A DNA stretch of 64,000 nt from a virus. Numbering within the stretch: position 1 is the first letter of the stretch; every line of letters begins with the position of its first letter. This document shows, piece by piece, positions 1 through 64,000 of the stretch. The position numbers and the translations under genes are program-made. The notes under the pieces are model-generated. The model ran no database searches. It was not told where the DNA came from and saw only the letters and a list, made by a program, of their open reading frames with translations. The DNA lies in the IMG/VR virus record IMGVR_UViG_3300017963_000190, positions 124,001-188,000 of that record; one strand, written 5' to 3'.

Positions 1-2646
1 AAGGGCTGGGGCGCCGCTATTGTCGTAGGCTTCTTGCAGGGTTTCGCTTACGTCACCAAATGCTACCGCTTCCCACCCGGTTGCTGTTCCATCGGTATTG
101 ATGTACGCGTTTCCGTTTGTAGCTAGGCAGAGAGAACCAGCGGGGGCTACCGTACCTGAACCGGCACCAGTGTCTGGATCATTGGAAGATACAAACAGCT
201 CACAGGTCTGGGCGGTACCCTCCGCGTTGGTGAAGCTAGCGATCTGGCGGTCGTCGGTGGTGTCCAGAGCGGTGATGTGGAGAGCCGCGTTGGCATCCAG
301 ACCACTGTTCATGTTGATACCGACTTGACCGACACTGGTGTCTACATAGATGCTGTCGACATTGACGAAGAAGTCACCAGCTGGGGCCATCGATACATTG
401 CCAGAAGTGGCAGTGGTTAACGCGATGTTTCCAGATGCCGCATCAATTGTGACACCACCAGAACCGGCGTCGATGTCCACGGCTCCAGTACCAGAAGCCG
501 TAAGGTTGGCGTCGCTATTAGCCGCAGCGGTGATCTGCACGTCGCCACTGGTGATCGTGGAGAGAGTGAGAATTCCACTTGTGACGCTCACATTCGAGGC
601 CGCTGTACCATCGATGGAAAAACCATTCGTGTTGGTAGCGTCGATCGTGACCCCATCTCCGTCGATGTCAACGACATCAACTGAATCGATGACCACGTTC
701 CCGGATGTGGTGGTGGAGAGTGTGAGGCTCGCGCTGTCAACCGTGAAATTCGATGCCCCCGCTGCGTCCAGCGAAATCTGGTCAGTAGCATCGAGAAGGA
801 TGTCCACCCCATCAAGCTCTACGTTTCCTGTGTTGGCGCTTTGCGTGGCATCCAGATAAATGCTTCCACCTCCGCCAGTGGTGAAGATGGAGATATTCCC
901 GGTGTTGTGCTGCATTCCGGCTGAAATGTTCGTCAGCCAGATCGTTTTATCCTCTGCTCCATTGGAGGCATCCATTTGAATGGTGCCTGCATTGGTGGTC
1001 ATCTGAATTGACCCAGAGGTTGTGGCCCCGCCGATCATACTCGCGTTGCCAGTAGAAATGTGGACGTACTCGTTTGCCGTCCCAGTACCGCCATTGAGCT
1101 CGACCGCACCATCATCCGACTTCAGCGTCAAGACGCTAGCTGCCCCCGTCGCGCTGACAGTCATGTCCTCGGCGTTGGTAAGTGTGCGTCCGGCTGTTCC
1201 ATCGAAGGTGATGTTTGTTCCGACGTTGCCCAAAAAGTGGACTTCCTTGCCGCCGGACGATCCAAGGTCGATGGAGTTGTTGGTGTAGTTGGTCGCGATG
1301 TAGTCAGCGTTCCCAGCTTCATTGGAGATGACCCAGTTGGCCGCGTCGTCATCGATCTGGACTTCCCAGTCGTTGGTCAGCAGCTGCACCGGATTTGCAC
1401 CACCAGAAATCTGCTGGTCGTACGCACCCTGCAAAGATGTCGGAGTTGAGGTACCGGTCTCATTCCACTGTGCGCCACCGTAGAAGTAGAGCTTACCGCT
1501 CGTGGTGGTCAACGCGACATCACCGTTGGCGCCCGACATAGTCGGTGGCTCGTCCGGGGTGACGAATACCTGTGCGTTGATCGAGTCCTCGTCGTTGGCT
1601 AGGGTCAAAATGGCGCCGTCTGCTTCACCATAGGTGAGAGTGGTGCCACCAGTTTTCCCTACCGTCACTCTAGCAGCCGCGTCACCTGAGTACACCTCGA
1701 ACAGGTTGTCGTCTGCGTACGCGGTGAAACCGGATCCACCTGTATTTGAGTAGGTAGAATCCAGTGTGAGGCTGGTATCCGTGGCGATTGCTGATACGGT
1801 GTACACCGTTACAGAAGAAGCGGATTCACGGATCTCGATGGCATCACCGACGTTCAACTCGGTAGTGAATGACGTCCCCGAGCCAGTAACCGTGGCGTTT
1901 CCGTTGGTAGCAGACACCGTCCCGGTCAGCGCGATCCCGAGACCTCCTTGTGCAATGGCGCTCCCCTCTGGGATGAGCTTCAGGTCGCCGGTTGTGGTGG
2001 TGATGCTCTGCGCCGAGCTGAAGTTGATTGAAGTGTCCACGCTAGCCGTGATGGACAGTGTGTCACTAGAAGAATCACCGATATCGGTGTTTCCGTTGAA
2101 GGTGGCGCTTCCAGTGACTGTCTCCGATCCATCGACCTGCAAATCACCAGCTACCGTTGTAGTGACGCCAACGTCACCAATGGTGATGGCGGTTGCCTCG
2201 GATGTACCGAGGCTCAGAGTGGCTGCACCGGTGGTGTCGATCCCGGTACCAGAAACCGTGAGGTCGTCGATCGCCACCGAAACCGCATTGGCGGTTCCAA
2301 TGGAAATCGTTTTTGTGCTTTGAGCAGCTCCAACGTCAAAGCTGAGTGTGTCGGCGTTGGTGCTACCAAAAACGAGGTCAGCACCGGATGACGCGCCATC
2401 GATCGTGGTAGCCGTGACCGTTAGATCGTCGACACGTACCGATGTAGCGTTGGTCTGCCCAATAACGAGCTGCTCCGATGCATCAGCATCAATCGCCGCT
2501 CCAAACTCAATCGCGGTAGCATTAGTGCCACCAAGAGTGAGGGCCCCCGTGGACGAGTCTAGGCCCAACGCCAGCATGTTATCTGCTGTTGGGTCGAGCC
2601 TCGTTACCGTTCCCGAGGAAATATAAAGTGCGCGAACGTCTGCCAT
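1..2646 (-). CDS. Long tail-fibre-like protein, C-terminus beyond window edge (partial, 882 codons seen)
   Basis: The frame stays open from an ATG at 2646 to the left edge with no stop. A good Shine-Dalgarno site (AAGGAG, 9 nt spacing) precedes the start. The protein is almost entirely short beta-strand repeats rich in Thr, Ser, Gly, Asp and Asn. Near the N-terminus (residues 36-155) a unit of the form hydrophobic-x-hydrophobic-G-x-TNA recurs about five times. Residues 165-210 resemble the GNTDIGDSSSDTLSI-type segment common in long phage tail fibres. Residues 240-310 form a module (TGSGTSFTTELNVGDAI) also typical of fibres. A segment reading LQGAYDQ, echoed near the edge as LQEAYDN, occurs further on. 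This is probably a beta-solenoid or trimeric fibre shaft; the receptor-binding tip is not in view. Confidence 0.75.
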   Translation of the reverse strand, partial: MADVRALYISSGTVTRLDPTADNMLALGLDSSTGALTLGGTNATAIEFGAAIDADASEQLVIGQTNATSVRVDDLTVTATTIDGASSGADLVFGSTNADTLSFDVGAAQSTKTISIGTANAVSVAIDDLTVSGTGIDTTGAATLSLGTSEATAITIGDVGVTTTVAGDLQVDGSETVTGSATFNGNTDIGDSSSDTLSITASVDTSINFSSAQSITTTTGDLKLIPEGSAIAQGGLGIALTGTVSATNGNATVTGSGTSFTTELNVGDAIEIRESASSVTVYTVSAIATDTSLTLDSTYSNTGGSGFTAYADDNLFEVYSGDAAARVTVGKTGGTTLTYGEADGAILTLANDEDSINAQVFVTPDEPPTMSGANGDVALTTTSGKLYFYGGAQWNETGTSTPTSLQGAYDQQISGGANPVQLLTNDWEVQIDDDAANWVISNEAGNADYIATNYTNNSIDLGSSGGKEVHFLGNVGTNITFDGTAGRTLTNAEDMTVSATGAASVLTLKSDDGAVELNGGTGTANEYVHISTGNASMIGGATTSGSIQMTTNAGTIQMDASNGAEDKTIWLTNISAGMQHNTGNISIFTTGGGGSIYLDATQSANTGNVELDGVDILLDATDQISLDAAGASNFTVDSASLTLSTTTSGNVVIDSVDVVDIDGDGVTIDATNTNGFSIDGTAASNVSVTSGILTLSTITSGDVQITAAANSDANLTASGTGAVDIDAGSGGVTIDAASGNIALTTATSGNVSMAPAGDFFVNVDSIYVDTSVGQVGINMNSGLDANAALHITALDTTDDRQIASFTNAEGTAQTCELFVSSNDPDTGAGSGTVAPAGSLCLATNGNAYINTDGTATGWEAVAFGDVSETLQEAYDNSGAPAL

Positions 2647-2662
2647 GAGTTTTTACTCCTTC

Positions 2663-3121
2663 CTACAGTTTGCGAGCATTGAAATAGTTGCGGGCCTTTG
2701 TAACCCACGGCCCAAGTGTCGTCTTGTCTCTGCCCGCAGGTTCCGGTTTGTCGCCGGACATGTTCGCGTACCGGACGACCATTGCCTTTTCTTCTCGGGT
2801 AATCTGCTCGGTACCACTAACAGCAGGATCTATGGTTGGATCCCCCGTTGTGGACTCGAATAATTTTACGGAGCCCGGATTACCGATAATCCAGGTCCCG
2901 TTGACTTTTACGGCTGGTGGTGGCATCTGCTCGATGGAATCCATCATCCGCTGGTTGGTGGTTTCGATGATATCGGTGGCTGCTGCGAACGTCAGTTTGT
3001 ACAAGTGGCTCGCGCCATCCGTACGTGAGGCGAAAGTCACCGTGATGTCTCCAGAGCCATCAATAAATCCTTCATCCGTTAACGGCGTAATCAACGAGCT
3101 GTTGATCTTGTACTTCGCCAT
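2663..3121 (-). CDS. Hypothetical protein in the tail-fibre operon (152 aa)
   Basis: The ATG at 3121 has a good upstream GGGAGGAAG site. The first half is beta-rich and contains a GSGDITVTFASR-like stretch. The middle is helical (ATDIIETTNQRMMDSIEQ), followed by KVNGTWIIGNPGSVKLF. I recognise no catalytic motif, signal peptide or membrane segment. It lies 16 nt upstream of the long fibre gene in the same transcription direction, so a structural or fibre-assembly role is an inference from position only. Confidence 0.6.
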   Translation of the reverse strand: MAKYKINSSLITPLTDEGFIDGSGDITVTFASRTDGASHLYKLTFAAATDIIETTNQRMMDSIEQMPPPAVKVNGTWIIGNPGSVKLFESTTGDPTIDPAVSGTEQITREEKAMVVRYANMSGDKPEPAGRDKTTLGPWVTKARNYFNARKL

Positions 3122-3156
3122 ACTGACTTCCTCCCTTACCTTCTATAAATTTGGAC

Positions 3157-3191
3157 GCTTGTGTATCTGGCGGTCCCGTCAAAACACAAGC
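3157..3191. repeat. Inverted repeat in the 3122-3271 intergenic gap
   Basis: Arms GCTTGTGT (3157-3164) and ACACAAGC (3184-3191) are perfect 8-nt complements separated by 19 nt. The gap separates two minus-strand genes. No run of T follows on either strand, so it is not a clear terminator. It could be a leader hairpin or an operator. Confidence 0.35.
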
Positions 3192-3271
3192 AGAAACAGT
3201 TCCTGCTGAGGTTCCGATATAGGATAACTTGTTTTCAGAGTGGAATGGGATAGGCAGATTTTTGGAAGGAA

Positions 3272-3724
3272 TTAGCTGAAATCACGTTCTATTTCTAATT
3301 CCTGGAGAACACTTTCATCCACTTTGGAAAGGGCTTCGTCTAATGCGGCTGCTGACAAATCCCAGACAAGAGCTTCCCAGCCTTCGTCATATTCTCTGTC
3401 TGCTTCTAGGCAGCTATGGATGAACTCAGTGTTGTGCTCCAGATACCATTTTCTGAGCAGCTCATCTGCGAGGTTGGACACGGAATTCTTGGTGGCGCGC
3501 ACATCCTGCACAAAGGCGATAGCTGCTTTTGGGCTTTCGCCTGTATTGCTATCTCGCACAACTCCGATCAGGACAGGAGTATTATCATCCAGATCATAGC
3601 TCCCCTCTCCGCTGACCACGGTAGAGGAATTAAGCATCCGTGTGAGATCGTCCACTTCTGGATCGTTGCGGATGTAGTCCGCCCGTTTGGTTTTCCAGTC
3701 TGCTAATGATTTCCCAGAAGGCAT
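3272..3724 (-). CDS. Hypothetical acidic protein in the fibre operon (150 aa)
   Basis: The ATG at 3724 is preceded by TAGGAG at good spacing, 9 nt after the stop of the propeller-fibre gene. The protein is acidic and mostly helical in its second half, ending in a Glu/Leu-rich helix (LQELEIERDFS). A central beta segment reads DDNTPVLIGVVRDSNTG. There is no recognisable family motif. The position between two fibre genes suggests a chaperone or small structural protein, but nothing in the sequence proves this. Confidence 0.6.
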   Translation of the reverse strand: MPSGKSLADWKTKRADYIRNDPEVDDLTRMLNSSTVVSGEGSYDLDDNTPVLIGVVRDSNTGESPKAAIAFVQDVRATKNSVSNLADELLRKWYLEHNTEFIHSCLEADREYDEGWEALVWDLSAAALDEALSKVDESVLQELEIERDFS

Positions 3725-3733
3725 TTTGTTCTC

Positions 3734-6568
3734 CTACGGGTACTCGATCTTCAAGCGATACAGGTGCACCGTTTTTGGGTGCCGGCATTGGCATGGCATG
3801 TGAGCCAGCGCAAACATGAACCAAGTGCCCACTTCTGCTGGAATGGGGGACCAAATTATTTCGGCAAACAGCCCAATCTCTCCTATGGCCTCGATGGCCA
3901 CGTCTTTTGGCACTCGACACCAATAAGTAACTTCCCAAGGGTCCACTGGGTAATTTGTGGTGTCGTATGTGATACGCTCGATGCGTCCCCTATAGATTTC
4001 ATTGGCCAGCGCCGTATCCGCGGTATTCACCGGCACCACAGTAGTCGGTGTGGTGGGGTTATACCCTCCCGTGCCGATAGCAAAGTCACGGATAGCGTAG
4101 ATAGTGCCGTCCGTCTTCGACCTGTCTATATAACCAGTAACCGGTGTCTCTGCTAGATCGGTGAGTTGTAGATCAGTAGGGTCTGGGGTGGAGGTGACAA
4201 AATCTGGTGCGGTTTGGATCTGTGTGCGTAGTTGGGTTAAAAAAGCCTCCCCCTCCAGGATAACCATCCCGTACTCTGTGGCATCTATCTCAGCTACAGT
4301 CCAGGGGCTACCGGTAAACGGCGATGTGTAGAAATCCTGTTTTATGGCGAACCAGTTTGCTCCAGTGTTGTTGATAGGGAAGGTGCGCCCTATATAGGTC
4401 TCGTTGTTGTATCGGAGAATCGGCGCTACCAGAGCGCTTGTAGTGGCGGTCCCCAGACGCAGCGTAAGGCGCACTTCCAGTGCGTATACCTGCTCCCCAG
4501 CAGGAAGAGCTCCAATAGAAGGCCCGACAGTAAAGGATCCGTAGAGCAGCGATTCGGCTGCGTCTGCATCGGCGCCAATGTAGGACGCTGCATAGTCTGG
4601 CGGATCCTCGTCGATGTCTTGCCAAGGAGATTCGCCCGCTCCAGGGACCAGCGCCGGCAGCTGTTGATGGTAGCCGTCCGCAGTTGGGAACATATCATGC
4701 GTGGTGAGCGGCGTATATTTTTGGAAGGTCTCTGCTCCAATAGAAGTGCAGCGCAGATTTCCTCCGAAGTTGATGATTCCAGCCTCCATTAGGTCCGCTT
4801 CCGCAGAGGTCCATGCCGTGTAGCCAGGTGAGCCTGAAGGCCAACCTGTGTTCGGATCGTTGAGGAACTCTTCCTCAACAAGATGCCACACGTTGTCAGG
4901 AGGGATTACCCAACCGTCAGTACCATGAGCTCCGTAGTAATCTGTGCCAGCGGATCGCAACACCACGGCTGCCTGTGCGGGGGTGTCCGCGATGTTCTTC
5001 ACGACGCAGCTCACCTGTACCTTGTCGATATTTGGTGGTTTGAGTGGGGTTTGTATGTCCGTGAGCTCAAATACGGATATCGGTTCCCATTCTTTTTCTT
5101 CGTAGACTAGAGAGGTGCCAACCTCTCCTACAGCAAAGATATTTGTGCTTAGGGTTCCCCATACATCTAAAAGGTCGTTTGTTTGATGAGTAGGTTGCTC
5201 TATCCAAGCCGTTCCTGTCCAGCGAAGCGCTATGCCATCGTGGCCAACCGCAACCCGATCAGTAGTGGCCGTGTCTCCCCAAACACCACGCAATTCCAGG
5301 AGGGTACCTGAGGTCTGTGGATTCCAGTTGAAGCCGTCGTAATTGAGGATGGTGCCAGCCCTACCAACAACGTACACATTGTTTACTGCGTCTCCCCATA
5401 AACTATGGAGCTCCCAGATTACCCCAGAAGGTTGTGTGGCCCATGAGATCCCATCATAGTAGAGAATGGTACCATTTGATCCACAAGCGTAGACCTGGTT
5501 TACTCCAGCTCCCCACACGTCGTTTAGGTTATTGAGCACCCCAGAAGCCATGGATGACCACGCTACTCCATTATAGTGGAGAACGGTACCCGTTACCCCT
5601 ACAACGTAGACGTCGCTGGTGGATGTGCCCCATACGCCGTATAGGTCATCTGTAACGCCTGAGGTCATCTGTGACCAAGTAACCCCATCCCAATACAGAA
5701 TGGTTCCGAACTCTCCCACCACAAAAAGATCGGTGGCCGACGTTCCCCATACGCTGTGCAGGTTGTACTCTCGCAGGGAGGTTATTCCTGTATCTATGGG
5801 ATCCCAGTCAGTACCATTCCAATACACAATGGTGCCTTCGGTACCAACCGCGAAAACATCGTCCTCAGCAAACCCATAAACGCTATGTAAAATCCAGTCC
5901 AGGCCGGTGTCTTTAGCAGCCCAAAGCGTTGAGCTGTGGATGTAGCTTTGATCTCCGTCGTAGCGCCCAACAGACACATGTGCTCCAGTCGTGCCTGGGA
6001 AATTCGCCCACTGTTGGTGATTAGGCGCACTCGTGACATCTGAAGGCGAAAGCGTTTGGTGCGCGTACGGCTCCACATGTACCTGGAGCTCTAGCTTTGT
6101 GCACCGTAGCTCAGAGCCGCTTTCATACACCAATCCAGCTTCTAAGCCGTTTAGCCCTACCGCTGTCCATCCTTGCCCGTTGGGGATCTGGTGGTAGACA
6201 TGTGCCATCTCGACGTAGGTATTGGAAGTGATCTCGTACTCATCAGTATCGTAATCTACACCAAGGTGCCTAAGACGAAATTTAAAGCGCGTAGGAAGAG
6301 CGCCATTGACTCGGCAGGTGGCCACAAGTGTGGCACCAGATATTCTAACAGGGCGTACGTAAGCTCTGGTAAAACAATCGTCAAAATTGACTGTGAAAGG
6401 ACCAGACTCCGTCGCGTAAACGTAAGTAGTGTCTCCATCAGAGTTTGCTTCATTTATGGAGTCCCACATAGGAAGACCTGTGTTGGACGTCCAAGGAACC
6501 CTGGACCCCTGGTTATAAAATCCAATAGCGTCAGGGCGCAGAATTATTTTTGTTGGGGTAGGCGGCAT
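3734..6568 (-). CDS. Tail fibre/adhesin with seven-bladed beta-propeller and C-terminal collar-fibre domain (944 aa)
   Basis: Residues 1-225 include a beta-sandwich-like module ending ELRCTKLELQV. Residues 226-497 hold seven tandem repeats of about 38 residues with the signature L-x-x-VWG-x-S-x-x-D-V-Y-x-VG-x-x-GT-I-L-x-Y-DG-x-x-W, the form expected of a seven-bladed propeller. Two further beta-sandwich-like modules follow (about 500-790), each with a strand like the one at residue 155. The last 150 residues contain EIGLFAEI, the kind of EIGLF motif seen in phage tail-collar fibre domains. The likely role is glycan or receptor binding on the virion. It sits 7 nt after a paralogous collar-domain protein in one operon. 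Confidence 0.75.
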   Translation of the reverse strand: MPPTPTKIILRPDAIGFYNQGSRVPWTSNTGLPMWDSINEANSDGDTTYVYATESGPFTVNFDDCFTRAYVRPVRISGATLVATCRVNGALPTRFKFRLRHLGVDYDTDEYEITSNTYVEMAHVYHQIPNGQGWTAVGLNGLEAGLVYESGSELRCTKLELQVHVEPYAHQTLSPSDVTSAPNHQQWANFPGTTGAHVSVGRYDGDQSYIHSSTLWAAKDTGLDWILHSVYGFAEDDVFAVGTEGTIVYWNGTDWDPIDTGITSLREYNLHSVWGTSATDLFVVGEFGTILYWDGVTWSQMTSGVTDDLYGVWGTSTSDVYVVGVTGTVLHYNGVAWSSMASGVLNNLNDVWGAGVNQVYACGSNGTILYYDGISWATQPSGVIWELHSLWGDAVNNVYVVGRAGTILNYDGFNWNPQTSGTLLELRGVWGDTATTDRVAVGHDGIALRWTGTAWIEQPTHQTNDLLDVWGTLSTNIFAVGEVGTSLVYEEKEWEPISVFELTDIQTPLKPPNIDKVQVSCVVKNIADTPAQAAVVLRSAGTDYYGAHGTDGWVIPPDNVWHLVEEEFLNDPNTGWPSGSPGYTAWTSAEADLMEAGIINFGGNLRCTSIGAETFQKYTPLTTHDMFPTADGYHQQLPALVPGAGESPWQDIDEDPPDYAASYIGADADAAESLLYGSFTVGPSIGALPAGEQVYALEVRLTLRLGTATTSALVAPILRYNNETYIGRTFPINNTGANWFAIKQDFYTSPFTGSPWTVAEIDATEYGMVILEGEAFLTQLRTQIQTAPDFVTSTPDPTDLQLTDLAETPVTGYIDRSKTDGTIYAIRDFAIGTGGYNPTTPTTVVPVNTADTALANEIYRGRIERITYDTTNYPVDPWEVTYWCRVPKDVAIEAIGEIGLFAEIIWSPIPAEVGTWFMFALAHMPCQCRHPKTVHLYRLKIEYP

Positions 6569-6575
6569 TATGGCA

Positions 6576-7304
6576 CTAGAGCTGGATGTTTACGCGGATC
6601 GCGTAGGCCATTGTGTTGTTTTTGCAGATGATGGGGAAGTGCCCGATGGCCGCCAAAAAGGTGTCATCGATCTCGTGCTGGTTTGGTGACCAGACAATTT
6701 TTCCCCAAATGCCTATTTCGCTAAGCACTTCATTGGCCTCTGTGGTATCCATCATGCAGTAAGCACAAGCCGAATTTGGGTTAGGGTGCTCATACTCAGT
6801 GATATTCTTCGCTCCAGTAATCATCGTTTCGATGATACCGGTTGCTACCGGATCTGTGTACGACGATGGCGTTGTTGAAATGAACCCAGCTGAACTTACT
6901 GAAGCCACCGTAAGGGTTTCTGTGCCACTTCCTGTGGTAACCTCAACCAAGTATCCTTCCCTCAGATACGTAGTCAAGTCTTGGGTGCTGGTCACGTTTG
7001 TGTTGTTGGTTATTACCCCCAACGTTCCAGGAAGCGCTATTGGTGGGATCACCAGAGGTAGTTCTAGTGTCTGGGCGTCAGGGTTGGCTGGAACCGCTTC
7101 CTTGTAGTCGAACGGATCTACCCCACCCTGCCCAACAGAGAATTCCAAGAACTTCACGGCTGTACCATCCGTAGAACCGCGGGCTACCAGACGCATAAGC
7201 TCTGTGGTGGCTTCGGCGTCGATATCAAATAGCAGTCCAGAAGCTCCAGCGGGGTCACCACCGAATGATGCCGAACCAAAAAGGTCTGTACCAAATTTCG
7301 CCAT
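6576..7304 (-). CDS. Tail-collar-fibre-domain protein (242 aa)
   Basis: The C-terminal half carries SEIGIWGKIVWSP followed by a strand ending FLAAIGHFP. This matches the C-terminus of the 944-aa neighbour (EIGLFAEIIWSP, FMFALAHMP) and a 145-aa protein at 15 kb. The central part contains a TGSGTETLTVASV insertion resembling a small fibre module. The N-terminus begins MAKFGTDLFGSASFGG, as in baseplate-attached fibre adaptors. It probably links a fibre to the baseplate or collar. Gene spacing of a few bases on both sides implies one operon. Confidence 0.65.
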   Translation of the reverse strand: MAKFGTDLFGSASFGGDPAGASGLLFDIDAEATTELMRLVARGSTDGTAVKFLEFSVGQGGVDPFDYKEAVPANPDAQTLELPLVIPPIALPGTLGVITNNTNVTSTQDLTTYLREGYLVEVTTGSGTETLTVASVSSAGFISTTPSSYTDPVATGIIETMITGAKNITEYEHPNPNSACAYCMMDTTEANEVLSEIGIWGKIVWSPNQHEIDDTFLAAIGHFPIICKNNTMAYAIRVNIQL

Positions 7305-7310
7305 GGAATC

Positions 7311-8915
7311 CTATGGGATGGTGTAGAAGGGAAGCCAGAAATCTTGGTTGGGTCCTCCACCTGTTGAAGCATCGACAGCTATACGAATGAAGCCAGCGAT
7401 AGTGCCAGCGGTAAGACCGGTTACGTTGGTTGCGGTGGTCCCGGCTGTGTACGTTCCTGCTACTTCCCAGAATGGCTCGTCTACGTCTGTTTGGTTAAGG
7501 AGTAGAAGTGGTTTGGCAATCGTGTTGAGCGCAGTTATATACGCAGGGGATTGTGCGTAAAGTGAGTAGTCCCAACCATTGCCGGCAATAACTGCTCGGC
7601 TGGAATGACTACCTCCCTGATCCGTGAAGCTCAGGTTGATTCCATACATCCCCGATGCCAAATCTCCCCCACCCGCATCGCTTTTCAAATGCACACGAAC
7701 ACCAGACATGGCGGTGCCAAAACCAAGCCCCCCGGAAGTCATGGTCAACTCGAATGCAGAGAATGATGTTGTTGGGTCATCTGGCAACGAGGTGAGCTTA
7801 CCTGCTTTGCTTATTTCAAGCTTTGGTGTTGTGGCACCTACTACACCGTCGTAAAATGCAGCAACCGGCCCCAGCTTGGTCTGCCCTACCCTGAAACCAT
7901 CTGTATTACTGTTTATCTGTACATCAACTTGGCCGCCGTCACTGCAATGAAATACACGTGTCCCGGTTCCAATCGTTCCATCCCATACTGCAAAAGCATC
8001 GCCCGCTCCAGCATTACCTACGTGGAGTGCTACGTTTGCTGTATTCCCAGAGAACTCAAGCGAAGCACCGCTTATGCTCAGGATTTTGTCGTTACTGTAG
8101 AGCTGGTCCCACGTGGTGTATGCTGTGCTCTTGAGCTCGTTGATCGCCCCCACCAAGCTCTGCGCAGTAGTCGATGGTACCAGCTGCCCGCTTTCATTCA
8201 ACTCGATCGAACTGGAACCACGAGCTTTGAAAAGGAGCCTGGCTCCCCCTTCCGCAAATAATCCAAGGTCATCGTCGTTCCTGATCTCGCGAAACCCCGC
8301 CGCGTCAAATATTAGATCGCCGGCAATGGGCCCCTCGATTACCACGTCCGTTCCACTCCCACTTGCACTCCCAACAATCACCCGGCTTGTAGAACTATCA
8401 ACGCGAAGGAACTCTTTGCTGAAGGTTACGTCCCTGATAACGAAGTCTGACCCAGTGGCCCTAGGTGTCTCCCACGTGAGGTCGCCAGCATTTATGGTCA
8501 TCGTTTTACTGGCAGCGTACAGATCGTTCCATGAACCGATCCCGCCAGCTCCTGTGGTCAGATCGTAGAACGTTCCTACTGGATCTCCTCCTTTATGGTA
8601 CGAAACATTTTTCGTACCGGAGTCAACGAAAATGCCTGATTCACCTACAGCGCCAGGCCATGTAGCGTGCTCTCCAGCGAAACGCACGCCCTGATTGGGA
8701 GTCCCACTAATAGTCAGCAGTCCCCAGTCTACAGTCGAGGTGGCCGCATCGTTCAAGATACCTAGCCGGGTCTCGATAGCTATGACGGTATCATTAGTAT
8801 TGTTGCGGAATTCCGCAGCAATATTTATCTGTGGGTCTACTGGAGGTACGTTGTCTATAAACGGTCCCCCCAGTGTGACTGCGTCGTCAAGCGCGACTGG
8901 GTATTTGGTGGCCAT
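7311..8915 (-). CDS. Tail fibre-like structural protein (534 aa)
   Basis: The N-terminus (KYPVALDDAVTLGGPFIDNV, then AAEFRNNTNDTVIAIETRLG) follows a pattern I recognise from phage tail-fibre N-termini: YPVSLD at the start, then a helix ending in AIIAIETELG. Two internal segments repeat: WNDLYAASKTMTINAGDLTW and WDQLYSNDKILSISGASLEF. The second follows a GAINELKSTAY linker typical of fibre shafts. The remainder is Gly/Ser/Thr-rich beta structure. It is probably a trimeric fibre. Confidence 0.65.
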   Translation of the reverse strand: MATKYPVALDDAVTLGGPFIDNVPPVDPQINIAAEFRNNTNDTVIAIETRLGILNDAATSTVDWGLLTISGTPNQGVRFAGEHATWPGAVGESGIFVDSGTKNVSYHKGGDPVGTFYDLTTGAGGIGSWNDLYAASKTMTINAGDLTWETPRATGSDFVIRDVTFSKEFLRVDSSTSRVIVGSASGSGTDVVIEGPIAGDLIFDAAGFREIRNDDDLGLFAEGGARLLFKARGSSSIELNESGQLVPSTTAQSLVGAINELKSTAYTTWDQLYSNDKILSISGASLEFSGNTANVALHVGNAGAGDAFAVWDGTIGTGTRVFHCSDGGQVDVQINSNTDGFRVGQTKLGPVAAFYDGVVGATTPKLEISKAGKLTSLPDDPTTSFSAFELTMTSGGLGFGTAMSGVRVHLKSDAGGGDLASGMYGINLSFTDQGGSHSSRAVIAGNGWDYSLYAQSPAYITALNTIAKPLLLLNQTDVDEPFWEVAGTYTAGTTATNVTGLTAGTIAGFIRIAVDASTGGGPNQDFWLPFYTIP

Positions 8916-8960
8916 ATTGCAGGGTCCCTCTTGTAGCGAGGAAGAGCCGGAGAGACCTCA

Positions 8961-9257
8961 TTAATCAGGGGATACGATTTCCCCTGTTTCGAGGTTCACT
9001 TCTTGCCCCTCCTCCAATCCCAACTTCTCTTTAAGACCGGCGTACGCAGCCTCAAATTCCTTCAGCAACTCTGATTGCTGGCTTTCTGCCTCAGCCATTT
9101 TCTTTGGAAGCACATCCATCTCAATGGCCAGCGCGTTTTGCCTCTGCCTGAATGCGTCGATGGCTCCCTGTAGTACTTGAACTTTCAGACGCGTCGCATA
9201 TATCTTCAAACGCTCTGTTTCGTAAAGGTCGGCGCCGTTTTTTGCTTCTTCTGTCAT
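8961..9257 (-). CDS. Small coiled-coil protein, paralogue A (98 aa)
   Basis: A long heptad-like helix covers residues 12-75, followed by EKLGLEEGQEVNLETGEIVSPD. The same architecture (helix, then Tyr/Leu-Gly/Ile, then a polar run ending in NxxTGxI) occurs in the adjacent 98-aa gene and in a 97-aa gene at 31.4 kb. Start: ATG at 9257, 3 nt after the previous stop. The function is unknown. Small helical proteins of this kind may be fibre-assembly chaperones or minor baseplate parts. Confidence 0.65.
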   Translation of the reverse strand: MTEEAKNGADLYETERLKIYATRLKVQVLQGAIDAFRQRQNALAIEMDVLPKKMAEAESQQSELLKEFEAAYAGLKEKLGLEEGQEVNLETGEIVSPD

Positions 9258-9260
9258 GGG

Positions 9261-9557
9261 TTACTCGCCTCTTTGGATTTCGCCTGTTGCGATGTCGAAT
9301 TTGTCAATACGTGGAGAGAGGCCGTATTTTTCGTTCACGTTCCCCATCAGCTGCTGAAAATGATTCTCAGCTCCCTCTGCTTCAGCCTGCACTTTCTCCA
9401 ATTGCATTTGCAGTAGCTGGAGCTTGAGCTGCGCAACATCTTTCTCGCGCATACGAAGATTGATGATCATCAGATCTTCGTTTTCGATTTTGTCTGCAGA
9501 GGTGAAATCTTCTTGAGACGGTTTCTTGGTTCCTTTTTTGGCCTTCGTTTTTGCCAT
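9261..9557 (-). CDS. Small coiled-coil protein, paralogue B (98 aa)
   Basis: A basic N-terminus (AKTKAKKGTKK) precedes a helical stretch with many Gln, Leu and Glu at heptad positions (residues 30-75). The tail reads EKYGLSPRIDKFDIATGEIQRG and aligns with the tails of the other two paralogues. SD AAGGAG lies 8 nt upstream of ATG at 9557. A weak copy of the phage promoter-like motif lies at 9592-9606, just upstream, so a new transcript may start here. Confidence 0.65.
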   Translation of the reverse strand: MAKTKAKKGTKKPSQEDFTSADKIENEDLMIINLRMREKDVAQLKLQLLQMQLEKVQAEAEGAENHFQQLMGNVNEKYGLSPRIDKFDIATGEIQRGE

Positions 9558-9591
9558 AGGTCGAACTCCTTGTCTGACACTGGTTCTGTGT

Positions 9592-9606
9592 CTCTATTTT
9601 ACAGTG
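9592..9606 (-). promoter_or_regulatory. Weak copy of TGTAAAATA promoter-like motif
   Basis: The minus strand reads CACTGTAAAATAGAG in the 61-nt gap between the 1793-aa gene and the small coiled-coil gene, 35 nt upstream of the latter's ATG. It shares TGTAAAATA and the following AG with the strong site at 62293. It lacks the leading TCT, so this is a low-confidence member of the set. Confidence 0.35.
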
Positions 9607-9618
9607 CGCTGTGTGTTT

Positions 9619-12600
9619 CTAGCGACGTGACTTCAACACTGGTCTATGTGGCATCCAGAATGCATCTAGTGCGGTTCCATGCAGATCTGCTGCGGTGTAG
9701 TAATCTGAATAGTTAGCACCAGCATAAAACAGATTCATGCTGGTTCCCCCTGTAGGTCCACCCGATATTTGCAAAACAGCTTGGTTCCTGTAATCTGGAT
9801 CCTCTGGGCGCATAGCCGTCCCGTAGCATACGTATGCAACAGGTCCTCCATGATCTCTGTGGAGATACACCTGATTACTCGTTGCGAATAGGGGCTCTCC
9901 TGGCATATAAGGAACCGAAACAGGAGGTTCTGTCTCTTGGTCTATAAGATCGAAAACCGTCAAGAGGGCATTACTGAGGGCGGTGCCCGATCCAGGTACC
10001 AGTACTGGCATGCTGAATCTATACGTGTTCGTGCCGAAAAATAGACCCCTTCCTGCACCCATACCATTGTCTGGAGCAGAAATATACGACTCCAACGTGG
10101 ATATGGTGGATGGACTCCAACTTGGTGGGTATCCAACACGAAGCCCCTCAAGAGAAGTCATACTGGAGGCATACGTTATTTCGTTACCTTGTGTATAGCT
10201 TGCTGTGGTTCCGTACTCCGAGAATGTTTTTCTACTGCAGCTTGATGAGAACGGCAGTTTGATTAAATCTACCGACCGTTGGGTGTTCCACGTTGACCCT
10301 AAAAGTAGCTGTGCATTGTTGTAGAAATACTCAGAGTCCGAGACCACTGAAGTATTCCACATTAGTCCTGTGCTGTGCTGTTCGACATAGTTTAAGTGAT
10401 ACTCTACTGCTAGTCTATCATAGACACCACCAAGACGTACTAATTCATGGGTGATCACCGATCCAGGATGCATGAAAAAAGCCATGTCCTCGATGGCCGT
10501 TCCACTGTTGATTGGAATTTTGCTTGTATACCGAGGCTTCTTATTGTTCATGTCCAAGTAGCCAGCGGGTGTTGACACCAGTGCTGAACCACCAAGGGAC
10601 AGTAAAAATATACCGCTGCCGGACGTTGGGAAAAAGCTGGAGATATCCGCGTTGGTACGTATACGTTTAACAATTTCGCCGCCGCGTGTGACCGGGTTTA
10701 TCCAATAGCTGGCGTTGTTTATAGCAGCTAGGCTCCAGTATTCTAGGAACAGCGTTGGATTGCCTGTGGTTTCTTTATAAGAAGACGGCGCAATCACCGA
10801 CGTCTCGTCTAATTTTTTCGGTTCGCCGTGTGCAGCGAGAGGTGTTAGCCCGTTTATGAAATGGTGATACCGCCTAAGGTCAACAAAGGCGACATAGCTT
10901 GGTTCATACCCAGGAGCATAGCTCAGATGGCCAGACGCCACGCCGGCCCTAGACGGGTCGATATCGAAATCCATGACTCCCGTATGGTAGTTGGACGATA
11001 TGGAGTCGAACATTTGAGAACGTTGCGGGAAGGGAAGCCTGAGAATAGCAGCTGGGGCTAATCCTCTACCTTCTCCAGCACGTTCGTTTAGCTCCACCGT
11101 ACCTAGTGGATGCTGCGGCTTCACCAGATCTGTTACGTTGTACTCCTCAAATCCTGGAACGCTTACAAGCGATAGTGGTGAATGATTAACCGGCTGACCC
11201 GACCAGCCATCTACCCCAGAGTAATACGAGCAAGCCCCAGACTGGCTTACAAAGAACTCGCTATTGTTTTCCACCTGCCCGTGAAGCATCTTTTTGGCTT
11301 TAGTGAGAGCTCCAGGCAGAACAGGGGTTTTTCCGCCGTCGGACATCAATCCTTGGTAGGGTGTGTACGTGTAGTGAATTACTACCTGGTCTGCTGCAGC
11401 GGAAGTGAGAGGTTTGTGTGCCGGAGCTATCACGAGCAATCTGGTATCTGTAGCAGCCGTAGTGATAATACTCATAAGATTGCTATTCTGGTATCCCCGT
11501 ATTCCACCCCCACCAGCACCCCCTAGCCCTGTGTCTAGCCATGTGTAGTCTGATACCGGATCTGGTCTCGTCCACACACAGGGCATATTTAAATAGGTCT
11601 TTCCGCCAACCGTCAAGTTGCGCCATGTAGCAGATCCAATGCTATAGGCGGCTGCAACACCTGCCCCGGGAGGTGCACCGAAATCTATCTCGTTCTCCTC
11701 CCACTCGAAATAGGCTTGTACAGACTTCCCGCCTTTGCCTATTTCTACCCACTTGTTCACATCAGCAGTCTCGAAGAATATGACAAATTCGGCATCAAAC
11801 GTGTGTGGGCCACCAGAGAAATTGACCGTAATGGCATTTCTAGCCGCAGCCATCGTCATGCTCGAAATGATCGTTGTGACGTCGCTGCCGTAATTTGACC
11901 TGGTAGACATTTTGTCGATGCCTACCATGGTAACAGTGCCGCTTACTCCAGAAGACGCAGTAACGTCCGCAGCGGTTATGGTGACAGAGCTAGCTGCTGC
12001 TATGGATTTTCTCACTACGGTGTACATAGGACCCAAATGCATCTCTTCGTTCGTGCCGCTTGGATCCTTCCTAACCGAATGCACGACGTCTGGGATCTCT
12101 GCGAGACCGTAATTCGCGGAATAAGGGCTTCCTGTGAAGCTGCGATCGTAGTGGACCCACCACGATAACACAGCGGTCGCTGGCGCACTTACGCCCCCTG
12201 GATGGGCTCCGAGGTTAATGTGCCCTTCCATGGTGATAGCTCTTCCGGTGCTATCCATCGCGGTAACTTCAAACCCCTGCCCATCTAGGTAAAAGCCTGG
12301 TTGTGTGTTGTCTGCTTTGTACAAAAATGGGATTGTATATACTGCGTTCGACCCATCTATGTATTTGGCTGCGGCAGGGGAGAAATCAATGCTGCGTTCG
12401 TCCGCTTCTTCTCGTGTTGACCATAAAGGAGGACCGTAGAAATCGTTGTCAGCTCGCTCTGCGTACAGTGCTGCTGGTATATGCCTTACTATTTGAAAAT
12501 ACTGGTTTGGGATAGCAGAAGAGTGTATTTGAAGAACACCACGAGGTAGTCCAGGCCCGGGGCCTGGTTCGTACGTGTAATCGTACAGATCCCCAGAAGA

Positions 12601-15000
12601 GCTCGCAAAGAGGTCGAATTCGACACCGACCAAGTGCAGCTCTTTGGCATCGCTCCATATTTTTCGGATGCTATCTGGGGGCGTTAAATTAAAAGCCCCT
12701 GCTACCGTTCCTAACGAGTCGGTTTGGAGGATTCTTGCCCCTCCCACCGTTCCGCCAGTACCAGCACCCTGGTATTTGTTTGCCATGCGTGTTCTAAGCT
12801 GCCCTCGCATGGCAAGATCCATTGTGTGGTCGATAAGAGCTGGGAGCTCTTCCGTATCTAGATCTGCACGTCGGCGCAGGTCTACCAGATCATCCTGATG
12901 GATCAGGGTAGCATCTGTACGTGTATCTGGGCGGCTTACCCCAGTACCATTAGGGTTGGTGTTGAAATCCCATGGGGAGGTGTTCCGGCGATGGATGAGG
13001 CATACTGGAATTGCCCATTCTGCCAGGAACGGGTGAATGCGGTCATCGGCGTCTATAGCTATAGCGCGGGACCAGAGACCACCGTCTTCGTACTGAAGAC
13101 TCGGAGGAAGCGTCACATCGCCTTTGGTCCATCCGTCCAGGGGCATGATCTCATCTTCATCCGTGTAAGCCGTGCTGCCTATACTGCGGAAAACAAACTG
13201 CCACTGCACAAAGCCCTTTTTCCATCCTTGTCCGCGCATTGTTCCAGCGATGCCCGATGGAATGAGGGGACGGTGCTTTAGGCTCCTGTAATAGTCAGTG
13301 ACCGCGGACCCTAGCTCATTATCATACAAAGTGATATTGAGCTTTAAGTAGACCATGATGCGCTCATGCGACGCAGCAGGTGGGGTTCCTAATTGAATGT
13401 CCACTCCGCCCGGAACACGAATGCGATCCTCGATGCCGCGCATGCGCACCTTGAACGTTTCGTCCGCAACGCGAATAGAATTCGCAGCACCTACGGTTTG
13501 GATGATGGTGTCGTAACCTTCTAGCCAGCCGCTAGGCTCATCGTGTGGGTAGTGGTCTATGCCGACCGGTGCCTCTTCTGTGGCATGGATTTTGTCCATG
13601 AGTCCACGGGTGGCTTGGTCGAGATCACATACAGGGTACACAGGGAATACGTGACGTACTCCGTCTCTAAAGAGTTTGATCCCGTCGCCACCTCCAGGGT
13701 TTTCCGTAGACAGGCGCTTTACCACGAACAGGGGGATAGCCCAGCTGTACCCATCAGACGCGATTGTGGACGCACCAATCCAGACGCGATCATCTGAGCC
13801 TGCACCGGCAGGCTGCGCAGAAAAAGCATTTCCGTCATGGTTCAAAATGGCAGCTACCATCGTAGCATCCGAAGGATTGTACAGCCCTACGGTAGACCCC
13901 ATGTCCGTCTTGAAGCCCAGACGATACTTTACGACACGCCAATCATGGTTGTCGGACTCAAAAGTATTTACATCGAAGTTGTCAGCAGTCGGTGCTACAG
14001 GGATGCCCGCTTTCCATTGGAGCTCCTCTACCTTATCACTGATCTCTCCGATTGTGTACGTAAGCGTTCCATCTGGGTTCCTGTCGTACGTCCAGGTTTC
14101 TGGAGCACTGATGTCCTCACGCCATACTTCAAGGAACACGAGGTCGTAGCGGGTGCCGACGCCTGGTTTGGGATCCAGTGTAACGTACTGACCATGCACC
14201 TCCATGTAGTGGCCGTTCACTAGCGCGGAAAACGTGTCCACCCCGATCTGATCGGCAATGCTAGGAGTCTGTTCGAAAACTAGGTCGGGTTCAGCAGCGT
14301 AGGGGCTCTGAGGGGGCCTTGGACCACCAATAACCCCAGACCCATTTTTGATTCGATCGCGCTCGGAGTCCGCGATCAGCTTGTTCATCAAAGTGGTTTC
14401 GGAGTTATAGGAGCCAGTGTTGAGCGGTTCCCAAATAGTGCCATTCCAGAAGAAGAAGGTGTTGTCAGAATCGACGAAGTAGAAATCGCCGATGCGGTTG
14501 GCCTCTGGAGCTCCGGTAGGAAGCGCTGCTGGATTGGCTACCTTACCGCGGAACCAGTTGCGGCCTAGCGGATCCACCTCATCTCGATTTGTGAGGTCAA
14601 TGTCGTTTACGGTGACACTCACGGCAGCAGGAGCTAGCGTGACCACCCCGTATACGATCATGTAGTCTTTTTCTGGATGCGCGTTGTATACCGATTGCTC
14701 TAGCACCTGGTAGGTGAGCGTTGGGGTTGCAGGTACACCCCCTTCGTTGTATTTGGCCCACAGGACCACATATTGAGTCTGGCCCGCAGACACAGGAAGC
14801 GTGGCCTGTGAGTCTTCCACCACAGTCATGCCGTCAAAACTGACGGCCACTGCCGGGTCGACGATGACATTCAAGCCAGAAGGGGCTGGATTAAGCGCAC
14901 CTCCCCACACGATGCCTCTGTGCACAATGCGCCGCAACCTGTCATTTAAATCTCTGGTTGCGTCTGGGTTTTTCCAAATAAAACTGGCACGGAGAGTCAT
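9619..15000 (-). CDS. Giant virion structural protein, baseplate/fibre associated (1793 aa)
   Basis: This is the second-largest gene in the window. The N-terminal region (residues 1-170) is a beta-rich domain starting with RASFIWKNPDATRDLNDRLR. A DNTFFFWNGTIWEPLN segment follows near residue 180. Around residues 255-300, VNGHYMEVHGQYVTLDP and RYDLVFLEVWREDI resemble a domain found in large phage baseplate-associated proteins (DUF4815-like; my family assignment is tentative). The remainder is a string of beta domains with no visible enzymatic motif. The operon position between baseplate J-region genes and fibres suggests a large peripheral baseplate or appendage protein. Confidence 0.65.
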   Translation of the reverse strand: MTLRASFIWKNPDATRDLNDRLRRIVHRGIVWGGALNPAPSGLNVIVDPAVAVSFDGMTVVEDSQATLPVSAGQTQYVVLWAKYNEGGVPATPTLTYQVLEQSVYNAHPEKDYMIVYGVVTLAPAAVSVTVNDIDLTNRDEVDPLGRNWFRGKVANPAALPTGAPEANRIGDFYFVDSDNTFFFWNGTIWEPLNTGSYNSETTLMNKLIADSERDRIKNGSGVIGGPRPPQSPYAAEPDLVFEQTPSIADQIGVDTFSALVNGHYMEVHGQYVTLDPKPGVGTRYDLVFLEVWREDISAPETWTYDRNPDGTLTYTIGEISDKVEELQWKAGIPVAPTADNFDVNTFESDNHDWRVVKYRLGFKTDMGSTVGLYNPSDATMVAAILNHDGNAFSAQPAGAGSDDRVWIGASTIASDGYSWAIPLFVVKRLSTENPGGGDGIKLFRDGVRHVFPVYPVCDLDQATRGLMDKIHATEEAPVGIDHYPHDEPSGWLEGYDTIIQTVGAANSIRVADETFKVRMRGIEDRIRVPGGVDIQLGTPPAASHERIMVYLKLNITLYDNELGSAVTDYYRSLKHRPLIPSGIAGTMRGQGWKKGFVQWQFVFRSIGSTAYTDEDEIMPLDGWTKGDVTLPPSLQYEDGGLWSRAIAIDADDRIHPFLAEWAIPVCLIHRRNTSPWDFNTNPNGTGVSRPDTRTDATLIHQDDLVDLRRRADLDTEELPALIDHTMDLAMRGQLRTRMANKYQGAGTGGTVGGARILQTDSLGTVAGAFNLTPPDSIRKIWSDAKELHLVGVEFDLFASSSGDLYDYTYEPGPGPGLPRGVLQIHSSAIPNQYFQIVRHIPAALYAERADNDFYGPPLWSTREEADERSIDFSPAAAKYIDGSNAVYTIPFLYKADNTQPGFYLDGQGFEVTAMDSTGRAITMEGHINLGAHPGGVSAPATAVLSWWVHYDRSFTGSPYSANYGLAEIPDVVHSVRKDPSGTNEEMHLGPMYTVVRKSIAAASSVTITAADVTASSGVSGTVTMVGIDKMSTRSNYGSDVTTIISSMTMAAARNAITVNFSGGPHTFDAEFVIFFETADVNKWVEIGKGGKSVQAYFEWEENEIDFGAPPGAGVAAAYSIGSATWRNLTVGGKTYLNMPCVWTRPDPVSDYTWLDTGLGGAGGGGIRGYQNSNLMSIITTAATDTRLLVIAPAHKPLTSAAADQVVIHYTYTPYQGLMSDGGKTPVLPGALTKAKKMLHGQVENNSEFFVSQSGACSYYSGVDGWSGQPVNHSPLSLVSVPGFEEYNVTDLVKPQHPLGTVELNERAGEGRGLAPAAILRLPFPQRSQMFDSISSNYHTGVMDFDIDPSRAGVASGHLSYAPGYEPSYVAFVDLRRYHHFINGLTPLAAHGEPKKLDETSVIAPSSYKETTGNPTLFLEYWSLAAINNASYWINPVTRGGEIVKRIRTNADISSFFPTSGSGIFLLSLGGSALVSTPAGYLDMNNKKPRYTSKIPINSGTAIEDMAFFMHPGSVITHELVRLGGVYDRLAVEYHLNYVEQHSTGLMWNTSVVSDSEYFYNNAQLLLGSTWNTQRSVDLIKLPFSSSCSRKTFSEYGTTASYTQGNEITYASSMTSLEGLRVGYPPSWSPSTISTLESYISAPDNGMGAGRGLFFGTNTYRFSMPVLVPGSGTALSNALLTVFDLIDQETEPPVSVPYMPGEPLFATSNQVYLHRDHGGPVAYVCYGTAMRPEDPDYRNQAVLQISGGPTGGTSMNLFYAGANYSDYYTAADLHGTALDAFWMPHRPVLKSRR

Positions 15001-15026
15001 GTGCTACTCCCTACTAAGCTGGATTT

Positions 15027-15464
15027 CTATCCCATGAAGATGCTTATACGGAACTCTGCTGAATCAGAGCCAGTAAACACGATCAAGGGTCGGTTGTGGA
15101 TGGCAAACAGGAACTGTGTTCCAGGTATCTCCGGATCTCCGGGTGGAACGTACACGAGCTCCGCCCACAGGCCTATGCTACTCACGGATCCGATTAATTC
15201 ACCTGCTATCACAGGGCAGACGAAAACAGGACAAAAATCAGAAACGTACTCGATGGAACCTATTGGTTTTGGGCCAAGGAGGTTCGCCCCATCTAAATCC
15301 GTGGCATTAGGATCTACGGCTAACGCAACTGTGGGATCGGCTGGGTTATGTCCTCCACTTGTAATGGAGAAGTAGCTCACCTTGTAGGACTTCCCAGATA
15401 CAAACATCTCCCCGATACGGCGTTTCCCTTCGTTGGTGATGACTGCGATGGAATCATAGGCCAT
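15027..15464 (-). CDS. Tail-collar-fibre-domain protein, minimal form (145 aa)
   Basis: The N-terminus AVITNEGKRRIGEMFVSGK and the SITSGGHNPADP segment match the start of phage tail-collar fibre domains (Thr-Asn-Glu/Ala-Gly motif, then a Gly-Gly turn). The C-terminal half has SIGLWAELVYVP and FLFAIHNRP, parallel to the two larger paralogues at 3.7 and 6.6 kb. It appears to be the stand-alone version of the domain and may act as an adaptor for the 1793-aa protein encoded 26 nt downstream. Confidence 0.65.
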   Translation of the reverse strand: MAYDSIAVITNEGKRRIGEMFVSGKSYKVSYFSITSGGHNPADPTVALAVDPNATDLDGANLLGPKPIGSIEYVSDFCPVFVCPVIAGELIGSVSSIGLWAELVYVPPGDPEIPGTQFLFAIHNRPLIVFTGSDSAEFRISIFMG

Positions 15465-15547
15465 AGTATTCCCTGTTCAGCTCGGTAAAGGCTGGGAATG
15501 GGGACAAACGTAGGTAACCCAACAGTTTCCGACCAGTTGAGCCTGGA

Positions 15548-17185
15548 TTACTCTTCATCTAAATATACTTTATAAACCAGGATCTTGTATGCCGGACCTG
15601 AGGCGGTTTTTCGTTTAACTGTAACGATTATCTGATCCCCAGCGGATGCGACGTTCATGCCCGTCATAACGGGCGCTTGTGTTCTTGTAGTCTGGTTAGC
15701 TAATGTTTCTGCAATGTATGCGGACTGCCACGATGAGCCGGCTTCGTTCCAGTACCACAAATCTGACAATCTTTGGACGGTCACCTCACCTTCAACACCA
15801 GCGATGTCCATTTTGTAGACTACACCAAGTTTGTAGGTGGTAGGTCCAGGTTGTGGTAGTCTCTCTATCTGGTAAATTTCGCAAATTACTGAGGTGCGTT
15901 GAACAGATAGCTCGCATGCACGGCGGCTTTGGCCAGCTGTTATGCCGGGGGGATCGATCAACACGGGTTTAACTATATCCCCATCGGTAGTGTTGGAATT
16001 TATCGTGTTCTCAGCGAACTCCCACCCAACCCAGCTTTTGAAAACCCCTCCCCGCTTTTTGTAGTGCTTCCACGCCACGTAGTCCACCTGGGCTCGCGCT
16101 ATAGATGCTCCAGGAGAGGGTGTCCCAAACGAAGCAAAATCCGAGGTAGTGGTGATGAACGTAGGCGCAGGAAAATCGTAGAAGTTGGCCTGCAGGATCG
16201 GGGTCTCATCATAGTTCATGTACACACCTACCTGTCCGTAGGTGGATGGATCTGAATCCCTGTCAACCTTTAGTCGTAGGTGGAGCTCTTCGTCCTCAAA
16301 ATCATACTGGTATAGTGCTAGGTATTCATCGGCAGCCAGTGGATTGAGTAATGGGGAAGTTAACCCCAAATACTGGATGCCTCCCAATCTTACCGCTACT
16401 AATTCCACGAAAGCCAGACGTTCTATGGATGATGACAATCTGCATACGTACACATCCGATGCAGGGGCTACGGCGGCAACAGTTATTCGAATCTCTATCT
16501 CAGTGATGTAGTCCTGCCTAAAAGTGAGCGGGTCTGAGATGGAAAACGTGAAATCGCGCCAGTCTGCCACGCTGGAATCAGATATGAGCAAATAATTTCC
16601 TGTGAGCACCACAGATTGTGTTCCGCTTGTCGACCAGCTTCGGTCCCCCGCAATGGCATCTGGTAGTACCCCATCGTAGGGATCGTAAAACATAATCGAG
16701 TCTACGTACTCAACCTCTAGCCATAGCCGACTCACGCGCAGCTCCCCATTGGTTGGGATAACCGACGAATTGACGCCCACCCCTAGATTCGTTACTTCAG
16801 CCGAGGTGAATCTGGTCGTGGACGTCCAATCCTCGCGTATTCTTATTTCTCCATCAATCCACGGAACGCCTGCAGGCAGAGCCACACTACCGGCGTTCCG
16901 TGGTGTCCCATTTTGAACGACAGTGAATTGTATCGACCCTATGCCAGAATTAAATGGGTCTAGCTGCCCGATGCGATAATGCACTGTTACCGCCATGATG
17001 CGGCCTACTTCTGGTTCCCATCCAGACCCGCAGAAGAAATCGGACAGTTGAGCAGCTGTTGACGTCGACACATAGCTGCTATCGTCTGATTCGTGTCCTA
17101 CTGCTTCCCAAGAGGTTGGGGCACCGGTGAATCCCCATTGATCAGATGTTCCTGGTGCGGTAGTAGGGATGACGATTCTGGGCAT
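15548..17185 (-). CDS. Virion protein with beta-sandwich modules (545 aa)
   Basis: Residues 1-160 form a module ending GELRVSRLWLEVEYVD, closely similar in layout to the ELRCTKLELQV module of the 944-aa propeller fibre. A central region (about 165-350) looks like a lectin-type jelly roll: alternating strands with LHLRLKVDRDSD and a YVAWKHYKK edge. The C-terminal 190 residues are another beta domain. A carbohydrate-binding or fibre role is inferred. It lies 1 nt downstream of the 78-aa gene. Confidence 0.55.
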   Translation of the reverse strand: MPRIVIPTTAPGTSDQWGFTGAPTSWEAVGHESDDSSYVSTSTAAQLSDFFCGSGWEPEVGRIMAVTVHYRIGQLDPFNSGIGSIQFTVVQNGTPRNAGSVALPAGVPWIDGEIRIREDWTSTTRFTSAEVTNLGVGVNSSVIPTNGELRVSRLWLEVEYVDSIMFYDPYDGVLPDAIAGDRSWSTSGTQSVVLTGNYLLISDSSVADWRDFTFSISDPLTFRQDYITEIEIRITVAAVAPASDVYVCRLSSSIERLAFVELVAVRLGGIQYLGLTSPLLNPLAADEYLALYQYDFEDEELHLRLKVDRDSDPSTYGQVGVYMNYDETPILQANFYDFPAPTFITTTSDFASFGTPSPGASIARAQVDYVAWKHYKKRGGVFKSWVGWEFAENTINSNTTDGDIVKPVLIDPPGITAGQSRRACELSVQRTSVICEIYQIERLPQPGPTTYKLGVVYKMDIAGVEGEVTVQRLSDLWYWNEAGSSWQSAYIAETLANQTTRTQAPVMTGMNVASAGDQIIVTVKRKTASGPAYKILVYKVYLDEE

Positions 17186-17186
17186 C

Positions 17187-17423
17187 TTAGTTGCTCGCTT
17201 CCGCGCGTAGTACTACTAGGATCTGGTGCATAGTCAACGCGAAGCTCATCATGTTATCGCGGGTGAAAGAAATTACCATGTCGCCATCCTCGTCTTCGTC
17301 TGCGTATGCCGCAGTTTCGAATAGCATTCGCGTGAAGCTCTCTAGCTGCTGCGCAAGATGCTCCCGGTCCTTTATGTCGGACGGTGAGAGCTTGACGGTG
17401 TATGAATCTTGTTGGTCAGTCAT
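17187..17423 (-). CDS. Small hypothetical acidic protein (78 aa)
   Basis: Tightly packed between baseplate genes (11-nt and 1-nt gaps). The sequence is helical with a central acidic loop (ADEDEDGDM) and a hydrophobic C-terminal helix (MMSFALTMHQILVVLRAE). No known motif. The spacing and direction make it a real operon member. It could be a small assembly factor. Confidence 0.6.
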   Translation of the reverse strand: MTDQQDSYTVKLSPSDIKDREHLAQQLESFTRMLFETAAYADEDEDGDMVISFTRDNMMSFALTMHQILVVLRAEASN

Positions 17424-17434
17424 AAGTACCCGTT

Positions 17435-18745
17435 TTAAGCCAGCTTATCGAAGTAAGGATTATCTAGTAATCCTGGGGTATCTCCTCCAAAGATGGGGTG
17501 GTTAGGTGTCACCGTGCTTGTTACCGTATCCTCTAGCCCCATAGTAGTAAATATTACAGTGTCGGGCCCTTCCATGCAGCAATTCACATCCTCAGCTCTT
17601 TGAGAAGCTGTGGTTGGATAGCCATCCAAGCATTTTCCAAAGTCGAACGATTTTTTTGTGGTGGTGCCTAGCCAGTAGTCGGTTAGGAGGTCGACGTCAT
17701 AGATTGTATCAAATGGTCCGTAGTCTCCGTCAAAATCGGTTCCGCTGTCGAAGTGCTGATACGCGCCTATTCCTGGATGTTCGACAACCTGGTCGAACGG
17801 TGTGGCGAACGCACAAATAGCTACCTCGCAGGTAAGGTCAACTCGGCCTGCAACGACAATATTGTCCAAGCAGCCTAGATAGTCCAGTAAGGCCGTTACG
17901 GTGCAATTTGGGGATAAGTTATCGAATAAATGCTGCTCGTACAAATCGGCATTAACTGCCTGCACAACCGCTTTGTCCTCGAATCCATGAACCAATGCGT
18001 ACGCGTTGTCGACATTATTTATAACGCGCATGAAAGCATGCCACTTGGCCAGACATAAATTGGGAACCCATATGTGCGCTTCGTACCCATACGCGTCATC
18101 TGCTGAAGTAACGGGTTGGTACAAATCGGGCTGCCATAGCTGTGGATTCTTCGCGCCTTTCCAAACTGGAGTCGTGGCTGTAAATGCGGATACGAAGTCA
18201 GTCACCCCTCCCTGCGTCCCAGACGAGTTGAATAACGTGTTGCCGAGCATGCGCACTGACATTATCCGCAGCGAGCGTATGTCTGGTAGTGATGTGCTTT
18301 GCCAAGGTAGTTGATACTCTAGGATAAATGCATTCCACGGAGAGGTGAGAAGGTTGAAATATTTTTCGTTGATGCGACCGGCTACCTCATACTCTTCTCT
18401 AGCTATTAATTCAAAGACCGACGCCATATAGGTGACCACCACCTGAAGGTGTACCGGTTCGTCCACTCCATTTGATACCGTGATGAAATTGATGGCGGGC
18501 GGCTCGAAGAGATCCAGGAACACTGATTGTTCATCCTTAGTGGGGATGATGGTTCCCATGTCCACATCATTGATCTCGATGTTGACTGGATCACTCCTAT
18601 CAGTGGCCAACAAAAACCTGCTCGGTTTAGTGGACCGCGGCATATTGTATTCTGCATGCAGGTAGAATATGCCAGCCGGAACGGACTGGGTCATCTGGTA
18701 TGCAGGAAAGGTCCACGGAACATATGCTGGGTAAAATTCGAGCAT
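17435..18745 (-). CDS. Baseplate-associated protein encoded after gpJ-like gene (436 aa)
   Basis: The gene begins 7 nt after the J-like gene. In many contractile phages this slot holds the gpI-like or fibre-attachment protein. The sequence has a beta-rich first third (PVNIEINDVDMG, EPVHLQVVVTYMAS) and several Cys and Trp residues later (FDFGKCLDGYP, DVNCCMEGPD). I cannot match it to a known family with confidence, so the call rests on position and on a compact structural-protein composition. Confidence 0.55.
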   Translation of the reverse strand: MLEFYPAYVPWTFPAYQMTQSVPAGIFYLHAEYNMPRSTKPSRFLLATDRSDPVNIEINDVDMGTIIPTKDEQSVFLDLFEPPAINFITVSNGVDEPVHLQVVVTYMASVFELIAREEYEVAGRINEKYFNLLTSPWNAFILEYQLPWQSTSLPDIRSLRIMSVRMLGNTLFNSSGTQGGVTDFVSAFTATTPVWKGAKNPQLWQPDLYQPVTSADDAYGYEAHIWVPNLCLAKWHAFMRVINNVDNAYALVHGFEDKAVVQAVNADLYEQHLFDNLSPNCTVTALLDYLGCLDNIVVAGRVDLTCEVAICAFATPFDQVVEHPGIGAYQHFDSGTDFDGDYGPFDTIYDVDLLTDYWLGTTTKKSFDFGKCLDGYPTTASQRAEDVNCCMEGPDTVIFTTMGLEDTVTSTVTPNHPIFGGDTPGLLDNPYFDKLA

Positions 18746-18752
18746 GGTGATC

Positions 18753-20183
18753 CTACGCTATATTGAATTGCGGATGCAGAACCGGGAATTCATTTCTTCC
18801 ATTGAAGATGATAAGCTCGATGTCAGTTGTAGCTGTGTCAATCCTATTAAATATGGTGACATTGTATCTGCTCACACCGGCTACAGAGGTAAGCACCGCC
18901 TCCTGATAATCTCTAGGATCCAACCCATGTACGAAGAGGCGTCTATACTGCGTAGGTGCTAATGGATCGCGCAGGTACGATTCCGTGTAGTCGATTATCT
19001 CGTTGATGACTTCTTCTCGGTCCTCCACCGAGGTAGTAACCAACTCCGCTTCTATCTGCACTGGGATCGGGTAGCCTCTGCGGACTAGTACGTCCGTACC
19101 AAAAGGCATCGCTCTGTTAGTAAATGACTGCTGCGCGTCGTAGATGTTTTTGTAGTAGAAATATCGGATCTCTACGGTCTGCCCTGCTTCTAGCGAGAGC
19201 CCGTTCAGGAACACCCTATCTCGTGCGTTTGGAGAACTCCTTCGCACCGGATCTGTGTCTTGTATAAACTGAAAGGCTGCTGGGGAGCCATCTATGATCA
19301 CGGAGTTCACAGCGGCAACAGGCGGCTGGTCTATTGTCACAGACTGCTCTCTCCCCAGCGCTGTGTACTGCATGACGTCTTCCACCGTTTCGTCGGTGAT
19401 CACGTAGACGTCGTATCCGGTTTTACCGTTTAGGTGATTGAGCCGTTCAAAAAGCTCGAACTCAGACGACGATATCATACGGATGTCTGTAATACCAGAC
19501 GGATCGCTTCCCTGTACTTGAGCAATAAGGTTGCCGGCTAGATCCTGGTCTATGCCTTGGACAGTATTCCATAGCAACGCTCTGAACTGCACTTTATCTA
19601 GAGGATCGTTTCCTCCGTAGGCAGGCTCAGTATTAGTTACGCCATCAAAATCCTCTAGCTCAGACAGCAGAGTAGTTATCACGCCTTCAGGTAGATTAAA
19701 ATCCTCACCGATCGATATCGCTTCGGCCTGTACGTTTATCTCGTACCTTTTTGTGTCGGGGTTGTAGTATATGTCTGCGTTGTCCCCCTCCATGGTGCGA
19801 TCTTGTGTTATCGCAAAAGTATATCTCCCGTCTTCCGTACCGACCATATCACCTTCATACGCTGTATATAAAGTGCCGGCCTCTGGCCTGGAGTTTCTCC
19901 AAAGCGTTACGACTACATTAGCCAGGTCCCCCACGTCTGGATCTATGCCATAGTTTCGGCCAAGCGCGTCTATATCATCGTCATCTAGATTTTCTGCGTT
20001 CTCTAGCTGATAGATCGTTTGCAGGTAAGCCGCTTGCGTCTCTGTACGAGAGAGCTCCTCGGCCGCGATAAAGGTGAACACAGCAAACGGCCCCTTCAAT
20101 ATGTCGATGGTGGGGTCTATGTTTTGAAACGTCTCCTGCATGGAGAATAGGATGTCCTGTGTTTCTCTCGGTACAGTTGCCAT
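18753..20183 (-). CDS. Baseplate J-like protein (476 aa)
   Basis: The protein has the typical layout of the phage baseplate J family. The N-terminal helices include AEELSRTETQAAYLQTIYQL. A DDIDALGRNYGI segment follows, then beta-rich insertion domains with values such as GTLYTAYEGDMVGTEDGRYT. The C-terminal region (IPVQIEAELVTTSVEDREEV, then a helix and LREVQE-like end) matches gpJ, where LG..YG and late-helix motifs recur. It forms wedge subunits of the baseplate. Its neighbours, a gp25-like gene upstream and fibre genes downstream, fit the usual wedge order. Confidence 0.8.
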   Translation of the reverse strand: MATVPRETQDILFSMQETFQNIDPTIDILKGPFAVFTFIAAEELSRTETQAAYLQTIYQLENAENLDDDDIDALGRNYGIDPDVGDLANVVVTLWRNSRPEAGTLYTAYEGDMVGTEDGRYTFAITQDRTMEGDNADIYYNPDTKRYEINVQAEAISIGEDFNLPEGVITTLLSELEDFDGVTNTEPAYGGNDPLDKVQFRALLWNTVQGIDQDLAGNLIAQVQGSDPSGITDIRMISSSEFELFERLNHLNGKTGYDVYVITDETVEDVMQYTALGREQSVTIDQPPVAAVNSVIIDGSPAAFQFIQDTDPVRRSSPNARDRVFLNGLSLEAGQTVEIRYFYYKNIYDAQQSFTNRAMPFGTDVLVRRGYPIPVQIEAELVTTSVEDREEVINEIIDYTESYLRDPLAPTQYRRLFVHGLDPRDYQEAVLTSVAGVSRYNVTIFNRIDTATTDIELIIFNGRNEFPVLHPQFNIA

Positions 20184-20204
20184 GCTAAAACCTTTGTGTG
20201 AAGA

Positions 20205-20702
20205 TTAGGCGTAAGGTTCAGCCATCGAAGATGGCGTTACAAAAGCCTGCAGGTCCAACTCGTCCAATCCAGGAGGAAGTTGCTGTCCTAGGCTAACCGT
20301 GAATCCCATAGGTACTTCTTCGTAGCTAGACGTTATCACCCGAAGGTAAAAACCGTAGGTGAAGTTTCCTAGTTTAGAGGCCCAGAGTTCCCGTACCTCA
20401 TCTATGAGCTCGTCATCGTCGACGTAGTCATCCTCATCCTGTAGATCCCTGAGACGCTCTATAGACTCGTCTACAGCACTACGTATACGCTCTTCCACGG
20501 TAAGTGTAGTTAAGGTTGACGGATCCTCGTCAATCGCGTAGAGCTCGCTCCCATTGTACCAAGATTCCTCTATAGGATCCCAATTATTCAGTAACGATTC
20601 TGCGATGTCCTGTGCACATTTTTGGATGCCGTTTATGTACACAAACCTACCAGCAACGCTGACCGCGAGGTCTCCGTCTGCCACCATTATGGTAACACTC
20701 AT
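20205..20702 (-). CDS. Baseplate wedge protein, gp25/gpW-like (165 aa)
   Basis: A short helical-beta protein located directly before the J-like gene, the slot usually held by gp25/gpW in contractile tails. The segment IQKCAQDIAESLLNNWDPIEES and the following VEERIRSAVDESIERLRDL are consistent with the helix pair of that family. The usual EPR-type core motif is not evident, so the assignment is moderate and rests partly on gene order. Confidence 0.5.
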   Translation of the reverse strand: MSVTIMVADGDLAVSVAGRFVYINGIQKCAQDIAESLLNNWDPIEESWYNGSELYAIDEDPSTLTTLTVEERIRSAVDESIERLRDLQDEDDYVDDDELIDEVRELWASKLGNFTYGFYLRVITSSYEEVPMGFTVSLGQQLPPGLDELDLQAFVTPSSMAEPYA

Positions 20703-20714
20703 ACCGTGTGCTCC

Positions 20715-21260
20715 CTATGGGTACGAAGCTAGTACGCGAACCCAAGAACGGAGCTCGCGCTTAGCATCAGAGTTTATTGCCTGCCTGAATTGAGCGTCCA
20801 CGATAGAATCGAAAGTAGCGTGATATACTTCAGCCCGATCTATTTCTATCATACGCCCAGCAGTGGTGGTCATCGCCTGTAGCATAGGTTGTAGGCCATC
20901 ACGGATAATGACGTCATCAGCACCGTCCACATCGTCGACGAATTTTGCACGGAAGGTGTTGAATTTGCCTGTAACTTGCTGCAAGTCGGCTTGGATCGCG
21001 TTGCTGTTAGTAATCTGTTGAGCGGCAAATTCCCCCAACAAATCGTTGTAGTCCTGCGTTAGCGCACTTTCTTGAGCAGCCGCGAAAGCTTTCAGGTACT
21101 GTATTGCCTCGTTCTTTGTGCTAGACCCCAGTAGGATGAGGGCCCCTTCGGTATCCGTGGATATACTGGTTACCGACCCCAGCTCCGACGAGTAAAAATC
21201 CGGCAGCGTCTGCTTGCGGTTGAGCCGGATTTTCCGTTCTTGTTCGTCCGTCAGTGCCAT
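20715..21260 (-). CDS. Hypothetical baseplate-operon protein (181 aa)
   Basis: Mostly helical, with SIDVDTEGA-like and AFAAAQESALTQDYNDLLGEF stretches and a long C-terminal helix. It starts at ATG 21260 and ends 12 nt before the gp25-like gene. No motif is recognised. Its position between a large baseplate protein and the wedge genes suggests an assembly or baseplate component. Confidence 0.55.
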   Translation of the reverse strand: MALTDEQERKIRLNRKQTLPDFYSSELGSVTSISTDTEGALILLGSSTKNEAIQYLKAFAAAQESALTQDYNDLLGEFAAQQITNSNAIQADLQQVTGKFNTFRAKFVDDVDGADDVIIRDGLQPMLQAMTTTAGRMIEIDRAEVYHATFDSIVDAQFRQAINSDAKRELRSWVRVLASYP

Positions 21261-21287
21261 GCGCTTTGCCTATAAGGTAACTTCCAG

Positions 21288-23801
21288 CTAAATTACCTCA
21301 GATATTACGTCAGTTAGGGTACCAATTGAAGGGGGTGTACAATCATTTGTCTGCTGCGTAGCAGAGTCGCTCACTGCTGAAGCCTCTCCCACGTCGTTGA
21401 AGAGCTCCTTGATAGCTTTGTCCAATTTGCTTATCGTTTCTAGTTTTGAGTTCAAGCTTTCGGTGATGTCGCTCATGACCTGCTGAACCCCGCGTGTTAT
21501 TTCCTGCGTGGTCTCCACCGCTGTTTTTATTGCCTGCCCTGTAAAGTTTTGTATTTCCTCTGTTACCTCAGTTTTGGTTTCGGTCTTTGGGAATAAATCC
21601 ATGTGTGGGATTGTGTCCGTGACAGCCGAAATTGAGGTGGAGTCGTTCATTATACCTTGAACAGTTTTTGGATCGCAGTCCTTGTTTGGGTCTTTTCCAT
21701 CTTGGCAGGGGCTCTCATCCGACCCCAAGTCAGTGCTTCCTAAAAGGTCGTTCATCAATGAGTTCACCATACAGAGCGGCTTCTCCAACGTCTTCATGAT
21801 GGACTCAAAGGCAGAGGTTAAAGTCTCATCTAGGGTGTCACTTAACTCCTTGAGGGCGTCTCCCAGCAGCGACATTGGTATCGGAATGCCGCCTATGGAT
21901 ATGCTCCCTAGCCCACTGCTACCGCCGATGCTGCCTGCGCCACCAACACTGACGTCCCCAGGCAGTGGGATGTCTGGCTGCCCGCTCACGGAAGTAGAGG
22001 ATCCCAAGAGGCATTCTGCTAGATCGTTGTTAAGCAGATTCTCCGTCATGGACATCATATTCTGCAGCTTGTTCAGTACCCCCTTAGCGATGTCCATTAG
22101 ACTGCCGATGGTACGATCGAATACTTTGGTGGCTGTTGACGCTACAGAAGACAGGGCAGCATAGGCTGATTCGATCTTCTTGGATAAGGCAGGCAACGCG
22201 TCAAATGGTAGATTTGGGAGGTCTAGCCCAGGGACGTTCGGGCTGGTGAATTGAGGTGAAGAATATTTGTCGAAAGTGCTTTGTAGCTCATCCCCCGTCA
22301 TCCCAGCTGTATCGATCGCACTATTTATGGCTTCCCACACATCGTCCGGATCTTGAACTTGCGCTTTTGTGGAGACCATGTTTCTCTGCTGTCTAGCGCA
22401 AGCCTTCCCTCTAGAAGTGAGTTCCTTGGCAAGATCAGCATCATTCCCGGTTTTAGATAAATCTATGGCCTGCGCGGCTACTATCGGCTTCTTTATCTTC
22501 GTCCGCATGCCATTCGGCAAAGTCGGGCGATTGTTTTGCAGCATCCGTTGCAGCGTTTCAGCCTTTTCGGTGGCATCATCTTGAGCCGGAGGTTTTATAC
22601 CGGGAGCGTCTTTTTTAAGAAGCTCATCAATCTCATCGTCGGTGAAACTGAAGAGAGAAAATAATTCTGGATCCTCCACAGTCGCTACAACTGGGATCTG
22701 GGCATCTCCTATGTACTCCTCTGTGACAGGAGTTTCTCCCGCCATGATGTCGTCTACTAATAGATCGTCGTACCCCCAGTAGGAGATCTTATTGTAGGAC
22801 ACAAGGCTTGGCTTTGATTCTTCTACCCAAAGTATGTACCCATTCAGCTTGGATACATCACCGTCGGCGTAGGTGGTAGCGGTATCCTCCAGGCTTCTGT
22901 TATACGATCGAAAAACCTCTCTTACGGTAACGAGAGGCTGTACTTCTCCGCAGACATTCTCGTATGAGGTGTACTCTACGTTTTGGGTGAGAAATAGATG
23001 CGGTATCTGTTGCGCATCGCTCAACCTCTGCAGATAGATTTTCAGCTGGTCTACATCCTGCCCGAGGGCGTTGTATAGGACGCGAATACCTACCAGATTC
23101 GTCCCTTCCACCAAAAACAGCTTTTTGTTGATAATGACGTAGTCATCATCCACCGATTCCAAGTACTCCACGGCTTCGGCGTCCGATTCTACTACCGGGA
23201 TGTTCACAGATCGCATAAGGTCTTGGTAGGTCTTTTTGCCGAACTGCTTAGCTATTTCATCGGCAGCCTGTTCCGCATCTTTGAGCGGAGCTCCTTTTCC
23301 GCCGGACAGAAAGGTCGTGGGCACGACTATTGGTGTGTAAGATCCATCCCCAACGAGCTCGGAGGTTACGAGCTCAGCTACGTCCGGATCGGACATCCAA
23401 ACGGCCAGGGTGGTGGCTGTGTTGTATGTTGGGTCGATGTGCCCAGAGGAAGCCACAGGAAGTATCAGCACTATTGTCTTTTCGGTAACCTCTGCCGAAG
23501 GCGGCCTGTCTGTGAATACTCCTCCTACAAAATCAGGCCCGCGGTACGCGTACTGTATTGATATCTCATTGCCCCCTGCTCCCTCCTCAACAGCTGTCCA
23601 CTCCACCTTATTGAAGTCGCTGTCCCCTAGAATCACGCTGGCCTGTATTTTGTCCCCTGTGAGCTGATCGAGCTCATCTTTAAGATCGGCAATTAAGGTG
23701 TCCGCCTCGTTTTGAACATCCCTGAGAGTACCGTTTACCAGCGAAACCGCCTCGAATGTCTCGTTCTGTATTTGGCAGCCAAGATAAATTGATGGAGACA
23801 T
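21288..23801 (-). CDS. Large baseplate protein with sheath-like N-terminal repeat (837 aa)
   Basis: Residues 50-170 (VILGDSDFNKVEWTAVEEG, GNEISIQY, ... AELVTSELVGDGS, FLSGGKG) follow a pattern seen in phage tail sheath and sheath-associated domains: A-x-x-x-G-x-x-GN-x-I, then LVT, then L-S/A-GG. The C-terminal half has many amphipathic helices and Gly/Ser-rich linkers (about 590-660), then a CQDGKDPNKDCDPKT loop with three Cys. The rest ends in a long helical region. It is probably a baseplate-to-sheath connector; the exact role is unknown. Confidence 0.5.
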   Translation of the reverse strand: MSPSIYLGCQIQNETFEAVSLVNGTLRDVQNEADTLIADLKDELDQLTGDKIQASVILGDSDFNKVEWTAVEEGAGGNEISIQYAYRGPDFVGGVFTDRPPSAEVTEKTIVLILPVASSGHIDPTYNTATTLAVWMSDPDVAELVTSELVGDGSYTPIVVPTTFLSGGKGAPLKDAEQAADEIAKQFGKKTYQDLMRSVNIPVVESDAEAVEYLESVDDDYVIINKKLFLVEGTNLVGIRVLYNALGQDVDQLKIYLQRLSDAQQIPHLFLTQNVEYTSYENVCGEVQPLVTVREVFRSYNRSLEDTATTYADGDVSKLNGYILWVEESKPSLVSYNKISYWGYDDLLVDDIMAGETPVTEEYIGDAQIPVVATVEDPELFSLFSFTDDEIDELLKKDAPGIKPPAQDDATEKAETLQRMLQNNRPTLPNGMRTKIKKPIVAAQAIDLSKTGNDADLAKELTSRGKACARQQRNMVSTKAQVQDPDDVWEAINSAIDTAGMTGDELQSTFDKYSSPQFTSPNVPGLDLPNLPFDALPALSKKIESAYAALSSVASTATKVFDRTIGSLMDIAKGVLNKLQNMMSMTENLLNNDLAECLLGSSTSVSGQPDIPLPGDVSVGGAGSIGGSSGLGSISIGGIPIPMSLLGDALKELSDTLDETLTSAFESIMKTLEKPLCMVNSLMNDLLGSTDLGSDESPCQDGKDPNKDCDPKTVQGIMNDSTSISAVTDTIPHMDLFPKTETKTEVTEEIQNFTGQAIKTAVETTQEITRGVQQVMSDITESLNSKLETISKLDKAIKELFNDVGEASAVSDSATQQTNDCTPPSIGTLTDVISEVI

Positions 23802-23810
23802 CTTTTATTC

Positions 23811-25073
23811 CTACCCACTAGCCTTCACTTGTGTGCTCGCTACTTGAGAAATGGACCCGGCGGCGCTTCCTACGGCAGTAGCCGCCGTTTGCGCTGCAGT
23901 TGCTACTACTGGGAAGGCAACAGAGAAACTTGGATCTGTGGCCATAATCTGCAAAAACGCTTGCAGCGCAGATAAAGCTGGGGTCATCACGGATGATACT
24001 CCAGGAGCCAACGCTATGGGAATGGAAGGGGCGGCACCAAAGCCTACGTCTGGACTGTTCATCCGTATTTGAGGGGCTTTGCAGGTGTAGTTTGTCGTTG
24101 CGTTAACGCCGACCGACTGTGCCTTGGTGCTGGCGGATGTGCCAAACTGAAATACTCCTGTTTTGAGCGCCGTCAGCTTGATGTCCTTGGCGGACACACT
24201 TAACACGTTTTTTGCTCCCAGGTCCACCTTGGTTTCCACCGCCTGCGTGGAATTAACGAAAACTATGTTGAGCTCTTCGTCCACCTCGAAGGTCAAGTCC
24301 CCTGTCTTTTTATGGAACCATTTACGCTGCTGTCGCAGCTTTTTATTGGTTGAGGACTGCGTGGAGAACTGTCCCATAACGTCGACCACGTGCCCTTCTT
24401 GATTACTCATCAAGGAGGACCCATCCGACTTATTCAGCCATCTGCTGTACTCTACAGCGAATTTGCTGTCCTCAGTACGCACGTAACCTTGGATCAGGTT
24501 TGGTCTCTGCTGATCTGGTCGCTTTACCACACCAAACCGTTCTTCATGCGCAATGGTTGCAGGTGCGGCTAAATGGAGCCGCCTGTTGTATGTTGGAGCG
24601 ATAGAACGTATGTCCAGGTGCGTTTGGCGTAGCTCATGTCGTAAGGAGCCGCCACGTAGTTCTATATCGCCTAGGCTACCAAAGAAAGCGTACGCGCGCC
24701 CAGCTGTCATCACTTCTATTTCACCTGGGTCTAAAGGACGATATAATAGTTGGCCCTCTCTGTAGAGCTTCGACTTGCCAGCAGGATCTACGTTGACGTA
24801 GCCACTGATTTCTTCACGTACGCTGTCACCTCTCTGCATGGTGAGTACAGTGGTCCCTGCTTCCGGAAGCACGCGTATCCAACTGTTGGACCCCATGTAT
24901 GGGTGCATGACTCGCATACGCGTCCGTCCTGGATTAAGCGCCATGCCTAAGGATAGAAATTCGGTTTCAGGTAGAGAGTGTTCTACTACCGCTCGTACCG
25001 GCAGGCGGCGATTTCGATCCGCTTCGTCGAGCTTATCGATCTCGTATAACATCTGATTAGATGAAATCACCAT
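23811..25073 (-). CDS. Baseplate spike/central puncturing protein, OB-fold type (420 aa)
   Basis: Residues 45-100 (GRTRMRVMHPYMGSNSWIRV then PEAGTTVLTMQRGD) have the form of the gp5/gpV N-terminal OB fold. A beta-rich middle follows, with short repeats (DLTFEVDEELNIVFVN, VLSVSAKDIKLTALKTG) resembling a beta-helix spike. The C-terminus is Ala/Ser/Thr-rich and may be a flexible cap. The ATG at 25073 has GAGG 6 nt upstream. It follows the hub gene by 9 nt, as expected for hub-spike pairs. Confidence 0.65.
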   Translation of the reverse strand: MVISSNQMLYEIDKLDEADRNRRLPVRAVVEHSLPETEFLSLGMALNPGRTRMRVMHPYMGSNSWIRVLPEAGTTVLTMQRGDSVREEISGYVNVDPAGKSKLYREGQLLYRPLDPGEIEVMTAGRAYAFFGSLGDIELRGGSLRHELRQTHLDIRSIAPTYNRRLHLAAPATIAHEERFGVVKRPDQQRPNLIQGYVRTEDSKFAVEYSRWLNKSDGSSLMSNQEGHVVDVMGQFSTQSSTNKKLRQQRKWFHKKTGDLTFEVDEELNIVFVNSTQAVETKVDLGAKNVLSVSAKDIKLTALKTGVFQFGTSASTKAQSVGVNATTNYTCKAPQIRMNSPDVGFGAAPSIPIALAPGVSSVMTPALSALQAFLQIMATDPSFSVAFPVVATAAQTAATAVGSAAGSISQVASTQVKASG

Positions 25074-25082
25074 TGCTTGCCT

Positions 25083-28000
25083 CTACTTGTAGTAAATGTA
25101 GCCAATTCCAAGTCCGCTAGTACGTCCAGCGGTGGCGCGTATCTGCTCTAAATTCAAGGCGCGTTTTCCTGCGGCCCTCACTCTAGCACGCGCTCTGCCA
25201 CGGATATAGGAAAGTGGGGTACTCCCTCTAATCCAGCCTCCTTTGATGTGAGCAAGAACCCCTAGCGCGGTGTATGTTTTTCCTCTCAAGGTTACTGTTT
25301 TACCTTTCATGCAATCTTTCCACCCACTAGTGTATGGAGAGAGCACAGCTTTAAGGTAATTCCTATATCGGTACCGTCTACCGCTCCAAGCGCTTAACCT
25401 TCTGCCGCAATCTTTCGATGCTCTGTTCCAAACATTGACCACCTTATTCAGCTCCATCCGGCAGATATTTCGGTACAACGTCTTTCTGGAGTAGCGGCTA
25501 CCGTGTAGAATATTGTAAGCAACCCCCCGGAACTTTCTATACTTACCGGAGAAGTAGGCAAATGGATGCTGTCTCTTCTTTAGATTTATGAACTGCTCTG
25601 GATTGAAAAATAAGGTGATGTTGACGTAGGTCAGCGGTATTTTAGTTCCGCGAACCGCGGCCCCAGGTACCTTCGAGTCCCCCACATATTGCTGGTAACG
25701 AGACCTCTTTTGGAAATACTCAACCACGTCCTTGATCGTGATGTTCTTCTTTTTTAGCACCCTCCCTAACCTGCGCTGCCAATAATCATTTGCGCGCCGG
25801 TTCATCTTATCCTTAGCCTTTGGATCTGTTCCGCGCGCTTTCCACATTCCAGCGGCCATGGCAAGCGTTGAGTCTATGTAATACTTATTCGCGGCTATAG
25901 CTATTTTGGTCTGATGCTTGTCGCTCTTGCTCTCAGCCTGCCCTTGTGCAATATACATGTTCACGTGCAAGTGCGGGCCCGTTGCTCCAGAGGCACCTAC
26001 GTAGCAGCAGGTGTCTCCAGCACGAAAGACTGGATTACCTTTGGTCCCCTCTTTCACATCCTTTCCAAGCACCTTCCCTTCTTTGCGTACAAGATTGTTT
26101 AAGTGAATGTATCTAAACATGCAGCGTATGCGGCCACTCTTTTGTCCACCCTTAGGTAGCTGGAAATAGCCCCAGCAGTCGATCCACAATCCAGTACCTC
26201 CGTAATACCATTCCAGTCTAAGCCCATTTGGGTTGGTGCCGTTGTTAGTTAGTCCCAACCACATGAGGTACTGATCGACATATATCTTGTAGTACGGTCC
26301 TATTTTGCTTCGATTTCTGACTCTGAACGCACCGGCGTTCTTGGCTTTATCTGCTCGGATCCATCCATAATTGGTAGCCCCTTGAAGAGGCCCAACCTTC
26401 ATGCCCGCATCAGCATAATCTATATCTATCGGTGCCAGGCAATGTGTACCAGTGGCGGTTTTTACATCCAGCCCGCTGTGCATGTAATCCTTTTTGCTGT
26501 GGCTCCGAAATAGTTTTCTATACCCGCTTCTGGTGGCAACACGGAAGTAACCAAAGGCCTCGTATTTCTTATGGTTCAGATATTTCCATGGGCTATTGAC
26601 GTACTTCATTGGATCACTGACGTCCAAATCCGTGCGCGTATTTTGGGGGGTCCCTTGAGGCTCATCTTTCTTTGGGGTCTCACTCATGACGATGCCAGCT
26701 TTATTCGTAATGGTGGCACGCTTCTCCTCTTTTTGTGGTCTGGATGCCTTCGTTCCTGATGGTGGCTGAGTCGCGAAGTCTGCGCCAAACGTGCCAGCGA
26801 CGCTAGCGGAGAACGCGCTCGCTTGTCGCGCCCTGTTTGCCAAGCGGCTCGTGCAGCTCGACGCGCCGCTACCCGTCTTCGTGGCGCTTTTGCCTGAGCG
26901 TACGCCTTCCTTAGATTGGAAAGAGGACAGCCCCGTGAAGAATCCTGTGTAGTCGATCGGCTGCCTCTCGCCGCCGGCAATGAAACGAAAGGTGCCGTCA
27001 CGGAATAGCCAGCGAGTATAGGTGAGGTTTAAATCTGTAGTGCACTCCCCGTTGGGGGCGGACATAGTGTGCGTGACTGATTGAGGAAGACCGATCCGTT
27101 GTCTTGGGATGAAGTGTATAGGCCTGTTAGGCAAAATGTACGGACGAAACTGAATGGCCATGTTGAGGATATGTGATCTCCCCAATTGCCGCTGAATATG
27201 AAATAGCCCGTATACCTGCAGTTGGTCTAGGGCTTGTGTCTGCCCAGCAGCTCCAGGGGCACCGACGCCTGGTATGCGCAAATTGATATTCTCTACACGC
27301 ACGCCTAAGCGACGGGCTAGGATAGGAGCCATGATAACGATGTGGCGGAGCTTGTTTGTAGGGGCCTTCCCTTTTGTTACTTGGTCTATCTGGAGATGTG
27401 GTTCCAGCCCTTCCAATACCCAAGCGGTGGGTATTTCCTGTGACTCCTCAGCAATAGAGGAGTTCTTCCAGGTTTTCTCAACAGTGTACGCTCCAGAAAA
27501 GTCGGAGCCGAAATCTGCAGGCATCGCATTATAATGAGGTATCTCGAATACTAGATCGCCGTACCCTGACACATAAAATTGGTAATCTAAAGTAGAACAA
27601 ATGTCGTCCAGAAGCGCTTTGCGTGTTTTGTAGTTCAGGGAGGTTGAATTGGTGCCAACGTTACCGAGATGCTGCTGTACAATCGTCGCCGCACCAGTCC
27701 CTCTGGCTGGACGCAGGAGATGGTAAAATACGTTGTACGGAGAAAAGTCTGCTTTTAGAGCGCTGACAGTGCCTCTCCCGACCTCGGTGACCTCAGCGAA
27801 CGTCATCGGTCGTCCGAGAACACCGAAGAGAGCGGTGCGGTTGAAACCGTCCAGTTTGGTTTTGTCGGTTCGGTAGCTGTCTATGTTTACCTCTACGCCG
27901 CGGACTATGCGCTGCTGCTCACAGCATAGGTACTCCACCGACTGCTCAAATGACTTACCCGCTAGTGGGTGTGGGTTTATTCGATCTGTGGCTGTAACTA

Positions 28001-30902
28001 GGTCGGCGAAGATACCTGCCTGCTTTCTACCGAAGTGGGCGTAGGCAATGAGCGCTTCGCCCATTGTGTTCACACCAGGAGATTGTGATGCCAATCCAGC
28101 TGCCGTTTGATCCCGTACCGATTCCTTGAATTGACGAGCTCGATTAAAAACCGCTGGGTTGTCGATAGAGAGCTTGACTCTTTCTGAGAGACTGCGCTCA
28201 ATAGTCGCCCGAAGATCACGCATACGCCGTAAAGCGGCGTTAATAGCCCTTATAGCCCTGTTTTTCCTAATCCTCCTAAAATTACCATCGGCGATGTCCT
28301 GCTCAATCTTGCCCATCAATTTCAGTAAATAAGCATGAAGGGCCTTACCTACGTCAACGCCATCCGCTGTAGCTCTATTTTTTATGCCTAGGTCTGCAAG
28401 TTTGTACGTAGCATTCAACGATCCTGCAGATATACCTCGTTGCTCCCTTACTGCCAGTGCGGCGTCCAAGGCAAACTTCTCAATATACTCATCGGTTAGG
28501 TTACTGGCTATGTTAAATAGCTTCTTCCAACCAACCTCCTCTGCGAACCTCTGCTCGAATATCACTCCGATTCGATCCTGCTTGCTATTCCAATCCAACC
28601 TTTGTTTGAGCGTTTCCTTTTCTTTCTCTAGCTGCGCTAGTTTCAGGTCAAAGTTTTCTAGGCTCTTCGGAGGTTCCTTAATTCCATACCTCTTGGCACA
28701 CGGAACATTGTAGTAGTTTGATGCATCCGTTTTCATTTCGCGGCTTAGCTTCGCGAAGCAGTTTATTTTGATAGTTAACAGGGAGATCTCTTTACGCAGA
28801 CGAGCGATATTGGACTTTACCTTGTTGCTTCTTGGATCAGTGAACTTGAATCCACGGCGTTTGTGTCCCTGGCTCAAAAATGGATTTGCTCTGCCTGCCC
28901 TGCGCATCCATACAGGGAGCTTATCGATTACATCGGGGACATCTCTATCAGACAGGGCCTTCCATATGGCTTTCCTCCTATTTTGAATATGCGACTTTTG
29001 TACGTAGGCAAGTCCCTGCTGCGAACCTTGTTGTCCATATACACCAAACGTCTCAAATAGCGCCTTGTATGAGGTAAAGTATATAGCTACATTGGTAATA
29101 AATTTGTCCCTGTAGTCGAACGCGCTGAACCTTTTTTTGAGATCGCGTATCAAGTAAAGCGCGTTTCCTTTCTCACGCTTTTCTTTGAACTTCTTTGCTG
29201 TCTTCGTGACATCGATCTCCTCTATCTCAAAAGTCAGCTCTCCTCCAGATGCTTTCACCTTTGTTTTTGGGCGAAGTTGTTTGATAGTACCGTCCTGATA
29301 CGGAAGAAATCCATAGTAGGTCAGGATGCTGCCGACCGCTCTGATTATTCCTGTGGCCGCGTCAGCCATAGCTCTGTCCGCTGTAGATACTGCCGCGTTG
29401 GCGCACTGGCTATCAAAATTACGCCCGGCCACAGCTTGGCCACCTATGAGGATGTCCGCGCCTTTGCACGGCTTTATCATGAGACCGTTGACCCCGTTTT
29501 TGCACCCTAGCTTTATGCATTGCGTAAAGATCAACGTATGCATATGGTTCATAGTAAACTCAAACGCGAACGTCTCGTTAGCAAATACCAATGGATTGAA
29601 CCATTTTGGATTGTCCACTGATTTGGTCCACCATGGATACGCTTTCCTAAGCCGGGCTTCTACTTTCTGGGCCACAATTTTTGCCCAACGCAGATAGTTT
29701 TTTCTTATGTGAGATGGTTCTACGTTACTGGTGTCTGTTCCTTTTTGATCAGACGGCTTTTCATCTTTTTTGCCTGTTTGACTCCTATCCTTCACAGACG
29801 GTGCTCCGCTTTTCGTCCCAGTGTACGATGTGCGAACGCGCATCCTTTCCATAAGCCCGCGGTAGTCATAACAAGTAATATTCACTACTCTCTTTCCACC
29901 GACAGGATCATCGTTCCATGTGTAGTCTTTGATGAACCCAGTAAATGCAGGCATCCAGAGGTCGTACCATTCTCTGTACCCCCTGCGCTTCACAGCGGAC
30001 ACGTGAGGAAGGCGAACGAATATTCGTACGGTATCATGCTTATCGAAGATGCATGAATAGGGGTTTAGTGGATATAGCCACATTCCTGTGAACTGGTCTA
30101 TTTGTGGAGCTCCTCCCTTTCCTTCGGGATCCACCGCCTCGTACTTGGTTTTATAGATGCGCCACTTTGCGGCCTCATCCACACGGTAGTTGCTGCGATA
30201 AACGGACTCGCTGACAGCTGTTTCTTTGTTCCCGGTTTTACTGAGGCGCCATGCACTGGTTGAGTACGGTCCGGCACAGATGTTCATCGGGGTGATGATG
30301 AAGGCATCCTGATTATTATTGAGCACAAAGCGCGCGGTGTTCATTCCGCCTGTAGACTCAACTGTCCAACTAAGATCACCCTCGACGTAGTGGGTTACCT
30401 CGGCGCCTTCGATAAATACTCTGTACTCGTTCAGCTGATTTTCGTACTTCCGCTCTTTGTACTTGATTGCATGCGGTAGTCCGCATATCCAGCTTCCTGC
30501 AGCTCCTCCGCGTATTGGAGGAGATGTCTTTCGAAGCTGAAGTGCGCTTATTAATGGCAGGCAGCGCGGACCAGAGATCTCCTTTCTTCCCAGCAGAAAC
30601 CGTTTGAACTTGTCGTTACGTTGCCTCTGGGCAGCCTTTTCCGCCTCCCGTTGAGCCAGCTCGCTCGTCCTCCGCATTATCTCCTGCGGCGACGGTTGAG
30701 ACTGGACCATGGATTTACCCTGGCTTCCAATCTTTGGATCGCGTACTACTACAGTATCGAATGCACTGGAAGTGGTTACCAGACCGCCGCTCCCCATACC
30801 ATCGCGCTGCATCCCACCAGGAGTGCGCACTACTCTCTTGCCAGAAGTAGATTTGCCTGCGTTGGCGTCGGCTTTTTTGCCGGTTTTAGGATTGTCCGAC
30901 AC
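25083..30902 (-). CDS. Giant tail hub protein with M23-type peptidase domain (1939 aa)
   Basis: A GTG start at 30902 has GAGGTAG 5 nt upstream overlapping the previous stop. Residues 160-205 (RVFIEGAEVTHYVEGDLSWT, then TARFVLNNN) resemble the gpD/gp27 hub N-terminal domain. The middle (600-1100) contains long basic coiled-coil stretches. Around residues 1440-1690 lies an M23 (LytM-like) endopeptidase: H1475-x-G-x-D1479 (MHSGLDVK) and H1644-L-H1646 (GPHLHV), the metal-binding pair. The distance between the two motifs (about 165 residues) is larger than usual, so an insertion is present. The role is baseplate hub plus peptidoglycan cutting during DNA entry. Confidence 0.75.
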   Translation of the reverse strand: MSDNPKTGKKADANAGKSTSGKRVVRTPGGMQRDGMGSGGLVTTSSAFDTVVVRDPKIGSQGKSMVQSQPSPQEIMRRTSELAQREAEKAAQRQRNDKFKRFLLGRKEISGPRCLPLISALQLRKTSPPIRGGAAGSWICGLPHAIKYKERKYENQLNEYRVFIEGAEVTHYVEGDLSWTVESTGGMNTARFVLNNNQDAFIITPMNICAGPYSTSAWRLSKTGNKETAVSESVYRSNYRVDEAAKWRIYKTKYEAVDPEGKGGAPQIDQFTGMWLYPLNPYSCIFDKHDTVRIFVRLPHVSAVKRRGYREWYDLWMPAFTGFIKDYTWNDDPVGGKRVVNITCYDYRGLMERMRVRTSYTGTKSGAPSVKDRSQTGKKDEKPSDQKGTDTSNVEPSHIRKNYLRWAKIVAQKVEARLRKAYPWWTKSVDNPKWFNPLVFANETFAFEFTMNHMHTLIFTQCIKLGCKNGVNGLMIKPCKGADILIGGQAVAGRNFDSQCANAAVSTADRAMADAATGIIRAVGSILTYYGFLPYQDGTIKQLRPKTKVKASGGELTFEIEEIDVTKTAKKFKEKREKGNALYLIRDLKKRFSAFDYRDKFITNVAIYFTSYKALFETFGVYGQQGSQQGLAYVQKSHIQNRRKAIWKALSDRDVPDVIDKLPVWMRRAGRANPFLSQGHKRRGFKFTDPRSNKVKSNIARLRKEISLLTIKINCFAKLSREMKTDASNYYNVPCAKRYGIKEPPKSLENFDLKLAQLEKEKETLKQRLDWNSKQDRIGVIFEQRFAEEVGWKKLFNIASNLTDEYIEKFALDAALAVREQRGISAGSLNATYKLADLGIKNRATADGVDVGKALHAYLLKLMGKIEQDIADGNFRRIRKNRAIRAINAALRRMRDLRATIERSLSERVKLSIDNPAVFNRARQFKESVRDQTAAGLASQSPGVNTMGEALIAYAHFGRKQAGIFADLVTATDRINPHPLAGKSFEQSVEYLCCEQQRIVRGVEVNIDSYRTDKTKLDGFNRTALFGVLGRPMTFAEVTEVGRGTVSALKADFSPYNVFYHLLRPARGTGAATIVQQHLGNVGTNSTSLNYKTRKALLDDICSTLDYQFYVSGYGDLVFEIPHYNAMPADFGSDFSGAYTVEKTWKNSSIAEESQEIPTAWVLEGLEPHLQIDQVTKGKAPTNKLRHIVIMAPILARRLGVRVENINLRIPGVGAPGAAGQTQALDQLQVYGLFHIQRQLGRSHILNMAIQFRPYILPNRPIHFIPRQRIGLPQSVTHTMSAPNGECTTDLNLTYTRWLFRDGTFRFIAGGERQPIDYTGFFTGLSSFQSKEGVRSGKSATKTGSGASSCTSRLANRARQASAFSASVAGTFGADFATQPPSGTKASRPQKEEKRATITNKAGIVMSETPKKDEPQGTPQNTRTDLDVSDPMKYVNSPWKYLNHKKYEAFGYFRVATRSGYRKLFRSHSKKDYMHSGLDVKTATGTHCLAPIDIDYADAGMKVGPLQGATNYGWIRADKAKNAGAFRVRNRSKIGPYYKIYVDQYLMWLGLTNNGTNPNGLRLEWYYGGTGLWIDCWGYFQLPKGGQKSGRIRCMFRYIHLNNLVRKEGKVLGKDVKEGTKGNPVFRAGDTCCYVGASGATGPHLHVNMYIAQGQAESKSDKHQTKIAIAANKYYIDSTLAMAAGMWKARGTDPKAKDKMNRRANDYWQRRLGRVLKKKNITIKDVVEYFQKRSRYQQYVGDSKVPGAAVRGTKIPLTYVNITLFFNPEQFINLKKRQHPFAYFSGKYRKFRGVAYNILHGSRYSRKTLYRNICRMELNKVVNVWNRASKDCGRRLSAWSGRRYRYRNYLKAVLSPYTSGWKDCMKGKTVTLRGKTYTALGVLAHIKGGWIRGSTPLSYIRGRARARVRAAGKRALNLEQIRATAGRTSGLGIGYIYYK

Positions 30903-30904
30903 AG

Positions 30905-31402
30905 CTACCTCGTACGGTTCATACGTTGCTTACGTTCAGCAGTCTGTCTGAGATTTTTGAACAGCAGATCTAAGTCGCTTCCAATAAAGGCTTCTCCAGC
31001 TGATCGGCGCTGAGCTGATGTAGCCGGTTTTTTGGCGAACATGTCGCGAATAAGCGTGAGGTTGATATCCTGCTCAAGCTCCTCTAGCTCAAGAAGTTTG
31101 ATGAGCTCACCGGTCAAACGTAAGGTGTTCAAGCTGGAGAACATGCTCTGGAATTGCGCGGTGCTGAATTCTCTGGAAGATTCGCTTGCCGCCTCAGTTT
31201 CCTGCTCATCCGCTTCGCCGTCCTCGGGTTCCCCTGGTTCCTCTTCCTCACGTAGCTGCTGTTCTTGGTGAAGCAGGACCAGATCGTACTCTACTCTAGC
31301 AGCTGCACGGGCGGCGCATTCTTCGCGCACCAAAGCTGCCTGGAGTATTTCGTAGATCTCCAGCTCCAAGTCGTTTACAGCGTCATGCTCATTTTGAGTC
31401 AT
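30905..31402 (-). CDS. Hypothetical acidic helical protein upstream of the hub (165 aa)
   Basis: I set the start at the ATG at 31402. A longer reading would extend far into the preceding coiled-coil gene. The protein has an acidic, low-complexity middle (about residues 60-85, REEEEPGEPEDGEADEQET) flanked by helices. The C-terminus is basic (RQTAERKQRMNRTR). It overlaps the upstream gene by 14 nt and ends 2 nt before the hub start. It could be a tail assembly chaperone; this is inferred from position only. Confidence 0.55.
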   Translation of the reverse strand: MTQNEHDAVNDLELEIYEILQAALVREECAARAAARVEYDLVLLHQEQQLREEEEPGEPEDGEADEQETEAASESSREFSTAQFQSMFSSLNTLRLTGELIKLLELEELEQDINLTLIRDMFAKKPATSAQRRSAGEAFIGSDLDLLFKNLRQTAERKQRMNRTR

Positions 31403-31682
31403 CAGGCTGCCCTGCCGGCTTTTCTGCTTCTCGGTTGATTGTCCCAGTGTTAATGTCGATTTGATGCGACTCGATCTGGTACTTCTCCAGCAAAGCGTCA
31501 CCGAAGCTTTGCATCAACCTCGTGGCTTCCTGTAGCTGCATTCTGGTGTGCGCCAGCTGCAACTCGAAGTAGTCCAAGTTTCTGCTGAGAAACCTGGCTT
31601 TCATGAAATCAACCTCCTCCAGACGATCCGTCATGTGGGGAGGCACTGGTGCCAGAATTGTTCCTTCTTGCTTATCCGCCAT
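31389..31682 (-). CDS. Small coiled-coil protein, paralogue C (97 aa)
   Basis: It shares the architecture of the two 98-aa proteins at 9 kb: a long helix (residues 20-65, EVDFMKARFLSRNLDYFELQ then LAHTRMQLQEATRLMQSFGD), then EKYQIESHQIDINTGTINRE. The motif Y/G-x-x...D/N-I/L-x-TG-x-I is common to all three. The start at ATG 31682 follows AGGAGAG. It sits next to the hub gene, so this copy is not in the same operon segment as the other two. Confidence 0.65.
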   Translation of the reverse strand: MADKQEGTILAPVPPHMTDRLEEVDFMKARFLSRNLDYFELQLAHTRMQLQEATRLMQSFGDALLEKYQIESHQIDINTGTINREAEKPAGQPDDSK

Positions 31683-31714
31683 CTTTTCTCTCCTATGCTT
31701 CTGTTTTCTGTGTT

Positions 31715-33523
31715 CTATTGCAATGTGACCAGTACTGTGATTTTTCCTGTTGCTGTTTCACCAGGCTCTCCAGCCAACGCTTCCATCGCTTTGCCAACTA
31801 TAGTACCAGCCTCAGGTTTATTAGGGGCCTTCTCTGCATGGCCATCTGTCGACGCAACCAATAGGTCCCCAGGTGAAATATCTCCGGCGGAGGTGGTACA
31901 TTTGGTAGGAATTAACCCACAGATGCCCAAGAGCACCCGGTGCTCCAACTTCACCACGTTGGCTTTGACGCGCACGTTACGTTGCACATGGATCTTCTTG
32001 TCTTTGTTTACCCCCTTCAATTTAATACGTGTGCGATCTTTTTCGCTGTCGTAAGCGGATTCTTCTACTTCGTACCCTTCGCCGCCAATGGTGATCCACC
32101 CCGAGATATCATGCTCACCTGGAGTTAGCACCTCTTCCATGTCTCCATCACCGATTTTGGTTGATAGGTCTATGGTATTCTCCGTGTCTTCGTATTCACG
32201 GTAGTTCATAGCTACAGCGGGTTGGGTAGACACAACGCCCACCACTTTAGTGGTGCCGCTTTCGTCTGTTGGGACGTACTCTCCACCATCATTCACCATC
32301 AGCACCGACCCCTTCTCGTAATCCTCCGCCACCGTGACCCACTCAGCAAGGTCAGCACCTCCGTTTGTAAACTGCGTCCCGCTGAAGCATTCTCCAGAAG
32401 AGGAAACTCGGAACACCGGGGTGACCAAGACGCCATCGTGTGTATAGCAAGTGAGTAGATTGTAGTTCCCTAGATTGCGGTCGACGTCACTCCAAACCTG
32501 CACAAGATGTTGCCCAGATGGAGCTGAGTACGATGTTTTCTTGTCACGGAAGTAAGCGATTATTGAATCCACCCCAGCGGATTGATCTGTCCCAAGCACC
32601 GTAAATATAGGATTTGAGTAGTACCCAATAGTGCGCTCGAAGGTTCCGTCACCACCATTAAGAAGAAGCCTGAACGTCCAATCGCTCCGACTATTCCTCA
32701 TGTACAATCCACGGGGATTGGTGTCGTAGTTGATCCGGAGCTGATAATCCCCATCGATGGCGTCTGGTTGAACTAGAAAGGCGTCGGTGCCGCTAAGCCC
32801 TCCATAATCTCCAACGTATAATTGAGGCTTCGTATTAGCATAGGTGAACCCGCCAAGGGAAACAGGAGCAAGTGGAGGAAAAATAAAAGACGGGTCGTTC
32901 CCGCTGTGCAGTGTCTCACCAAATGACCAGAAACGCATCCAGTACATCGAGGCAAAGTCCATTGTGGTGGCTGGCGATCCACACTGCAACCTCACCCCAG
33001 GAATATCGCCAATGGCAGCATCAGGCCCTGCTTCCAATTTTGCGAAGTTGTACGCATTTAGGCCTACTGGCTTTCCGCCACCCATGTACAGCTTTGCTGT
33101 GTACCAGGTATCATCGGTACCATACGTAGTCAATATATTGGTGTCAGGCCCTATTACTGCAGAGATGTCTCGCAGCTCAGTAGACGGCCAGTATACCGTC
33201 AGCATCGCGTTATCTGGATCTTGGAGCGGAGGCTCTTCTTGCCAGCGTACCACACGGAAAAAGTTGGTGTGATCTTGCTTTGGAGCAGGAAGCGCGTCTG
33301 AGTCCACGAAGGCAAACAAGTCATCCACAGAAGAAATATTTCCCCCAATGTTGGCCCCAAAGTTCAGACCAGAAACGATCGCATCCATCTCTGCTTCGGT
33401 GAGCCCATTATGAAGTTCACGCAGAGTTTGTGCAGATGCATCATCAGTGATCACACCACTAAAGCGCAGTGCACGAATAATACCGTCTGCTACAGCTTCA
33501 GTCAGAAATGGAATCGTGGCCAT
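31715..33523 (-). CDS. Fibre-like protein with C-terminal DLAEW/GDLL domain (602 aa)
   Basis: The N-terminal 60 residues form helices. The middle (about 80-400) is a lectin-like or jelly-roll region (SFGETLHSGNDPSFIFPP, YQLRINYDTNPRGLYM). The C-terminal 200 residues show a recognisable phage/bacterial module: GGADLAEWVTVAEDYEKGSV, VVGVVSTQPAV, then ISPGDLLVASTDGHAEKA, GTIVGKAMEAL and a final VLVTLQ. This tail domain is common at the ends of fibre and surface proteins and is related to self-cleaving chaperone modules in some of them. I cannot say whether it cleaves here. It is encoded upstream of the hub cluster. Confidence 0.6.
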   Translation of the reverse strand: MATIPFLTEAVADGIIRALRFSGVITDDASAQTLRELHNGLTEAEMDAIVSGLNFGANIGGNISSVDDLFAFVDSDALPAPKQDHTNFFRVVRWQEEPPLQDPDNAMLTVYWPSTELRDISAVIGPDTNILTTYGTDDTWYTAKLYMGGGKPVGLNAYNFAKLEAGPDAAIGDIPGVRLQCGSPATTMDFASMYWMRFWSFGETLHSGNDPSFIFPPLAPVSLGGFTYANTKPQLYVGDYGGLSGTDAFLVQPDAIDGDYQLRINYDTNPRGLYMRNSRSDWTFRLLLNGGDGTFERTIGYYSNPIFTVLGTDQSAGVDSIIAYFRDKKTSYSAPSGQHLVQVWSDVDRNLGNYNLLTCYTHDGVLVTPVFRVSSSGECFSGTQFTNGGADLAEWVTVAEDYEKGSVLMVNDGGEYVPTDESGTTKVVGVVSTQPAVAMNYREYEDTENTIDLSTKIGDGDMEEVLTPGEHDISGWITIGGEGYEVEESAYDSEKDRTRIKLKGVNKDKKIHVQRNVRVKANVVKLEHRVLLGICGLIPTKCTTSAGDISPGDLLVASTDGHAEKAPNKPEAGTIVGKAMEALAGEPGETATGKITVLVTLQ

Positions 33524-33560
33524 GTTTGTACCTCAATCACAAGCCTCTGGACATAGTAGT

Positions 33561-33581
33561 ATCCTCGGAAAACCTGAGGAT
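33561..33581. repeat. Short hairpin in the gap upstream of the 602-aa gene
   Basis: ATCCTC (33561-33566) pairs with GAGGAT (33576-33581), extended by an inner GG/CC over an AAAA loop. No T-run follows, so it is not a typical terminator. It lies in the 103-nt gap between two minus-strand genes and may be in a leader. Confidence 0.3.
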
Positions 33582-33626
33582 TTCACACATAAAAATAACT
33601 AGTTTTGAGTGAACGCCTTCCATGAC

Positions 33627-34172
33627 TCAACCGCCGCTGTACCTACGATTCCAATTTGCGTTCTCATCCAGGCGAATCTGTAGGCGCATAGTGTCTTTTG
33701 CATCCCCTAGATGACTTTGCACAGCTGAACAAAGCTTCTCTAGAGCTTTCCACTTCTCCTGCAAGATAGCGAGCTCGGGTAGAATGCTCGCCATAATCAC
33801 CTTAGCTGCCGCTGCGCTAGTACTTTTGGAGATCACGCCAGCGGCTGTAAGATCGGCCCGAGCTAGTATTTCTGCCTTATGCAGTGCTCGTGTAACCCTG
33901 AAAATATAGAATTGCATGACAAGCACCCGATCTAGCCATGCTTGAGCTTTTTGCAGCGCTTCTTGCGCCTTGATCACTGATTTTTTATCCTCCACTGTCA
34001 CACGCTTTGGAATGGACTTCGCAATGTTTATATAGGAGCGCAATTCACCGACGAGGGAGGTAGGGACCTTGAATTTATCTGCATTTTCTTCAAGGCCAAG
34101 CAAAATGGCCTCCAGCTGCTCTCGTTCTCTTAGCTCATCTACTTTGGATTGATCTAGACTAGCTTTAGGCAC
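33627..34172 (-). CDS. Hypothetical helical protein (181 aa)
   Basis: The GTG start at 34172 has AGAGGTGAAGT directly upstream. The sequence is almost entirely helical (LQKAQAWLDRVLVMQFYIF, HKAEILARADLTAAG) with no recognised motif. It is the first gene after a 485-nt gap and directly downstream of a strong phage promoter-like motif at 34198-34217, so it may head the hub and baseplate transcript. Confidence 0.6.
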   Translation of the reverse strand: MPKASLDQSKVDELREREQLEAILLGLEENADKFKVPTSLVGELRSYINIAKSIPKRVTVEDKKSVIKAQEALQKAQAWLDRVLVMQFYIFRVTRALHKAEILARADLTAAGVISKSTSAAAAKVIMASILPELAILQEKWKALEKLCSAVQSHLGDAKDTMRLQIRLDENANWNRRYSGG

Positions 34173-34197
34173 ACTTCACCTCTAGGACCCGTTGGAA

Positions 34198-34217
34198 CCT
34201 ACTTCTGTTTTACAAGA
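34198..34217 (-). promoter_or_regulatory. Strong copy of the phage promoter-like motif
   Basis: The minus strand reads TCTTGTAAAACAGAAGTAGG, 26 nt upstream of the GTG start of the 181-aa gene. It shares TCTTGTAAA exactly with the motifs at 50.7, 58.6 and 62.3 kb and ends in AGG like the first two. There is no sigma-70-type -35 box at normal distance. Confidence 0.55.
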
Positions 34218-34231
34218 TGAAGGACGAATCT

Positions 34232-34249
34232 CTGAAAGCTTCTTTTCAG
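34232..34249. repeat. Hairpin CTGAAA...TTTCAG
   Basis: Arms 34232-34237 and 34244-34249 are perfect 6-nt complements with a 6-nt loop, just upstream (minus direction) of the promoter-like motif. A T-rich tract is not present. It could be a weak terminator for the 359-aa gene or part of the promoter region. Confidence 0.3.
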
Positions 34250-34444
34250 CCTGGAAAACTATTATTCAGCATAGGAAGCATGAACGGTGACAGATTGGTG
34301 TGATGGTAAAATGTGTCTGTGAGACAATGGAAAAATGGATCTAGCCAAAAACAGAAAAGCCCACGCGTGCTGCGCAGGCCTGTAGATGGCTTATGGTTCA
34401 GTTGCCCATTGGTATTTGGTGGCAATTGGTCTATGACCGCAATT

Positions 34445-34460
34445 GAACCGTCTCCGGTTC
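34445..34460. repeat. Hairpin with GNRA-type loop on the minus strand
   Basis: GAACCG (34445-34450) and CGGTTC (34455-34460) are perfect complements around a 4-nt loop. On the minus strand the loop is GAGA, a GNRA tetraloop that makes a stable RNA hairpin. It lies about 200 nt downstream of the 359-aa gene. No U-run follows. Confidence 0.35.
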
Positions 34461-34657
34461 TACCAAGGTTCTATTTGGATGTCAAGAAAATAATCCCCTC
34501 TCCCTCACGATTTTCTCTGGAGATATCATACGTTATTCACCAGGGGTTTACTAGGAGCATTCAACTAAAATGGTCAAAAATCTGCGATAAGGCGCACCAA
34601 TCCATCCTCGCTGGTACGCAGCTAGCAAATTCCCCCATAGGCCGCCATCTGCGCTTT

Positions 34658-35737
34658 TTAGGGAGGAGCGCGAGGCCGCGCCTCGATGCAGCGGTTCTGT
34701 ATTTGAGGGGTGCTTGATAGCTCCGCAACCGATGGATGTAGGATGTCTTGACCACGCCGCCGTTTGGTACGGATCAAGGAAAGCGCTACCAATGTAAGAA
34801 TGCACGCCTTCGCTTCGTACAGCGGGAGCCGTGGCTTCTCTTGCAGAGCTTGTACATCTGCTCGTTTGTGACAGAAAAGCTGCCACCGTGGCTCGAACGT
34901 AAGATTGGGCAGTCGTGGGAGGAGCTCGTGCTCAAAGGCTGGCAGCCTATGTAGCTGCATCCTCGTCGTGCTCTCGCAATGGTCGTGGCGTACCTCTACC
35001 TGCTCTGGATGCCTAAGCGAGTATGACCAGAGACGTCTTAGCATATCTGGGAGACGCTCCGCCAGCTTTTCGGCTACCTCTAGTGGTAAGGTTAGCTCAG
35101 TGCAATCATTGATGGTGGCCGCACGTACCTCGTCGGATCCCTTTCTTAGTACACGCCGAATCCTGAATCGGTAAGCTTTTTGGGGGGCGCACTTTCTACG
35201 CCATTCTGCACACGCAGCTTCGCGCACAGGGCCAGACGTGGCGTGACACTTGGGATGAGGGTTGCGGTAATTTGCGTTCTCACATAGTAATTCTAGGACT
35301 TCCTCTCCTAGGTAGTCCTCGAAGCCTGCATCCTGCCGGCGCAGTTGGAGCGGAGTTCTGCATAGGACACGCCTCTCTCCGAGCTCCATGTAGTAGCGAT
35401 ATTTGTCTGGACCCCGCTGCAGCCCGGCGCTGTAGGATAGGAGATGGAGGAACGTGCGGTAGAAGGCGCGCAGATGCTCTTCGTCGGAAAGGTTGTAGAA
35501 GAGCGGACGTGTTTCTTGGTGAAACCTGTAAGGTTTTCTGTATCCTAGCTGGCTAGTCCCTGTGGCGTGCTGGTTGAGCTTTGTGATCCCCAGTAGGATG
35601 GTACTGTGGGTGGGCAACAAGTACGTGCATACTTGTTCCGGGACCCCTTTCCACCACTGTCCGGTTTCAAGGGATACCAGGAAACGCGCTTCTCGCGCTC
35701 CTGGGAAGGATAAGCTATGTGGCCGACGGGGGTGCAC
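34658..35737 (-). CDS. Hypothetical basic protein rich in Arg, His and Cys (359 aa)
   Basis: A GTG at 35737 is the longest start. The strong AAGGAGG touches the GTG, so the true start is uncertain. Helix-rich segments include YNLSDEEHLRAFYRTFLHLL and VAEKLAERLPDMLRRLWSYS. Cys and His residues are scattered (residues about 165-185, CENANYRNPHPKCHATSGP; CAEWRRKCAPQ), which could bind zinc or DNA. No known family is recognised. It follows the NYN gene and ends the replication-side transcript. Confidence 0.55.
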   Translation of the reverse strand: MHPRRPHSLSFPGAREARFLVSLETGQWWKGVPEQVCTYLLPTHSTILLGITKLNQHATGTSQLGYRKPYRFHQETRPLFYNLSDEEHLRAFYRTFLHLLSYSAGLQRGPDKYRYYMELGERRVLCRTPLQLRRQDAGFEDYLGEEVLELLCENANYRNPHPKCHATSGPVREAACAEWRRKCAPQKAYRFRIRRVLRKGSDEVRAATINDCTELTLPLEVAEKLAERLPDMLRRLWSYSLRHPEQVEVRHDHCESTTRMQLHRLPAFEHELLPRLPNLTFEPRWQLFCHKRADVQALQEKPRLPLYEAKACILTLVALSLIRTKRRRGQDILHPSVAELSSTPQIQNRCIEARPRAPP

Positions 35738-35755
35738 CTCCTTATTTTACAAGGA
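35737..35755 (-). promoter_or_regulatory. Weak copy of TTGTAAAATA motif at the end of the NYN gene
   Basis: The minus strand reads TCCTTGTAAAATAAGGAGG, spanning the NYN gene stop codon and the AAGGAGG ahead of the 359-aa gene. The core CTTGTAAAATA matches the strong site at 62293. Its position would leave almost no leader for the 359-aa gene, so it may be only a stop/SD coincidence. The flanking CTCCTT/AAGGAG is also palindromic. Confidence 0.3.
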
Positions 35756-36712
35756 GATCTCCCGATTCTCGCCGCGGGCGTCCTGGGTACTGTCGTTCTG
35801 GACGGTGTCTATTTTGACGTCGACCTTTTTTGTCTCCGTCTTATTGGAGGAATCTTCATTAGATTCGATTACTTGGGCTACTAGCTCATGTCCTGGATTG
35901 AGGCGGCAGGCACTCACCTTGTTCTGCGTGCCGTCGACATTGTCTACGTCGTAGATGTCGACAACCCCAGCATCCACAGCACGCTGGAACAGCTGCTGCT
36001 TGAGCTCAGGGGTGCGCATCCCGTCCAGGCGCCACATCACCTTGTTGATGAAATAGCGAGCTCCCACGAAGGGCATTCGATCTTCGCTGCTATGTAGCAG
36101 CCGGATAAGTGCATCGAATGGGTAAGACTCGATGTTGGCTGATGGTTTCTTATCCACAGGCGGCGCTTCGTCGCTGTCGTCCTTGAAAATGGCGCGGCTC
36201 GGGAGATAGATACAGCTGTCGCGCGACAGCACGCGCCGGTCACGTGGGTAGTTGCCTACTAGAATGACAGTGATCCCCCTGCTGATTGCTTGTCGAGCCA
36301 ACGCTGTGTAGTCGGTAGGGCCGACAATCAGGATGCAGATTTCAATGCTGCCGTGCAGAATTTCTGTGTGAGCGTCAAAAAGCAGGTGGAGGTTTACGTC
36401 GTCTTTCGTTACCCCCTGTGCAGTCGTGGCCACCGGAGTAATGCCCCGTTTCAGCCATTCTTCTGCATCGAGCCCATCGGCCTCCTCCATCACAGTGGTG
36501 TAGTAAACCACAGCTTTGGATAAGCGCCCAGATGTACGAGCAAACTCCTCAATGGGGGGAGCTAGTACAGAGTCCTCGTTGTGGTTGTCGATCAACACGG
36601 CGTCCAGATCTACAAAAAGCCCGACATTGGGGCGTGATCTCATACCGATGATGCGGTCCTGTAGGGAGCTGAATCCGCGGTCTGTGTGTTGTCTGGATCT
36701 CTTGTTGTGCAT
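35747..36712 (-). CDS. NYN/LabA-type PIN-like nuclease with C-terminal helical domain (321 aa)
   Basis: I start at the ATG at 36712 (GAGGAG, 9 nt spacing). A longer frame would run into the helicase gene. N-terminal NYN features: NVGLFVDLDAVLIDN (D35), a central GVTKDDVNLHLLFDA (D104/D105) and ILIVGPTDYTALA (D134), followed by GITVILVG. In typical family members the third motif is SGD-D-F; here it is GPTD-Y, so one acidic position differs. Residues 196-290 form a winged-helix-like region. The likely role is RNA cleavage. It is 16 nt downstream of the UvrD helicase gene. Confidence 0.7.
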   Translation of the reverse strand: MHNKRSRQHTDRGFSSLQDRIIGMRSRPNVGLFVDLDAVLIDNHNEDSVLAPPIEEFARTSGRLSKAVVYYTTVMEEADGLDAEEWLKRGITPVATTAQGVTKDDVNLHLLFDAHTEILHGSIEICILIVGPTDYTALARQAISRGITVILVGNYPRDRRVLSRDSCIYLPSRAIFKDDSDEAPPVDKKPSANIESYPFDALIRLLHSSEDRMPFVGARYFINKVMWRLDGMRTPELKQQLFQRAVDAGVVDIYDVDNVDGTQNKVSACRLNPGHELVAQVIESNEDSSNKTETKKVDVKIDTVQNDSTQDARGENREISL

Positions 36713-36728
36713 TTTACTATTCTCCTCG

Positions 36729-38825
36729 CTAACGCCACCCTGCTTGTCTGCGTTTCCCTCTTCGTCGTCCTCTTCCTCTGCGCTTCTTTGCGTCCAACGC
36801 GCGTAGTAAATAGCTGCCGGCATTGGTGTTGCTCATGTCCGCATACGCCACGGTGTCTCCCATCTCTTCTATGAATGGGGAAGGCATGCAGTCCATGTAT
36901 TGATTGAAGCGGAGCTCGCGTCTAGGCCATGTTACGGTGAGCTCACGCTCCGCCCGAGTTAGAGCGACGAAAAATATACGTCGTTCCTCTTCCAAGTCTT
37001 CTTGCAGCTGACCCTCGGACTTGGGGTTACCGTAGTCATCGGTGTCCTTTATAATGGGCATAAGGCCGTCCGTCGCCCCCACTACATACACCTGCTTGAA
37101 CTCCAAGCCCTTCGCAGCATGACACGTCATCAGGTGCACGTGGTTGCCATCTGTTTCCTCGTCTGTGGATTGCATGAGGGCAGCCCATTCCAAGAACCGC
37201 AGCAGTCCCGCTCCATGGGTGGCGTCAAATTCATGGGCTGCAGCAATAAGCTCCTGGAGGTGATTGAGCTTGTCGATGCCCTTTTCGGTTGAGTCCTTCT
37301 TGAGATGGGTGGCGTACCCCGAAAGTTTGGCGGCTTGTTCTATGATAGGTGCGACCTTATCTTTGGGCATTGTACGCAGGCTTTTGAATATTCGCCGCAG
37401 CTCCTCTGCCCCAGCTCTGGCTTGCCCTGTGAGGACTTCGTCATGCAGCCTCTTTTTGAACGCTTGCATGACAGTTAGGTTCCTCTCTTCCTTCGCTGTG
37501 TAGAATTTAGCGTAGCTCACTTCCCCAAAACGCCGCGGTGGTTTGTTGTAGATGCGGATGAAGCTGCTTTCGTCTGCCCCGTTCACGACGAGCCGCAAGT
37601 ATGCTAGGATGTCTTTTACTGTGGCCCTGTTGTAGAATCCGATGCCGCCTACGACTTTATGTGGAACATTGTGGGTGACCAGCAGTTCCTCGAATATCCG
37701 CGATCGAAAGTGAGCTCGGTAGAGCAAAGCGAAGTCTCGAAACTCTGCTTGACCTGCGCGTACGGCAGATGTGATCTCGTCTACCACAGCCGCACCCTCT
37801 TGCCTATTGTCTTGGTAAACCACACATCGGACAGGACTTCCTTCCTTGATCACAGGTTTGATGCTTTTGTCGGGTCGGTCTGGGTTGTGCGCAATGACGG
37901 AATTTGCCACCTCAGCAATAGGAGGTGTTGATCTGAAGTTCTCTTCTAGGAAGTAAACCGAGACATCCTTGTAGTCTCTTTCCATGAGCTTCAGATTTTT
38001 GGGCTGCGCTAATCGAAAGGCGTAGATGGATTGGTCACCATCTCCCACCACAAACACGTTCCCCCAGTGGCTAGCCAAGTACTTCACCATCTCGTACTGG
38101 CTGACGCTTGTGTCCTGGGTCTCGTCCACTAGTAGGTGCCTTGTCCAGGTTGAGTATTTGGTCCGCACGTCCTCATCATCTCGCAGTAGGCGTACAGTGC
38201 GCATGATGAGATCGTCAAAATCGACGGACTGATTGCGGCGCAGGAAGTAATTGTACTTATCGTAAACCTTGGCGTAGAAGAACTCTTTTTCATCCCCTCC
38301 GCCTTGGTCCATTAGCTGGTCAAAATACTCGTCGGGAGTGATCAGGTGGCTCTTGAGTCGAGATATGAATCTCTTAGAGCAATCTGGATTCCGCCAGTCT
38401 TTCCATCCCCTGATCTCTTTCTTGTCCTTTTCGGTAACTATTGCTGTTGCCTGGACCAGGTAGGACTTGGTGTCGTCGTCATCGCAGATCGTGAACCCGG
38501 AGCTGAGCTGCGCTCTTTCGTGCTCTGCACGAAGGATTCTAGCTCCCAGGGAGTGGAAGGTGGAGATGACTATTTTCTTGGCACGTGCCTTCGGAACCGC
38601 GCCTTGGACACGTTCTCGCATTTCGTTGGCAGCCTTGTTTGTGAACGTAATGGCTACCACGTGGGTTGGTGATATTTCGTGGTGTTCCACAAGGTGCGCT
38701 ATTCGGTGAGTGATCACCCGGGTCTTGCCTGACCCTGGTCCAGCAAGGACAATCGCTGCTCCGTCTAGGTGCTCTACTGCCGATTTTTGCGCAGGGGTTA
38801 ATCCAGTAAGGTAATCTTGGGACAT
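36729..38825 (-). CDS. UvrD/PcrA-like superfamily 1 DNA helicase (698 aa)
   Basis: All main SF1A motifs are present: LTPAQKSAVEHLDGAAIVLAG with Walker A GPGSGKT (residues 29-35), ITFTNKAANEMRERV (motif Ia), DETQD (234-238) with GDGDQSIYAFR (261-271), then FRSTPPI, a VHLMTCHAAKGLEF motif and VALTRAERELTV near the end. It acts in replication or repair as a 3'-5' helicase. The C-terminal end is a basic RRGRGRRRGKRR tail that may aid DNA binding. It is 14 nt downstream of a small gene and encoded with the clamp and exonuclease. Confidence 0.9.
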   Translation of the reverse strand: MSQDYLTGLTPAQKSAVEHLDGAAIVLAGPGSGKTRVITHRIAHLVEHHEISPTHVVAITFTNKAANEMRERVQGAVPKARAKKIVISTFHSLGARILRAEHERAQLSSGFTICDDDDTKSYLVQATAIVTEKDKKEIRGWKDWRNPDCSKRFISRLKSHLITPDEYFDQLMDQGGGDEKEFFYAKVYDKYNYFLRRNQSVDFDDLIMRTVRLLRDDEDVRTKYSTWTRHLLVDETQDTSVSQYEMVKYLASHWGNVFVVGDGDQSIYAFRLAQPKNLKLMERDYKDVSVYFLEENFRSTPPIAEVANSVIAHNPDRPDKSIKPVIKEGSPVRCVVYQDNRQEGAAVVDEITSAVRAGQAEFRDFALLYRAHFRSRIFEELLVTHNVPHKVVGGIGFYNRATVKDILAYLRLVVNGADESSFIRIYNKPPRRFGEVSYAKFYTAKEERNLTVMQAFKKRLHDEVLTGQARAGAEELRRIFKSLRTMPKDKVAPIIEQAAKLSGYATHLKKDSTEKGIDKLNHLQELIAAAHEFDATHGAGLLRFLEWAALMQSTDEETDGNHVHLMTCHAAKGLEFKQVYVVGATDGLMPIIKDTDDYGNPKSEGQLQEDLEEERRIFFVALTRAERELTVTWPRRELRFNQYMDCMPSPFIEEMGDTVAYADMSNTNAGSYLLRALDAKKRRGRGRRRGKRRQAGWR

Positions 38826-38839
38826 TGTTTGCCGCCTTA

Positions 38840-39064
38840 TTAGGATACGGCGTCGCTGGCTTCCTTGACCTTCTTCATCGCCGCATGATGCCTACGATTT
38901 TTGGCTTCGTCTATCGCTGCTTGAACATCCTGTTCGTCGAGACCGCAGGGCTTGTATCCGTAGTACGTCTTAAATTCTCTGCGGAGTGTCTCTAGCTTAG
39001 AGAGTATCTTCTTCTCGTAGTTCTGTACGTCTTTCGCATCCTCGTCTTTTTGCTGGTTCGTCAT
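38840..39064 (-). CDS. Small hypothetical basic/acidic helical protein (74 aa)
   Basis: I choose the ATG at 39064, which overlaps the upstream stop in an ATGA arrangement and has GGAG about 9 nt upstream. An alternative ATG at 39079 is too close to the same GGAG. The protein is charged and helical (NYEKKILSKLETLRREFKTY, AAIDEAKNRRHHAAMKKVKE). No motif is seen. It lies between the clamp-side gene and UvrD and is possibly a helicase accessory. Confidence 0.6.
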   Translation of the reverse strand: MTNQQKDEDAKDVQNYEKKILSKLETLRREFKTYYGYKPCGLDEQDVQAAIDEAKNRRHHAAMKKVKEASDAVS

Positions 39065-39648
39065 AGACCATCTCTCCAATTGTCTGCGGTTTCTAAATGC
39101 GTGGCCCCATCACTGAACCCCGCCTCATCGTGCGCTCTGGTTTTTCCTTTATAGACTAGCAGGTAGTCGCATACACCAATGCCTGCCTTATACAGGCGCA
39201 TGTTGTCGTCGGTAGCTATGGGAGCTGGATCCTTACGTCGCACATCTTTTTTGTCGGTGTAGCAGATCGCTACGTACCATGGATAGGCATGGATAACTGG
39301 TGTGCCCACAAACATCAGGATGTACCCGAGCAGCCGCTCGCGACTAAACTTAGCTGAGCGGCCGTAGACGCCCAGAAGGGATACCGTGTCCCCGTGCTGC
39401 TTGATGGTCTTGGTGACCATCTCTTCGTCGTGGGCCAACCCCTTTAGCTTCAAAACGAAGCCGTTGTCCTCGCAGGTAGTGAGGAAAGTCTTGTCGTAGG
39501 CGTCCCAATTTTTCGTGGCCAGCTTTATTAGTCTCGCGAGCTTTCCACGTCCTCTCTGTGCTTTTGTAAGTCCACCTGGGATAGGTAGTACTCGATTGTG
39601 CCGTCTTGTATATTTTCGGCCCTTACGATTATTTGCGCGCGATTCCAT
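39061..39648 (-). CDS. Hypothetical basic protein overlapping the clamp gene (195 aa)
   Basis: The ATG at 39648 is preceded by AAGGATTGAATC, a plausible ribosome site, although the first 121 nt overlap the 3' end of the clamp gene. The N-terminus (NRKGRKYTRRHNR) is very basic. The body has beta strands (GYILMFVGTPVIHAYPWYVA) and conserved-looking acidic residues. No family is recognised. I cannot exclude a shorter protein from an internal start, but no better start with a ribosome site is visible. Confidence 0.5.
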   Translation of the reverse strand: MESRANNRKGRKYTRRHNRVLPIPGGLTKAQRGRGKLARLIKLATKNWDAYDKTFLTTCEDNGFVLKLKGLAHDEEMVTKTIKQHGDTVSLLGVYGRSAKFSRERLLGYILMFVGTPVIHAYPWYVAICYTDKKDVRRKDPAPIATDDNMRLYKAGIGVCDYLLVYKGKTRAHDEAGFSDGATHLETADNWRDGL

Positions 39649-40742
39649 GATTCAATCCTTAGCGGCGCAACATCTGGCGCCAGCGCGACCACTTCCGTAA
39701 AGTATAGTTGATTGACGTATATGATGTGCGGCTCACCATCTCCGAGCTCGATCCTCTCAGATGGTATAGTGGACAGAGCTTTGTTTTTCTCCTGCCTGGC
39801 CGCCATCTGCACCTTTTTGGGAGTCACTCGGATATTGAGTACGAGTGGAGTACTGTCCGACGAAACACTTTTGATGTCGTTCAGCGCCTCCATCATATCC
39901 TTGCGCTTCACTGAGAACTTGCTGTCACAGACTCCAGCTATCGTGCTCTGGTACGCCTGCTCCGCATCTTGGAACGGAAGGTCCAGGGTAGGGTAGAATA
40001 CGTCTGCGTCCTCTGTCTGGAATCTGACCATGGAGGCCATCTCTTCTTCTGCGCGCGTGTGCACACTTATTACTACCTCTTTTGCGGTGACGCTGTCAAG
40101 TATTCTTCCCAAGGCAGTTGGCTTCAAAATAAATTTGGTGGAAGTCCGCACTTTTACTGTGGGAGATATCCGGACAAACCGTGCATAGCTGAAGAAGTCA
40201 ATGCCACAGATGTCGAGCCGGTTCGCCTTTTTCCCGCGTCGAAACTGGAACTGCATTCTGAGGTCATCCACCTTGAGGATATGCTTCAATTCTACCATAG
40301 AAGCCGCGGCGGCCAACATAGCGGTGGGTAATTTGACCACCGCTTTAAGGTTAGTAATGTCCGGCTGCGCGGTCTTGAATAGGTCCTCTGAATCCGTATC
40401 CAAGGCGAGATTGAACTTCGATTTTTTGTTGGAAATCTCTATTTGATCTGCGTCGTTTTGCGCGTCGAGCGTGAGCTCTCCTGAGAGGCGCAGTTTCGAT
40501 ATAGAATCGAGCTCAACGTACGCTCGTCCGGGCCGCATCACTGTAGCAGGAACGGCGAGTTTCACGTAGGCTCCCAGAAAAGTCGATTCCACGAACAGCC
40601 CCTTTTCTGTCACCGTGAGCCTCCCCTTCATGGGAATAGGCTGCTCATCCTTCTTTTTGGTCTTGGGGTCGCTTAGTCTCTGGAGAGCTAGTGCAGCCTT
40701 GATGGCTTTTTTGAACTCCGTGGCCTTAGTAGTGGCTTTCAT
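39528..40742 (-). CDS. Sliding clamp, DNA polymerase III beta-like (404 aa)
   Basis: The fold is that of a beta-type clamp. A GRLTVTEKGLFVESTFLG strand set and a VPATVMRP segment occupy domain 1. Further domains contain FYPTLDLPF and a C-terminal NQLYFTEVVALA, followed by APLRIESWNRAQIIVRAE and YYLSQV, which correspond to the terminal strands of beta clamps. The length is slightly above the usual 370 aa. The clamp tethers the phage polymerase to DNA. It is encoded 4 nt overlapping the exonuclease gene stop and followed by other replication genes. Confidence 0.75.
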   Translation of the reverse strand: MKATTKATEFKKAIKAALALQRLSDPKTKKKDEQPIPMKGRLTVTEKGLFVESTFLGAYVKLAVPATVMRPGRAYVELDSISKLRLSGELTLDAQNDADQIEISNKKSKFNLALDTDSEDLFKTAQPDITNLKAVVKLPTAMLAAAASMVELKHILKVDDLRMQFQFRRGKKANRLDICGIDFFSYARFVRISPTVKVRTSTKFILKPTALGRILDSVTAKEVVISVHTRAEEEMASMVRFQTEDADVFYPTLDLPFQDAEQAYQSTIAGVCDSKFSVKRKDMMEALNDIKSVSSDSTPLVLNIRVTPKKVQMAARQEKNKALSTIPSERIELGDGEPHIIYVNQLYFTEVVALAPDVAPLRIESWNRAQIIVRAENIQDGTIEYYLSQVDLQKHREDVESSRD

Positions 40743-41689
40743 CGTGCTTCACGCTCGTTTCTGGTAAGCAGCCTTATCACATTTTCTTCGATGAGGATGT
40801 CATTCTGCTGACAAAATCTATGGAGCCTGCTCTTCGAGGCCGCGCCGGTCATGTTTTTTACGCTCAGTGCGTCCCTGGCACGTACCAGATCGAAGTTTCT
40901 TTGGGCCTCTCGTCTATGTTTTACAACACGCTCAAGCTCCCTTGTACTAATGACCTGCTGCGCTTTGGCTGCTCGGTAAGCATCTCTGGGGCAAGTTCCC
41001 ATGGCCGCGAGCTTTTTTATCGATGCTGTGCGCATGCGTGGGACCGCTCGGGGGATGTTGTCCGCCGGATCCCCCAAGAACGCTTTTAGACAAGCCACGT
41101 TCCTCGGAAGCACGCCCAGCACTTCCTTGCATTTGGATGCATTTATGATCCCAAGCTTTTGAGTTTCCACCACAATTCTGTCACCCTGGATCACTTGCCA
41201 TAAGTCTCTATCTTCGCTAACCACGGTGATCTCCGTTTGTGGGTGCCTATTTTTTGCCCACACTGCGATAGCATCATCAGCTTCACCTTGTGGAGCTCTC
41301 GTCGCCCGGATAGCTAGATTTTCCAATAGTTTCAGAGATTTCATGTAGGTTTGCATGACCTCTATATTCTGCACCCGTTGGGCTTTGTAGCCGTCCCATA
41401 TCCTTCGTCGGTGCTGCTTCCCAGCTCCCTCTAATGCGCATACTAGTGTCGCATTTGGGTACCTTTTTCGTAATTTCGCTAGCATCAACATCAATAATTT
41501 CATGGTCTTGGACTGACGTTTTTTAACATAATAGTCATGCAACTGCTGATTCTCTAATGATTCCAGTTTTCTATCTGTGTTGACTGAATAAAATGCACGG
41601 TAGACCACGTTCGGCCAGTCCATTACAACCTGTTGATTATAATGAGGAAATATTCCGGTCATGCCTGTTTCCGGTATTGTGCTTTTCAT
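40739..41689 (-). CDS. FEN/5'-3' exonuclease (RNase H-like flap nuclease) (316 aa)
   Basis: The ATG at 41689 fits the leader of the minus promoter at 41729-41757. An upstream extension would run through the promoter region. Motifs: VVMDWPNVVYRAF (D24), CALEGAGKQHRRRIWDGYKA (E87, Arg/Tyr-Lys arch residues), GEADDA (136-140), VSEDRDLWQV (D160, D162) and FLGDPADNIP (D207, D210). These are the two-metal sites of the FEN family. E87 sits where Asp is usual. It removes RNA primers and flaps. The next gene is the clamp. Confidence 0.85.
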   Translation of the reverse strand: MKSTIPETGMTGIFPHYNQQVVMDWPNVVYRAFYSVNTDRKLESLENQQLHDYYVKKRQSKTMKLLMLMLAKLRKRYPNATLVCALEGAGKQHRRRIWDGYKAQRVQNIEVMQTYMKSLKLLENLAIRATRAPQGEADDAIAVWAKNRHPQTEITVVSEDRDLWQVIQGDRIVVETQKLGIINASKCKEVLGVLPRNVACLKAFLGDPADNIPRAVPRMRTASIKKLAAMGTCPRDAYRAAKAQQVISTRELERVVKHRREAQRNFDLVRARDALSVKNMTGAASKSRLHRFCQQNDILIEENVIRLLTRNEREAR

Positions 41690-41709
41690 TTTGACTTTCG
41701 CATTTATGG

Positions 41710-41738
41710 TTGACAATGCACTTACCAGAGTATATACT
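41710..41738 (+). promoter_or_regulatory. Consensus sigma-70 promoter reading right, drives the small plus-strand gene
   Basis: TTGACA at 41710-41715 and TATACT at 41733-41738 with a 17-nt spacer. Transcription would start near 41745 and reach a strong SD and ATG 37-40 nt downstream. It is the best host-like promoter in the window. Its -10 overlaps the -10 of an opposite promoter. Confidence 0.75.
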
Positions 41739-41757
41739 ATGAATGTAGGAGTTGTAA
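41729..41757 (-). promoter_or_regulatory. Sigma-70-like promoter reading left, drives the exonuclease and clamp operon
   Basis: On the minus strand, TTACAA (plus 41752-41757) and TATACT (plus 41729-41734) with a 17-nt spacer. The -10 lies in the palindrome AGTATATACT shared with the plus promoter. Transcription would start near 41722, about 33 nt before the exonuclease ATG. The -35 matches consensus at 4 of 6 positions. Confidence 0.55.
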
Positions 41758-41782
41758 TTCTTTTTTGAAAGGAGCAGCCGCC

Positions 41783-41965
41783 ATGAAAAATCAGCAGCAG
41801 CTCCGCGTGAGCAAAACACAACACCAGCTGCTTCGCCGGTACCCTCGCCACCCAGGCGTTTGGAACTCTCTAGGTATCCGTCTAGGGGGCGACACCCGGG
41901 TAGTTGTGGGATCCCGCAGCGTTCGGCTCGTGAGGCCTGGGTCTCGTCGGCGTCAAAGTGGTTAG
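41783..41965 (+). CDS. Small Arg-rich protein encoded inside the minus-strand replication cluster (60 aa)
   Basis: The ATG at 41783 has a textbook GAAAGGAG-8nt-ATG ribosome site, the same as the SSB gene. A consensus promoter sits upstream. The stop overlaps the helicase stop in the TTAG form seen at both other convergent pairs. The protein has about a dozen Arg and almost no acidic residues. The N-terminal half is helix-like (MKNQQQLRVSKTQHQLLRR); the C-terminal half is strand-like (GIRLGGDTRVVVGSRSVRLV). No known family is recognised. It could bind nucleic acid or a host protein. Regulated or early expression is suggested by its own promoter. Confidence 0.7.
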   Translation: MKNQQQLRVSKTQHQLLRRYPRHPGVWNSLGIRLGGDTRVVVGSRSVRLVRPGSRRRQSG

Positions 41966-43326
41966 CTAGCATCGCTATCCCAGAGACTTCCGTCGACCTT
42001 AGCGTCGTCGATACTGCTTTTTCTCGCTCCCAACCCTCCCACATTCTCTGTTTCTATTCGCATCTTTTCGAACAGCATATTGGCGGTGAGCATACGTTTG
42101 CCCGTGTGCCGCGCCTTCGCTAGTTTGAGCTCCGTTTGCTTGACTTCCTCCTGTTCTTGCCCCCACTTCCACCACATCCAGTAGTCCGTGTTTTCTTCTA
42201 TCCCTTTGCCGTACTTCACTCGTTCTTCTTCTGATAACTGCGTCAGCAAAACGGGAACGCATTTGAGCCTTTTCGCCATGCCTTTGAAGTATCGACTGTA
42301 CTCCAGCTGCATCTTCCACTGATCCATTCCTTGTCCGTGCATCAGTGTAATGTAGTCGATGTAAATCGCATCGAACATGTATGGAGCCAGATTTGCCTCC
42401 AGCTTCTGAGGAGTGAACAGTGGATCCTTGACATCCCAGACGGTGAACGTGCAGTTTTTTCGTTGCCCGTGCTTGTGAAATAGCCTGTAGTTTTTGCTGA
42501 CTAAGTTCCGTTCTTGTGTAGTCAGGTCCTTTGAGTAGCGTATCTTGTTGTGCAGTACACCACTGATGCACGAAAGCATCCGCTTGATCAGCTCATCCTC
42601 GGACATCTCCAGCGATACATAGCACACATTCCTGTTGGTGCGTGCATACTGGTTGATGGCCATCTGCATTGCCATCGTGCTCTTGCCGCCACCAGAAGGT
42701 GCAGAGATGGTTACCAGATTGCCCCTTTCCCACCCTCGCACGTGGTTGTCGAGCCCTTTGAGTCCAGTGGATATGAATCTATTCGGCCGGAACGTAAGCA
42801 GGTCGTCCAGCTTCTTCTTTGCCTCCGCGGCAGTTTGTCTCTTTCCTAGGTGGAAAAGCGGCTGCTTGTCGAACCCCCCGCGAATGCCAAGCAAGGCACT
42901 CTCCATAGTTTGCGCGATGGACTCGATACCCTCTTCATCCACCGCTCCAGCAGCGATGTCGTTTATGGTCTGCTGCGCGTCATAGATGATGCGTATGTGG
43001 CGGTGCGTCTTCAGCTTCTCTAGAAGACCGACTACTTCAGCCTTTTTGTACGACCCGGCGGATTTACGTTTAGCCGGTGTGGCCTTGATTAATGTGCTCT
43101 GAGACTCAGTTAATGCTGGGTCTTCGCTGAAAGCCTCTGCATCACCTAGGTTCTTCCCAAGGGTCAGCAGTGTGGTCATACGCTTGCGTATTGCCTTGGC
43201 GTCTTCTGTTCCGTAGTCGTCCTCGTCGGTCTCCGTCAAGATCTGCGCTTTGATGCGCTGGCTGCGTGTTTCCAGCGCGCATATTAGGAGCTTCTGCTCA
43301 ACGATCGCATTTACCAGATTGGCCAT
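41962..43326 (-). CDS. Replicative DNA helicase, DnaB-like (454 aa)
   Basis: The N-terminal helical half (residues 1-160) is shorter and divergent. The C-terminal RecA-like half begins FISTGLKGLDNHVRGWERGN, with Walker A APSGGGKST (209-217), CYVSLEMSEDELIKRM and MFDAIYIDYITLM (Walker B region), followed by LTQLSEEER. This is the DnaB pattern. It unwinds DNA at the phage fork as a hexamer. It is encoded 3 nt after a degenerate helicase-loader-like gene, supporting a working pair. Confidence 0.85.
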   Translation of the reverse strand: MANLVNAIVEQKLLICALETRSQRIKAQILTETDEDDYGTEDAKAIRKRMTTLLTLGKNLGDAEAFSEDPALTESQSTLIKATPAKRKSAGSYKKAEVVGLLEKLKTHRHIRIIYDAQQTINDIAAGAVDEEGIESIAQTMESALLGIRGGFDKQPLFHLGKRQTAAEAKKKLDDLLTFRPNRFISTGLKGLDNHVRGWERGNLVTISAPSGGGKSTMAMQMAINQYARTNRNVCYVSLEMSEDELIKRMLSCISGVLHNKIRYSKDLTTQERNLVSKNYRLFHKHGQRKNCTFTVWDVKDPLFTPQKLEANLAPYMFDAIYIDYITLMHGQGMDQWKMQLEYSRYFKGMAKRLKCVPVLLTQLSEEERVKYGKGIEENTDYWMWWKWGQEQEEVKQTELKLAKARHTGKRMLTANMLFEKMRIETENVGGLGARKSSIDDAKVDGSLWDSDAS

Positions 43327-43329
43327 ATA

Positions 43330-43917
43330 TTACCCCTCGTCGATCAGATCCTCTGGGCGCGTGTCTTTCACTTTGAGCACCATGTCTGGGTATTTTCCAA
43401 TTTTCTTGTAGGTCCATGTCTCTGGTGCCGTATTTCCAGCAACCACAAGTATCTTGAAGGCATACCTGAAGCGTTCTAGAATGTCCCGCACCGTTTGCGC
43501 CCGTTCTGCCGTGATGTCTCCTAGGATGTTATGCACCAGTACGCACCGGGGTGCTTCCTCAAAGAAAGGCACAGTACTAGCGGAGTTGATTATGGCCGAG
43601 TTGAACCCTTTGATTTTTCGAAGACCATTCAGTATGAGGTGTGCCGCATAAAGAGCCCCAGTGTCTGTGGGTGAGGAGGTTACCGTGATGAGCGGACTTT
43701 TGCGAGGAGGCTCCTTAACGATGGCCTTGATCCAATGCTTTTGGGCTACCGCAGAGATCTTTTCTCCACGAAACGGAGTCACCTGAAGGCTGAGTGAGCT
43801 GAGCCTAGGCGACCAGCAATGTAGAGGTACACCTGCCGACGCCAGCTTCCTCTCGTGCACACTTTTTGCTAGCAGCCTGTCGGGATTGTCTAGTCGCCTG
43901 CCCTTATTTTTTGGCAC
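43330..43917 (-). CDS. Degenerate DnaC/DnaI-like helicase-loader homologue (195 aa)
   Basis: The layout matches the AAA+ part of DnaC/DnaI loaders: a short N-terminal helical lead (LLAKSVHERKLASAGVP), ITVTSSPTDTGALYAAHLIL at the P-loop position, CVLVHNILGD at Walker B, then a helix and ERFRYAFKILVVAGNTAPETW (sensor-like). The Walker A Lys is absent (SSPTDTG replaces GxxGxGKT) and the Walker B Asp pair is His-Asn, so ATP hydrolysis is unlikely. Its place directly before the helicase gene supports a loader or accessory role. It overlaps the SF2 helicase gene by 14 nt. Confidence 0.55.
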   Translation of the reverse strand: MPKNKGRRLDNPDRLLAKSVHERKLASAGVPLHCWSPRLSSLSLQVTPFRGEKISAVAQKHWIKAIVKEPPRKSPLITVTSSPTDTGALYAAHLILNGLRKIKGFNSAIINSASTVPFFEEAPRCVLVHNILGDITAERAQTVRDILERFRYAFKILVVAGNTAPETWTYKKIGKYPDMVLKVKDTRPEDLIDEG

Positions 43918-45430
43918 GTGGCCTCCTCTGCCAAATACCCACGCCCATTGTCCTGGTGCGGTCTATCTCTATTTTTCGTATCTTCCATCCGTTGGCCCGA
44001 CAGGTTCGGACACGACTTTTATACGCACCGTCCAGCTGACCTCCGCTGTCCACGTAGTCCCTGATGATTGGATTCCTTTTTCCCTTCAGCCAGCGCCTTG
44101 CTCTGCCGTATCCTTGCTCCGTCACCGTCTTCGATTTTGCCGGCGTCACAAAGTGCAAGCAGTCTACTGATGGTAAGTTTACAAGCTGGTTGAGGACTTT
44201 TCCGGCAAAAATACCCTGATACTTCCCCTGGCGCAAATCTTCGTAGATGGCCTCGCGTACGCGCTTCGGCGTTTTCCCATCTACATATGCCACATCGTAG
44301 TTGTCCTGAGACATCATCTCGTACAGCTTGCGCGCTAGTTGCCGCCTCTGTGAGATAGCGGCCACAATCCGACCATCATCGAAATCCTGTCTGAGGTATT
44401 TTTGGATGATCTCGTAGCGTTCTTCGTTCTTGACGAGCTCCGCCAGCACCACATTCCATTGGTAGTAGTCCGGGAATGGTTTTTGGTATACCCATGCTGG
44501 CGCTTCCACGCCGGTTTCGATGAACCACACTGTAGGAGGCATCTGACGTGCCTTTCCCTCCGCTACCACAGGCCCCACTGTGTCGAAGATAAGGTGGTGC
44601 CTGTGGTCAGTGCGTTCTATGGTGGCCGACAATCCCAAGAATGAAAACGGATTTATAGCTTGGACGACTTTGGAATATACCGGGGCACCGAAGTCATGTA
44701 CCTCATCTAGGAGGAGCAGCCCAAATGAATTTCTGTGCTTGCGTAACCAGCGTTTACCTCTTTCGTATTGGAAGGTTTGCACGGTGGCCACTGTGATGGG
44801 GAACCACTGCGATTTCTTTACTGCCTCGCTGATAGACCCCACCAAGCGCATTTCGTGCTCTTCTTCCAGATCATCGATGTTGGTGTGCCTGCGGATCTCT
44901 CCTATCCACTGCCCGATGCCGTCGGTTTGCTTCATCATGAGCAGCGTTGTTTGCTTCATACGAGCAAGCGCCAGAAGGCCCATCACGGTTTTTCCAGACC
45001 CTGGATCCCCTTTGATGATTCCGTATCCCTTGCGCAACCACTCATCGACGCATCGCGCCTGATCTTCGTAGCGGTGATCAGCTTTCGTTGATGGATTGAT
45101 TTGGAGGTCCACTCCGAGAGGGGAGACTGGTCGCAGGTCTCTGTAACCCCTTCTTAGTAGAGGCAGGAGTTTGGATAGATCTCCGCGAGGCAGCGATAGC
45201 CCGGGTATGCCGGAGGCAGTGAAAAACTCACGGTACGTATTGAGAGTGTGTACCTCAACTTCTTTGTCTTTGACTGGCTCCCCAAAGGAATCCAGGACAA
45301 GATCCCCCAGCTCGTCTTCCCTAGGGACGAACCGGAATTCCTTCCATTCGTAGTGCCATCTTTTGAGTAGATTATCATCGACTGCGTCGTGTGGCACGAG
45401 CAGCTTGTTGGAGAGAATACTTTTTGGCAT
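43904..45430 (-). CDS. Superfamily 2 DEAD/H-box-type helicase (508 aa)
   Basis: The N-terminal 115 residues are a specific domain. Walker A GDPGSGKT lies at 141-148, DEVH at 242-245 (LLLLDEVHDFG), LGLSATIERTD is motif III, and the C-terminal RecA-like half ends with EQGYGRARR (motif VI). It is a UvsW or RadD-like helicase likely used in recombination, branch migration or replication restart. The start at 45430 lies 14 nt from the upstream gene. Confidence 0.85.
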   Translation of the reverse strand: MPKSILSNKLLVPHDAVDDNLLKRWHYEWKEFRFVPREDELGDLVLDSFGEPVKDKEVEVHTLNTYREFFTASGIPGLSLPRGDLSKLLPLLRRGYRDLRPVSPLGVDLQINPSTKADHRYEDQARCVDEWLRKGYGIIKGDPGSGKTVMGLLALARMKQTTLLMMKQTDGIGQWIGEIRRHTNIDDLEEEHEMRLVGSISEAVKKSQWFPITVATVQTFQYERGKRWLRKHRNSFGLLLLDEVHDFGAPVYSKVVQAINPFSFLGLSATIERTDHRHHLIFDTVGPVVAEGKARQMPPTVWFIETGVEAPAWVYQKPFPDYYQWNVVLAELVKNEERYEIIQKYLRQDFDDGRIVAAISQRRQLARKLYEMMSQDNYDVAYVDGKTPKRVREAIYEDLRQGKYQGIFAGKVLNQLVNLPSVDCLHFVTPAKSKTVTEQGYGRARRWLKGKRNPIIRDYVDSGGQLDGAYKSRVRTCRANGWKIRKIEIDRTRTMGVGIWQRRPRAKK

Positions 45431-45444
45431 TGCGTAGTAATGGG

Positions 45445-46017
45445 CTAGGTAATATTCTCGATTCCAGCGTACCGGTCCATTATATACGGAATCACGCTGG
45501 GGTCAATAGATGGCGCCTCTGGATCCTGTACAATTGAATAATCTTGCTGCTTGCTCGACCACAGCATGATTTTCAGGATGGAAAACACGTCGTCTCTTGG
45601 GTTCAGGCTACAGTTGATCCTCACGATACAGAGCTTCTGTACAACAACCACGACGGCGTCCCATACTAAGATACTGTCAATCCTGCGAATGCCGCTTCGG
45701 CTGATAACGCAGAATAGGTTATTCTGCGCATAAGGAGGAGCGAGGCGGTACACGTCGTCTGGGACAGGGACCGTCCCAAATATTGGAGCAATCATCATAG
45801 CAATCGGTATGATGTGCCGCCTCTCGTATCCGACAAGAAGGTCAGTCTGCTTGGTGGGTTCCCCCACCTCGTAGATTCTCGCAGACTCCGGTAGCTTCAG
45901 CAGTCGAGGATGGCCTGCCGGTGGCGCATACTCATGATTAGTGGGCTCTTGCCGCACAGTAGCATACTGCTGCATGTCCCGTAGCATATCCTCTGGGTTT
46001 TGTGCGCCATTTGCCAT
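45445..46017 (-). CDS. Hypothetical protein in the replication operon (190 aa)
   Basis: The ATG at 46017 overlaps the upstream stop (TAATG) and has GGGAG 7 nt upstream. This start is preferred to one 16 codons earlier. The sequence has a beta-rich core (HIIPIAMMIAPIFGTVPVPD, FCVISRSGIRRIDSILVWDA) and short helices at the end. No motif is recognised. Tight coupling to neighbours makes it a real operon member. Confidence 0.6.
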   Translation of the reverse strand: MANGAQNPEDMLRDMQQYATVRQEPTNHEYAPPAGHPRLLKLPESARIYEVGEPTKQTDLLVGYERRHIIPIAMMIAPIFGTVPVPDDVYRLAPPYAQNNLFCVISRSGIRRIDSILVWDAVVVVVQKLCIVRINCSLNPRDDVFSILKIMLWSSKQQDYSIVQDPEAPSIDPSVIPYIMDRYAGIENIT

Positions 46018-46415
46018 TAGTAGTCTCCCTTGGGCTTTATCTGGATTTCTTTTACTTTGTTGCACACATTACCGTCCGCGTCCTTTAGGTCGTCATCCTC
46101 GAAGCCAAAAGAGGCGTACAGATCCGTTTGTCTTGCTCCTACAACGGACACCTCCCCATAGAACGCTGCGCTCTCATTTCCCGGTTCTAGCTCCTTTTTG
46201 ATCAGGGAGCCAGATTGTATCCCTACTACTTTAATTCTGTACTTTCCGTGCCCAGCTTCGTCTATGTCCCACGCTACGACTAGTAAGTGGTCAGGATGAC
46301 CGCTTAACAGGAACGCCTGTTTTTCCTCTGGGTCGAAGTTTATTGTGTGCGGCTCTTTTTCTCCAAACCGCACGACCACAGGATCTTTATTTTTCTTCGT
46401 TTTTCTTGGCGCCAT
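46017..46415 (-). CDS. Hypothetical protein with basic N-terminus (132 aa)
   Basis: The ATG at 46415, with AAGAAG upstream, is chosen; a frame starting further up is redundant with the preceding gene. After a basic lead (APRKTKKNK) it is beta-rich (DHLLVVAWDIDEAGHGKYRI, ESAAFYGEVSVVG). It overlaps the preceding gene by 29 nt. No family is recognised. Confidence 0.55.
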   Translation of the reverse strand: MAPRKTKKNKDPVVVRFGEKEPHTINFDPEEKQAFLLSGHPDHLLVVAWDIDEAGHGKYRIKVVGIQSGSLIKKELEPGNESAAFYGEVSVVGARQTDLYASFGFEDDDLKDADGNVCNKVKEIQIKPKGDY

Positions 46416-46878
46416 CGTTCTTCTTTTCCTGGTGCCGTTCTGCTTGCTCCAGTCTCTCCCGCTCTTTTGCAGCACGTTCTCTAAGTTCCTGCGCGAAGTT
46501 GTCTTGGACGTGCTTGTCCCACATTTGCGCGTCTACCCACGCGTACTGCTGGTCGGTATCGAAGAAGCCGTCATGCTTCATGACGTATGCACGGTATGAT
46601 TTACCGGAGTGAGAGGACTTCAAGACCAGAATCGGTTTCACGACGGCCGGTATGAGAGGCCCTTCTAAGGCGTCTGTTACTCCAACCTCGAAGTAGAAGT
46701 TGGGGAAGTTTCGTAGGTCTATGTTGAACTCCCGTTTGAAATCCTCTGGGGTAGCTTCGTCGGTGCGAAAGAACCTTTGAACCGCCTCAGCTACTTTCTC
46801 CGGGCTTGACAGCCTCATAAAGAAAATCCAATTTGGCAGGATATCATCTAATGTATCAGGCATCTGTTTCGTTCCCAT
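46387..46878 (-). CDS. Hypothetical protein with highly charged C-terminus (163 aa)
   Basis: It starts at the ATG at 46878, 1 nt after the upstream stop. A beta-rich core (NFYFEVGVTDALEGPLIPAV, KPILVLKSSHSGKS) is followed by a long helix that becomes very charged (RERAAKERERLEQAERHQ). No motif is seen. Location between the ribonucleotide reductase module and the SF2 helicase gives no firm function. Confidence 0.55.
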   Translation of the reverse strand: MGTKQMPDTLDDILPNWIFFMRLSSPEKVAEAVQRFFRTDEATPEDFKREFNIDLRNFPNFYFEVGVTDALEGPLIPAVVKPILVLKSSHSGKSYRAYVMKHDGFFDTDQQYAWVDAQMWDKHVQDNFAQELRERAAKERERLEQAERHQEKKNDGAKKNEEK

Positions 46879-46879
46879 G

Positions 46880-47845
46880 CTATACCTTTCCTGGAGGAGG
46901 TACTAGCTCTATGTTTTCTGGCATCTCGTCTTCTGGTATAGACCTCCCATCTACTACATCCTCAAATTTACTTACGTCTTCTCCGCGCTCTTTCGCCTCA
47001 GCGATCATATCCTTCATCTGCTGCTCGGTGAGTATTTCTGGGTAACCTTCAAAGTCCCCCTCTTCATTGGATCCCTCAGACACGCGTTCTCCGACTCCGT
47101 CCAGTGTGAGCGGCTCCACGTGTTTACCCTCTTCCAAATTTATGGCTTCACCATTCATTATGGCTTCTAGGTGCAGCTCAGCTAGCTGCATGTCCATTAC
47201 GGAGTCCGGTTTGTCCACGAATACCATGACAATAGCATCCACTATTTCCACTTCGTAAGGAGGATCCTCTTTGTCAAAATCCACGTATAGCATCAACGTT
47301 ACCGAGTACCTACCCTCTGGCCATCGGTCGATGTGTAGATTCTCTAGCAGACTGCTGTCTGCTAAGAAATTCGGGCATGCGAATGCCGGCGTAAAGTGCG
47401 GCCCGTCTACCACCTCCCATGTATTGGGTTTGTCAAATGGAACGTCTGGAAGCTCATCCACGTTTTTTGGGAACTTGTCTATACCAACACTTACTGTAAA
47501 GAAGTGTGAGTATATGGAGTCCAGGGTCCTATGGTCCGCATCCACAAACCCAAAGATAGTGAGCCCCTTTTTAGCTATTTCTTCCGAGGGGAGCTCTGGG
47601 TCTGCACCTGTTTTCGTTACGTGTGAGATTCGCTTTGAGATAGAGTTCCCGGTGATCTCCCCATCGCTTGTCTCTTCAATGGTGAGTATGTCTCCTACCA
47701 CGATCGGGTTACGTGGGTTGCTCACCATCAGGTCGAATGTTTTCAGTCCCTCTTCTACGAGCCTGAACTCTTCTGCGTCGCACGTGATCCGCAGCTGCTG
47801 CGGTATTCTATGTACCTGCTTTTTATTTTTGGTTCCTTCTGTCAT
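46880..47845 (-). CDS. Hypothetical protein with ASCH/DUF3850-like N-terminus (321 aa)
   Basis: The ATG at 47845 has GAGG 8 nt upstream. The first 70 residues (PQQLRITCDAEEFRLVEEGL, then KTFDLMVSNP and VVGDILTIEET) follow the pattern of DUF3850, a member of the ASCH fold that often binds RNA or modified nucleotides. The remainder is an uncharacterised beta-rich domain with a long acidic C-terminal tail (VSEGSNEEGDFEGYPEIL). It overlaps neither neighbour by more than the ribonucleotide reductase stop region. The assignment is by pattern only. Confidence 0.5.
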   Translation of the reverse strand: MTEGTKNKKQVHRIPQQLRITCDAEEFRLVEEGLKTFDLMVSNPRNPIVVGDILTIEETSDGEITGNSISKRISHVTKTGADPELPSEEIAKKGLTIFGFVDADHRTLDSIYSHFFTVSVGIDKFPKNVDELPDVPFDKPNTWEVVDGPHFTPAFACPNFLADSSLLENLHIDRWPEGRYSVTLMLYVDFDKEDPPYEVEIVDAIVMVFVDKPDSVMDMQLAELHLEAIMNGEAINLEEGKHVEPLTLDGVGERVSEGSNEEGDFEGYPEILTEQQMKDMIAEAKERGEDVSKFEDVVDGRSIPEDEMPENIELVPPPGKV

Positions 47846-47855
47846 TGGTTGGCCC

Positions 47856-50582
47856 TCAGCAGCTAGTGTACCCGCATGATTCACACCACGGGCATTTTCC
47901 TGGTATTTGCACGTAAGCAGCTATACCACAGTCTGGGCAAATGTCTGGGTGGGCGCCTACTATGCTGTCTGTGTTCTCAGAGCTGTCAAACGCGCTTGTG
48001 CTTCCTTTACTCTTCACTATAGTGCTGATTTCTGGACCGGTCTCGTCTTTACCAGTTATCTCTTGGATGAAGTCTTCGAGTCGATCCTCTCCAAGGGGTA
48101 TATTTGACAGCGGGAAATTCCCGGACAAGTAGTCGTGGATGATCTGCGCTATTCCGTCTGGAAGGGATATCACCTGGTTCGTGCCGAATCCTACAGACCC
48201 CTTTCCCGGAATCTTGTGTAGTTGGTCTCTGATAATCTCCAGTCTTGTTTCCTGGGAGATGTATTCCCCGTTTGGCCAGCGTAGGATGGCAGACACGAGC
48301 CTTCCTAATGCTTGTACGTCTGCGGATACATCTCCTTTGCCGCTGACGAGGAACATGTCGTACGGGTCACCGCTTTTTGGATGCATGCGTATAGTTCCAT
48401 GTACCCTCCCCACCGGGGTGTCCTTGCTGTGGGTAACGCTCAAACCAAAGTCGATTTTGGGTCGTAGATCCCCAATGCTTGGATTTTTGTACTCGTCCAC
48501 TACCTGCACCGGTATGTACCCGTCATCCCCCTCGGTTTCCTCAGTCTCCGCTGACTTATAGTAGAGAACTTGCCTGTCCCGCGACTCGTCTCGATACACC
48601 GTTCCACCTTTGCACCCGAGCTCGTACATTAGCATGTAGGCCGATGCTACATCTTGTTTGGTAGCTGAGTTGGGGAGGTTGACCGTCTTAGAGATGGATG
48701 CGTCCACCCATTTTTGCGCGGTAGCTTGTGTTCTTACATGCTCTTCAGGAGTGATGTCTTTAGTGGTCACAAAATAGTCTGGAGAGTTGTCGCCGAATTG
48801 CTGGCGTATCTCTCCAAGCACACTGGCCTCTTCGTTTGCAGATCCTATACGGCTCCTGGCGATCCATGAGGGAAGGAAGTAAGGCTCGATTCCTGTAGTG
48901 GTGTTGAGCATCGTTCCCACAGATCCTGTAGGTGCCACAGTATTGAGTGTGACGTTTCTGACTCCATGCTGACGGATGTCAGTTACGAGATTGTGGTCCT
49001 CTTGTAGAGTTTGTATGAAACCGGAGCTGACAAATTTTCCTGCATCGAATTTAGGGAAAGGCCCGCGTTCCATCGCGAGCTCACAGGAGGCACGGTAGCT
49101 TTCTGTAGCTAGCAGGCGGAACAGCCAGTCGGTGAATACGAGCGCTTGCTCGGATCCGTATCGTAGCCCTAGTCGTATGAGCATCTCTCCGTAGCCAAGG
49201 ATACCTAGTCCTACTCGCCTCTCTGATTTTTGCTGCGCCTCGATCTTCGGGTCGTGGTACACGTTAAGATCGGTGACGTTGTCTAGGAAGCGTACTCCCA
49301 TGTGAACCGCACGTATGAAGTCTTCCGACTGGAACGATTCCATCGCCTCTGCGGCGGCAACTTCTTGTGGGGGTAACTTACCAAGATGCACGAACTGCGA
49401 AAGGTTGAGGTGAGCTAGATTGCAGATACCATATGGGGGCAAGAATTGCTCGCCACATGGATTTGTGCAGGTAAGTCTATTATAGTAATAAGAGTTGGAC
49501 AGTTTGTTAGCACGCTCCAGAAAGAGGATCCCTGGTTCGCCACTTTCCCATGCGTGGTCGATGACAAGCTGCCATAGCTCCTTTGCCTTCATGGTTTGGA
49601 ACACTTTTATTGGACGTTCCTGCTGCCGCCATTTGTCGATGTTCCCATCCCATTCTTTATCATAGGACGGGTGTGTGATGTCGGGGAATACCAACTGCCA
49701 ATCATCGTCATTCTTTACGGCATTCATGAAATCATCGGATATCAGCACCGAGACATTTGAGTTTTCTAGGAGTCCTTTGTTGCGCGATATCGTCTGTCCC
49801 CCTGCTCTGAACTCCATCCGTTGCGCTTTCGCGGTGACGAACTCGATGATGTCTGGGTGCCAAATCCATAGGCCCTGAAGAGACGCCCCTCTCCTGGATC
49901 CCCCTTGTTCCACGGCCCCGGTTATTTGTGAGTATTGTTCCATCCAACTGACGGCGCCGCTTGATCGCCCATTCACCTTCCGCACCACCTCGCCGCGGGG
50001 TCTGTGTGTACTGTTATCCCATCCAATCCCACCACCTAGGCTGAATGTGTCGAATAACTGCTCCCAGTGCTTTGCTATCCCTTTTCTGGAATCGTGGGGA
50101 GCTGGAAACACGTAGCAGTTGAAAAAAGTGAGCGTTCGATCCTTACAGCCAAGACCGGCCAGGATTCTCCCTGCTGGGATGAATCTTCGCTCTACCATCG
50201 CTTTGAATACCTCGTCCCTAAACGCTGTATTCTGCGGCTCGTCCGCTATGATTCCGTTGGATACCCGACGGCAAACATCCTCGTAAGTTTTTTCTAGCAG
50301 CACTTCGATCTTGTCTCGTGGAACTGCTTTCGCCACCTCCCACTCATCTTCGTTTTTGTCGCGATCCACCAAGGCCACATCATACCGCCTATCTCCCGAC
50401 TCGCTCTCCACTATTCTCAGCACGCGCCCCAACTCCCTGGACTCGATTTTCTCGCCGTCTTTCTCGAACACCCGCTGCAGCGCAACAATCACATCGTCCC
50501 CATCCTGCACTTTAGTGGTAGCATCCTTACGCGCGTAGCGATCTGCTAGGATTCGATCTTGATAAGCACCCGATTGAGACAT
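47856..50582 (-). CDS. nrdJ: Ribonucleotide reductase, adenosylcobalamin-dependent class II (908 aa)
   Basis: The ATG at 50582 has GAGGAGG upstream. The catalytic core shows FFNCYV (C156), SLGGGIGWDNS, the NPCGE motif (N374, C376, E378) and GICNLAHLNLS (C387). C376 would be the thiyl-radical Cys and C156/C387 the redox pair, by family knowledge. The last 25 residues hold four Cys (CPDC, CPWCESCGYTSC), a zinc or redox tail. The absence of a small radical subunit nearby fits class II. It makes deoxynucleotides for phage DNA. A phage-promoter-like motif and a leader hairpin lie upstream. Confidence 0.85.
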   Translation of the reverse strand: MSQSGAYQDRILADRYARKDATTKVQDGDDVIVALQRVFEKDGEKIESRELGRVLRIVESESGDRRYDVALVDRDKNEDEWEVAKAVPRDKIEVLLEKTYEDVCRRVSNGIIADEPQNTAFRDEVFKAMVERRFIPAGRILAGLGCKDRTLTFFNCYVFPAPHDSRKGIAKHWEQLFDTFSLGGGIGWDNSTHRPRGEVVRKVNGRSSGAVSWMEQYSQITGAVEQGGSRRGASLQGLWIWHPDIIEFVTAKAQRMEFRAGGQTISRNKGLLENSNVSVLISDDFMNAVKNDDDWQLVFPDITHPSYDKEWDGNIDKWRQQERPIKVFQTMKAKELWQLVIDHAWESGEPGILFLERANKLSNSYYYNRLTCTNPCGEQFLPPYGICNLAHLNLSQFVHLGKLPPQEVAAAEAMESFQSEDFIRAVHMGVRFLDNVTDLNVYHDPKIEAQQKSERRVGLGILGYGEMLIRLGLRYGSEQALVFTDWLFRLLATESYRASCELAMERGPFPKFDAGKFVSSGFIQTLQEDHNLVTDIRQHGVRNVTLNTVAPTGSVGTMLNTTTGIEPYFLPSWIARSRIGSANEEASVLGEIRQQFGDNSPDYFVTTKDITPEEHVRTQATAQKWVDASISKTVNLPNSATKQDVASAYMLMYELGCKGGTVYRDESRDRQVLYYKSAETEETEGDDGYIPVQVVDEYKNPSIGDLRPKIDFGLSVTHSKDTPVGRVHGTIRMHPKSGDPYDMFLVSGKGDVSADVQALGRLVSAILRWPNGEYISQETRLEIIRDQLHKIPGKGSVGFGTNQVISLPDGIAQIIHDYLSGNFPLSNIPLGEDRLEDFIQEITGKDETGPEISTIVKSKGSTSAFDSSENTDSIVGAHPDICPDCGIAAYVQIPGKCPWCESCGYTSC

Positions 50583-50672
50583 GGGCCTCCTCGATTTATC
50601 GGCAGGAACTCGTAGCTGGGTATAAATGCGCTAAGGTTCCAAAACCGTTGATGTTTGCCGTAAGTTAGGGCA

Positions 50673-50689
50673 CGAGGCCACCCGCCTCG
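50673..50689. repeat. Leader hairpin upstream of the ribonucleotide reductase gene
   Basis: CGAGGC (50673-50678) pairs with GCCTCG (50684-50689) around a 5-nt loop. On the minus strand it follows the promoter-like motif by a few bases, so it would be near the 5' end of the nrdJ transcript. A cobalamin riboswitch was looked for but its conserved boxes are not present in the short gap. Confidence 0.4.
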
Positions 50690-50696
50690 ACCCCTT

Positions 50697-50713
50697 CCTA
50701 TTACTTTACAAGA
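50697..50713 (-). promoter_or_regulatory. Strong copy of the phage promoter-like motif upstream of nrdJ
   Basis: The minus strand reads TCTTGTAAAGTAATAGG, differing at one position from the plus-strand site at 58591. It lies 115 nt upstream of the reductase start in the gap after the Zn-ribbon gene. Confidence 0.6.
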
Positions 50714-50738
50714 TGTGCAGGAAATTTGGTGGGGTAGG

Positions 50739-50921
50739 CTACTGGCGTGCGCCGCAGTTTGGGCAGACGTCTACGTCGTGCCCGGGGTGCTTGACAGACC
50801 CGGTTCTAAACATGCGACGATTCATCGGCTGCCTGCAGTCTGGGCAGCTCGTTGAGCTTTCCTTTGTTGTGGCCGTCGACCCTTCGCGATCGTCATGCTT
50901 ATTTGGGTTTCTTCTTTTCAT
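50739..50921 (-). CDS. Small zinc-ribbon protein (60 aa)
   Basis: After a charged lead (residues 1-24), a CPDC pair (26-29) and a CPNCG pair near the C-terminus, with basic residues between (MNRRMFRT), make a four-Cys ribbon of the kind found in transcription-related or DNA-binding small proteins. The ATG at 50921 lies inside the end of the upstream gene, with GGAG about 10 nt before it. The role is unknown. Confidence 0.55.
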   Translation of the reverse strand: MKRRNPNKHDDREGSTATTKESSTSCPDCRQPMNRRMFRTGSVKHPGHDVDVCPNCGARQ

Positions 50922-51414
50922 TCTTTTTGGACTCCTTAGCAGGCGGCTCGGTTAGCAAGTCCATCAGCTTGTCCGCAGGTAGGTAGAGTGCCAGCTCCGT
51001 TCCCACGGGCCCCTTCGTGGGTTTGGTTTGACAGTCCAGCCGGATGAGCTTGTCTTTTTTGCGTGCGTTGGCAACGCGGATTACCTCGATACCCTGGGCA
51101 GGCGCAGCAGGTTCGGGTACCTCTTTGAGGGCTTGTTTGAGCTCCTGCGCTTCTTTTCGAGCATCAGTAAGCTGCGCTTTCAGGGCCTCGTTGTCCGCCG
51201 AAAGGTCGGACTGGCCCGTTTGGAGCTCGTTGATCCGGTCCCTTTGTTTTTGGACCTCTTGCTGCAGCGCAGCTACCTCAGGCGACTGCTCCGTTGTTTG
51301 CGGTGCTTGCTGTACTGGTGCTGGTTGATACACGTCGGTATGTTTCGCGCGGTCTGGGTGAAGCCGTGACATATCTCCGCGTTTTAGCCGCTGCATTCCT
51401 TTGTGCCCTTCCAT
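50899..51414 (-). CDS. Hypothetical coiled-coil protein with basic C-terminus (171 aa)
   Basis: The middle (residues 45-95, VAALQQEVQKQRDRINELQT and following) is a clear heptad coiled coil. The C-terminal third is beta-like (TELALYLPADKLMDLLTEP) and ends in a Lys-rich tail. It overlaps the Zn-ribbon gene start by 23 nt. No function is evident. It is encoded right after the RuvC-like resolvase. Confidence 0.55.
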   Translation of the reverse strand: MEGHKGMQRLKRGDMSRLHPDRAKHTDVYQPAPVQQAPQTTEQSPEVAALQQEVQKQRDRINELQTGQSDLSADNEALKAQLTDARKEAQELKQALKEVPEPAAPAQGIEVIRVANARKKDKLIRLDCQTKPTKGPVGTELALYLPADKLMDLLTEPPAKESKKNEKKKPK

Positions 51415-51431
51415 TTGGTTTCTCCTCGTTT

Positions 51432-51968
51432 TTAGGCTCTGTAGTGGGCCAGCTTGTGGTCGTGCGCATACTTGGCAACGTTGGCCGCGTCTACTTCATG
51501 TTCTGTTGGTAAGTCGACCCATTCTTCGTAGGTCCATATGTTGTATTTCTTTTTGACGGCGCCTTTGACGGTTCGTGTAGACAGCTGCACGTCGAAGTTT
51601 TTTGCTATCCACTTCTTGTGCTCTGAGGCGGTAACGAGTTCACAGGGGATCCGGTGGTGGCGACAGATCATCCGAGCCTGCCCAATCATCAGATTGACGA
51701 GCTCCATGTTCTTTACGGATCCCTTTCCAGGCCGTTGGTGGAAGCGTTCGATGCAACAGAGGTCTGGTTCCGTAAACCTCACCACGCGCTCGAAAAACGC
51801 TGCGGTGTGATCCAGTCTCGCAATCTCCTCTGCCCCTTCAATAACCCCATGATCTTCAAGACCTAGGTCTCCATAGATGGCCCAAGCAAAGTTTACCTTC
51901 CCTGGATCACAGCCCATGACCCTGAAATCTTGGTTGTACTCTGGATCTTCACTGGGGCGTAGTAGCAT
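51432..51968 (-). CDS. RuvC-like Holliday junction resolvase (178 aa)
   Basis: RuvC-type catalytic layout: GCDPGKVNFAWAI (D21), CIERFHQRPGKGS (E74) and EHEVDAANVAKYA (D160). GQARMICRHHRI is the helix between motifs II and III. The start is uncertain: I use the ATG at 51968. A TTG at 52004 overlapping the upstream stop would add 12 residues. Neither has a strong ribosome site. It resolves branched DNA before packaging. It is the first gene of the DNA-metabolism block in transcription order. Confidence 0.75.
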   Translation of the reverse strand: MLLRPSEDPEYNQDFRVMGCDPGKVNFAWAIYGDLGLEDHGVIEGAEEIARLDHTAAFFERVVRFTEPDLCCIERFHQRPGKGSVKNMELVNLMIGQARMICRHHRIPCELVTASEHKKWIAKNFDVQLSTRTVKGAVKKKYNIWTYEEWVDLPTEHEVDAANVAKYAHDHKLAHYRA

Positions 51969-52000
51969 AATGCAAAGGGTACTGCATGTAACGCTCGGCG

Positions 52001-52621
52001 TCAATAGGTGATGATGGCGGGTGGGTTGAGGGGAGTACCTATAGAAAGCGTGTGCCGCTTGTGCGCGTCGAATCTGCCGTAGAGTTCTTTGAGTGCCAGG
52101 ATAGAGGTGGGGAGGTCTGCAGCAACGACTACAACGCCATTGACTATGTCTGGGTTTGGGTGTGCCGCCCCTACTAGAATGTGAGCGTTGAAGTCGATTT
52201 GAAAATTTCCTATGAACGCGATAAGTGTAGGTAGGTCAATCGGATCCGCGGTCGTCATAAGGTTCGCGGTATCTTGGGCACTGTGGACGGCCACACTCAG
52301 CAGGTGATCGTTGAAAATTGTTTTTAGGTCAGATGCTGTCCTAAGCGCAGACGGGAGGTCGAATGCCCCGAACTCTGGGGGTATGTTGCCCTCGTCATTC
52401 ACGACGTGGCAGATGGTTAGGGGGCGTACAGTCAGTTGCCCTTTTTGCACATACGAGGCCAAATTCTGTTTTGCCCCTGGGGGCCAGTTTTTGAGCTCGT
52501 TCTGCAGGATTGTTGTCCACGCTTCAGGCTGCAGTTTTATGTATAATGGGCGACCCTGCGCACCAAGATAGCTTGTGGAGAATGAAATGAGGCTGTTGCC
52601 GACGTTTTGTATTTGAAGCAT
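52001..52621 (-). CDS. Virion-type protein with internal His repeats, copy 1 (206 aa)
   Basis: It is a close paralogue of the adjacent 207-aa protein (shared IGAQGRPLYIKL-like N-terminal region, VVNDEG then PFGAFDLPSAL-like centre). The second half contains two tandem units of about 45 residues, each with H-x5-H-x3-D-x2-N-x8-DLPT. The conserved His/Asp/Asn may bind metal or pack a helix repeat. The start at 52621 has AAGGA 9 nt upstream. The function is unknown; the neck gene next to it hints at a virion role. Confidence 0.6.
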   Translation of the reverse strand: MLQIQNVGNSLISFSTSYLGAQGRPLYIKLQPEAWTTILQNELKNWPPGAKQNLASYVQKGQLTVRPLTICHVVNDEGNIPPEFGAFDLPSALRTASDLKTIFNDHLLSVAVHSAQDTANLMTTADPIDLPTLIAFIGNFQIDFNAHILVGAAHPNPDIVNGVVVVAADLPTSILALKELYGRFDAHKRHTLSIGTPLNPPAIITY

Positions 52622-52648
52622 CGTTGTGATTCCTTATCCGAGCGTTTC

Positions 52649-53272
52649 TTAGTACGCGATGATTGCTCCGGGGTTAAGGATCGGTCCTCCAGCTGAGAAC
52701 TGCTTTTTGTGTCCGCTAAATCGTCCATAAAATTCTTTGATGGCTGCAATTGCTGTAGGGAGGTCTGTGTGTAGCGTGCTCACCGCATTCAGCACGTCAG
52801 CATTGGGGTGTACTCCAGCGGCTATGTGCGCGTTGAACTGTCCTTGTGCAGCTGTGATATATAGTAGCAACGTAGCCAAGTCGGTAGGGGTTGCTCCAGT
52901 GATCATGTTTCCGGCGTCTTGCGCTGTGTGCACCGCTTCGCTCAACACGTGTTCGTTGTACGCTTCAACGAAACCCATCATCGTGGAGATAGCAGAGGGT
53001 TCGTCAAACGCAGCAAACTCCGTGGGTATGTGCCCCTCATCATTGACCACGTGCACACATATTGCCTCGTTTACGAGCAGCTGTCCTTTCTGTACATAGT
53101 CAGCTACGTTCTGCTTCACACCGGAAGGCCAATTACGAAGCTCTTCCTGCATAATAAATGCGACTTCTCCGGACTTCAGTTTGATGTAAAGGGGCCTTCC
53201 TTGGGCTCCTGTGTAGCTTGTGGAGAATGAGATGAAGTAGTCGCCGATGTTTCGTATCTGAAGCATCGTCAT
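52649..53272 (-). CDS. Virion-type protein with internal His repeats, copy 2 (207 aa)
   Basis: A tandem paralogue of the 206-aa protein, with the same N-terminal FSTSYTGAQGRPLYIKL segment and the same two His/Asp/Asn repeats (NEHVLSEAVHTAQDAGN, FNAHIAAGVHPNADVLNA). It starts at the ATG at 53272 (GGAG, 8 nt spacing). The two copies differ at many positions, so the duplication is old or fast-evolving. The function is not known. Confidence 0.6.
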   Translation of the reverse strand: MTMLQIRNIGDYFISFSTSYTGAQGRPLYIKLKSGEVAFIMQEELRNWPSGVKQNVADYVQKGQLLVNEAICVHVVNDEGHIPTEFAAFDEPSAISTMMGFVEAYNEHVLSEAVHTAQDAGNMITGATPTDLATLLLYITAAQGQFNAHIAAGVHPNADVLNAVSTLHTDLPTAIAAIKEFYGRFSGHKKQFSAGGPILNPGAIIAY

Positions 53273-53284
53273 AGCCTGGGCTCC

Positions 53285-54220
53285 TTATGCGGGAACGTTG
53301 ATGTAGGACTCGTGGTGCTGTACTAACCGGACTTCAAGGTCCCAGCTAGTAAGCTGTCCATGGGGTGCAAAATCTTTGGTGGAAACTATTTTCCAGCGCG
53401 TGTCCCCTTCGACAGAAATGAAGAAATCTTCTGTGGTGATCGATTTGATCTTGTTGTCTGTCCAACAATTAATGGTGCTGTAATCGTCGAAAACTCCCAG
53501 CTCTTGTAGAGCAATACTCTTGGCTGTTCTGGGGATGTTTACAACGATCAGGTTGTCCTCGAAATTCTGGTAACGCAGGTAAACAGTTTTCAGAAGAGGC
53601 GATTCCTGAGCAGGGGACTGGCGTTCTAGCTCCACGCGGATGTCGACCCACGGATTAAATAGCCGTTGGGCCAGGTTGTCTTGGGTTAGTCCAACGTACG
53701 AAAGGTCGGAGGGTCCGCGCACAAAAGCTCTAAGGGTGGTGCCCTCTGGCATGTCGAAGCCCGCAGCTAGTGCGTCTACAACCCCAATATTGCTCGTTAA
53801 TCGTATTCTTGCTTCTAGGGATCCCTTACGTGCACCGTTAATTAGCTTGAACGGGATAGGCTTCCGACGTTTGTCCCAGTCTGGCATTATGTTAGAGAGG
53901 CGAAGACTGCCACGGGTGACGTCTATTACTTCCACTGTGGTGCCGTATTTTTCGTAGCCCCCTACCCATCCTACACCAAAGCAAGCACTACAGTGGCGGT
54001 CTGGGCTAGTTTCAATGTCAAAGCAGCTGCATCTCCTTGCTACGTTTAGTGCGCGAAAGAGCGCTACGTAGAGGGGGACAGTCTCCACCGCTTTCTTATT
54101 GCGTTCAGCTATTCTAGGGATCAGCTGCTCCGTGGCAATGTCGTGCGCATGGTGTGCTAGCACCTGCGACCCATCGGAAATGAGCGCGCGTTCCCCTGGC
54201 CTGTAGCTTCGTGTAGGCAC
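53285..54220 (-). CDS. Head-tail/neck-type structural protein with Cys motif (311 aa)
   Basis: Residues 64-88 show CSCFDIETSPDRHCSACFGV then GWVGGY: four Cys (64, 66, 77, 80) in a C-x-C...C-x-x-C arrangement followed by G-x-GWVGGY, a pattern I associate with phage neck or head-closure proteins. The rest is beta-rich with no enzymatic motif. It is the first minus-strand gene at the divergent junction, suggesting its own promoter. Confidence 0.55.
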   Translation of the reverse strand: MPTRSYRPGERALISDGSQVLAHHAHDIATEQLIPRIAERNKKAVETVPLYVALFRALNVARRCSCFDIETSPDRHCSACFGVGWVGGYEKYGTTVEVIDVTRGSLRLSNIMPDWDKRRKPIPFKLINGARKGSLEARIRLTSNIGVVDALAAGFDMPEGTTLRAFVRGPSDLSYVGLTQDNLAQRLFNPWVDIRVELERQSPAQESPLLKTVYLRYQNFEDNLIVVNIPRTAKSIALQELGVFDDYSTINCWTDNKIKSITTEDFFISVEGDTRWKIVSTKDFAPHGQLTSWDLEVRLVQHHESYINVPA

Positions 54221-54241
54221 AGTCTCTCCACAAACAATTTC

Positions 54242-54263
54242 GCTCTACTATGTTTAGTAGAGC
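54242..54263. repeat. Perfect 8-bp inverted repeat in the divergent junction
   Basis: GCTCTACT (54242-54249) and AGTAGAGC (54256-54263) around a 6-nt loop, between the divergent 311-aa (minus) and 391-aa (plus) genes. It may form a leader hairpin in the minus transcript or serve as a binding site. Confidence 0.5.
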
Positions 54264-54276
54264 AAAGTTCATTTAT

Positions 54277-54309
54277 AGGTAACCTGATTCCCAGCAGTTC
54301 TTGTTACCT
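54277..54309. repeat. Second inverted repeat in the divergent junction
   Basis: AGGTAAC (54277-54283) and GTTACCT (54303-54309) are perfect 7-nt complements separated by 19 nt, a spacing that suits a two-site operator as well as a hairpin. It lies between the first repeat and the candidate -10 boxes. Confidence 0.4.
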
Positions 54310-54341
54310 TCTATTATAGAGCAGTGAGGGAAAGTAGTTAT
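54288..54341. promoter_or_regulatory. Candidate divergent promoters for the two virion blocks
   Basis: Minus strand: a perfect TATAAT (plus 54313-54318) with a poor -35 (ATAACT, plus 54336-54341) at 17 nt. Plus strand: TTCCCA (54288-54293) and TATTAT (54312-54317) at 18 nt spacing. The two -10 boxes overlap as in the 41.7 kb pair. A TATAAATG also occurs on the minus strand at 54270-54277. Which of these is used is not clear. Confidence 0.35.
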
Positions 54342-55515
54342 GCAGTTTACGCGAGCTACCCACGCTACGTTTGAGGCCGAGTTTGTGGACCAAGATGGAC
54401 AGCCTTTGGTTCGGGCTGATCCAGAATCCTATCCGGCAACCGTCGTGAAGGATCCTCAGGGTACCACAATTGCAACTGGCGTAGGGAAAAATCTTGGCGA
54501 CGGCAAATACCAGTGGAACTGGTTTGTCCCGGCCGACGCCGAGATTAATACGTTGGACTCTCCTTGGTCCATCAGTTGGTTCTTTCTCACCGATACCGGG
54601 CAGAACAAGGACTACCAAGAGACCTTCGATGTCGTCGACCAGATCGAGCCAGAGCCAGAAGAGCGCGCATGGACCTATCTATTACGGGAGAATTCTTCTG
54701 AGCGTCTATTCCTCAAACTGGATAAAATCCCGCAGTCTCTTAGTCTGACTATTTTGGATCCCAACAATAATCCGATGCACAGTGTTGAGGGGATAAGCGA
54801 CTCCGAGGCTCATGGTATGACGATTACGCCACTTCAGTACAGGAAGATCTCCTACCTGAAGAAAGATGGGGTCTATCACTTCTTCTTCGACACAGAGCCG
54901 TTAGCTGCGGGGGAGTATCTGATTTTCTGGCGTGTCCAGCAAGAAATCATTTCTCAGCCTTACGATGTGCAGCAGCTTTTGCGCGTGCCTATAATGCATT
55001 TCTGGCGGCTCAATCAGCCTCTGCGGATGCTAATTGATAAGCTGCAGAAGAAGATTGGGTGGGTGCAAGCCTATTCAGACGCAGATATTTACGAATACAT
55101 TTTGCGTGGTGTGGACATGGCCAATATTGTGCAGCCCACCACCAACTGGACTTTGGGTTCGATTCCTCAACAAGGGTCTCGTGGCGTAATCAACGCAGTC
55201 CTATTGTTTGCAGCGGTGTGGGGACTGAACGCGCAGCAGATCCTAGAGACCGAGTTGCAGTTCGATCATGGTGGTCAAACTGTACAGCTAACCTACAACC
55301 ACGATTACGGGGGAGTTCTAGGAAACATTAACGAATTGCTTGGTAAGTACGCAGAAAGCAAGCTGCACATCTACCGTATTGCTCAAGGGCCGGGCAGAGT
55401 AGGCGTGCGCCCGAAGAACTGGCGCTTTACTCAGAGAGTTTGGCGTGTCGATGACTGGGGAGCTGCTACAAGCCCCTACGATGTCAGCGTTTTGATGACG
55501 TCCTGCGGATTGTAG
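54340..55515 (+). CDS. Virion structural protein, neck/head-completion type (391 aa)
   Basis: The ATG at 54340 has GAGGGAA upstream. The first 190 residues form two beta-sandwich units: FEAEFVDQDGQPLVRADP (Ig-like) and LSLTILDPNNNPMHSVEG. The remainder is helical with an IDKLQKKIGWVQAYSDADIY stretch that resembles phage head-tail connector segments, then a beta end. Assignment as a structural protein is from composition and context. It heads the plus-strand virion trio. Confidence 0.5.
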   Translation: MQFTRATHATFEAEFVDQDGQPLVRADPESYPATVVKDPQGTTIATGVGKNLGDGKYQWNWFVPADAEINTLDSPWSISWFFLTDTGQNKDYQETFDVVDQIEPEPEERAWTYLLRENSSERLFLKLDKIPQSLSLTILDPNNNPMHSVEGISDSEAHGMTITPLQYRKISYLKKDGVYHFFFDTEPLAAGEYLIFWRVQQEIISQPYDVQQLLRVPIMHFWRLNQPLRMLIDKLQKKIGWVQAYSDADIYEYILRGVDMANIVQPTTNWTLGSIPQQGSRGVINAVLLFAAVWGLNAQQILETELQFDHGGQTVQLTYNHDYGGVLGNINELLGKYAESKLHIYRIAQGPGRVGVRPKNWRFTQRVWRVDDWGAATSPYDVSVLMTSCGL

Positions 55516-55542
55516 GGGACGTCATCGCAAAAGGAGTCCGAG

Positions 55543-56388
55543 ATGAAAGATTTTCAGCACATGAGTCTCCAGCAGATGGTGGACGAGAACGTCCCAATCT
55601 ACGTACGAAACAGGAGTGCACGGCAGCTCGACAAATCCCATATGCTGGTTATCGAGTTTCCAAACCCAGCAGGTGGACGTGGGTCAACAGTGGTGATTCC
55701 GGCGATCAAGTATCCCATCGATATCTCTCGCAAGGTAGCGCCTCCAGCGGCCATCCCAATGAGCCGCGCCTTTGTGGATTGGTTAAATAAGGGGGTACTT
55801 GAGCTCGTGGATCCAGATGAGGCCAGGCGTATTTTGGCTAAGCCTGAAGTACGCGCAGCCGTTGCTGCTGCCTACGAGAAATTGAACCGCAAACGTGGGG
55901 CGGGTCTGCAGCGCAAGAGACCGCAATTCAAGGTACGTCACGGAGGAGCCCGTGAGACCAGGTCGTATGCAGATCTAGATTCCGAGATGTCAGCGAAGAG
56001 TTTCTACGGGGATACTCCTGAAGAAGCCAAGCTGGAGTCTGAGATTGTGGCTCCGCAGGAGGCGCTTACTTTGGGAGAAGCTGATGCGAAGGTAAGCCCG
56101 AAGATTAAGCAGTTCTGCGCAGATCTCCTCGAAGAGCCAGAGCTCAAAAAGGATTTCCTGACCGAGCTCAAGAGTTGGGACGAGGATGAGCTAAGCGATG
56201 AGGAGCTCGGTTACATGATGCAGAATCTAGCTGCTTTCGAGAATATCGCTGCGTACCTCCGATCGTTGATGGCCCAGCGGGCCACCACAAAAGCAGAAGC
56301 TAAGCCCAAGAAAAAGGCACGTAAACCGCGTAGGTCGGCTCCCCCTCCATCAGAGCTTGATGACTTGGGCGACGACTGGCCAGAGTAG
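55543..56388 (+). CDS. Hypothetical protein with basic C-terminal tail (281 aa)
   Basis: It starts at the ATG at 55543 with AAAGGAG at suitable spacing. The N-terminus is beta-rich (NVPIYVRNRSARQLDKSHML). Helices rich in Glu follow (residues 150-240). A Lys/Arg/Pro-rich stretch (about 250-275, EAKPKKKARKPRRSAPPP) precedes an acidic end (DDLGDDWPE). No family is recognised. It is part of a three-gene plus-strand run of structural-type genes. Confidence 0.55.
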   Translation: MKDFQHMSLQQMVDENVPIYVRNRSARQLDKSHMLVIEFPNPAGGRGSTVVIPAIKYPIDISRKVAPPAAIPMSRAFVDWLNKGVLELVDPDEARRILAKPEVRAAVAAAYEKLNRKRGAGLQRKRPQFKVRHGGARETRSYADLDSEMSAKSFYGDTPEEAKLESEIVAPQEALTLGEADAKVSPKIKQFCADLLEEPELKKDFLTELKSWDEDELSDEELGYMMQNLAAFENIAAYLRSLMAQRATTKAEAKPKKKARKPRRSAPPPSELDDLGDDWPE

Positions 56389-56401
56389 GTGATAAAGGTC
56401 C

Positions 56402-57646
56402 ATGGCGAAAGTCAGCGAAGTAAAGCAAGTTCAGAACTTCTATAAGAAAAACAAGAAAAGTTTTCAGAATATAGAAGGTCTGGAGGCTGGTGCCACAGCC
56501 GGAACTAATTTTGGGTTCCTTGAGCGTGACTACACGGAGCCGCGCTCCGCAATGATAGTCACGAGCAAGGTGTGGCTGGCCCAGAATAAGTATATAGTTC
56601 TGTGGGTGAACCCCCGGGAAATGGGGTGGACTCTTGGTCGCAGGGAGGCCATTTCGAAAACAGCTACTGGGGTGGTACGCAACACCTGGAAAAACCGAGT
56701 TCGTGGTACCTACTACGATGAGCCTCTTTTGAATATCACCTTTCAAACGGGTAATATTCTTCCAGGAGTCACCGTTCCATCTAGCAGATTTGGTACGCGC
56801 GTTGTAGAATCCACTCCTGTTGCCACACCAAATGAGCAAGGGGTTATTGTAGACAGGTACGAAAAGGTTCGGAATAAGCGTGGTCCACTCCAAGCTGATC
56901 CAGCTGCAATCGCTGACATGATCAAGGCCCCTCCTGTTCCTCCCGGTCTGGAAAATTTTTACGATTTTTTGGGCCTGATCGACCAGGATGTTCTTGCTGG
57001 GAGTGGAGAAAATCGTCATATCCTTTTATACAGAACACGTGTTTTTCCACGAATGCGCTTGGAGGGCTATTTTCAGGGAGAGCTTAGCTTTACGGAGTCA
57101 GCCGACAACGCCAATCGGCTGACATGGAGCATGGCTTTTCAGGTGTACCATAGCATTCCTAGGTTCTACCATCCGTCGCAGCTGAAAGCTGCGTATTCGG
57201 ATGCGGTACGCACGCATGCTTTAAGCGATTTCCTGCCCAAGAGCTTCGACTTCAAGAAGTTTGATGAGGGTTTCACGGATGAGAAAGATCAGTATCTAAG
57301 CGACCCGACCACTTGGAACAAGAAGAAGATAGAGACCGATAAAGGAAGCGGTGCTCAGAAAAAGGGCAACGCTTTGGTGACCCCGGAAGGTTACACTGCT
57401 GCCGGTTGGAAAAAGAAGATCCAGAAGCAGAATAAGCAGACGTCGGATAACTACCAGAAGCAGCTCGAATCGCTTTCCAGGGTGTTTAACCTAGGGGAGC
57501 CTTTAAAGAGCAAACTCTTGAAGTACATGTCCGACCTGGAGAACCAGGCACTCGCCGATGGGAGCTACGTGCCTCGTAGTGTGGTGGATCAGCAAGCAAG
57601 GGCATGGTTGGCTTCCAACGATCCTGATGGTGACGGGCAGCTTTAG
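56402..57646 (+). CDS. Tail-type structural protein (414 aa)
   Basis: Residues 60-120 (KYIVLWVNPREMGWTLGRRE, then GVVRNTWKNR and LNITFQTGNILPG) follow the pattern of phage tail-associated proteins in which a P-x-x-x-x-W motif and a G-x-I segment recur. The C-terminal half is charged and helical, ending WLASNDPDGDGQL. It converges on the primase gene with overlapping stops (TTAG). The role is likely in the tail; specific identity unknown. Confidence 0.5.
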   Translation: MAKVSEVKQVQNFYKKNKKSFQNIEGLEAGATAGTNFGFLERDYTEPRSAMIVTSKVWLAQNKYIVLWVNPREMGWTLGRREAISKTATGVVRNTWKNRVRGTYYDEPLLNITFQTGNILPGVTVPSSRFGTRVVESTPVATPNEQGVIVDRYEKVRNKRGPLQADPAAIADMIKAPPVPPGLENFYDFLGLIDQDVLAGSGENRHILLYRTRVFPRMRLEGYFQGELSFTESADNANRLTWSMAFQVYHSIPRFYHPSQLKAAYSDAVRTHALSDFLPKSFDFKKFDEGFTDEKDQYLSDPTTWNKKKIETDKGSGAQKKGNALVTPEGYTAAGWKKKIQKQNKQTSDNYQKQLESLSRVFNLGEPLKSKLLKYMSDLENQALADGSYVPRSVVDQQARAWLASNDPDGDGQL

Positions 57647-58575
57647 GCTGCCAAGGTCGTCTCCATTCTTTTTACCAGTCGATACAATCTATTCAAGTGG
57701 GGCATCGGCATATTGCCCGGATCTTTCTTTTCTGGGCACATGAAATGCTTCACCGGGAACATCTCCATCAAACTCGCAGCGATGTCATAGCGAACCCCTT
57801 CTCCTCCTTCGTCCCCATCCATAGCTACCACAACGGCTTCGGCATTCGCATTGATTAAGTGGGTACGATTACTGTCGTCGTAATTTCTCGTTCCCATTAT
57901 TGCCAGCGCGGGGATGTTGTAGTTGACGAGCCGCAGCGCATCGTACGGCCCCTCTACTAAGACGACCACTTTCCGATTCATGGCTATGACCGCGTCTAGC
58001 GGAAAGAGCACATCCTTGGAAGACATGTTTGGTGCATTTCGGTAGGGCTTCAGGAGCTTCTCGCCAGGCGGCGCCTCGTCTAGCCGTCTCGCTACCCACC
58101 CCTTTACCTCGTCGTACATCATTACTGGAAATAGAATACGTTCCGCACGTATGCGTGGATCGTCGTCGAACCACCCAAAGGCTCCAACGCGTTTTAAGGT
58201 TTTCACGCGGAGCCGACGCCACGGCTTTGTCCAGGGGCGTAGCCCCCAAGGGAGGTCCACTTTCGCCATGGCCTTTTGGTAGCGCTTTTCCATTTTGTGC
58301 GCGAGCACTAGAAAATCGTTGGGCCGGTTCTCCTCTGTGAGCGTGTCTACTTTGATGTAGTTGGCGATGTAGTCCCACTTGGATCCCTTTACGCCGCAAC
58401 CAAAGCACAGAAATGCGCCGTCGAGGCGGCGGATACTCAGGCTAGGGGTCTTGTGGTCATGTCCTCGGAAGCAGAATGCTTTGATGTTCTCCTGGTTGCT
58501 ATCTCCCATAGAGACGCGCACCCCCGCCGCTTCGAGCTGGGCTACAATAAAGGTGGACAGATCTGATTCGGCCAT
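57643..58575 (-). CDS. DnaG-type DNA primase (310 aa)
   Basis: The zinc-binding part shows C35...H39 (FCFRGHDHKTPSLSI) and C57-x-x-C60 (FLCFGCGVKG). The Toprim domain has VVVLVEGPYDALRL (E208) and VVAMDGDEGGEG (D253, D255). At 310 aa it is shorter than cellular DnaG and has no C-terminal helicase-binding domain, as common in phage. It makes primers. It is alone on the minus strand in a plus-strand block, with its own promoter-like motif upstream at 58630. Confidence 0.85.
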   Translation of the reverse strand: MAESDLSTFIVAQLEAAGVRVSMGDSNQENIKAFCFRGHDHKTPSLSIRRLDGAFLCFGCGVKGSKWDYIANYIKVDTLTEENRPNDFLVLAHKMEKRYQKAMAKVDLPWGLRPWTKPWRRLRVKTLKRVGAFGWFDDDPRIRAERILFPVMMYDEVKGWVARRLDEAPPGEKLLKPYRNAPNMSSKDVLFPLDAVIAMNRKVVVLVEGPYDALRLVNYNIPALAIMGTRNYDDSNRTHLINANAEAVVVAMDGDEGGEGVRYDIAASLMEMFPVKHFMCPEKKDPGNMPMPHLNRLYRLVKRMETTLAA

Positions 58576-58590
58576 CGTGCCTCACATTCG

Positions 58591-58607
58591 TCTTGTAAAC
58601 TAATAGG
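58591..58607 (+). promoter_or_regulatory. Strong copy of the phage promoter-like motif
   Basis: TCTTGTAAACTAATAGG, 49 nt upstream of the Cas4/RecB-like nuclease gene, in an 80-nt gap that also serves the divergent primase gene. It matches the minus-strand copy at 50697-50713 at all but one base. Confidence 0.6.
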
Positions 58608-58629
58608 TAGTGCACCGCATGCCTTCACC

Positions 58630-58642
58630 TTGGTTTTACAGC
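58630..58642 (-). promoter_or_regulatory. Weak copy of the motif for the primase gene
   Basis: The minus strand reads GCTGTAAAACCAA, 55 nt upstream of the primase ATG. It shares TGTAAAAC with the site at 34198. Together with the site at 58591 it makes a divergent pair. Confidence 0.35.
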
Positions 58643-58655
58643 ATTGGAGTAGTAG

Positions 58656-59588
58656 ATGGGCATTTTTGACATCCCAAAAGCAGAGAAATTCCCAGCTGGA
58701 CTGGAAAAGAGCTTTGGAGATATCCGCTACGGCCGCCGGAAAGTCCGACAGCGTGAGTACGAGGAGCTCCGCGCCAGCAATCTTCCTGTGTGCCCTCGGG
58801 CCTACATTATATACAGGCGCTCACCTCTGCGCAAGAGGCCTCTCGTGGAGGAGACTTTCATCAGCGAGACAGCCACGTTGTTGGGTACCGCGCTGCATTT
58901 AGTGCTTCAGAAGTGGTTTGGTTTGCAGGGGCACCTTTTTGGGAACTGGGTTTGCGTACACTGCAAAAAGATTCGCCGCCATCAGCTGGGAACGCAGAAG
59001 TGCGTCGAGTGCGGGCGCGAGATGATTTACCATGAGTACGCAATCAAACCGAGCAAGTACGCACCTTTTAGCGGGCACATCGATGGCATCCTGGTGCTGC
59101 CTAATGGCACAATTTATCTTATCGATTTTAAGGGTAGCAGTGTTCCAGCCATCCGGGAAATAAAGAAAAATGGGCGTCCTAAGGAGAGCCACTACTTGCA
59201 GGTGAACGCCTACGCTCACGCGGTCAACAAAGATCTGAAGCGTTTCGGGCTGACTGAAAAAATCCAGAAGATAATTATTATCTATGTAGACCGCGCCCAG
59301 CCTTGGAGAACGTGGTTGCCCATGCAAGTCCCCTTGAGTAGGGAGCTCTACAGGGAGGCTGTTGGACGAATCCACTACACCCGCGAGTGCCTTAAAACCG
59401 GTAAGGTTCCGCGTGGTTTGTGTGTTAGCCCGTCGGATGAGTACGCAAAGTACTGCCCCTGGCGGCAGGTATGTTTTTCGCCGGTGATCGAGGGACTGCT
59501 CAGCGATGATGTTGAGCCTGAAAGCAAAAAACAGGAGGTGTCAGAGCAGCAGCTACTCGCTTTGGCTGCTTACTTAGAATCTCATTAG
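58656..59588 (+). CDS. Cas4/RecB-like PD-(D/E)XK nuclease with Fe-S and zinc cysteines (310 aa)
   Basis: RecB-type motifs: GTALHLVLQ (H81), SGHIDGILVLPNG (D143), YLIDFKGS (D157, K159) and QVNAYAHA. A first Cys at 46 (CPRAY) and three late Cys (256, 267, 273) match the four-Cys Fe-S cluster of Cas4/AddB-like enzymes. An insertion at residues 99-122 holds two CxxC pairs (CVHC, CVEC), a separate zinc ribbon. It is a likely DNA exonuclease for recombination or end processing. The ATG at 58656 has GGAG upstream. Confidence 0.75.
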   Translation: MGIFDIPKAEKFPAGLEKSFGDIRYGRRKVRQREYEELRASNLPVCPRAYIIYRRSPLRKRPLVEETFISETATLLGTALHLVLQKWFGLQGHLFGNWVCVHCKKIRRHQLGTQKCVECGREMIYHEYAIKPSKYAPFSGHIDGILVLPNGTIYLIDFKGSSVPAIREIKKNGRPKESHYLQVNAYAHAVNKDLKRFGLTEKIQKIIIIYVDRAQPWRTWLPMQVPLSRELYREAVGRIHYTRECLKTGKVPRGLCVSPSDEYAKYCPWRQVCFSPVIEGLLSDDVEPESKKQEVSEQQLLALAAYLESH

Positions 59589-59619
59589 TTGCCACTTAGT
59601 CACTGAAAGGATGCTTCTC

Positions 59620-60126
59620 ATGACCGACTACAGAGACGCCCCGGAGCCGGATGCTCCTGAAGATACAGTTACAGAGGGAGAAGATTTATCGAGGCAGGAC
59701 GCTATTGATTTTGTTGACCGAGAGATTGATAGCACGGAAGACATCGAGAGTCTCAGCGTCGAAGCCTTTGTCACTTTAGCCATTCTTCGGGTAGTGCGCT
59801 CGCCCGAAGATGTTCGTGTTCATGTTACGAGGTCGCAGCGCATGGTAATTTTGGAATACGAGGTTCGGGAGGACGACATTGGTCAGGTAATAGGGCGGGG
59901 TGGCCATACAATAGATGCGATACGTTCCCTAGCCAAGTCTATCACCGGGAAGGTAGAGGATTCTTCACAAGAGGAATCTGAGGAGCGCCCTCCACATAAT
60001 CCTGTAGAGTACATCATCAAACTTATCGATGATACTGGATCCCCAGTAAGATTTGGGAAACCGAGGGGAGATCGTAGGCGCCAGGGGCACTTCCACCGGA
60101 ACCGGCGGGGGAGGTATCGTCGTTAG
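59620..60126 (+). CDS. KhpA-like KH-domain RNA-binding protein (168 aa)
   Basis: The ATG at 59620 has AAAGGA 8 nt upstream; an earlier ATG at 59611 overlaps it and is less likely. Residues 45-112 (LSVEAFVTLAILRVVRSPED, then ILEYEVREDDIGQVIGRGGH) align with KhpA/YlqC, a type-II KH fold with GRGG at 92-95 as the GxxG loop. The N-terminus (1-44) is acidic; the C-terminus (from 145) is an Arg/Gly/His-rich tail (GDRRRQGHFHRNRRGRYRR) that would add RNA contact. Its likely role is RNA binding and post-transcriptional control. It overlaps the SWIM gene stop. Confidence 0.75.
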   Translation: MTDYRDAPEPDAPEDTVTEGEDLSRQDAIDFVDREIDSTEDIESLSVEAFVTLAILRVVRSPEDVRVHVTRSQRMVILEYEVREDDIGQVIGRGGHTIDAIRSLAKSITGKVEDSSQEESEERPPHNPVEYIIKLIDDTGSPVRFGKPRGDRRRQGHFHRNRRGRYRR

Positions 60127-60740
60127 GGGATCTCAATGAGTCCTCCGCTGCGGGGAGGCCGTGTGAACTGTTTGACTGGGATCCTCTTTTCGCGCGCTTT
60201 CTTCTCCATTCCCGCAGCCTGCGTAGCCGCCGCGCTTTTGGCTTGCGCTTCCACTTGGATCCTCTCCGCAGCGAGGTCGTCTCTTTGTTGGAGCGCCAGC
60301 CGTGAGGCCATCACCAAATGCTTGCAGAGGTGGGGGATCATCTGTCGATTGCGCTCGCGAGGCAGTTGCCCATTCGACAACTTAATGGAGGAGCTGTTGC
60401 GCCTAGTGTTCGCTACTTCACAATTAAAGGTGTAGTAGGGACAAGAGCACCATACCCAGACCGGCGTATCCTTCCCTGGGGGGCCAAAAAACCGTACATA
60501 CGAGGCACGCTTCCCATCTGTGCATGTCAAGTACGTGCGTAGTTCGTTGTAAAAAGTTTTGTCTTTTCGGTAGGATCGCTTGAAGCCTTCCCTACTCCCC
60601 ACCCCGTATTCCTTGCGGATCACGTGACATTGTGTGTTGGCACGCTTGATGATCTCTGGGTTGAACCGTGCCGTGAGCTGCGCCAGCTGACCTAGCGTCA
60701 TGCGATTTACAGGGGTGGCGGCGTAGCGTTTTTTCGCCAT
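60123..60740 (-). CDS. SWIM zinc-finger protein (205 aa)
   Basis: I use the ATG at 60740 (GGAG upstream); a longer frame would run through the promoter of the sigma gene. The SWIM motif CxC...CxH is at C98-S-C100 and C139-K-H141 (VWVWCSCPYY; IPHLCKHLVMA). SWIM fingers bind DNA or partner proteins. The N-terminal 95 residues are basic and helical. It is divergent from the sigma gene and convergent with the KH gene. Confidence 0.7.
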   Translation of the reverse strand: MAKKRYAATPVNRMTLGQLAQLTARFNPEIIKRANTQCHVIRKEYGVGSREGFKRSYRKDKTFYNELRTYLTCTDGKRASYVRFFGPPGKDTPVWVWCSCPYYTFNCEVANTRRNSSSIKLSNGQLPRERNRQMIPHLCKHLVMASRLALQQRDDLAAERIQVEAQAKSAAATQAAGMEKKAREKRIPVKQFTRPPRSGGLIEIP

Positions 60741-60757
60741 TTTACGCTCCAAAAGTG

Positions 60758-60786
60758 TTGACTCAGATCCATGACTGTACCATACT
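60758..60786 (+). promoter_or_regulatory. Sigma-70-type promoter for the phage sigma gene
   Basis: TTGACT at 60758-60763, 17-nt spacer, CATACT at 60781-60786. It lies 45 nt upstream of the sigma-factor ATG. The 9-bp inverted repeat at 60765-60799 covers its spacer, -10 and start region. Confidence 0.6.
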
Positions 60787-60799
60787 CGGACATGGATCT
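60765..60799. repeat. Perfect 9-bp inverted repeat over the sigma-gene promoter
   Basis: AGATCCATG (60765-60773) and CATGGATCT (60791-60799), 17 nt apart. Placement over a promoter between divergent genes suggests an operator, but a hairpin is also possible. Confidence 0.55.
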
Positions 60800-60830
60800 C
60801 TAGAGAGTAACTATCGCGGGATACCTCCTG

Positions 60831-62264
60831 ATGCAGACACAGTCGACCTCGGATGACTGGCAAACGTTCAACGCTTTGGCTGAGCGCACGCTTCAGGAAG
60901 CCCCTCTTCCTAAAGATGAGCTCACCAAACTGTTTATTCGTATCGAAAAACTAATATATTCGGGGATTGGTTATCTATTAAACACGACCACCTTTACTGA
61001 AGACAACCTTTGCTATCTCCTTGCCGAGATTGCTTCAGGCGTTATCAAAAGCAGGAAGGTGTACAAAGGGCGCCGGATCCGAAGGCGGATACCACTTACC
61101 GAAGAAATCGAAATGGGATCCGAAAACAAGCGGATCTTCGGCATCGGTTTCGATTTGTTCAAGCTATCGCGCATGAGTAGGGAGGAGGCGGCACCTCTGG
61201 TAAAGCGTATTATTCGTACTCTTCGTGTCTCTACCAGCACCTATGAAAGTATGCTGCTCACGTTTGCCAAGGAGGGTCAGAGGTATCGGGATCTGTCGGA
61301 TGAGCTCACCGAGGTAACCCTTGATCTTCTGGAGCAGCGCCGTAAAAATAGCAAGCGCGCCACAAAGGGATCCTTGGCCAAAGAAGAAAGCTTGACCCTG
61401 GAGGCTTCCAGGATGATAGACGAACTGGAAATCGTGGAGATGAATGTTGGGTGCGTTGAGCGTAATTTTCTCTACGGTACCATACGAGCCATAGACCTCA
61501 TTGTTCGTGAGATCCGACGTTTGCAGGAACGCATACTGCGGGCATACTCCAGGCTCATCTTGAAGCCTGTGCGTGATAGAGCTCAGGGAGAGATGGAGGC
61601 TCTGGATTTGTTTCAGTCCGGCAGCCTAGGTCTCGCGAGAGCCATCTCTTTATATGATGTAAGAAGTGGCACCAGTTTCCCCACCTTTGCCACTTGGTGG
61701 ATTCGACAGAAGATTTTCGGGAGCATCAAATTCCGCGGCCCGCTAATCAAGCTACCTGGGTCTGTGCTTGAGAAGTACCAACAAATACGCGCAGCTGAAC
61801 GCCACTTCAGCTCAGACCCAGAAAAGCACTCTTCCTACACGGTGGAGGATATCGCAGCTTACTGCAAGACCTCTGTGAAATCTGTGGAGCTCGTGCGCAA
61901 GAAAGTGCAGAGCACGCAGGTCATATCCTTGGATTCGATGGTCTATGATAATGAAGAGGGCTTCGAGAACGAGTCGGCTACCGATCGAGCCCTCCTAGAT
62001 GATTCATTAGAAGAAGAGGAAGAATTTGCAGCACGGCAGGACTTTGTGGAGTCTGTGTTAGACCACCTGGAGCCGGACCAGCGCAATCTAGTGTGTCTTC
62101 GCTACGGAGTTATTGACAGCGTAAAGGTTGAGTTAAGTCCTCGTCAGGTTCTGCGTGAGACATTCCGTCAAGCAGCGTGTAGAGCAATTTTGCAGAGGTC
62201 TATGGCGGTCACCGCGGATGAGCGTCTGTCTCTGCTTCGTCCAGAAGAGCTTCCTCCCGAATAA
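60831..62264 (+). CDS. Sigma-70 family RNA polymerase sigma factor (477 aa)
   Basis: Region 2 (236-300) is clear: ALDLFQSGSLGLARAISLYD then SFPTFATWWIRQKIFGSI, the hallmark of regions 2.1-2.4 including -10 contacts. Region 3 (305-365) and 4.1 (404-427, LDHLEPDQRNLVCLRYGV) are recognisable. Region 4.2 (434-458) is shortened: the usual V-T-R-E-R-I-R-Q-I-E helix-turn-helix is replaced by SPRQVLRETFRQAACRAILQ. A 230-residue N-terminal extension has no known domain. It would direct host RNA polymerase to phage promoters. No strong SD is visible before the ATG at 60831. Confidence 0.8.
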   Translation: MQTQSTSDDWQTFNALAERTLQEAPLPKDELTKLFIRIEKLIYSGIGYLLNTTTFTEDNLCYLLAEIASGVIKSRKVYKGRRIRRRIPLTEEIEMGSENKRIFGIGFDLFKLSRMSREEAAPLVKRIIRTLRVSTSTYESMLLTFAKEGQRYRDLSDELTEVTLDLLEQRRKNSKRATKGSLAKEESLTLEASRMIDELEIVEMNVGCVERNFLYGTIRAIDLIVREIRRLQERILRAYSRLILKPVRDRAQGEMEALDLFQSGSLGLARAISLYDVRSGTSFPTFATWWIRQKIFGSIKFRGPLIKLPGSVLEKYQQIRAAERHFSSDPEKHSSYTVEDIAAYCKTSVKSVELVRKKVQSTQVISLDSMVYDNEEGFENESATDRALLDDSLEEEEEFAARQDFVESVLDHLEPDQRNLVCLRYGVIDSVKVELSPRQVLRETFRQAACRAILQRSMAVTADERLSLLRPEELPPE

Positions 62265-62292
62265 ACTTCCTGCGTGTAGGATTTCGCTTCTG

Positions 62293-62309
62293 TCTTGTAA
62301 AATACGAGA
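62293..62309 (+). promoter_or_regulatory. Strong copy of the phage promoter-like motif upstream of the SSB gene
   Basis: TCTTGTAAAATACGAGAG starts at 62293, 63-79 nt upstream of the SSB ATG, in a 107-nt gap after the sigma gene. It shares TCTTGTAAA with three other sites. Confidence 0.55.
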
Positions 62310-62371
62310 GTGCGGCAAGCAATAGATTCACAGAACCAGAAAACTGCTGATTCACGAAAGGAGTGACGAGC

Positions 62372-63691
62372 ATGGCTAAGAGATCGCGTCGGATGCGTGG
62401 AAGGCATTCGATTTCAGATGCACCAGGAGGCAGCTATGGGCCTAAGTGGCACGAGATGCTTACGTACATCACGAAGCCAAAAAAGGGGAAGCTGCGAGAG
62501 GTTCGTATTGCTGGAGGGTTTTTTGTAATCTTCCAGCACTACGTGAAATTCCGTAACCGAAAGAATGCGATTTCTGGTTACTATGAGCTGTGCCCAAACT
62601 GGAATTGGGAGACCGGTGAGTTCAGGCAGGGACCTGATGCCACCTGTCCCATCTGCGCAGATTTCAACGATCGAGACCTTCCCGAGCACTTGAGGATGTT
62701 CGGTAGCTTCCGCTACTACTTTGACGCCTTCGACGTCACGATGGCTAAAGGTAACGGTGGCGAGACGATCTTCGGTGTCGCCTTCGTCAACAAGTACGGT
62801 AAAAACGATTTGGCGTCCCTCGCGGATATTCTGGGCAATGAGGTGGATGATGAGGAGAATGGCATCTCGGTCCACTGGTTCCTCGATGAGAATGCAAAAG
62901 ACGCAAAAGATCGTATGCGCTTCCACCAGGGACAAAAGATCCCGATTCGCTACGATGAGGACCGCGGCCTTTATTTGATGAAGGGTGGCAAGAAAAAGAT
63001 CTTTAAGGGTGAGCCGACCGACTTCGCGGAGATCATCACTCCCAAGTCTGGTGATGAGATCAAAAACGATCTCCAACGCAACGGCTGCTACCGTGAGCTG
63101 GAGAGCTACTTGGAGTCTCAAGGGGACGACGATATCTCTGCAGATGTTCCTGGGTGGGGTGACGACGGTGAGGAGGCAGAGGAAGAGAAGCCGAAGCGCA
63201 AGCCGCGTTCCTCTCAGAAGAAGTCGGGCAAGGGTGGCGGCAACGCTAAAGGAAAAGGCAAAAGCAAGCCTAAGTCCAAGCCCAAGCCGAAAGGAAAGGG
63301 CAAAGGTAAAGAGAAGTCCAAGAAAGCCGAGGAGGTGGAGACGCCTCCAGATGATGACGAGTGGGGATCTTCCGACGAGGGTTCACCTGGCGACTGGGAT
63401 GACGATCTAGGAGATTCTGGTTCCGACGCCGCAGATGAGGACTGGGGCTCGTCCTCTGACAGTGATGAGAGCTCAGGCGAAGGTTGGGATGATGAAGGCT
63501 CGGACGACTCTGGCTCCGAAGAAGCCTCCGATGACTCTGATGATGGTGATGTGGATGGTTGGGGCGAGGCTTCTCACGACGACTCCTACTTCGGAGACGA
63601 TGATGGAGACGATGATTGGGGGAGCTCCTCCGATGAAGCCGGCGACTCGTCTGACGATGATGGGGATGCGGACGACCCTGAGGACTGGTAG
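62372..63691 (+). CDS. gp32-like single-stranded DNA-binding protein with acidic tail (439 aa)
   Basis: The ATG at 62372 has GAAAGGAG 8 nt upstream; an earlier GTG would overlap that site. The core (residues 20-260) has an OB-like segment with H56, C74, C92 and C95 (FQHYVKFRNR; ELCPNW; CPICADF), the zinc set expected for gp32. A Lys-rich linker (about 270-325, many GK and KPK repeats) leads to a long tail of Asp, Ser and Glu with repeated DDWGSSSDE-like units. Such acidic tails recruit replication proteins. It protects ssDNA at the phage fork. Confidence 0.65.
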   Translation: MAKRSRRMRGRHSISDAPGGSYGPKWHEMLTYITKPKKGKLREVRIAGGFFVIFQHYVKFRNRKNAISGYYELCPNWNWETGEFRQGPDATCPICADFNDRDLPEHLRMFGSFRYYFDAFDVTMAKGNGGETIFGVAFVNKYGKNDLASLADILGNEVDDEENGISVHWFLDENAKDAKDRMRFHQGQKIPIRYDEDRGLYLMKGGKKKIFKGEPTDFAEIITPKSGDEIKNDLQRNGCYRELESYLESQGDDDISADVPGWGDDGEEAEEEKPKRKPRSSQKKSGKGGGNAKGKGKSKPKSKPKPKGKGKGKEKSKKAEEVETPPDDDEWGSSDEGSPGDWDDDLGDSGSDAADEDWGSSSDSDESSGEGWDDEGSDDSGSEEASDDSDDGDVDGWGEASHDDSYFGDDDGDDDWGSSSDEAGDSSDDDGDADDPEDW

Positions 63692-63698
63692 TTAGTAG

Positions 63699-63710
63699 AG
63701 GCAGCTGCCT
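63699..63710. repeat. 12-bp perfect palindrome between the SSB gene and the next gene
   Basis: AGGCAGCTGCCT lies just before the start of the partial gene at the right edge. It may be a binding site or form a small hairpin covering the ribosome site. Confidence 0.3.
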
Positions 63711-63713
63711 GTG

Positions 63714-64000
63714 ATGAATCTGGTGCAGTTAAGCGCGCGAAAATATCACGGAGAGGTAGTGCGTGTTTCTTGGGACGTAGCTATAGCCCTCAATAACCTC
63801 GGCGCGGAGCACTTGCTGCTCATCTCGCAGGAAGCCGATGAGGCTGAAATGCTACAAAGCGTCGTCACCGGGTTTTTGGCTCACCGGCAGCTGCCTCTAT
63901 ATGCCGCCCATGTTCTAGTGAGCTTGGGTAATGATGCCGCCACACAACTCGCCGTCGCAGTGGTTCCTCAAGTAAGGTACTACCGCGATGCTGCTGAGGT
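63714..64000 (+). CDS. Hypothetical protein, truncated by the window edge (N-terminal 95 residues seen)
   Basis: The frame is open from ATG 63714 (or GTG 63711) to the right end. The visible part is helix-rich (DVAIALNNLGAEHLLLISQE, LPLYAAHVLVSLGNDAATQL). No family is recognised from this part. It follows the SSB gene in the same direction. Confidence 0.5.
   Translation, partial: MNLVQLSARKYHGEVVRVSWDVAIALNNLGAEHLLLISQEADEAEMLQSVVTGFLAHRQLPLYAAHVLVSLGNDAATQLAVAVVPQVRYYRDAAE

Follow-up and report, generated by a model that had tools for sequence, protein, structure and literature searches.

A recurring CATCTTGTAAAATA motif as a candidate phage-specific promoter class in an uncultured jumbo phage, and a phage sigma factor as its probable reader

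Introduction

Short sequences that recur between the genes of an uncultured phage raise the question of what signal they carry and which protein reads it. This question is posed here by a window of 64,000 nucleotides, which spans positions 124001-188000 of a 260,067-bp virus record (G000) and in which the original prediction had noticed near-identical intergenic copies of a motif and proposed a -10-like element read by a modified RNA polymerase, probably with a phage sigma factor. Judged by its gene content, the record is that of a jumbo tailed phage. It encodes a contractile-tail sheath, a DNA polymerase (PHROG 17), topoisomerase II, a UvsX-like recombinase, a clamp loader, SbcC/SbcD, ribonucleotide reductase and about 37 tRNAs, together with two proteins carrying sigma region 2, one of 477 aa (window 60831-62264) and one of 296 aa (record 40287-41177). 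Genes were called with a simple caller, which leaves part of the start positions and of the small genes approximate. Megablast of 20 kb of the window against named phages gave no near DNA relative, and a search in bacterial genome contigs found no host. Among the matches listed from the open-access literature, with subscription papers outside the scope of the search, no phage paper reporting the motif was present.

Results

The motif in the window and in the whole record

Four exact copies of TCTTGTAAA are present in the window, at 34209-34217 and 50705-50713 on the minus strand and at 58591-58599 and 62293-62301 on the plus strand, and none is found within genes on either strand, both as originally described. 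Copies with one mismatch are not enriched there (17 versus 11.3 +/- 3.2 expected), for which reason the window taken alone is suggestive at best. In the whole record the number of exact copies rises to 11, where an order-2 Markov model predicts about 2.0 (Poisson P = 9e-6), and the reversed control pattern occurs once. Each of the 11 falls within the 18.6% of the record left intergenic by the gene calls (P = 9e-9), and each is co-directional with the next gene, which extends to the complete record the placement first claimed for the strong copies. In agreement with a promoter reading, the weight-matrix scan that had been suggested as a check recovers further sites genome-wide with a clear fall-off in score. 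Matches scoring at least 16 fall into two groups, one intergenic and co-directional, the other inside genes of the same strand and in several cases at the gene's very end. TTGTAAAA and TGTAAAAT are among the top enriched 8-mers of sense intergenic DNA, while the reversed control is not enriched. CATCTTGTAAAATA is best read as the core of a phage-specific promoter signal placed before genes and pointing into them.

Conservation in related phages

Relatives were reached in IMG/VR through the tail sheath and the polymerase; single-protein scans with the sigma factor, the exonuclease and the single-strand-binding protein (SSB) found nothing, and alignment queries found relatives of the sigma factor and the exonuclease. 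All of these relatives are uncultured genomes and possibly incomplete. The best of them, G001 (349,793 bp), shares 143 reciprocal best hits with this phage at a median protein identity of 50%. It carries 18 exact copies of TCTTGTAAA, every one intergenic and co-directional (P ~3e-16 for position alone), and no 8-mer of its sense intergenic DNA is more enriched than TGTAAAAT and TTGTAAAA. Sites tend to precede the same genes in both phages: among the reciprocal best hits, 5 pairs have a site in both genomes, 4 and 6 in one only and 128 in neither (Fisher P = 1e-4). The distance from motif to start is equal in the pairs for the exonuclease (56/56), the sliding clamp (177/177) and a small gene (35/35), and also for DNA polymerase (289/289), where the copy in this phage is degenerate. 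Upstream alignments depict the motif as a conserved island amid diverged DNA, in the DNA polymerase case across 7 contigs. Three phages found through the tail sheath (G003, G004 and G005), which is essentially all that they have in common with this phage, served as negative controls: the exact core lies exclusively inside genes in G003 and G005 and is absent from G004. G005 additionally gives weak, distant matches to the sigma factor and the polymerase. A more distant phage, G012, whose sigma factor is 32% identical, has no enrichment of TCTTGTAAA, and a search for a motif of its own found none, owing to too little intergenic DNA and a high A+T content. Taken together, the weight matrix, an independent related genome and the conserved spacing before orthologues sustain the proposal of a phage-specific promoter of the -10 type.

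Anatomy of the motif

The 49 sites collected from the two genomes yield the consensus C(A/G)TCTTGTAAAATA followed by purines, with TTGT and two of the next A's invariant, strong flanks, and purines dominating positions +13 to +21 of the motif. TAAAAT is best read as a -10 element at -12 to -7 with TCTTG just upstream, and the purine stretch would be the expected location of a transcription start, 7 nt after TAAAAT. The claim that a normal -35 box is missing holds for TTGACA: 15-19 nt before the -10 element the mean best match is 2.98 of 6 positions versus 2.78 in shuffles (P = 0.037), and only 2 of 49 sites reach 5 or 6 matches. What that claim overlooked is an AA dinucleotide that 20 of the 49 sites share at a constant distance, 12-13 nt ahead of the motif; at other upstream places the count is mostly 0-7 and at most 12. 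This AA lies at about -30/-29 and may constitute a weak upstream contact. Two sites are only 9 nt from the annotated start; if the start codon is called correctly there, their transcripts would have next to no leader.

Sites and target genes

Replication and nucleotide genes predominate among the annotated targets. The plus-strand copy TCTTGTAAAATA at 62293-62304 lies between the gene for the 477-aa sigma factor and that for a likely SSB (62372-63691, plus strand), a protein with zinc-ribbon-like cysteines, a long acidic tail and orthologues at 46-51%, for which no Pfam or PHROG match was obtained. This site is kept at the same place in G001 and in G009-G011. Also on the plus strand, TCTTGTAAACTA at 58591-58602 stands 56 nt before a Cas4-like PD-(D/E)XK exonuclease (58656-59588; PHROG 1706/2506, Pfam PDDEXK_1), and its counterparts in G001, G009, G010 and G011 are located at 56-58 nt. 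The remaining main sites are on the minus strand, as are their targets. TCTTGTAAAGTA at 50702-50713, with the exact core, precedes by 122 nt the gene for the large subunit of ribonucleotide reductase (47856-50582; PHROG 84, E 3e-129; Pfam Ribonuc_red_lgC), the orthologue of which has a weaker CCTTGTAAAACT at 150 nt in G001. TGTTGTAAAACA at 40917-40928 lies within the upstream gene, 177 nt before the DNA polymerase sliding clamp (39528-40742; PHROG 947 processivity factor, E 2e-9), and TGTTGTAAAATA occupies the same position in G001, likewise inside the upstream gene; this conserved site had escaped earlier notice. TCTTGTAAAACA at 34206-34217, again with the exact core, is found 36 nt before the first gene of a hub-side operon (33627-34172), which has no family match and is conserved in G001 and G012; in G001, TCTTGTAAAATA precedes the orthologue by 33 nt. 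The operon that starts at 34172 continues toward large genes of probable structural function.

Three weaker copies had also been put forward, and they fared differently. The minus-strand CCTTGTAAAATA at 35743-35754, before the 34658-35617/35737 gene (weight-matrix score 16.0), is borne out by an identical CCTTGTAAAATA in G001, at 127 nt from the orthologue versus 128 nt here. The minus-strand copy at 9592-9606, TGTAAAATA, before the 9261-9557 gene, is degenerate in this phage, but a perfect site lies 50 nt ahead of the start of its G001 orthologue. The copy at 58630-58642, TGCTGTAAAACCAA, is in fact on the minus strand, points at the primase gene and remains weak (score 9.8). Further targets comprise dCTP deaminase, DNA polymerase, most clearly in G001, and sites beside tRNA genes, so that the regulon first proposed (SSB, nuclease, reductase and hub-side operon) was right in kind and now also takes in the clamp, DNA polymerase, dCTP deaminase and the tRNA region. 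Most gaps of the structural cluster are devoid of a site, and many operons there lack one. Judged by its replication and nucleotide targets, the promoter class appears closest to a middle class and less like a late one. A separate late promoter class for the structural cluster is likely; a de novo search for its motif returned only a weak candidate, AGTTAYNYTAT, before drifting into early -10 boxes.

The 477-aa sigma factor

The proposed reader of the motif is encoded by an intact, divergent sigma gene at 60831-62264 on the plus strand. It matches Pfam Sigma70_r2 (40.9 bits versus a cut-off of 24; E 6.9e-12) and PHROG 351, and phmmer aligns its residues 229-453 of 477 with SigA structures (E 1.7e-19), while no Pfam match to region 4 is obtained. 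Close relatives all carry an orthologue alongside the motif: in G001 and G009-G011 it is 63-64% identical, and in each of them the motif lies both in the gap between the sigma and SSB genes and before the exonuclease. Regions 2.1-2.4 are the best conserved part of the protein, 80-87% identical versus 47-65% elsewhere. The helix-turn-helix of region 4.2 is about 4 residues shorter in all four orthologues aligned, and the recognition-helix signature of SigA is kept wholly or partly, as RExxRQ in three orthologues and as ETLRQ in G012. The shortening would fit the absence of TTGACA and a weak reading of the -35 region, although loss of -35 reading is uncertain because region 4.2 retains RExxRQ; the predicted structure, with a mean pLDDT of 54 at region 4, is too poor to judge it. 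The N-terminal domain of about 228 aa is found solely in the relatives of this sigma factor and in G012.

Upstream of the sigma gene, a host-type promoter can be read from the sequence at 60758-60786 on the plus strand (TTGACT-N17-CATACT). No motif copy precedes the gene in this phage, whereas the sigma gene of G001 has one. It follows that the sigma factor may be made early and that in G001 its production may be self-reinforcing. Co-occurrence with the motif in one clade, together with the absence of the other sigma factor from G001, supports the phage sigma factor as the candidate reader. The 'modified RNA polymerase' of the original prediction is not needed, since host core polymerase with a phage sigma factor suffices.

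Discussion

These observations converge on a mechanism that we regard as probable: a class of CATCTTGTAAAATA promoters read by the 477-aa phage sigma factor with host core polymerase, which would switch on replication and nucleotide genes. According to this model, the sigma factor (60831-62264), expressed early from behind its host-type promoter, would bind host core RNA polymerase and direct it to the motif sites. There TAAAAT would serve as the -10 element, TCTTG would replace the usual extended -10 at -17 to -13, and the weak AA at -30/-29 would add a minor contact farther upstream. The predicted start point is some 7 nt past TAAAAT, in the purine-rich stretch, and the genes switched on in this way would be those for replication and nucleotides, together with some other operons. 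The strict promoter identity of the sites, their start point, the sigma factor as their reader and their time of action are all what we infer from sequence comparison.

The sites could instead be used by host polymerase with a host sigma factor helped by a phage activator, in the manner of T4 MotA/AsiA, leaving the phage sigma factor to serve another class. TAAAAT would indeed pass as a reasonable -10 element for sigma-70, an activator might touch the AA at -30/-29, which with 20 of 49 sites is weaker than a MotA box, and other unexplained phage motif classes are available for a sigma factor, CTCTATACAAAA for instance. However, the strongest conservation falls not near -30 but on TCTTG joined to the -10 element, the contact of sigma regions 2.4/3.0, and the DNA-reading part is the most conserved part of the phage sigma factor. 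This explanation is held to be unlikely. Still less can be said for a reading by the 296-aa sigma factor, whose sigma-70 architecture is more complete, spanning regions 1.2 to 4, but which has no orthologue in the possibly incomplete G001, where the motif has at least as many copies and where the clear sigma factor is of the 477-aa type; we give it very little credence.

If the sites were not promoters but other signals with a direction, for example RNA processing sites or leader elements of the mRNA, their strand specificity and their location in leaders would be accounted for. Their distance to starts nevertheless spans from 9 to several hundred nt, some sit next to tRNA genes or within an upstream gene, and the core is arranged like a -10 element and followed by purines, all of which renders such signals highly improbable. 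Chance recurrence in AT-rich intergenic DNA, in whose favor only the lack of enrichment of near matches within the window alone can be adduced, is refuted by the occurrence of the motif in two genomes and at orthologous positions, by the reversed controls and by the negative-control phages without motif enrichment, and its probability is negligible.

Reading by the 477-aa sigma factor would have precedents of the same kind in T4 gp55, SPO1 and the jumbo phage CBB, from which the present case differs in sequence, targets and sigma factor. T4 late promoters (TATAAATA, sigma gp55) likewise consist of a short -10-type element lacking TTGACA, recognized by a phage sigma factor on host core polymerase. 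Nonetheless, the consensus C(A/G)TCTTGTAAAATA does not match the T4 late element, the T4 late class controls structural genes whereas the annotated targets here are mainly replication genes, and, compared with gp55, the sigma factor is large and RpoD-like, with recognizable regions 2-4 and a long N-terminal domain. In SPO1, sigma gp28 drives the middle gene class on host core polymerase, from promoters that carry both -35 and -10 elements; a phage-encoded sigma factor is present here too, but no -35 consensus exists beyond the weak AA at -30/-29. For CBB and GAP32, which have phage sigma factors, the predicted classes are host-type promoters in the early arm, a second class ahead of the genes for DNA synthesis and a third candidate class for structural genes, the second class of CBB being TGAAACG plus a TATA -10 and its late class ATAAATA (PMC5259590). 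The layout of classes is similar here, but the phages and the promoter sequences differ. RpoD-like sigma factors are also carried by group 2 jumbo phages, which have a family B polymerase and a gp23-type capsid (PMC7824862). In contrast, this phage encodes a PHROG 17 DNA polymerase whose tblastn matches are annotated polA/family A, a phiKZ-like tail sheath and a sigma factor with an N-terminal domain of about 228 aa.

A bolder proposal, for which we would offer somewhat less than even chances, would make the 477-aa protein the founder of a new family of phage sigma factors, marked by an N-terminal domain of its own and a shortened region 4.2. Such a sigma factor would recognize TCTTG fused to the -10 element and govern the replication programme throughout the jumbo-phage clade, as part of a cascade of host-type early promoters, CTCTATACAAAA promoters and a separate late class. 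At the level of the clade, the sites described here would provide a testable regulatory code for uncultured jumbo phages, with a defined promoter, a named sigma factor and a list of targets, and may represent a natural example of an RpoD-like phage sigma factor that reads promoters with almost no -35 box. In metagenomic phages of this clade, the motif would also help to locate operons and the starts of genes.

Putative promoter classes and the sigma factors of the jumbo phage

At the level of transcription signals, the putative phage-specific -10-type element (the main promoter motif) is accompanied by a second recurring intergenic motif that also lacks a -35 box, CTCTATACAAAA(T), in both the whole phage record (G000; coordinates refer to this record) and its best IMG/VR relative, G001. 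This motif lies in the genome arms, with 12 copies in G000 at 19-66 kb, outside the window (10 of them sense intergenic), and 10 copies in G001 at 6-32 kb and 341-349 kb (8/10 sense intergenic), and it is possibly another phage promoter class. Host-type promoters of the form CTTGACA-N16/17-TTATACT are abundant in G000 at 4-65 kb and 222-250 kb, and include a repeated sub-type, TTGACAtCGTAaCAAaGCGACTTAT, all 11 copies of which fall in sense intergenic DNA. A further repeat, GGGTTtAACCCTCACGCGTTACCAT, is present in about 20 copies at 20-50 kb; its opposite strand reads TTGACC-N17-GGTAAC and contains the palindrome GGGTTTAACCC; the repeat looks like a divergent promoter plus operator.

In the structural cluster, a weak candidate for a late motif, AGTTAYNYTAT, was observed upstream of some structural genes in G000 (e.g. 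127229 and 145282) and relatives (e.g. 43881 and 117337 of G001). It has two sense intergenic sites in G000 and five in G001, with no site within genes of either genome. G000 also encodes a second sigma factor of 296 aa (40287-41177) that is closer to ordinary sigma-70, and no orthologue of it was found in G001. About 37 tRNA genes occupy 208-258 kb of G000, where a copy of the main promoter motif directly follows several of them.

Distant and sheath-sharing phages

The distant relative G012 (108,580 bp, 38% G+C) carries much of the replication set and a sigma factor that is 32% identical to the 477-aa sigma and followed, as in G000, by the same SSB gene; the main promoter motif was not found in its 108,580 bp. 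The tail sheaths of three phages reached through this protein (G003, G004 and G005) are 59-70% identical to that of G000, yet beyond the sheath almost nothing among the items tested is common to them and G000, a combination that suggests module exchange.

Follow-up and report, generated by a model that had tools for sequence, protein, structure and literature searches.

Bidirectional promoters have been newly described in bacteria by Warman, Grainger and colleagues. In two reports, a symmetrical -10 element is shared by both directions, and polymerase bound in one orientation sterically excludes polymerase bound in the other (PMC12825309, PMC10268837). Such promoters are defined by transcription starts lying 7-25 bp apart, with 18 bp as the commonest distance and 10 and 23 bp also common. 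In the second direction, a -10 with no other element can be enough (PMC10268837). Five bidirectional promoters were tested in E. coli, and in every one basal firing is too low for competition, which appears only once one direction is strongly raised (PMC12825309). Among the papers listed by our literature searches, we saw no phage bidirectional promoter with mapped starts. If a phage encoding two sigma factors carried a strong but lopsided example, it would offer a clean test of polymerase competition at a promoter with one near-consensus arm.

The window analysed here is a stretch of 64,000 nucleotides corresponding to bases 124001-188000 of the 260,067-base virus record IMGVR_UViG_3300017963_000190. 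The record is a large phage, as indicated by its genes for DnaB, a flap exonuclease, a clamp, UvrD and ribonucleotide reductase together with sigma-70-type promoters. Position 41710 of the window opens a site that resembles the bacterial promoters in its shared pseudo-symmetrical -10 (AGTATATACT), in a predicted start distance of 23 bp and in the expected accommodation of only one polymerase at a time. It differs from them in lying in a phage and not on a bacterial chromosome or plasmid, in the inequality of its arms, of which one is near consensus and one weak, in that its starts are predicted, and in lacking the commonest, 18-bp geometry. The proposal that a symmetrical -10 may be entered from either side by one polymerase at once has a documented bacterial counterpart, and the geometry of the phage site fits it (PMC12825309, PMC10268837). 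Judged from its letters, the 41710 site could work like a bacterial bidirectional promoter, but we do not count its membership of the class as proven.

The Rightward Promoter

The site at 41710-41738 (+) is probably a strong, mainly rightward promoter for host sigma-70. This reading follows from the 11 of 12 consensus bases of the rightward site, the Shine-Dalgarno sequence and ATG downstream of it, and a leftward -35 that stands at chance level. The -35 element TTGACA (41710-41715) and the -10 element TATACT (41733-41738) are separated by 17 bp, as in the near-perfect promoter of the original prediction. With the start taken as seven bases beyond the end of the -10, which ends at 41738 on the plus strand and at 41729 on the minus strand, rightward transcription is predicted to begin near 41745. 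Sites with at least 11 matches occurred on average 0.47 times per 64 kb, both strands counted, in 60 simulated 64-kb sequences; the window has two, this one (+) and TTGACC-16-TATAAT at 45506 (-). At a threshold of at least 9 of 12, the region 35000-50000 is at background (9 found, 12.2 expected). Across the whole 260-kb record the pattern TTGACA-N16-18-TATAMT occurs 12 times (once for the reversed-pattern control), 11 times in reverse orientation, and the 41710 site is the sole forward one. Additionally, the promoter has a low GC content of 37.6%, a value as low being found in 0.6% of segments.

The Palindromic -10 and the Leftward Arm

The rightward -10 forms part of the perfect palindrome AGTATATACT (41729-41738), and the expectation of one palindromic -10 common to both orientations is borne out, as TATACT is read on either strand. 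The palindrome occurs once in the window (0.07 expected; at least one copy in 7 of 100 shuffles) and at a single place in the record, where forms differing at no more than one base show no clear enrichment (9 places vs 6 for the control). If one mismatched pair is allowed, symmetry around the -10 reaches 16 bp (41726-41741). A dimeric repressor might use this extended palindrome, centred on the -10, as its operator and so cover the rightward -10, a reading to which we assign little probability, as there is no second copy, the one other match in the window carries three mismatches, as by chance (0.65 expected), and the near-forms of the 10-mer show no clear enrichment in the record.

Leftward, the letters TTACAA-17-TATACT are present as originally noted, but calling them an opposite promoter over-reads a -35 that is at chance level. 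The weak promoter-like site occupies 41729-41758 (-), with TATACT at 41734-41729 and a start predicted near 41722, 23 bp from the predicted rightward start. With a 17-bp spacer, its -35 is TTACAA (41757-41752), matching at 3/6 positions and giving 8/12 for the whole site; with an 18-bp spacer, it is ATTACA (41758-41753), with 4/6 and 9/12, respectively. When the palindrome is held fixed and spacings of 16-18 are allowed, a -35 with at least 3/6 matches arises with a chance of 0.42-0.51, and one with at least 4/6 with a chance of 0.11-0.14. The leftward -35 does not rise above chance, and the two arms do not make a strong symmetric pair.

Weak backward firing from the palindromic core is possible on this sequence. 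A working bidirectional promoter of the 23-bp class would go further: both strands would be transcribed from the shared -10, and one direction would limit the other only on strong activation or with a phage-changed polymerase. Such a promoter agrees with the palindromic -10, with the predicted 23-bp distance, one of those preferred in PMC12825309, with the ability of a lone -10 to drive the second direction in bacteria (PMC10268837), and with a leftward gene that begins at most 60 bp from the leftward start. The arms are unequal, however, the leftward -35 is not above chance, and no relatives were found to show conservation, which leaves the working bidirectional promoter a tentative and rather unlikely alternative. 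An ordinary directional promoter, palindromic by chance, is in our view likelier than a real lopsided bidirectional one.

Mirrored Promoters in Other Viruses

A scan of IMG/VR for the same rightward half (TTGACA-N13-AGTATATACT) gave at least 120 stretches with 121 sites, 114 once identical sequences were removed. Mirrored -35 elements were not enriched among the 114 distinct viral sites listed: their mean identity was 1.68/6 at a spacer of 17 and 1.56-1.88/6 across spacings 14 to 20, and at least 4/6 matches were seen at 3/114 sites with spacer 17 and at 4-11/114 with other spacings. The palindrome in the viral sites listed thus usually accompanies a one-directional promoter.

Fully mirrored promoters, in which TTGACA stands 17 bp away on both sides of AKTATATAMT, were nevertheless found in seven viral contigs (L135/L137/L140/L141, L136, L138 and L139), representing four distinct sites. 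Among the spacing controls, which had about twice the opportunity because their patterns are not self-complementary, a second spacer of 13 bp gave no contig and one of 21 bp gave two contigs with one identical sequence. Open frames diverge on both sides in two of the four distinct sites. These counts, small as they are, favour fully mirrored promoters as a real type in viruses. Like the 41710 site, they place TTGACA 17 bp from a palindromic AKTATATAMT core; they have it on two sides, whereas the 41710 site has it on one. The mirrored architecture is real elsewhere and is incomplete at 41710, where the second arm is not TTGACA-like, and the mirrored viral contigs make better test cases for the idea of a switch than this window.

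The Leftward Replication Genes

The leftward genes run in the order exonuclease, clamp, two frames without identity and UvrD helicase. The 5'-3' exonuclease of the flap-nuclease type (40739-41689, -; PF02739, E 2.7e-20; phrog_107) may start at 41689 or 41662 and lacks a strong Shine-Dalgarno sequence; it is followed by a clamp-like DNA polymerase processivity factor (39528-40742, -; phrog_947, E 2.1e-9) and, farther on, by the UvrD-type helicase (36729-38825, -; PF00580, E 5e-79). No PHROGs match at E 0.01 was obtained for the 79- and 195-residue frames or for the 340-residue part of the frame beyond UvrD. In the exonuclease-clamp-helicase-nuclease operon named in the original prediction, the first three members were accordingly confirmed by Pfam and PHROGs, and the nuclease, which had no PHROGs match, was not. 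A DnaB-like replicative helicase (41962-43326, -; PF03796, E 2.8e-25) lies upstream in the same leftward block. A gap of 272 bp (41690-41961) separates dnaB from the exonuclease gene, in contrast to the close packing or overlap of most genes nearby.

The 41710 site may be dispensable for the left operon, since tightly packed leftward genes lie upstream with two further candidate entries; it would be fed mainly from there. One entry is the 11/12 promoter-like site TTGACC-16-TATAAT (45479-45506, -) before a helicase gene (45430-43904); this site falls within an open frame and could be a chance occurrence. The other is a second promoter-like motif, TCTTGTAAAGTA (50702-50713, -), in the gap that precedes the ribonucleotide reductase gene.

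These entries bear on the mutually exclusive switch or timing device originally suggested, in which steric exclusion would time the replication genes against the small protein. Geometry is the one point in its favour. The arms are very unequal, with a leftward -35 at chance, the operon has other possible entries, the small protein is doubtful, and PMC12825309 describes bacterial bidirectional promoters without competition at basal levels. The switch is therefore unsupported and, in our view, very improbable.

The Short Rightward Unit

Downstream of the rightward promoter, a Shine-Dalgarno sequence AAAGGAG (41768-41774, +) stands eight bases before the ATG of an Arg-rich, 60-codon open frame (41783-41965, +), which overlaps the dnaB end by four bases. 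Such Shine-Dalgarno hexamers precede 12 of the 1992 ATGs of the window. The GC content of the frame is 60% vs 51%, and 0.76% of segments are as high. Its codon score is -0.084 per codon, a value reached by 26.9% of non-coding-frame segments, and only 1.0% of coding segments score that low; the codon table had as its training set 26 long open frames from the window, and most of the coding segments scored come from the same source. Of the first genes behind six presumed early promoters of the phage, five score 0.17-0.25 and one scores -0.03. The claim of a small rightward gene stands as regards its promoter and ribosome-binding site, but the codon usage is unlike that of this phage's genes, and the coding status of the frame is doubtful.

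No relatives of the frame were found in phages, viral contigs, genome contigs, Pfam or PHROGs, nor does the record hold a second copy or repeat of the locus. Close relatives of the phage, sought by dnaB or exonuclease, were not found either; the distant dnaB relatives are below 60% identity, too far for promoter comparison, and none of the genes after dnaB scanned in three distant phages is a recognisable exonuclease. Between 41745 and 42819 the plus strand has no terminator-like site, such sites being at background in the region, so that an RNA from this promoter would run antisense into dnaB. A structured RNA in the gap was considered and rejected because of weak folding (z -0.73 and -0.85) and the lack of an Rfam match; the window has no tRNA.

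Morons are extra phage genes with their own promoter and terminator and an atypical composition. The unit at 41710 is like a moron in its own sigma-70-type promoter, recognised by sequence only, in its atypical GC content and in its orientation, opposite to that of the otherwise packed operon around it; it is unlike one in having no recognisable terminator and no relatives found. We lean towards a lineage-specific or acquired small unit, and a non-coding transcript would also be possible.

We consider it rather likely that the locus is a strong, mainly one-directional host sigma-70 promoter serving a short rightward unit, with a minor leftward product. Host sigma-70 RNA polymerase would transcribe rightward from the 41710 site into a unit set backwards in the gap between dnaB and exonuclease of the packed leftward replication operon, and this unit would be either a small gene specific to the lineage or a transcript of non-coding or antisense type. 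As the -10 is a full palindrome, on this reading by chance, polymerase could occasionally load reversed, giving a minor product from a leftward start about 23 bp away. The sequence itself shows the elements, how often they occur and how unequal the arms are; we infer that the rightward promoter would be active, leftward firing minor and the left operon fed mainly from upstream. The sole forward occurrence of such a site in the record, the lack of mirrored -35 elements among the viral sites listed, the low GC content of the promoter, the high GC content of the open frame and the upstream entries for the left operon agree with this mainly one-directional reading. Against it count the non-coding-like codon usage, the uncommon palindrome and the existence of mirrored viral promoters, which means that symmetry can be functional; the 272-bp gap before the exonuclease gene and its lack of a strong Shine-Dalgarno sequence would also suit a promoter of that gene's own.

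Sigma Factors and Other Promoter-Like Classes of the Phage

The phage encodes two sigma-70-family factors: an RpoD-like protein of 477 aa (window 60831-62264, +) and an RpoH-like protein of 296 aa (record G000, 40287-41177, -), whose gene adjoins the presumed early promoters. A phage multisubunit RNA polymerase, sought with PF00562, was not found, while 14 controls were positive; PF00940, for a single-subunit RNA polymerase, gave no match, and its controls were likewise without match.

Nine of the 11 reverse TTGACA-N16-18-TATAMT sites lie at 42-61 kb of the record. Many reverse sites have a 16-bp spacer and common spacer letters (GTAAC...GC...TTATACT), which the 41710 site lacks. Within a 19.9-kb stretch, six of eight reverse sites have, 23-31 bases beyond their predicted start, a Shine-Dalgarno-preceded start codon that opens a frame of at least 73 codons. 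The reverse TTGACA/TATACT sites are presumably early promoters.

A second promoter-like motif enriched in this phage is CTTGTAAAAT, also given as (T/C)CTTGTAAAATA. CTTGTAAARY occurs 18 times in the record vs once in the reversed control, often closely preceding a Shine-Dalgarno sequence and a gene, and TNTTGTAAAAYA with at most one mismatch 27 times vs 4 in the control. Within the next 300 bases, 17 of these 27 sites have a start codon with a Shine-Dalgarno sequence and an open frame of 50 codons or more; the other 10 do not. Four distant phages have 2, 1, 3 and 0 copies vs 2, 4, 1 and 1 in the control, and without enrichment there the motif belongs to this phage. Its copies in the window include those at 34206-34217 (-), 35743-35754 (-), 50702-50713 (-), 58591-58602 (+) and 62293-62304 (+); the gap at 41690-41961 has none, and one (40917-40928) falls within the exonuclease frame. 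The motif is a candidate target of a phage sigma factor, and a cascade in which host sigma-70 acts first and a phage sigma factor with the second motif follows is plausible.

Such a cascade could turn a lopsided bidirectional promoter into an early-to-middle handover. Host sigma-70 would first drive the rightward, dnaB-antisense unit and block leftward entry; as phage sigma factors captured the polymerase, the rightward start would fade and leftward transcription of exonuclease, clamp and helicase would be released. We know of no earlier case in which a phage times transcription through a shared palindromic -10, and the handover, if true, would be the first known; we regard it as highly speculative.

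Elsewhere in the window, simple codon scoring gave no confident gene call over two long stretches, 34173-35746 and 60127-60830. At 42.1-42.5 kb of the record, two tandem small-RNA-like units (L133, 2475-2252 and 2243-2120, both -) each combine a TTGACA/TATACT promoter with a strong hairpin and, behind it, a T-rich tail, without a convincing open frame; they have no Rfam match, and the shorter one folds with z -3.2. On the minus strand of record 40000-59900, an early-type promoter class, CTTGACA-N16-TTATACT, is repeated with common spacer letters, and several of its members are followed by a near-identical ribosome-binding leader, CGAACGGAGGTAA.

Follow-up and report, generated by a model that had tools for sequence, protein, structure and literature searches.

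What does a sigma factor read on DNA when its region 4.2, the part concerned with the -35 box, is shortened? The question is raised by a gene of a jumbo phage represented by a virus record of 260,067 bases (IMGVR_UViG_3300017963_000190, here G000); the stretch of 64,000 nucleotides analysed, positions 124,001 to 188,000 of that record, is referred to as the window. The gene is a single ORF of 477 codons with an ATG start, located at 60831-62264 (+) in the window and at 184,831-186,264 in G000. All virus records used here for genomes and orthologs are metagenomic.

The sole Pfam match of the 477-aa protein is Sigma70_r2 (aa 236-295, E 1.8e-10, 40.9 bits vs the cut-off of 24), and TIGR02937 scores it at 61.8 bits vs the cut-off of 42.9. 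Solved SigA/RpoD chains can be aligned to its residues 229-453, which comprise regions 2-4 (E 1.7e-19), and hhalign against 32 other viral sigmas covers aa 220-454 with a probability of 99.9 (E 6e-31). The Sigma70_r2 match, the SigA/RpoD alignment and the viral-sigma profile together argue that the protein, judged by these matches, is an authentic member of the sigma-70 family. PHROGs matches comprise phrog_351 (RNA polymerase sigma factor, E 1.5e-28) and two weak ones, while those from genome collections are to generic sigmas only. The cut-offs of the RpoD equivalogs are not reached (TIGR02393, 91.4 vs 354 bits; TIGR02997, 106.3 vs 384.5 bits). The closest matches from named phages, MaAM05 and similar sigmas, are ordinary RpoD-like proteins of 28% identity and were rejected as orthologs. 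An RNA polymerase of the phage's own was likewise rejected as an explanation, no beta'-type RNAP match being present in the G000 genome.

The domain layout of the protein is given in Table 1. A sequence-only reading of the locus had described an N-terminal extension of 230 residues without a known domain; it probably resolves into a region-1.2-like N-terminus and a long insert preceding region 2. In both models, one built with and the other without further sigmas in the alignment, residues 7 to ~52 match region 1.2 of E. coli sigma70 by superposition, starting at its residue 94, and one M. smegmatis SigA chain fits the models at 3.8-4.1 angstrom over 136-137 residues of regions 1.2 and 2. The sequence-profile test for region 1.2 was not significant (E 0.46); its sole match was the expected segment. 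The insert (aa 53-212) would occupy the site of the non-conserved region of RpoD, and its part from aa 53 to 145 is conserved to the same degree as region 2 (77% vs 76-77% between the G000 phage and its close relatives). The models thus point to normal sigma anatomy as explaining most of the supposed extension. The close match of regions 2.1-2.4 to sigma-70, also noted in that reading, holds overall, but not at the promoter-reading positions T281, P284, F286, F296, G297, and S311, and residues in regions 2.3, 2.4, and 3.0 are altered relative to RpoD/SigA.

Table 1. Segments of the phage sigma factor, the candidate promoter of its gene and sites of the phage promoter motif, in window coordinates
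Feature	Position (strand)	Residues	Basis or context
Region-1.2-like helices (FNALAERTLQEAPLPKDELTKLFIRIEKL...)	60849..60986 (+)	7-52	Structure alignment, both models
Insert between regions 1.2 and 2.1	60987..61466 (+)	53-212	Position and conservation
Regions 2.1-2.4	61467..61736 (+)	213-302	Pfam Sigma70_r2 and alignments
Regions 3.0-3.2, acidic sigma finger/linker	61737..62000 (+)	303-390	hhalign and phmmer alignments
Region 4.1 helices	62001..62111 (+)	391-427	Alignments and AlphaFold2 model; contact with the RNAP beta flap expected
Short loop replacing the first HTH helix of 4.2	62112..62138 (+)	428-436	Alignments and both models
Recognition-helix equivalent, R442/E443/R446/Q447 kept	62139..62231 (+)	437-467	Alignments and model
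Candidate sigma70-type promoter, TTGACT-N17-CATACT	60758..60786 (+)		Precedes the sigma gene; orthologs retain TTGAC
CTTGTAAAATA	62294..62304 (+)		Upstream of the gp32-like SSB gene; also before the orthologous gene in relatives
CTTGTAAACTA	58592..58602 (+)		Upstream of the Cas4-like nuclease gene
CTTGTAAAGTA	50702..50712 (-)		Before the gene of the ribonucleotide reductase large subunit
TTGTAAAACA (weaker)	40917..40926 (-)		Weight-matrix scan; 184 nt upstream of the sliding-clamp-like gene
CTTGTAAAATA	35743..35753 (-)		Directly upstream of the 359-aa ORF 34658-35737
CTTGTAAAACA	34206..34216 (-)		Upstream of ORF 33627-34172

Region 4 of the protein has no match to the Pfam region-4 family (Sigma70_r4), even at E<=1; nevertheless, homologous alignment to the solved chains and to the viral-sigma profile runs through it. 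MAFFT, phmmer, and hhalign alike require a gap of ~4 residues at the first helix of the 4.2 helix-turn-helix (HTH), TLEEIGQxF. The AlphaFold2 model based on a 37-sequence alignment (mean pLDDT 69) comprises helices 391-410 and 415-424, a loop and a single long helix 437-467, and the model obtained from the family's own four sequences has the same arrangement of region 4 at low confidence (region-4 pLDDT of about 70-75 and about 37-51 in the two models). The proposed shortening of 4.2 is thereby borne out: four residues are missing and the first HTH helix is absent from both models, their confidence being moderate to low. The usual residues, said to be lacking, are in contrast present, since the recognition helix VLRETFRQAACRAI aligns without a gap to VTRERIRQIEAKAL and retains R442, E443, R446, and Q447, which we take to correspond to sigma70 R584, E585, R588, and Q589. 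Judged by its sequence, the protein is a sigma-70 family member with an incomplete region 4 and no RpoD equivalog.

Full-length orthologs were recovered from IMG/VR by an alignment-based scan, single-sequence scans of viral contigs with the sigma or SSB as the query having found no relatives. Three of them, L114, L115, and L116, are near-identical among themselves and 62-63% identical to the G000 sigma, L117 (in G001, a record of 349,793 bases) is 64% identical and L118 (in G002) 32%; they score 218-669 bits, the next-best viral sigma scoring 83 bits. The first HTH helix is absent from all of them, and E443, R446, Q447, A449, and C450 are invariant, L118 included. The recognition helix is 61-67% identical and the loop (aa 428-439) less conserved, at 50%, while omega (dN/dS) in 4.2 between L114 and L117, a pair with unsaturated dS, amounts to 0.11-0.17. 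That 4.2 is decaying or is an assembly artefact of no consequence could be argued from its incomplete HTH and the lower conservation of the loop; however, such an explanation is hardly credible, and it was set aside, since the same shortening recurs in independently assembled orthologs, one of them of only 32% identity, with a low dN/dS and a conserved recognition helix. By this comparison the short 4.2 is an inherited and maintained feature. Separately, a C-terminal tail (aa 458-477) with the pattern LLRxEELP is conserved in the close orthologs and absent from L118; it could be a docking peptide.

The orthologs share a gene order: primase, Cas4-like nuclease, KH-domain protein, an antisense SWIM-type zinc-finger-like protein, sigma, gp32-like SSB, and RecA, some of the names of the neighbouring genes having been read from their sequences. 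The KH-domain protein (KhpA/KhpB-like, E 8e-13; window 59611-60126), an RNA-binding protein with a basic tail, is encoded next to the sigma gene in the relatives too. The SWIM-like protein (window 60123-60863 (-), the likely start near 60740), with a CxC...CxH zinc-finger pattern, has no NCBIfam match and lies antisense between the KH and sigma genes in all relatives.

The sequence-only reading had also predicted promoters without a -35 and with a strong -10-type core. When the 7-mers upstream of the window genes are counted without bias, CTTGTAA ranks highest, and TGTAAAA and TTGTAAA are likewise among the top four. G000 contains 15 copies of the motif TTGTAAANTA and G001 23, vs 0 for the reversed control in each, and there are 2-4 vs 0 in G003-G005; the motif-bearing phages represent only three distinct lineages, related to each other. 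G002, the phage of L118, shows no excess (1 vs 4 in the control), and nothing convincing as a motif of its own was found in ~30 kb of its AT-rich sequence. An ORF of at least 90 aa is opened within 90 nt by 22 of the 39 distinct sites (expected 3.4, maximum 9). The extended consensus, C-R-T-C-TTGTAAAATA, spans 14 bp from about -19 to -6; with TAAAAT placed at -12 to -7, the abutting TTG occupies -15 to -13 and misses the canonical extended -10 by one base. TTGACA at a spacing of 15-19 upstream of the 39 sites does not exceed the shuffled level (mean of 2.87 vs 2.78 matches of 6, p 0.27). The prediction is thus supported by a motif that is strongly over-represented, opens genes, has TTGACA at the shuffled level and occurs together with the sigma in different phages.

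Further upstream, a weak A/T patch at -31 to -28 is the one signal present: 25 of the 39 sites have A at -30 (p 6e-7) and 23 have it at -29 (p 1e-4). It offers the main rival to a loss of -35 reading: 4.2 might still read DNA with a changed specificity, the recognition helix lying on the patch, so that the promoters would in effect be of a -35-plus-extended-10 type with a short, shifted upstream box. The retention of R442, E443, R446, and Q447, the last three invariant down to 32% identity, speaks for it, as does an A/T maximum at -31/-30 found separately in G000, G001, and G003-G005. However, the patch is weak, merely A/T-rich and of no single sequence (AWT in G000, WAA in G001), and both models lack the helix against which the recognition helix would normally pack; we regard this alternative as unlikely. 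Degeneration of 4.2 as the reason for the missing -35, proposed earlier, is right in part: the supporting HTH helix is lost, but the recognition helix is retained and an A/T patch lies upstream.

Another class of promoters, TTGAC-N-CGTAWCAARGCGAC-TTATNTT, is present in many copies on one strand in the left part of G000. TTGAC...TTATNNT has 33 reverse-strand matches there vs 2 in the control, and G001 has 17 sites of this form vs 2; one 20-kb stretch of short ORFs, L191 (G000:C1:25001-45000), contains 19 sites of this class and no TTGTAAANTA. The family (G000:C1, about 1957-64778 (-)) looks early and has a conserved body of 28 nt including the spacer, often with A/T-rich sequence just upstream. 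A suspected third class, TTTATAGnnGG, did not exceed the control and was rejected. The G000 phage also encodes a second sigma of 296 aa with a normal-looking helix-turn-helix (G000:C1:40290-41174 (-); L001:955-1845 (-)), its gene being preceded by a -35-type promoter of the second class. Being an ordinary-looking sigma of the same genome, it might be the reader of TTGTAAAATA, but its ortholog was found in neither G001 nor G002, and in G001 the motif is even more frequent; this largely refutes the second sigma as the reader, leaving it highly improbable, and favours the focal sigma. Since G001 also has -35-type sites and no second-sigma ortholog was found there, the TTGTAAANTA class is, on its distribution, separate and goes with the focal sigma.

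If the host sigma used the TTGTAAAATA promoters in the manner of extended -10 promoters, or if a different phage factor served them, the focal protein would have some other job. TAAAAT does match the sigma70 -10 consensus at 5 of 6 positions, and further phage transcription factors are possible. On the other hand, the TG is displaced by one base from its canonical place, the motif is common to phages that carry the focal sigma, and a host-type -35 class already exists beside the TTGTAAAATA class. These points make such use improbable.

The sigma gene itself is preceded in G000, L114-L116, and L117 by TTGAC-N17/18 and a weak -10-like hexamer; this TTGAC-type promoter suggests a cascade from the host sigma to the phage sigma. 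Near-matches to the motif, CTTGTAAATTTTG in L114 and CTTGTAAAATTTA in L117, are located 20-120 nt upstream of the sigma gene, near its TTGAC promoter, a hint of autoregulation in these two; no near-match precedes the gene in G000.

We consider it probable that the focal sigma captures the host core RNAP and directs it to the phage promoter class CRTC-TTGTAAAATA, which, we infer, it recognises. The sigma gene would be transcribed first, from the host-sigma70-type promoter (TTGAC...), after which regions 1.2, 2, and 3 of the product would bind the core enzyme and read the promoter's long -10-type core or melt it. Region 4 of sigma factors contacts the RNAP beta flap, and region 4.1 with the retained recognition helix would remain there, so that region 4 would act as an anchor sensing at most A/T near -30. 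Sequence-specific reading of the -35, beyond this weak preference, would have been lost because the first HTH helix of 4.2 is gone. Such a system connects the loss of a specific structural element from a sigma factor with a specific loss from the promoters of natural genomes. With a single protein and a single 14-bp signal, it allows direct tests of how far -35 recognition depends on the supporting helix and of the way phages build dedicated promoter classes on the host RNA polymerase.

The order of regions, 1.2 - insert - 2 - 3 - 4, appears to be common to the focal sigma and RpoD/SigA. The phage protein differs in lacking the first HTH helix of 4.2, in its changed residues of 2.3, 2.4, and 3.0, in scoring 91 vs 354 bits at the equivalog cut-off, and in that identity of ~62% is restricted to its own phage orthologs. 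According to the available part of one account, the 'group 2' jumbo phages, devoid of their own RNAP, encode RpoD-like sigmas to use that of the host, and these are of two types, a minimal HTH-only one and a near-complete RpoD (PMC7824862); no full-length type whose 4.2 is reduced figures in that part. The sigmas of phiEco32 and 7-11 use phage-specific short motifs, tAATGTAtA and TGATGT, beside early promoters of the host sigma70 (PMC4331800), and the focal sigma would, going by this description, be similar in having a short motif of its own, although the motif differs. T4 late promoters consist of a single AT-rich -10-type TATA box of 8 bp with no -35, and are served by a split factor, of which gp55 docks at the site for sigma domain 2 and gp33 docks at the flap (PMC2988020, PMC7892883). 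The likeness would be one of function—a phage factor for the host RNAP and -35-less promoters—and T4 TATAAATA and TTGTAAAATA have the end AAATA in common. No gp55-type family is present among the PHROGs hits of the focal sigma, which, unlike gp55/gp33, is one polypeptide with recognisable regions 2 and 3 and a modified region 4. Tentatively, it may stand as an intermediate between a full sigma-70 and the T4-type split factor, its region 4, with one HTH helix fewer, having given up -35 reading to serve as an anchor on the flap, and a whole promoter class of a jumbo-phage lineage, with a strong core at -19 to -6 and a residual A/T patch near -30, having co-evolved with it.
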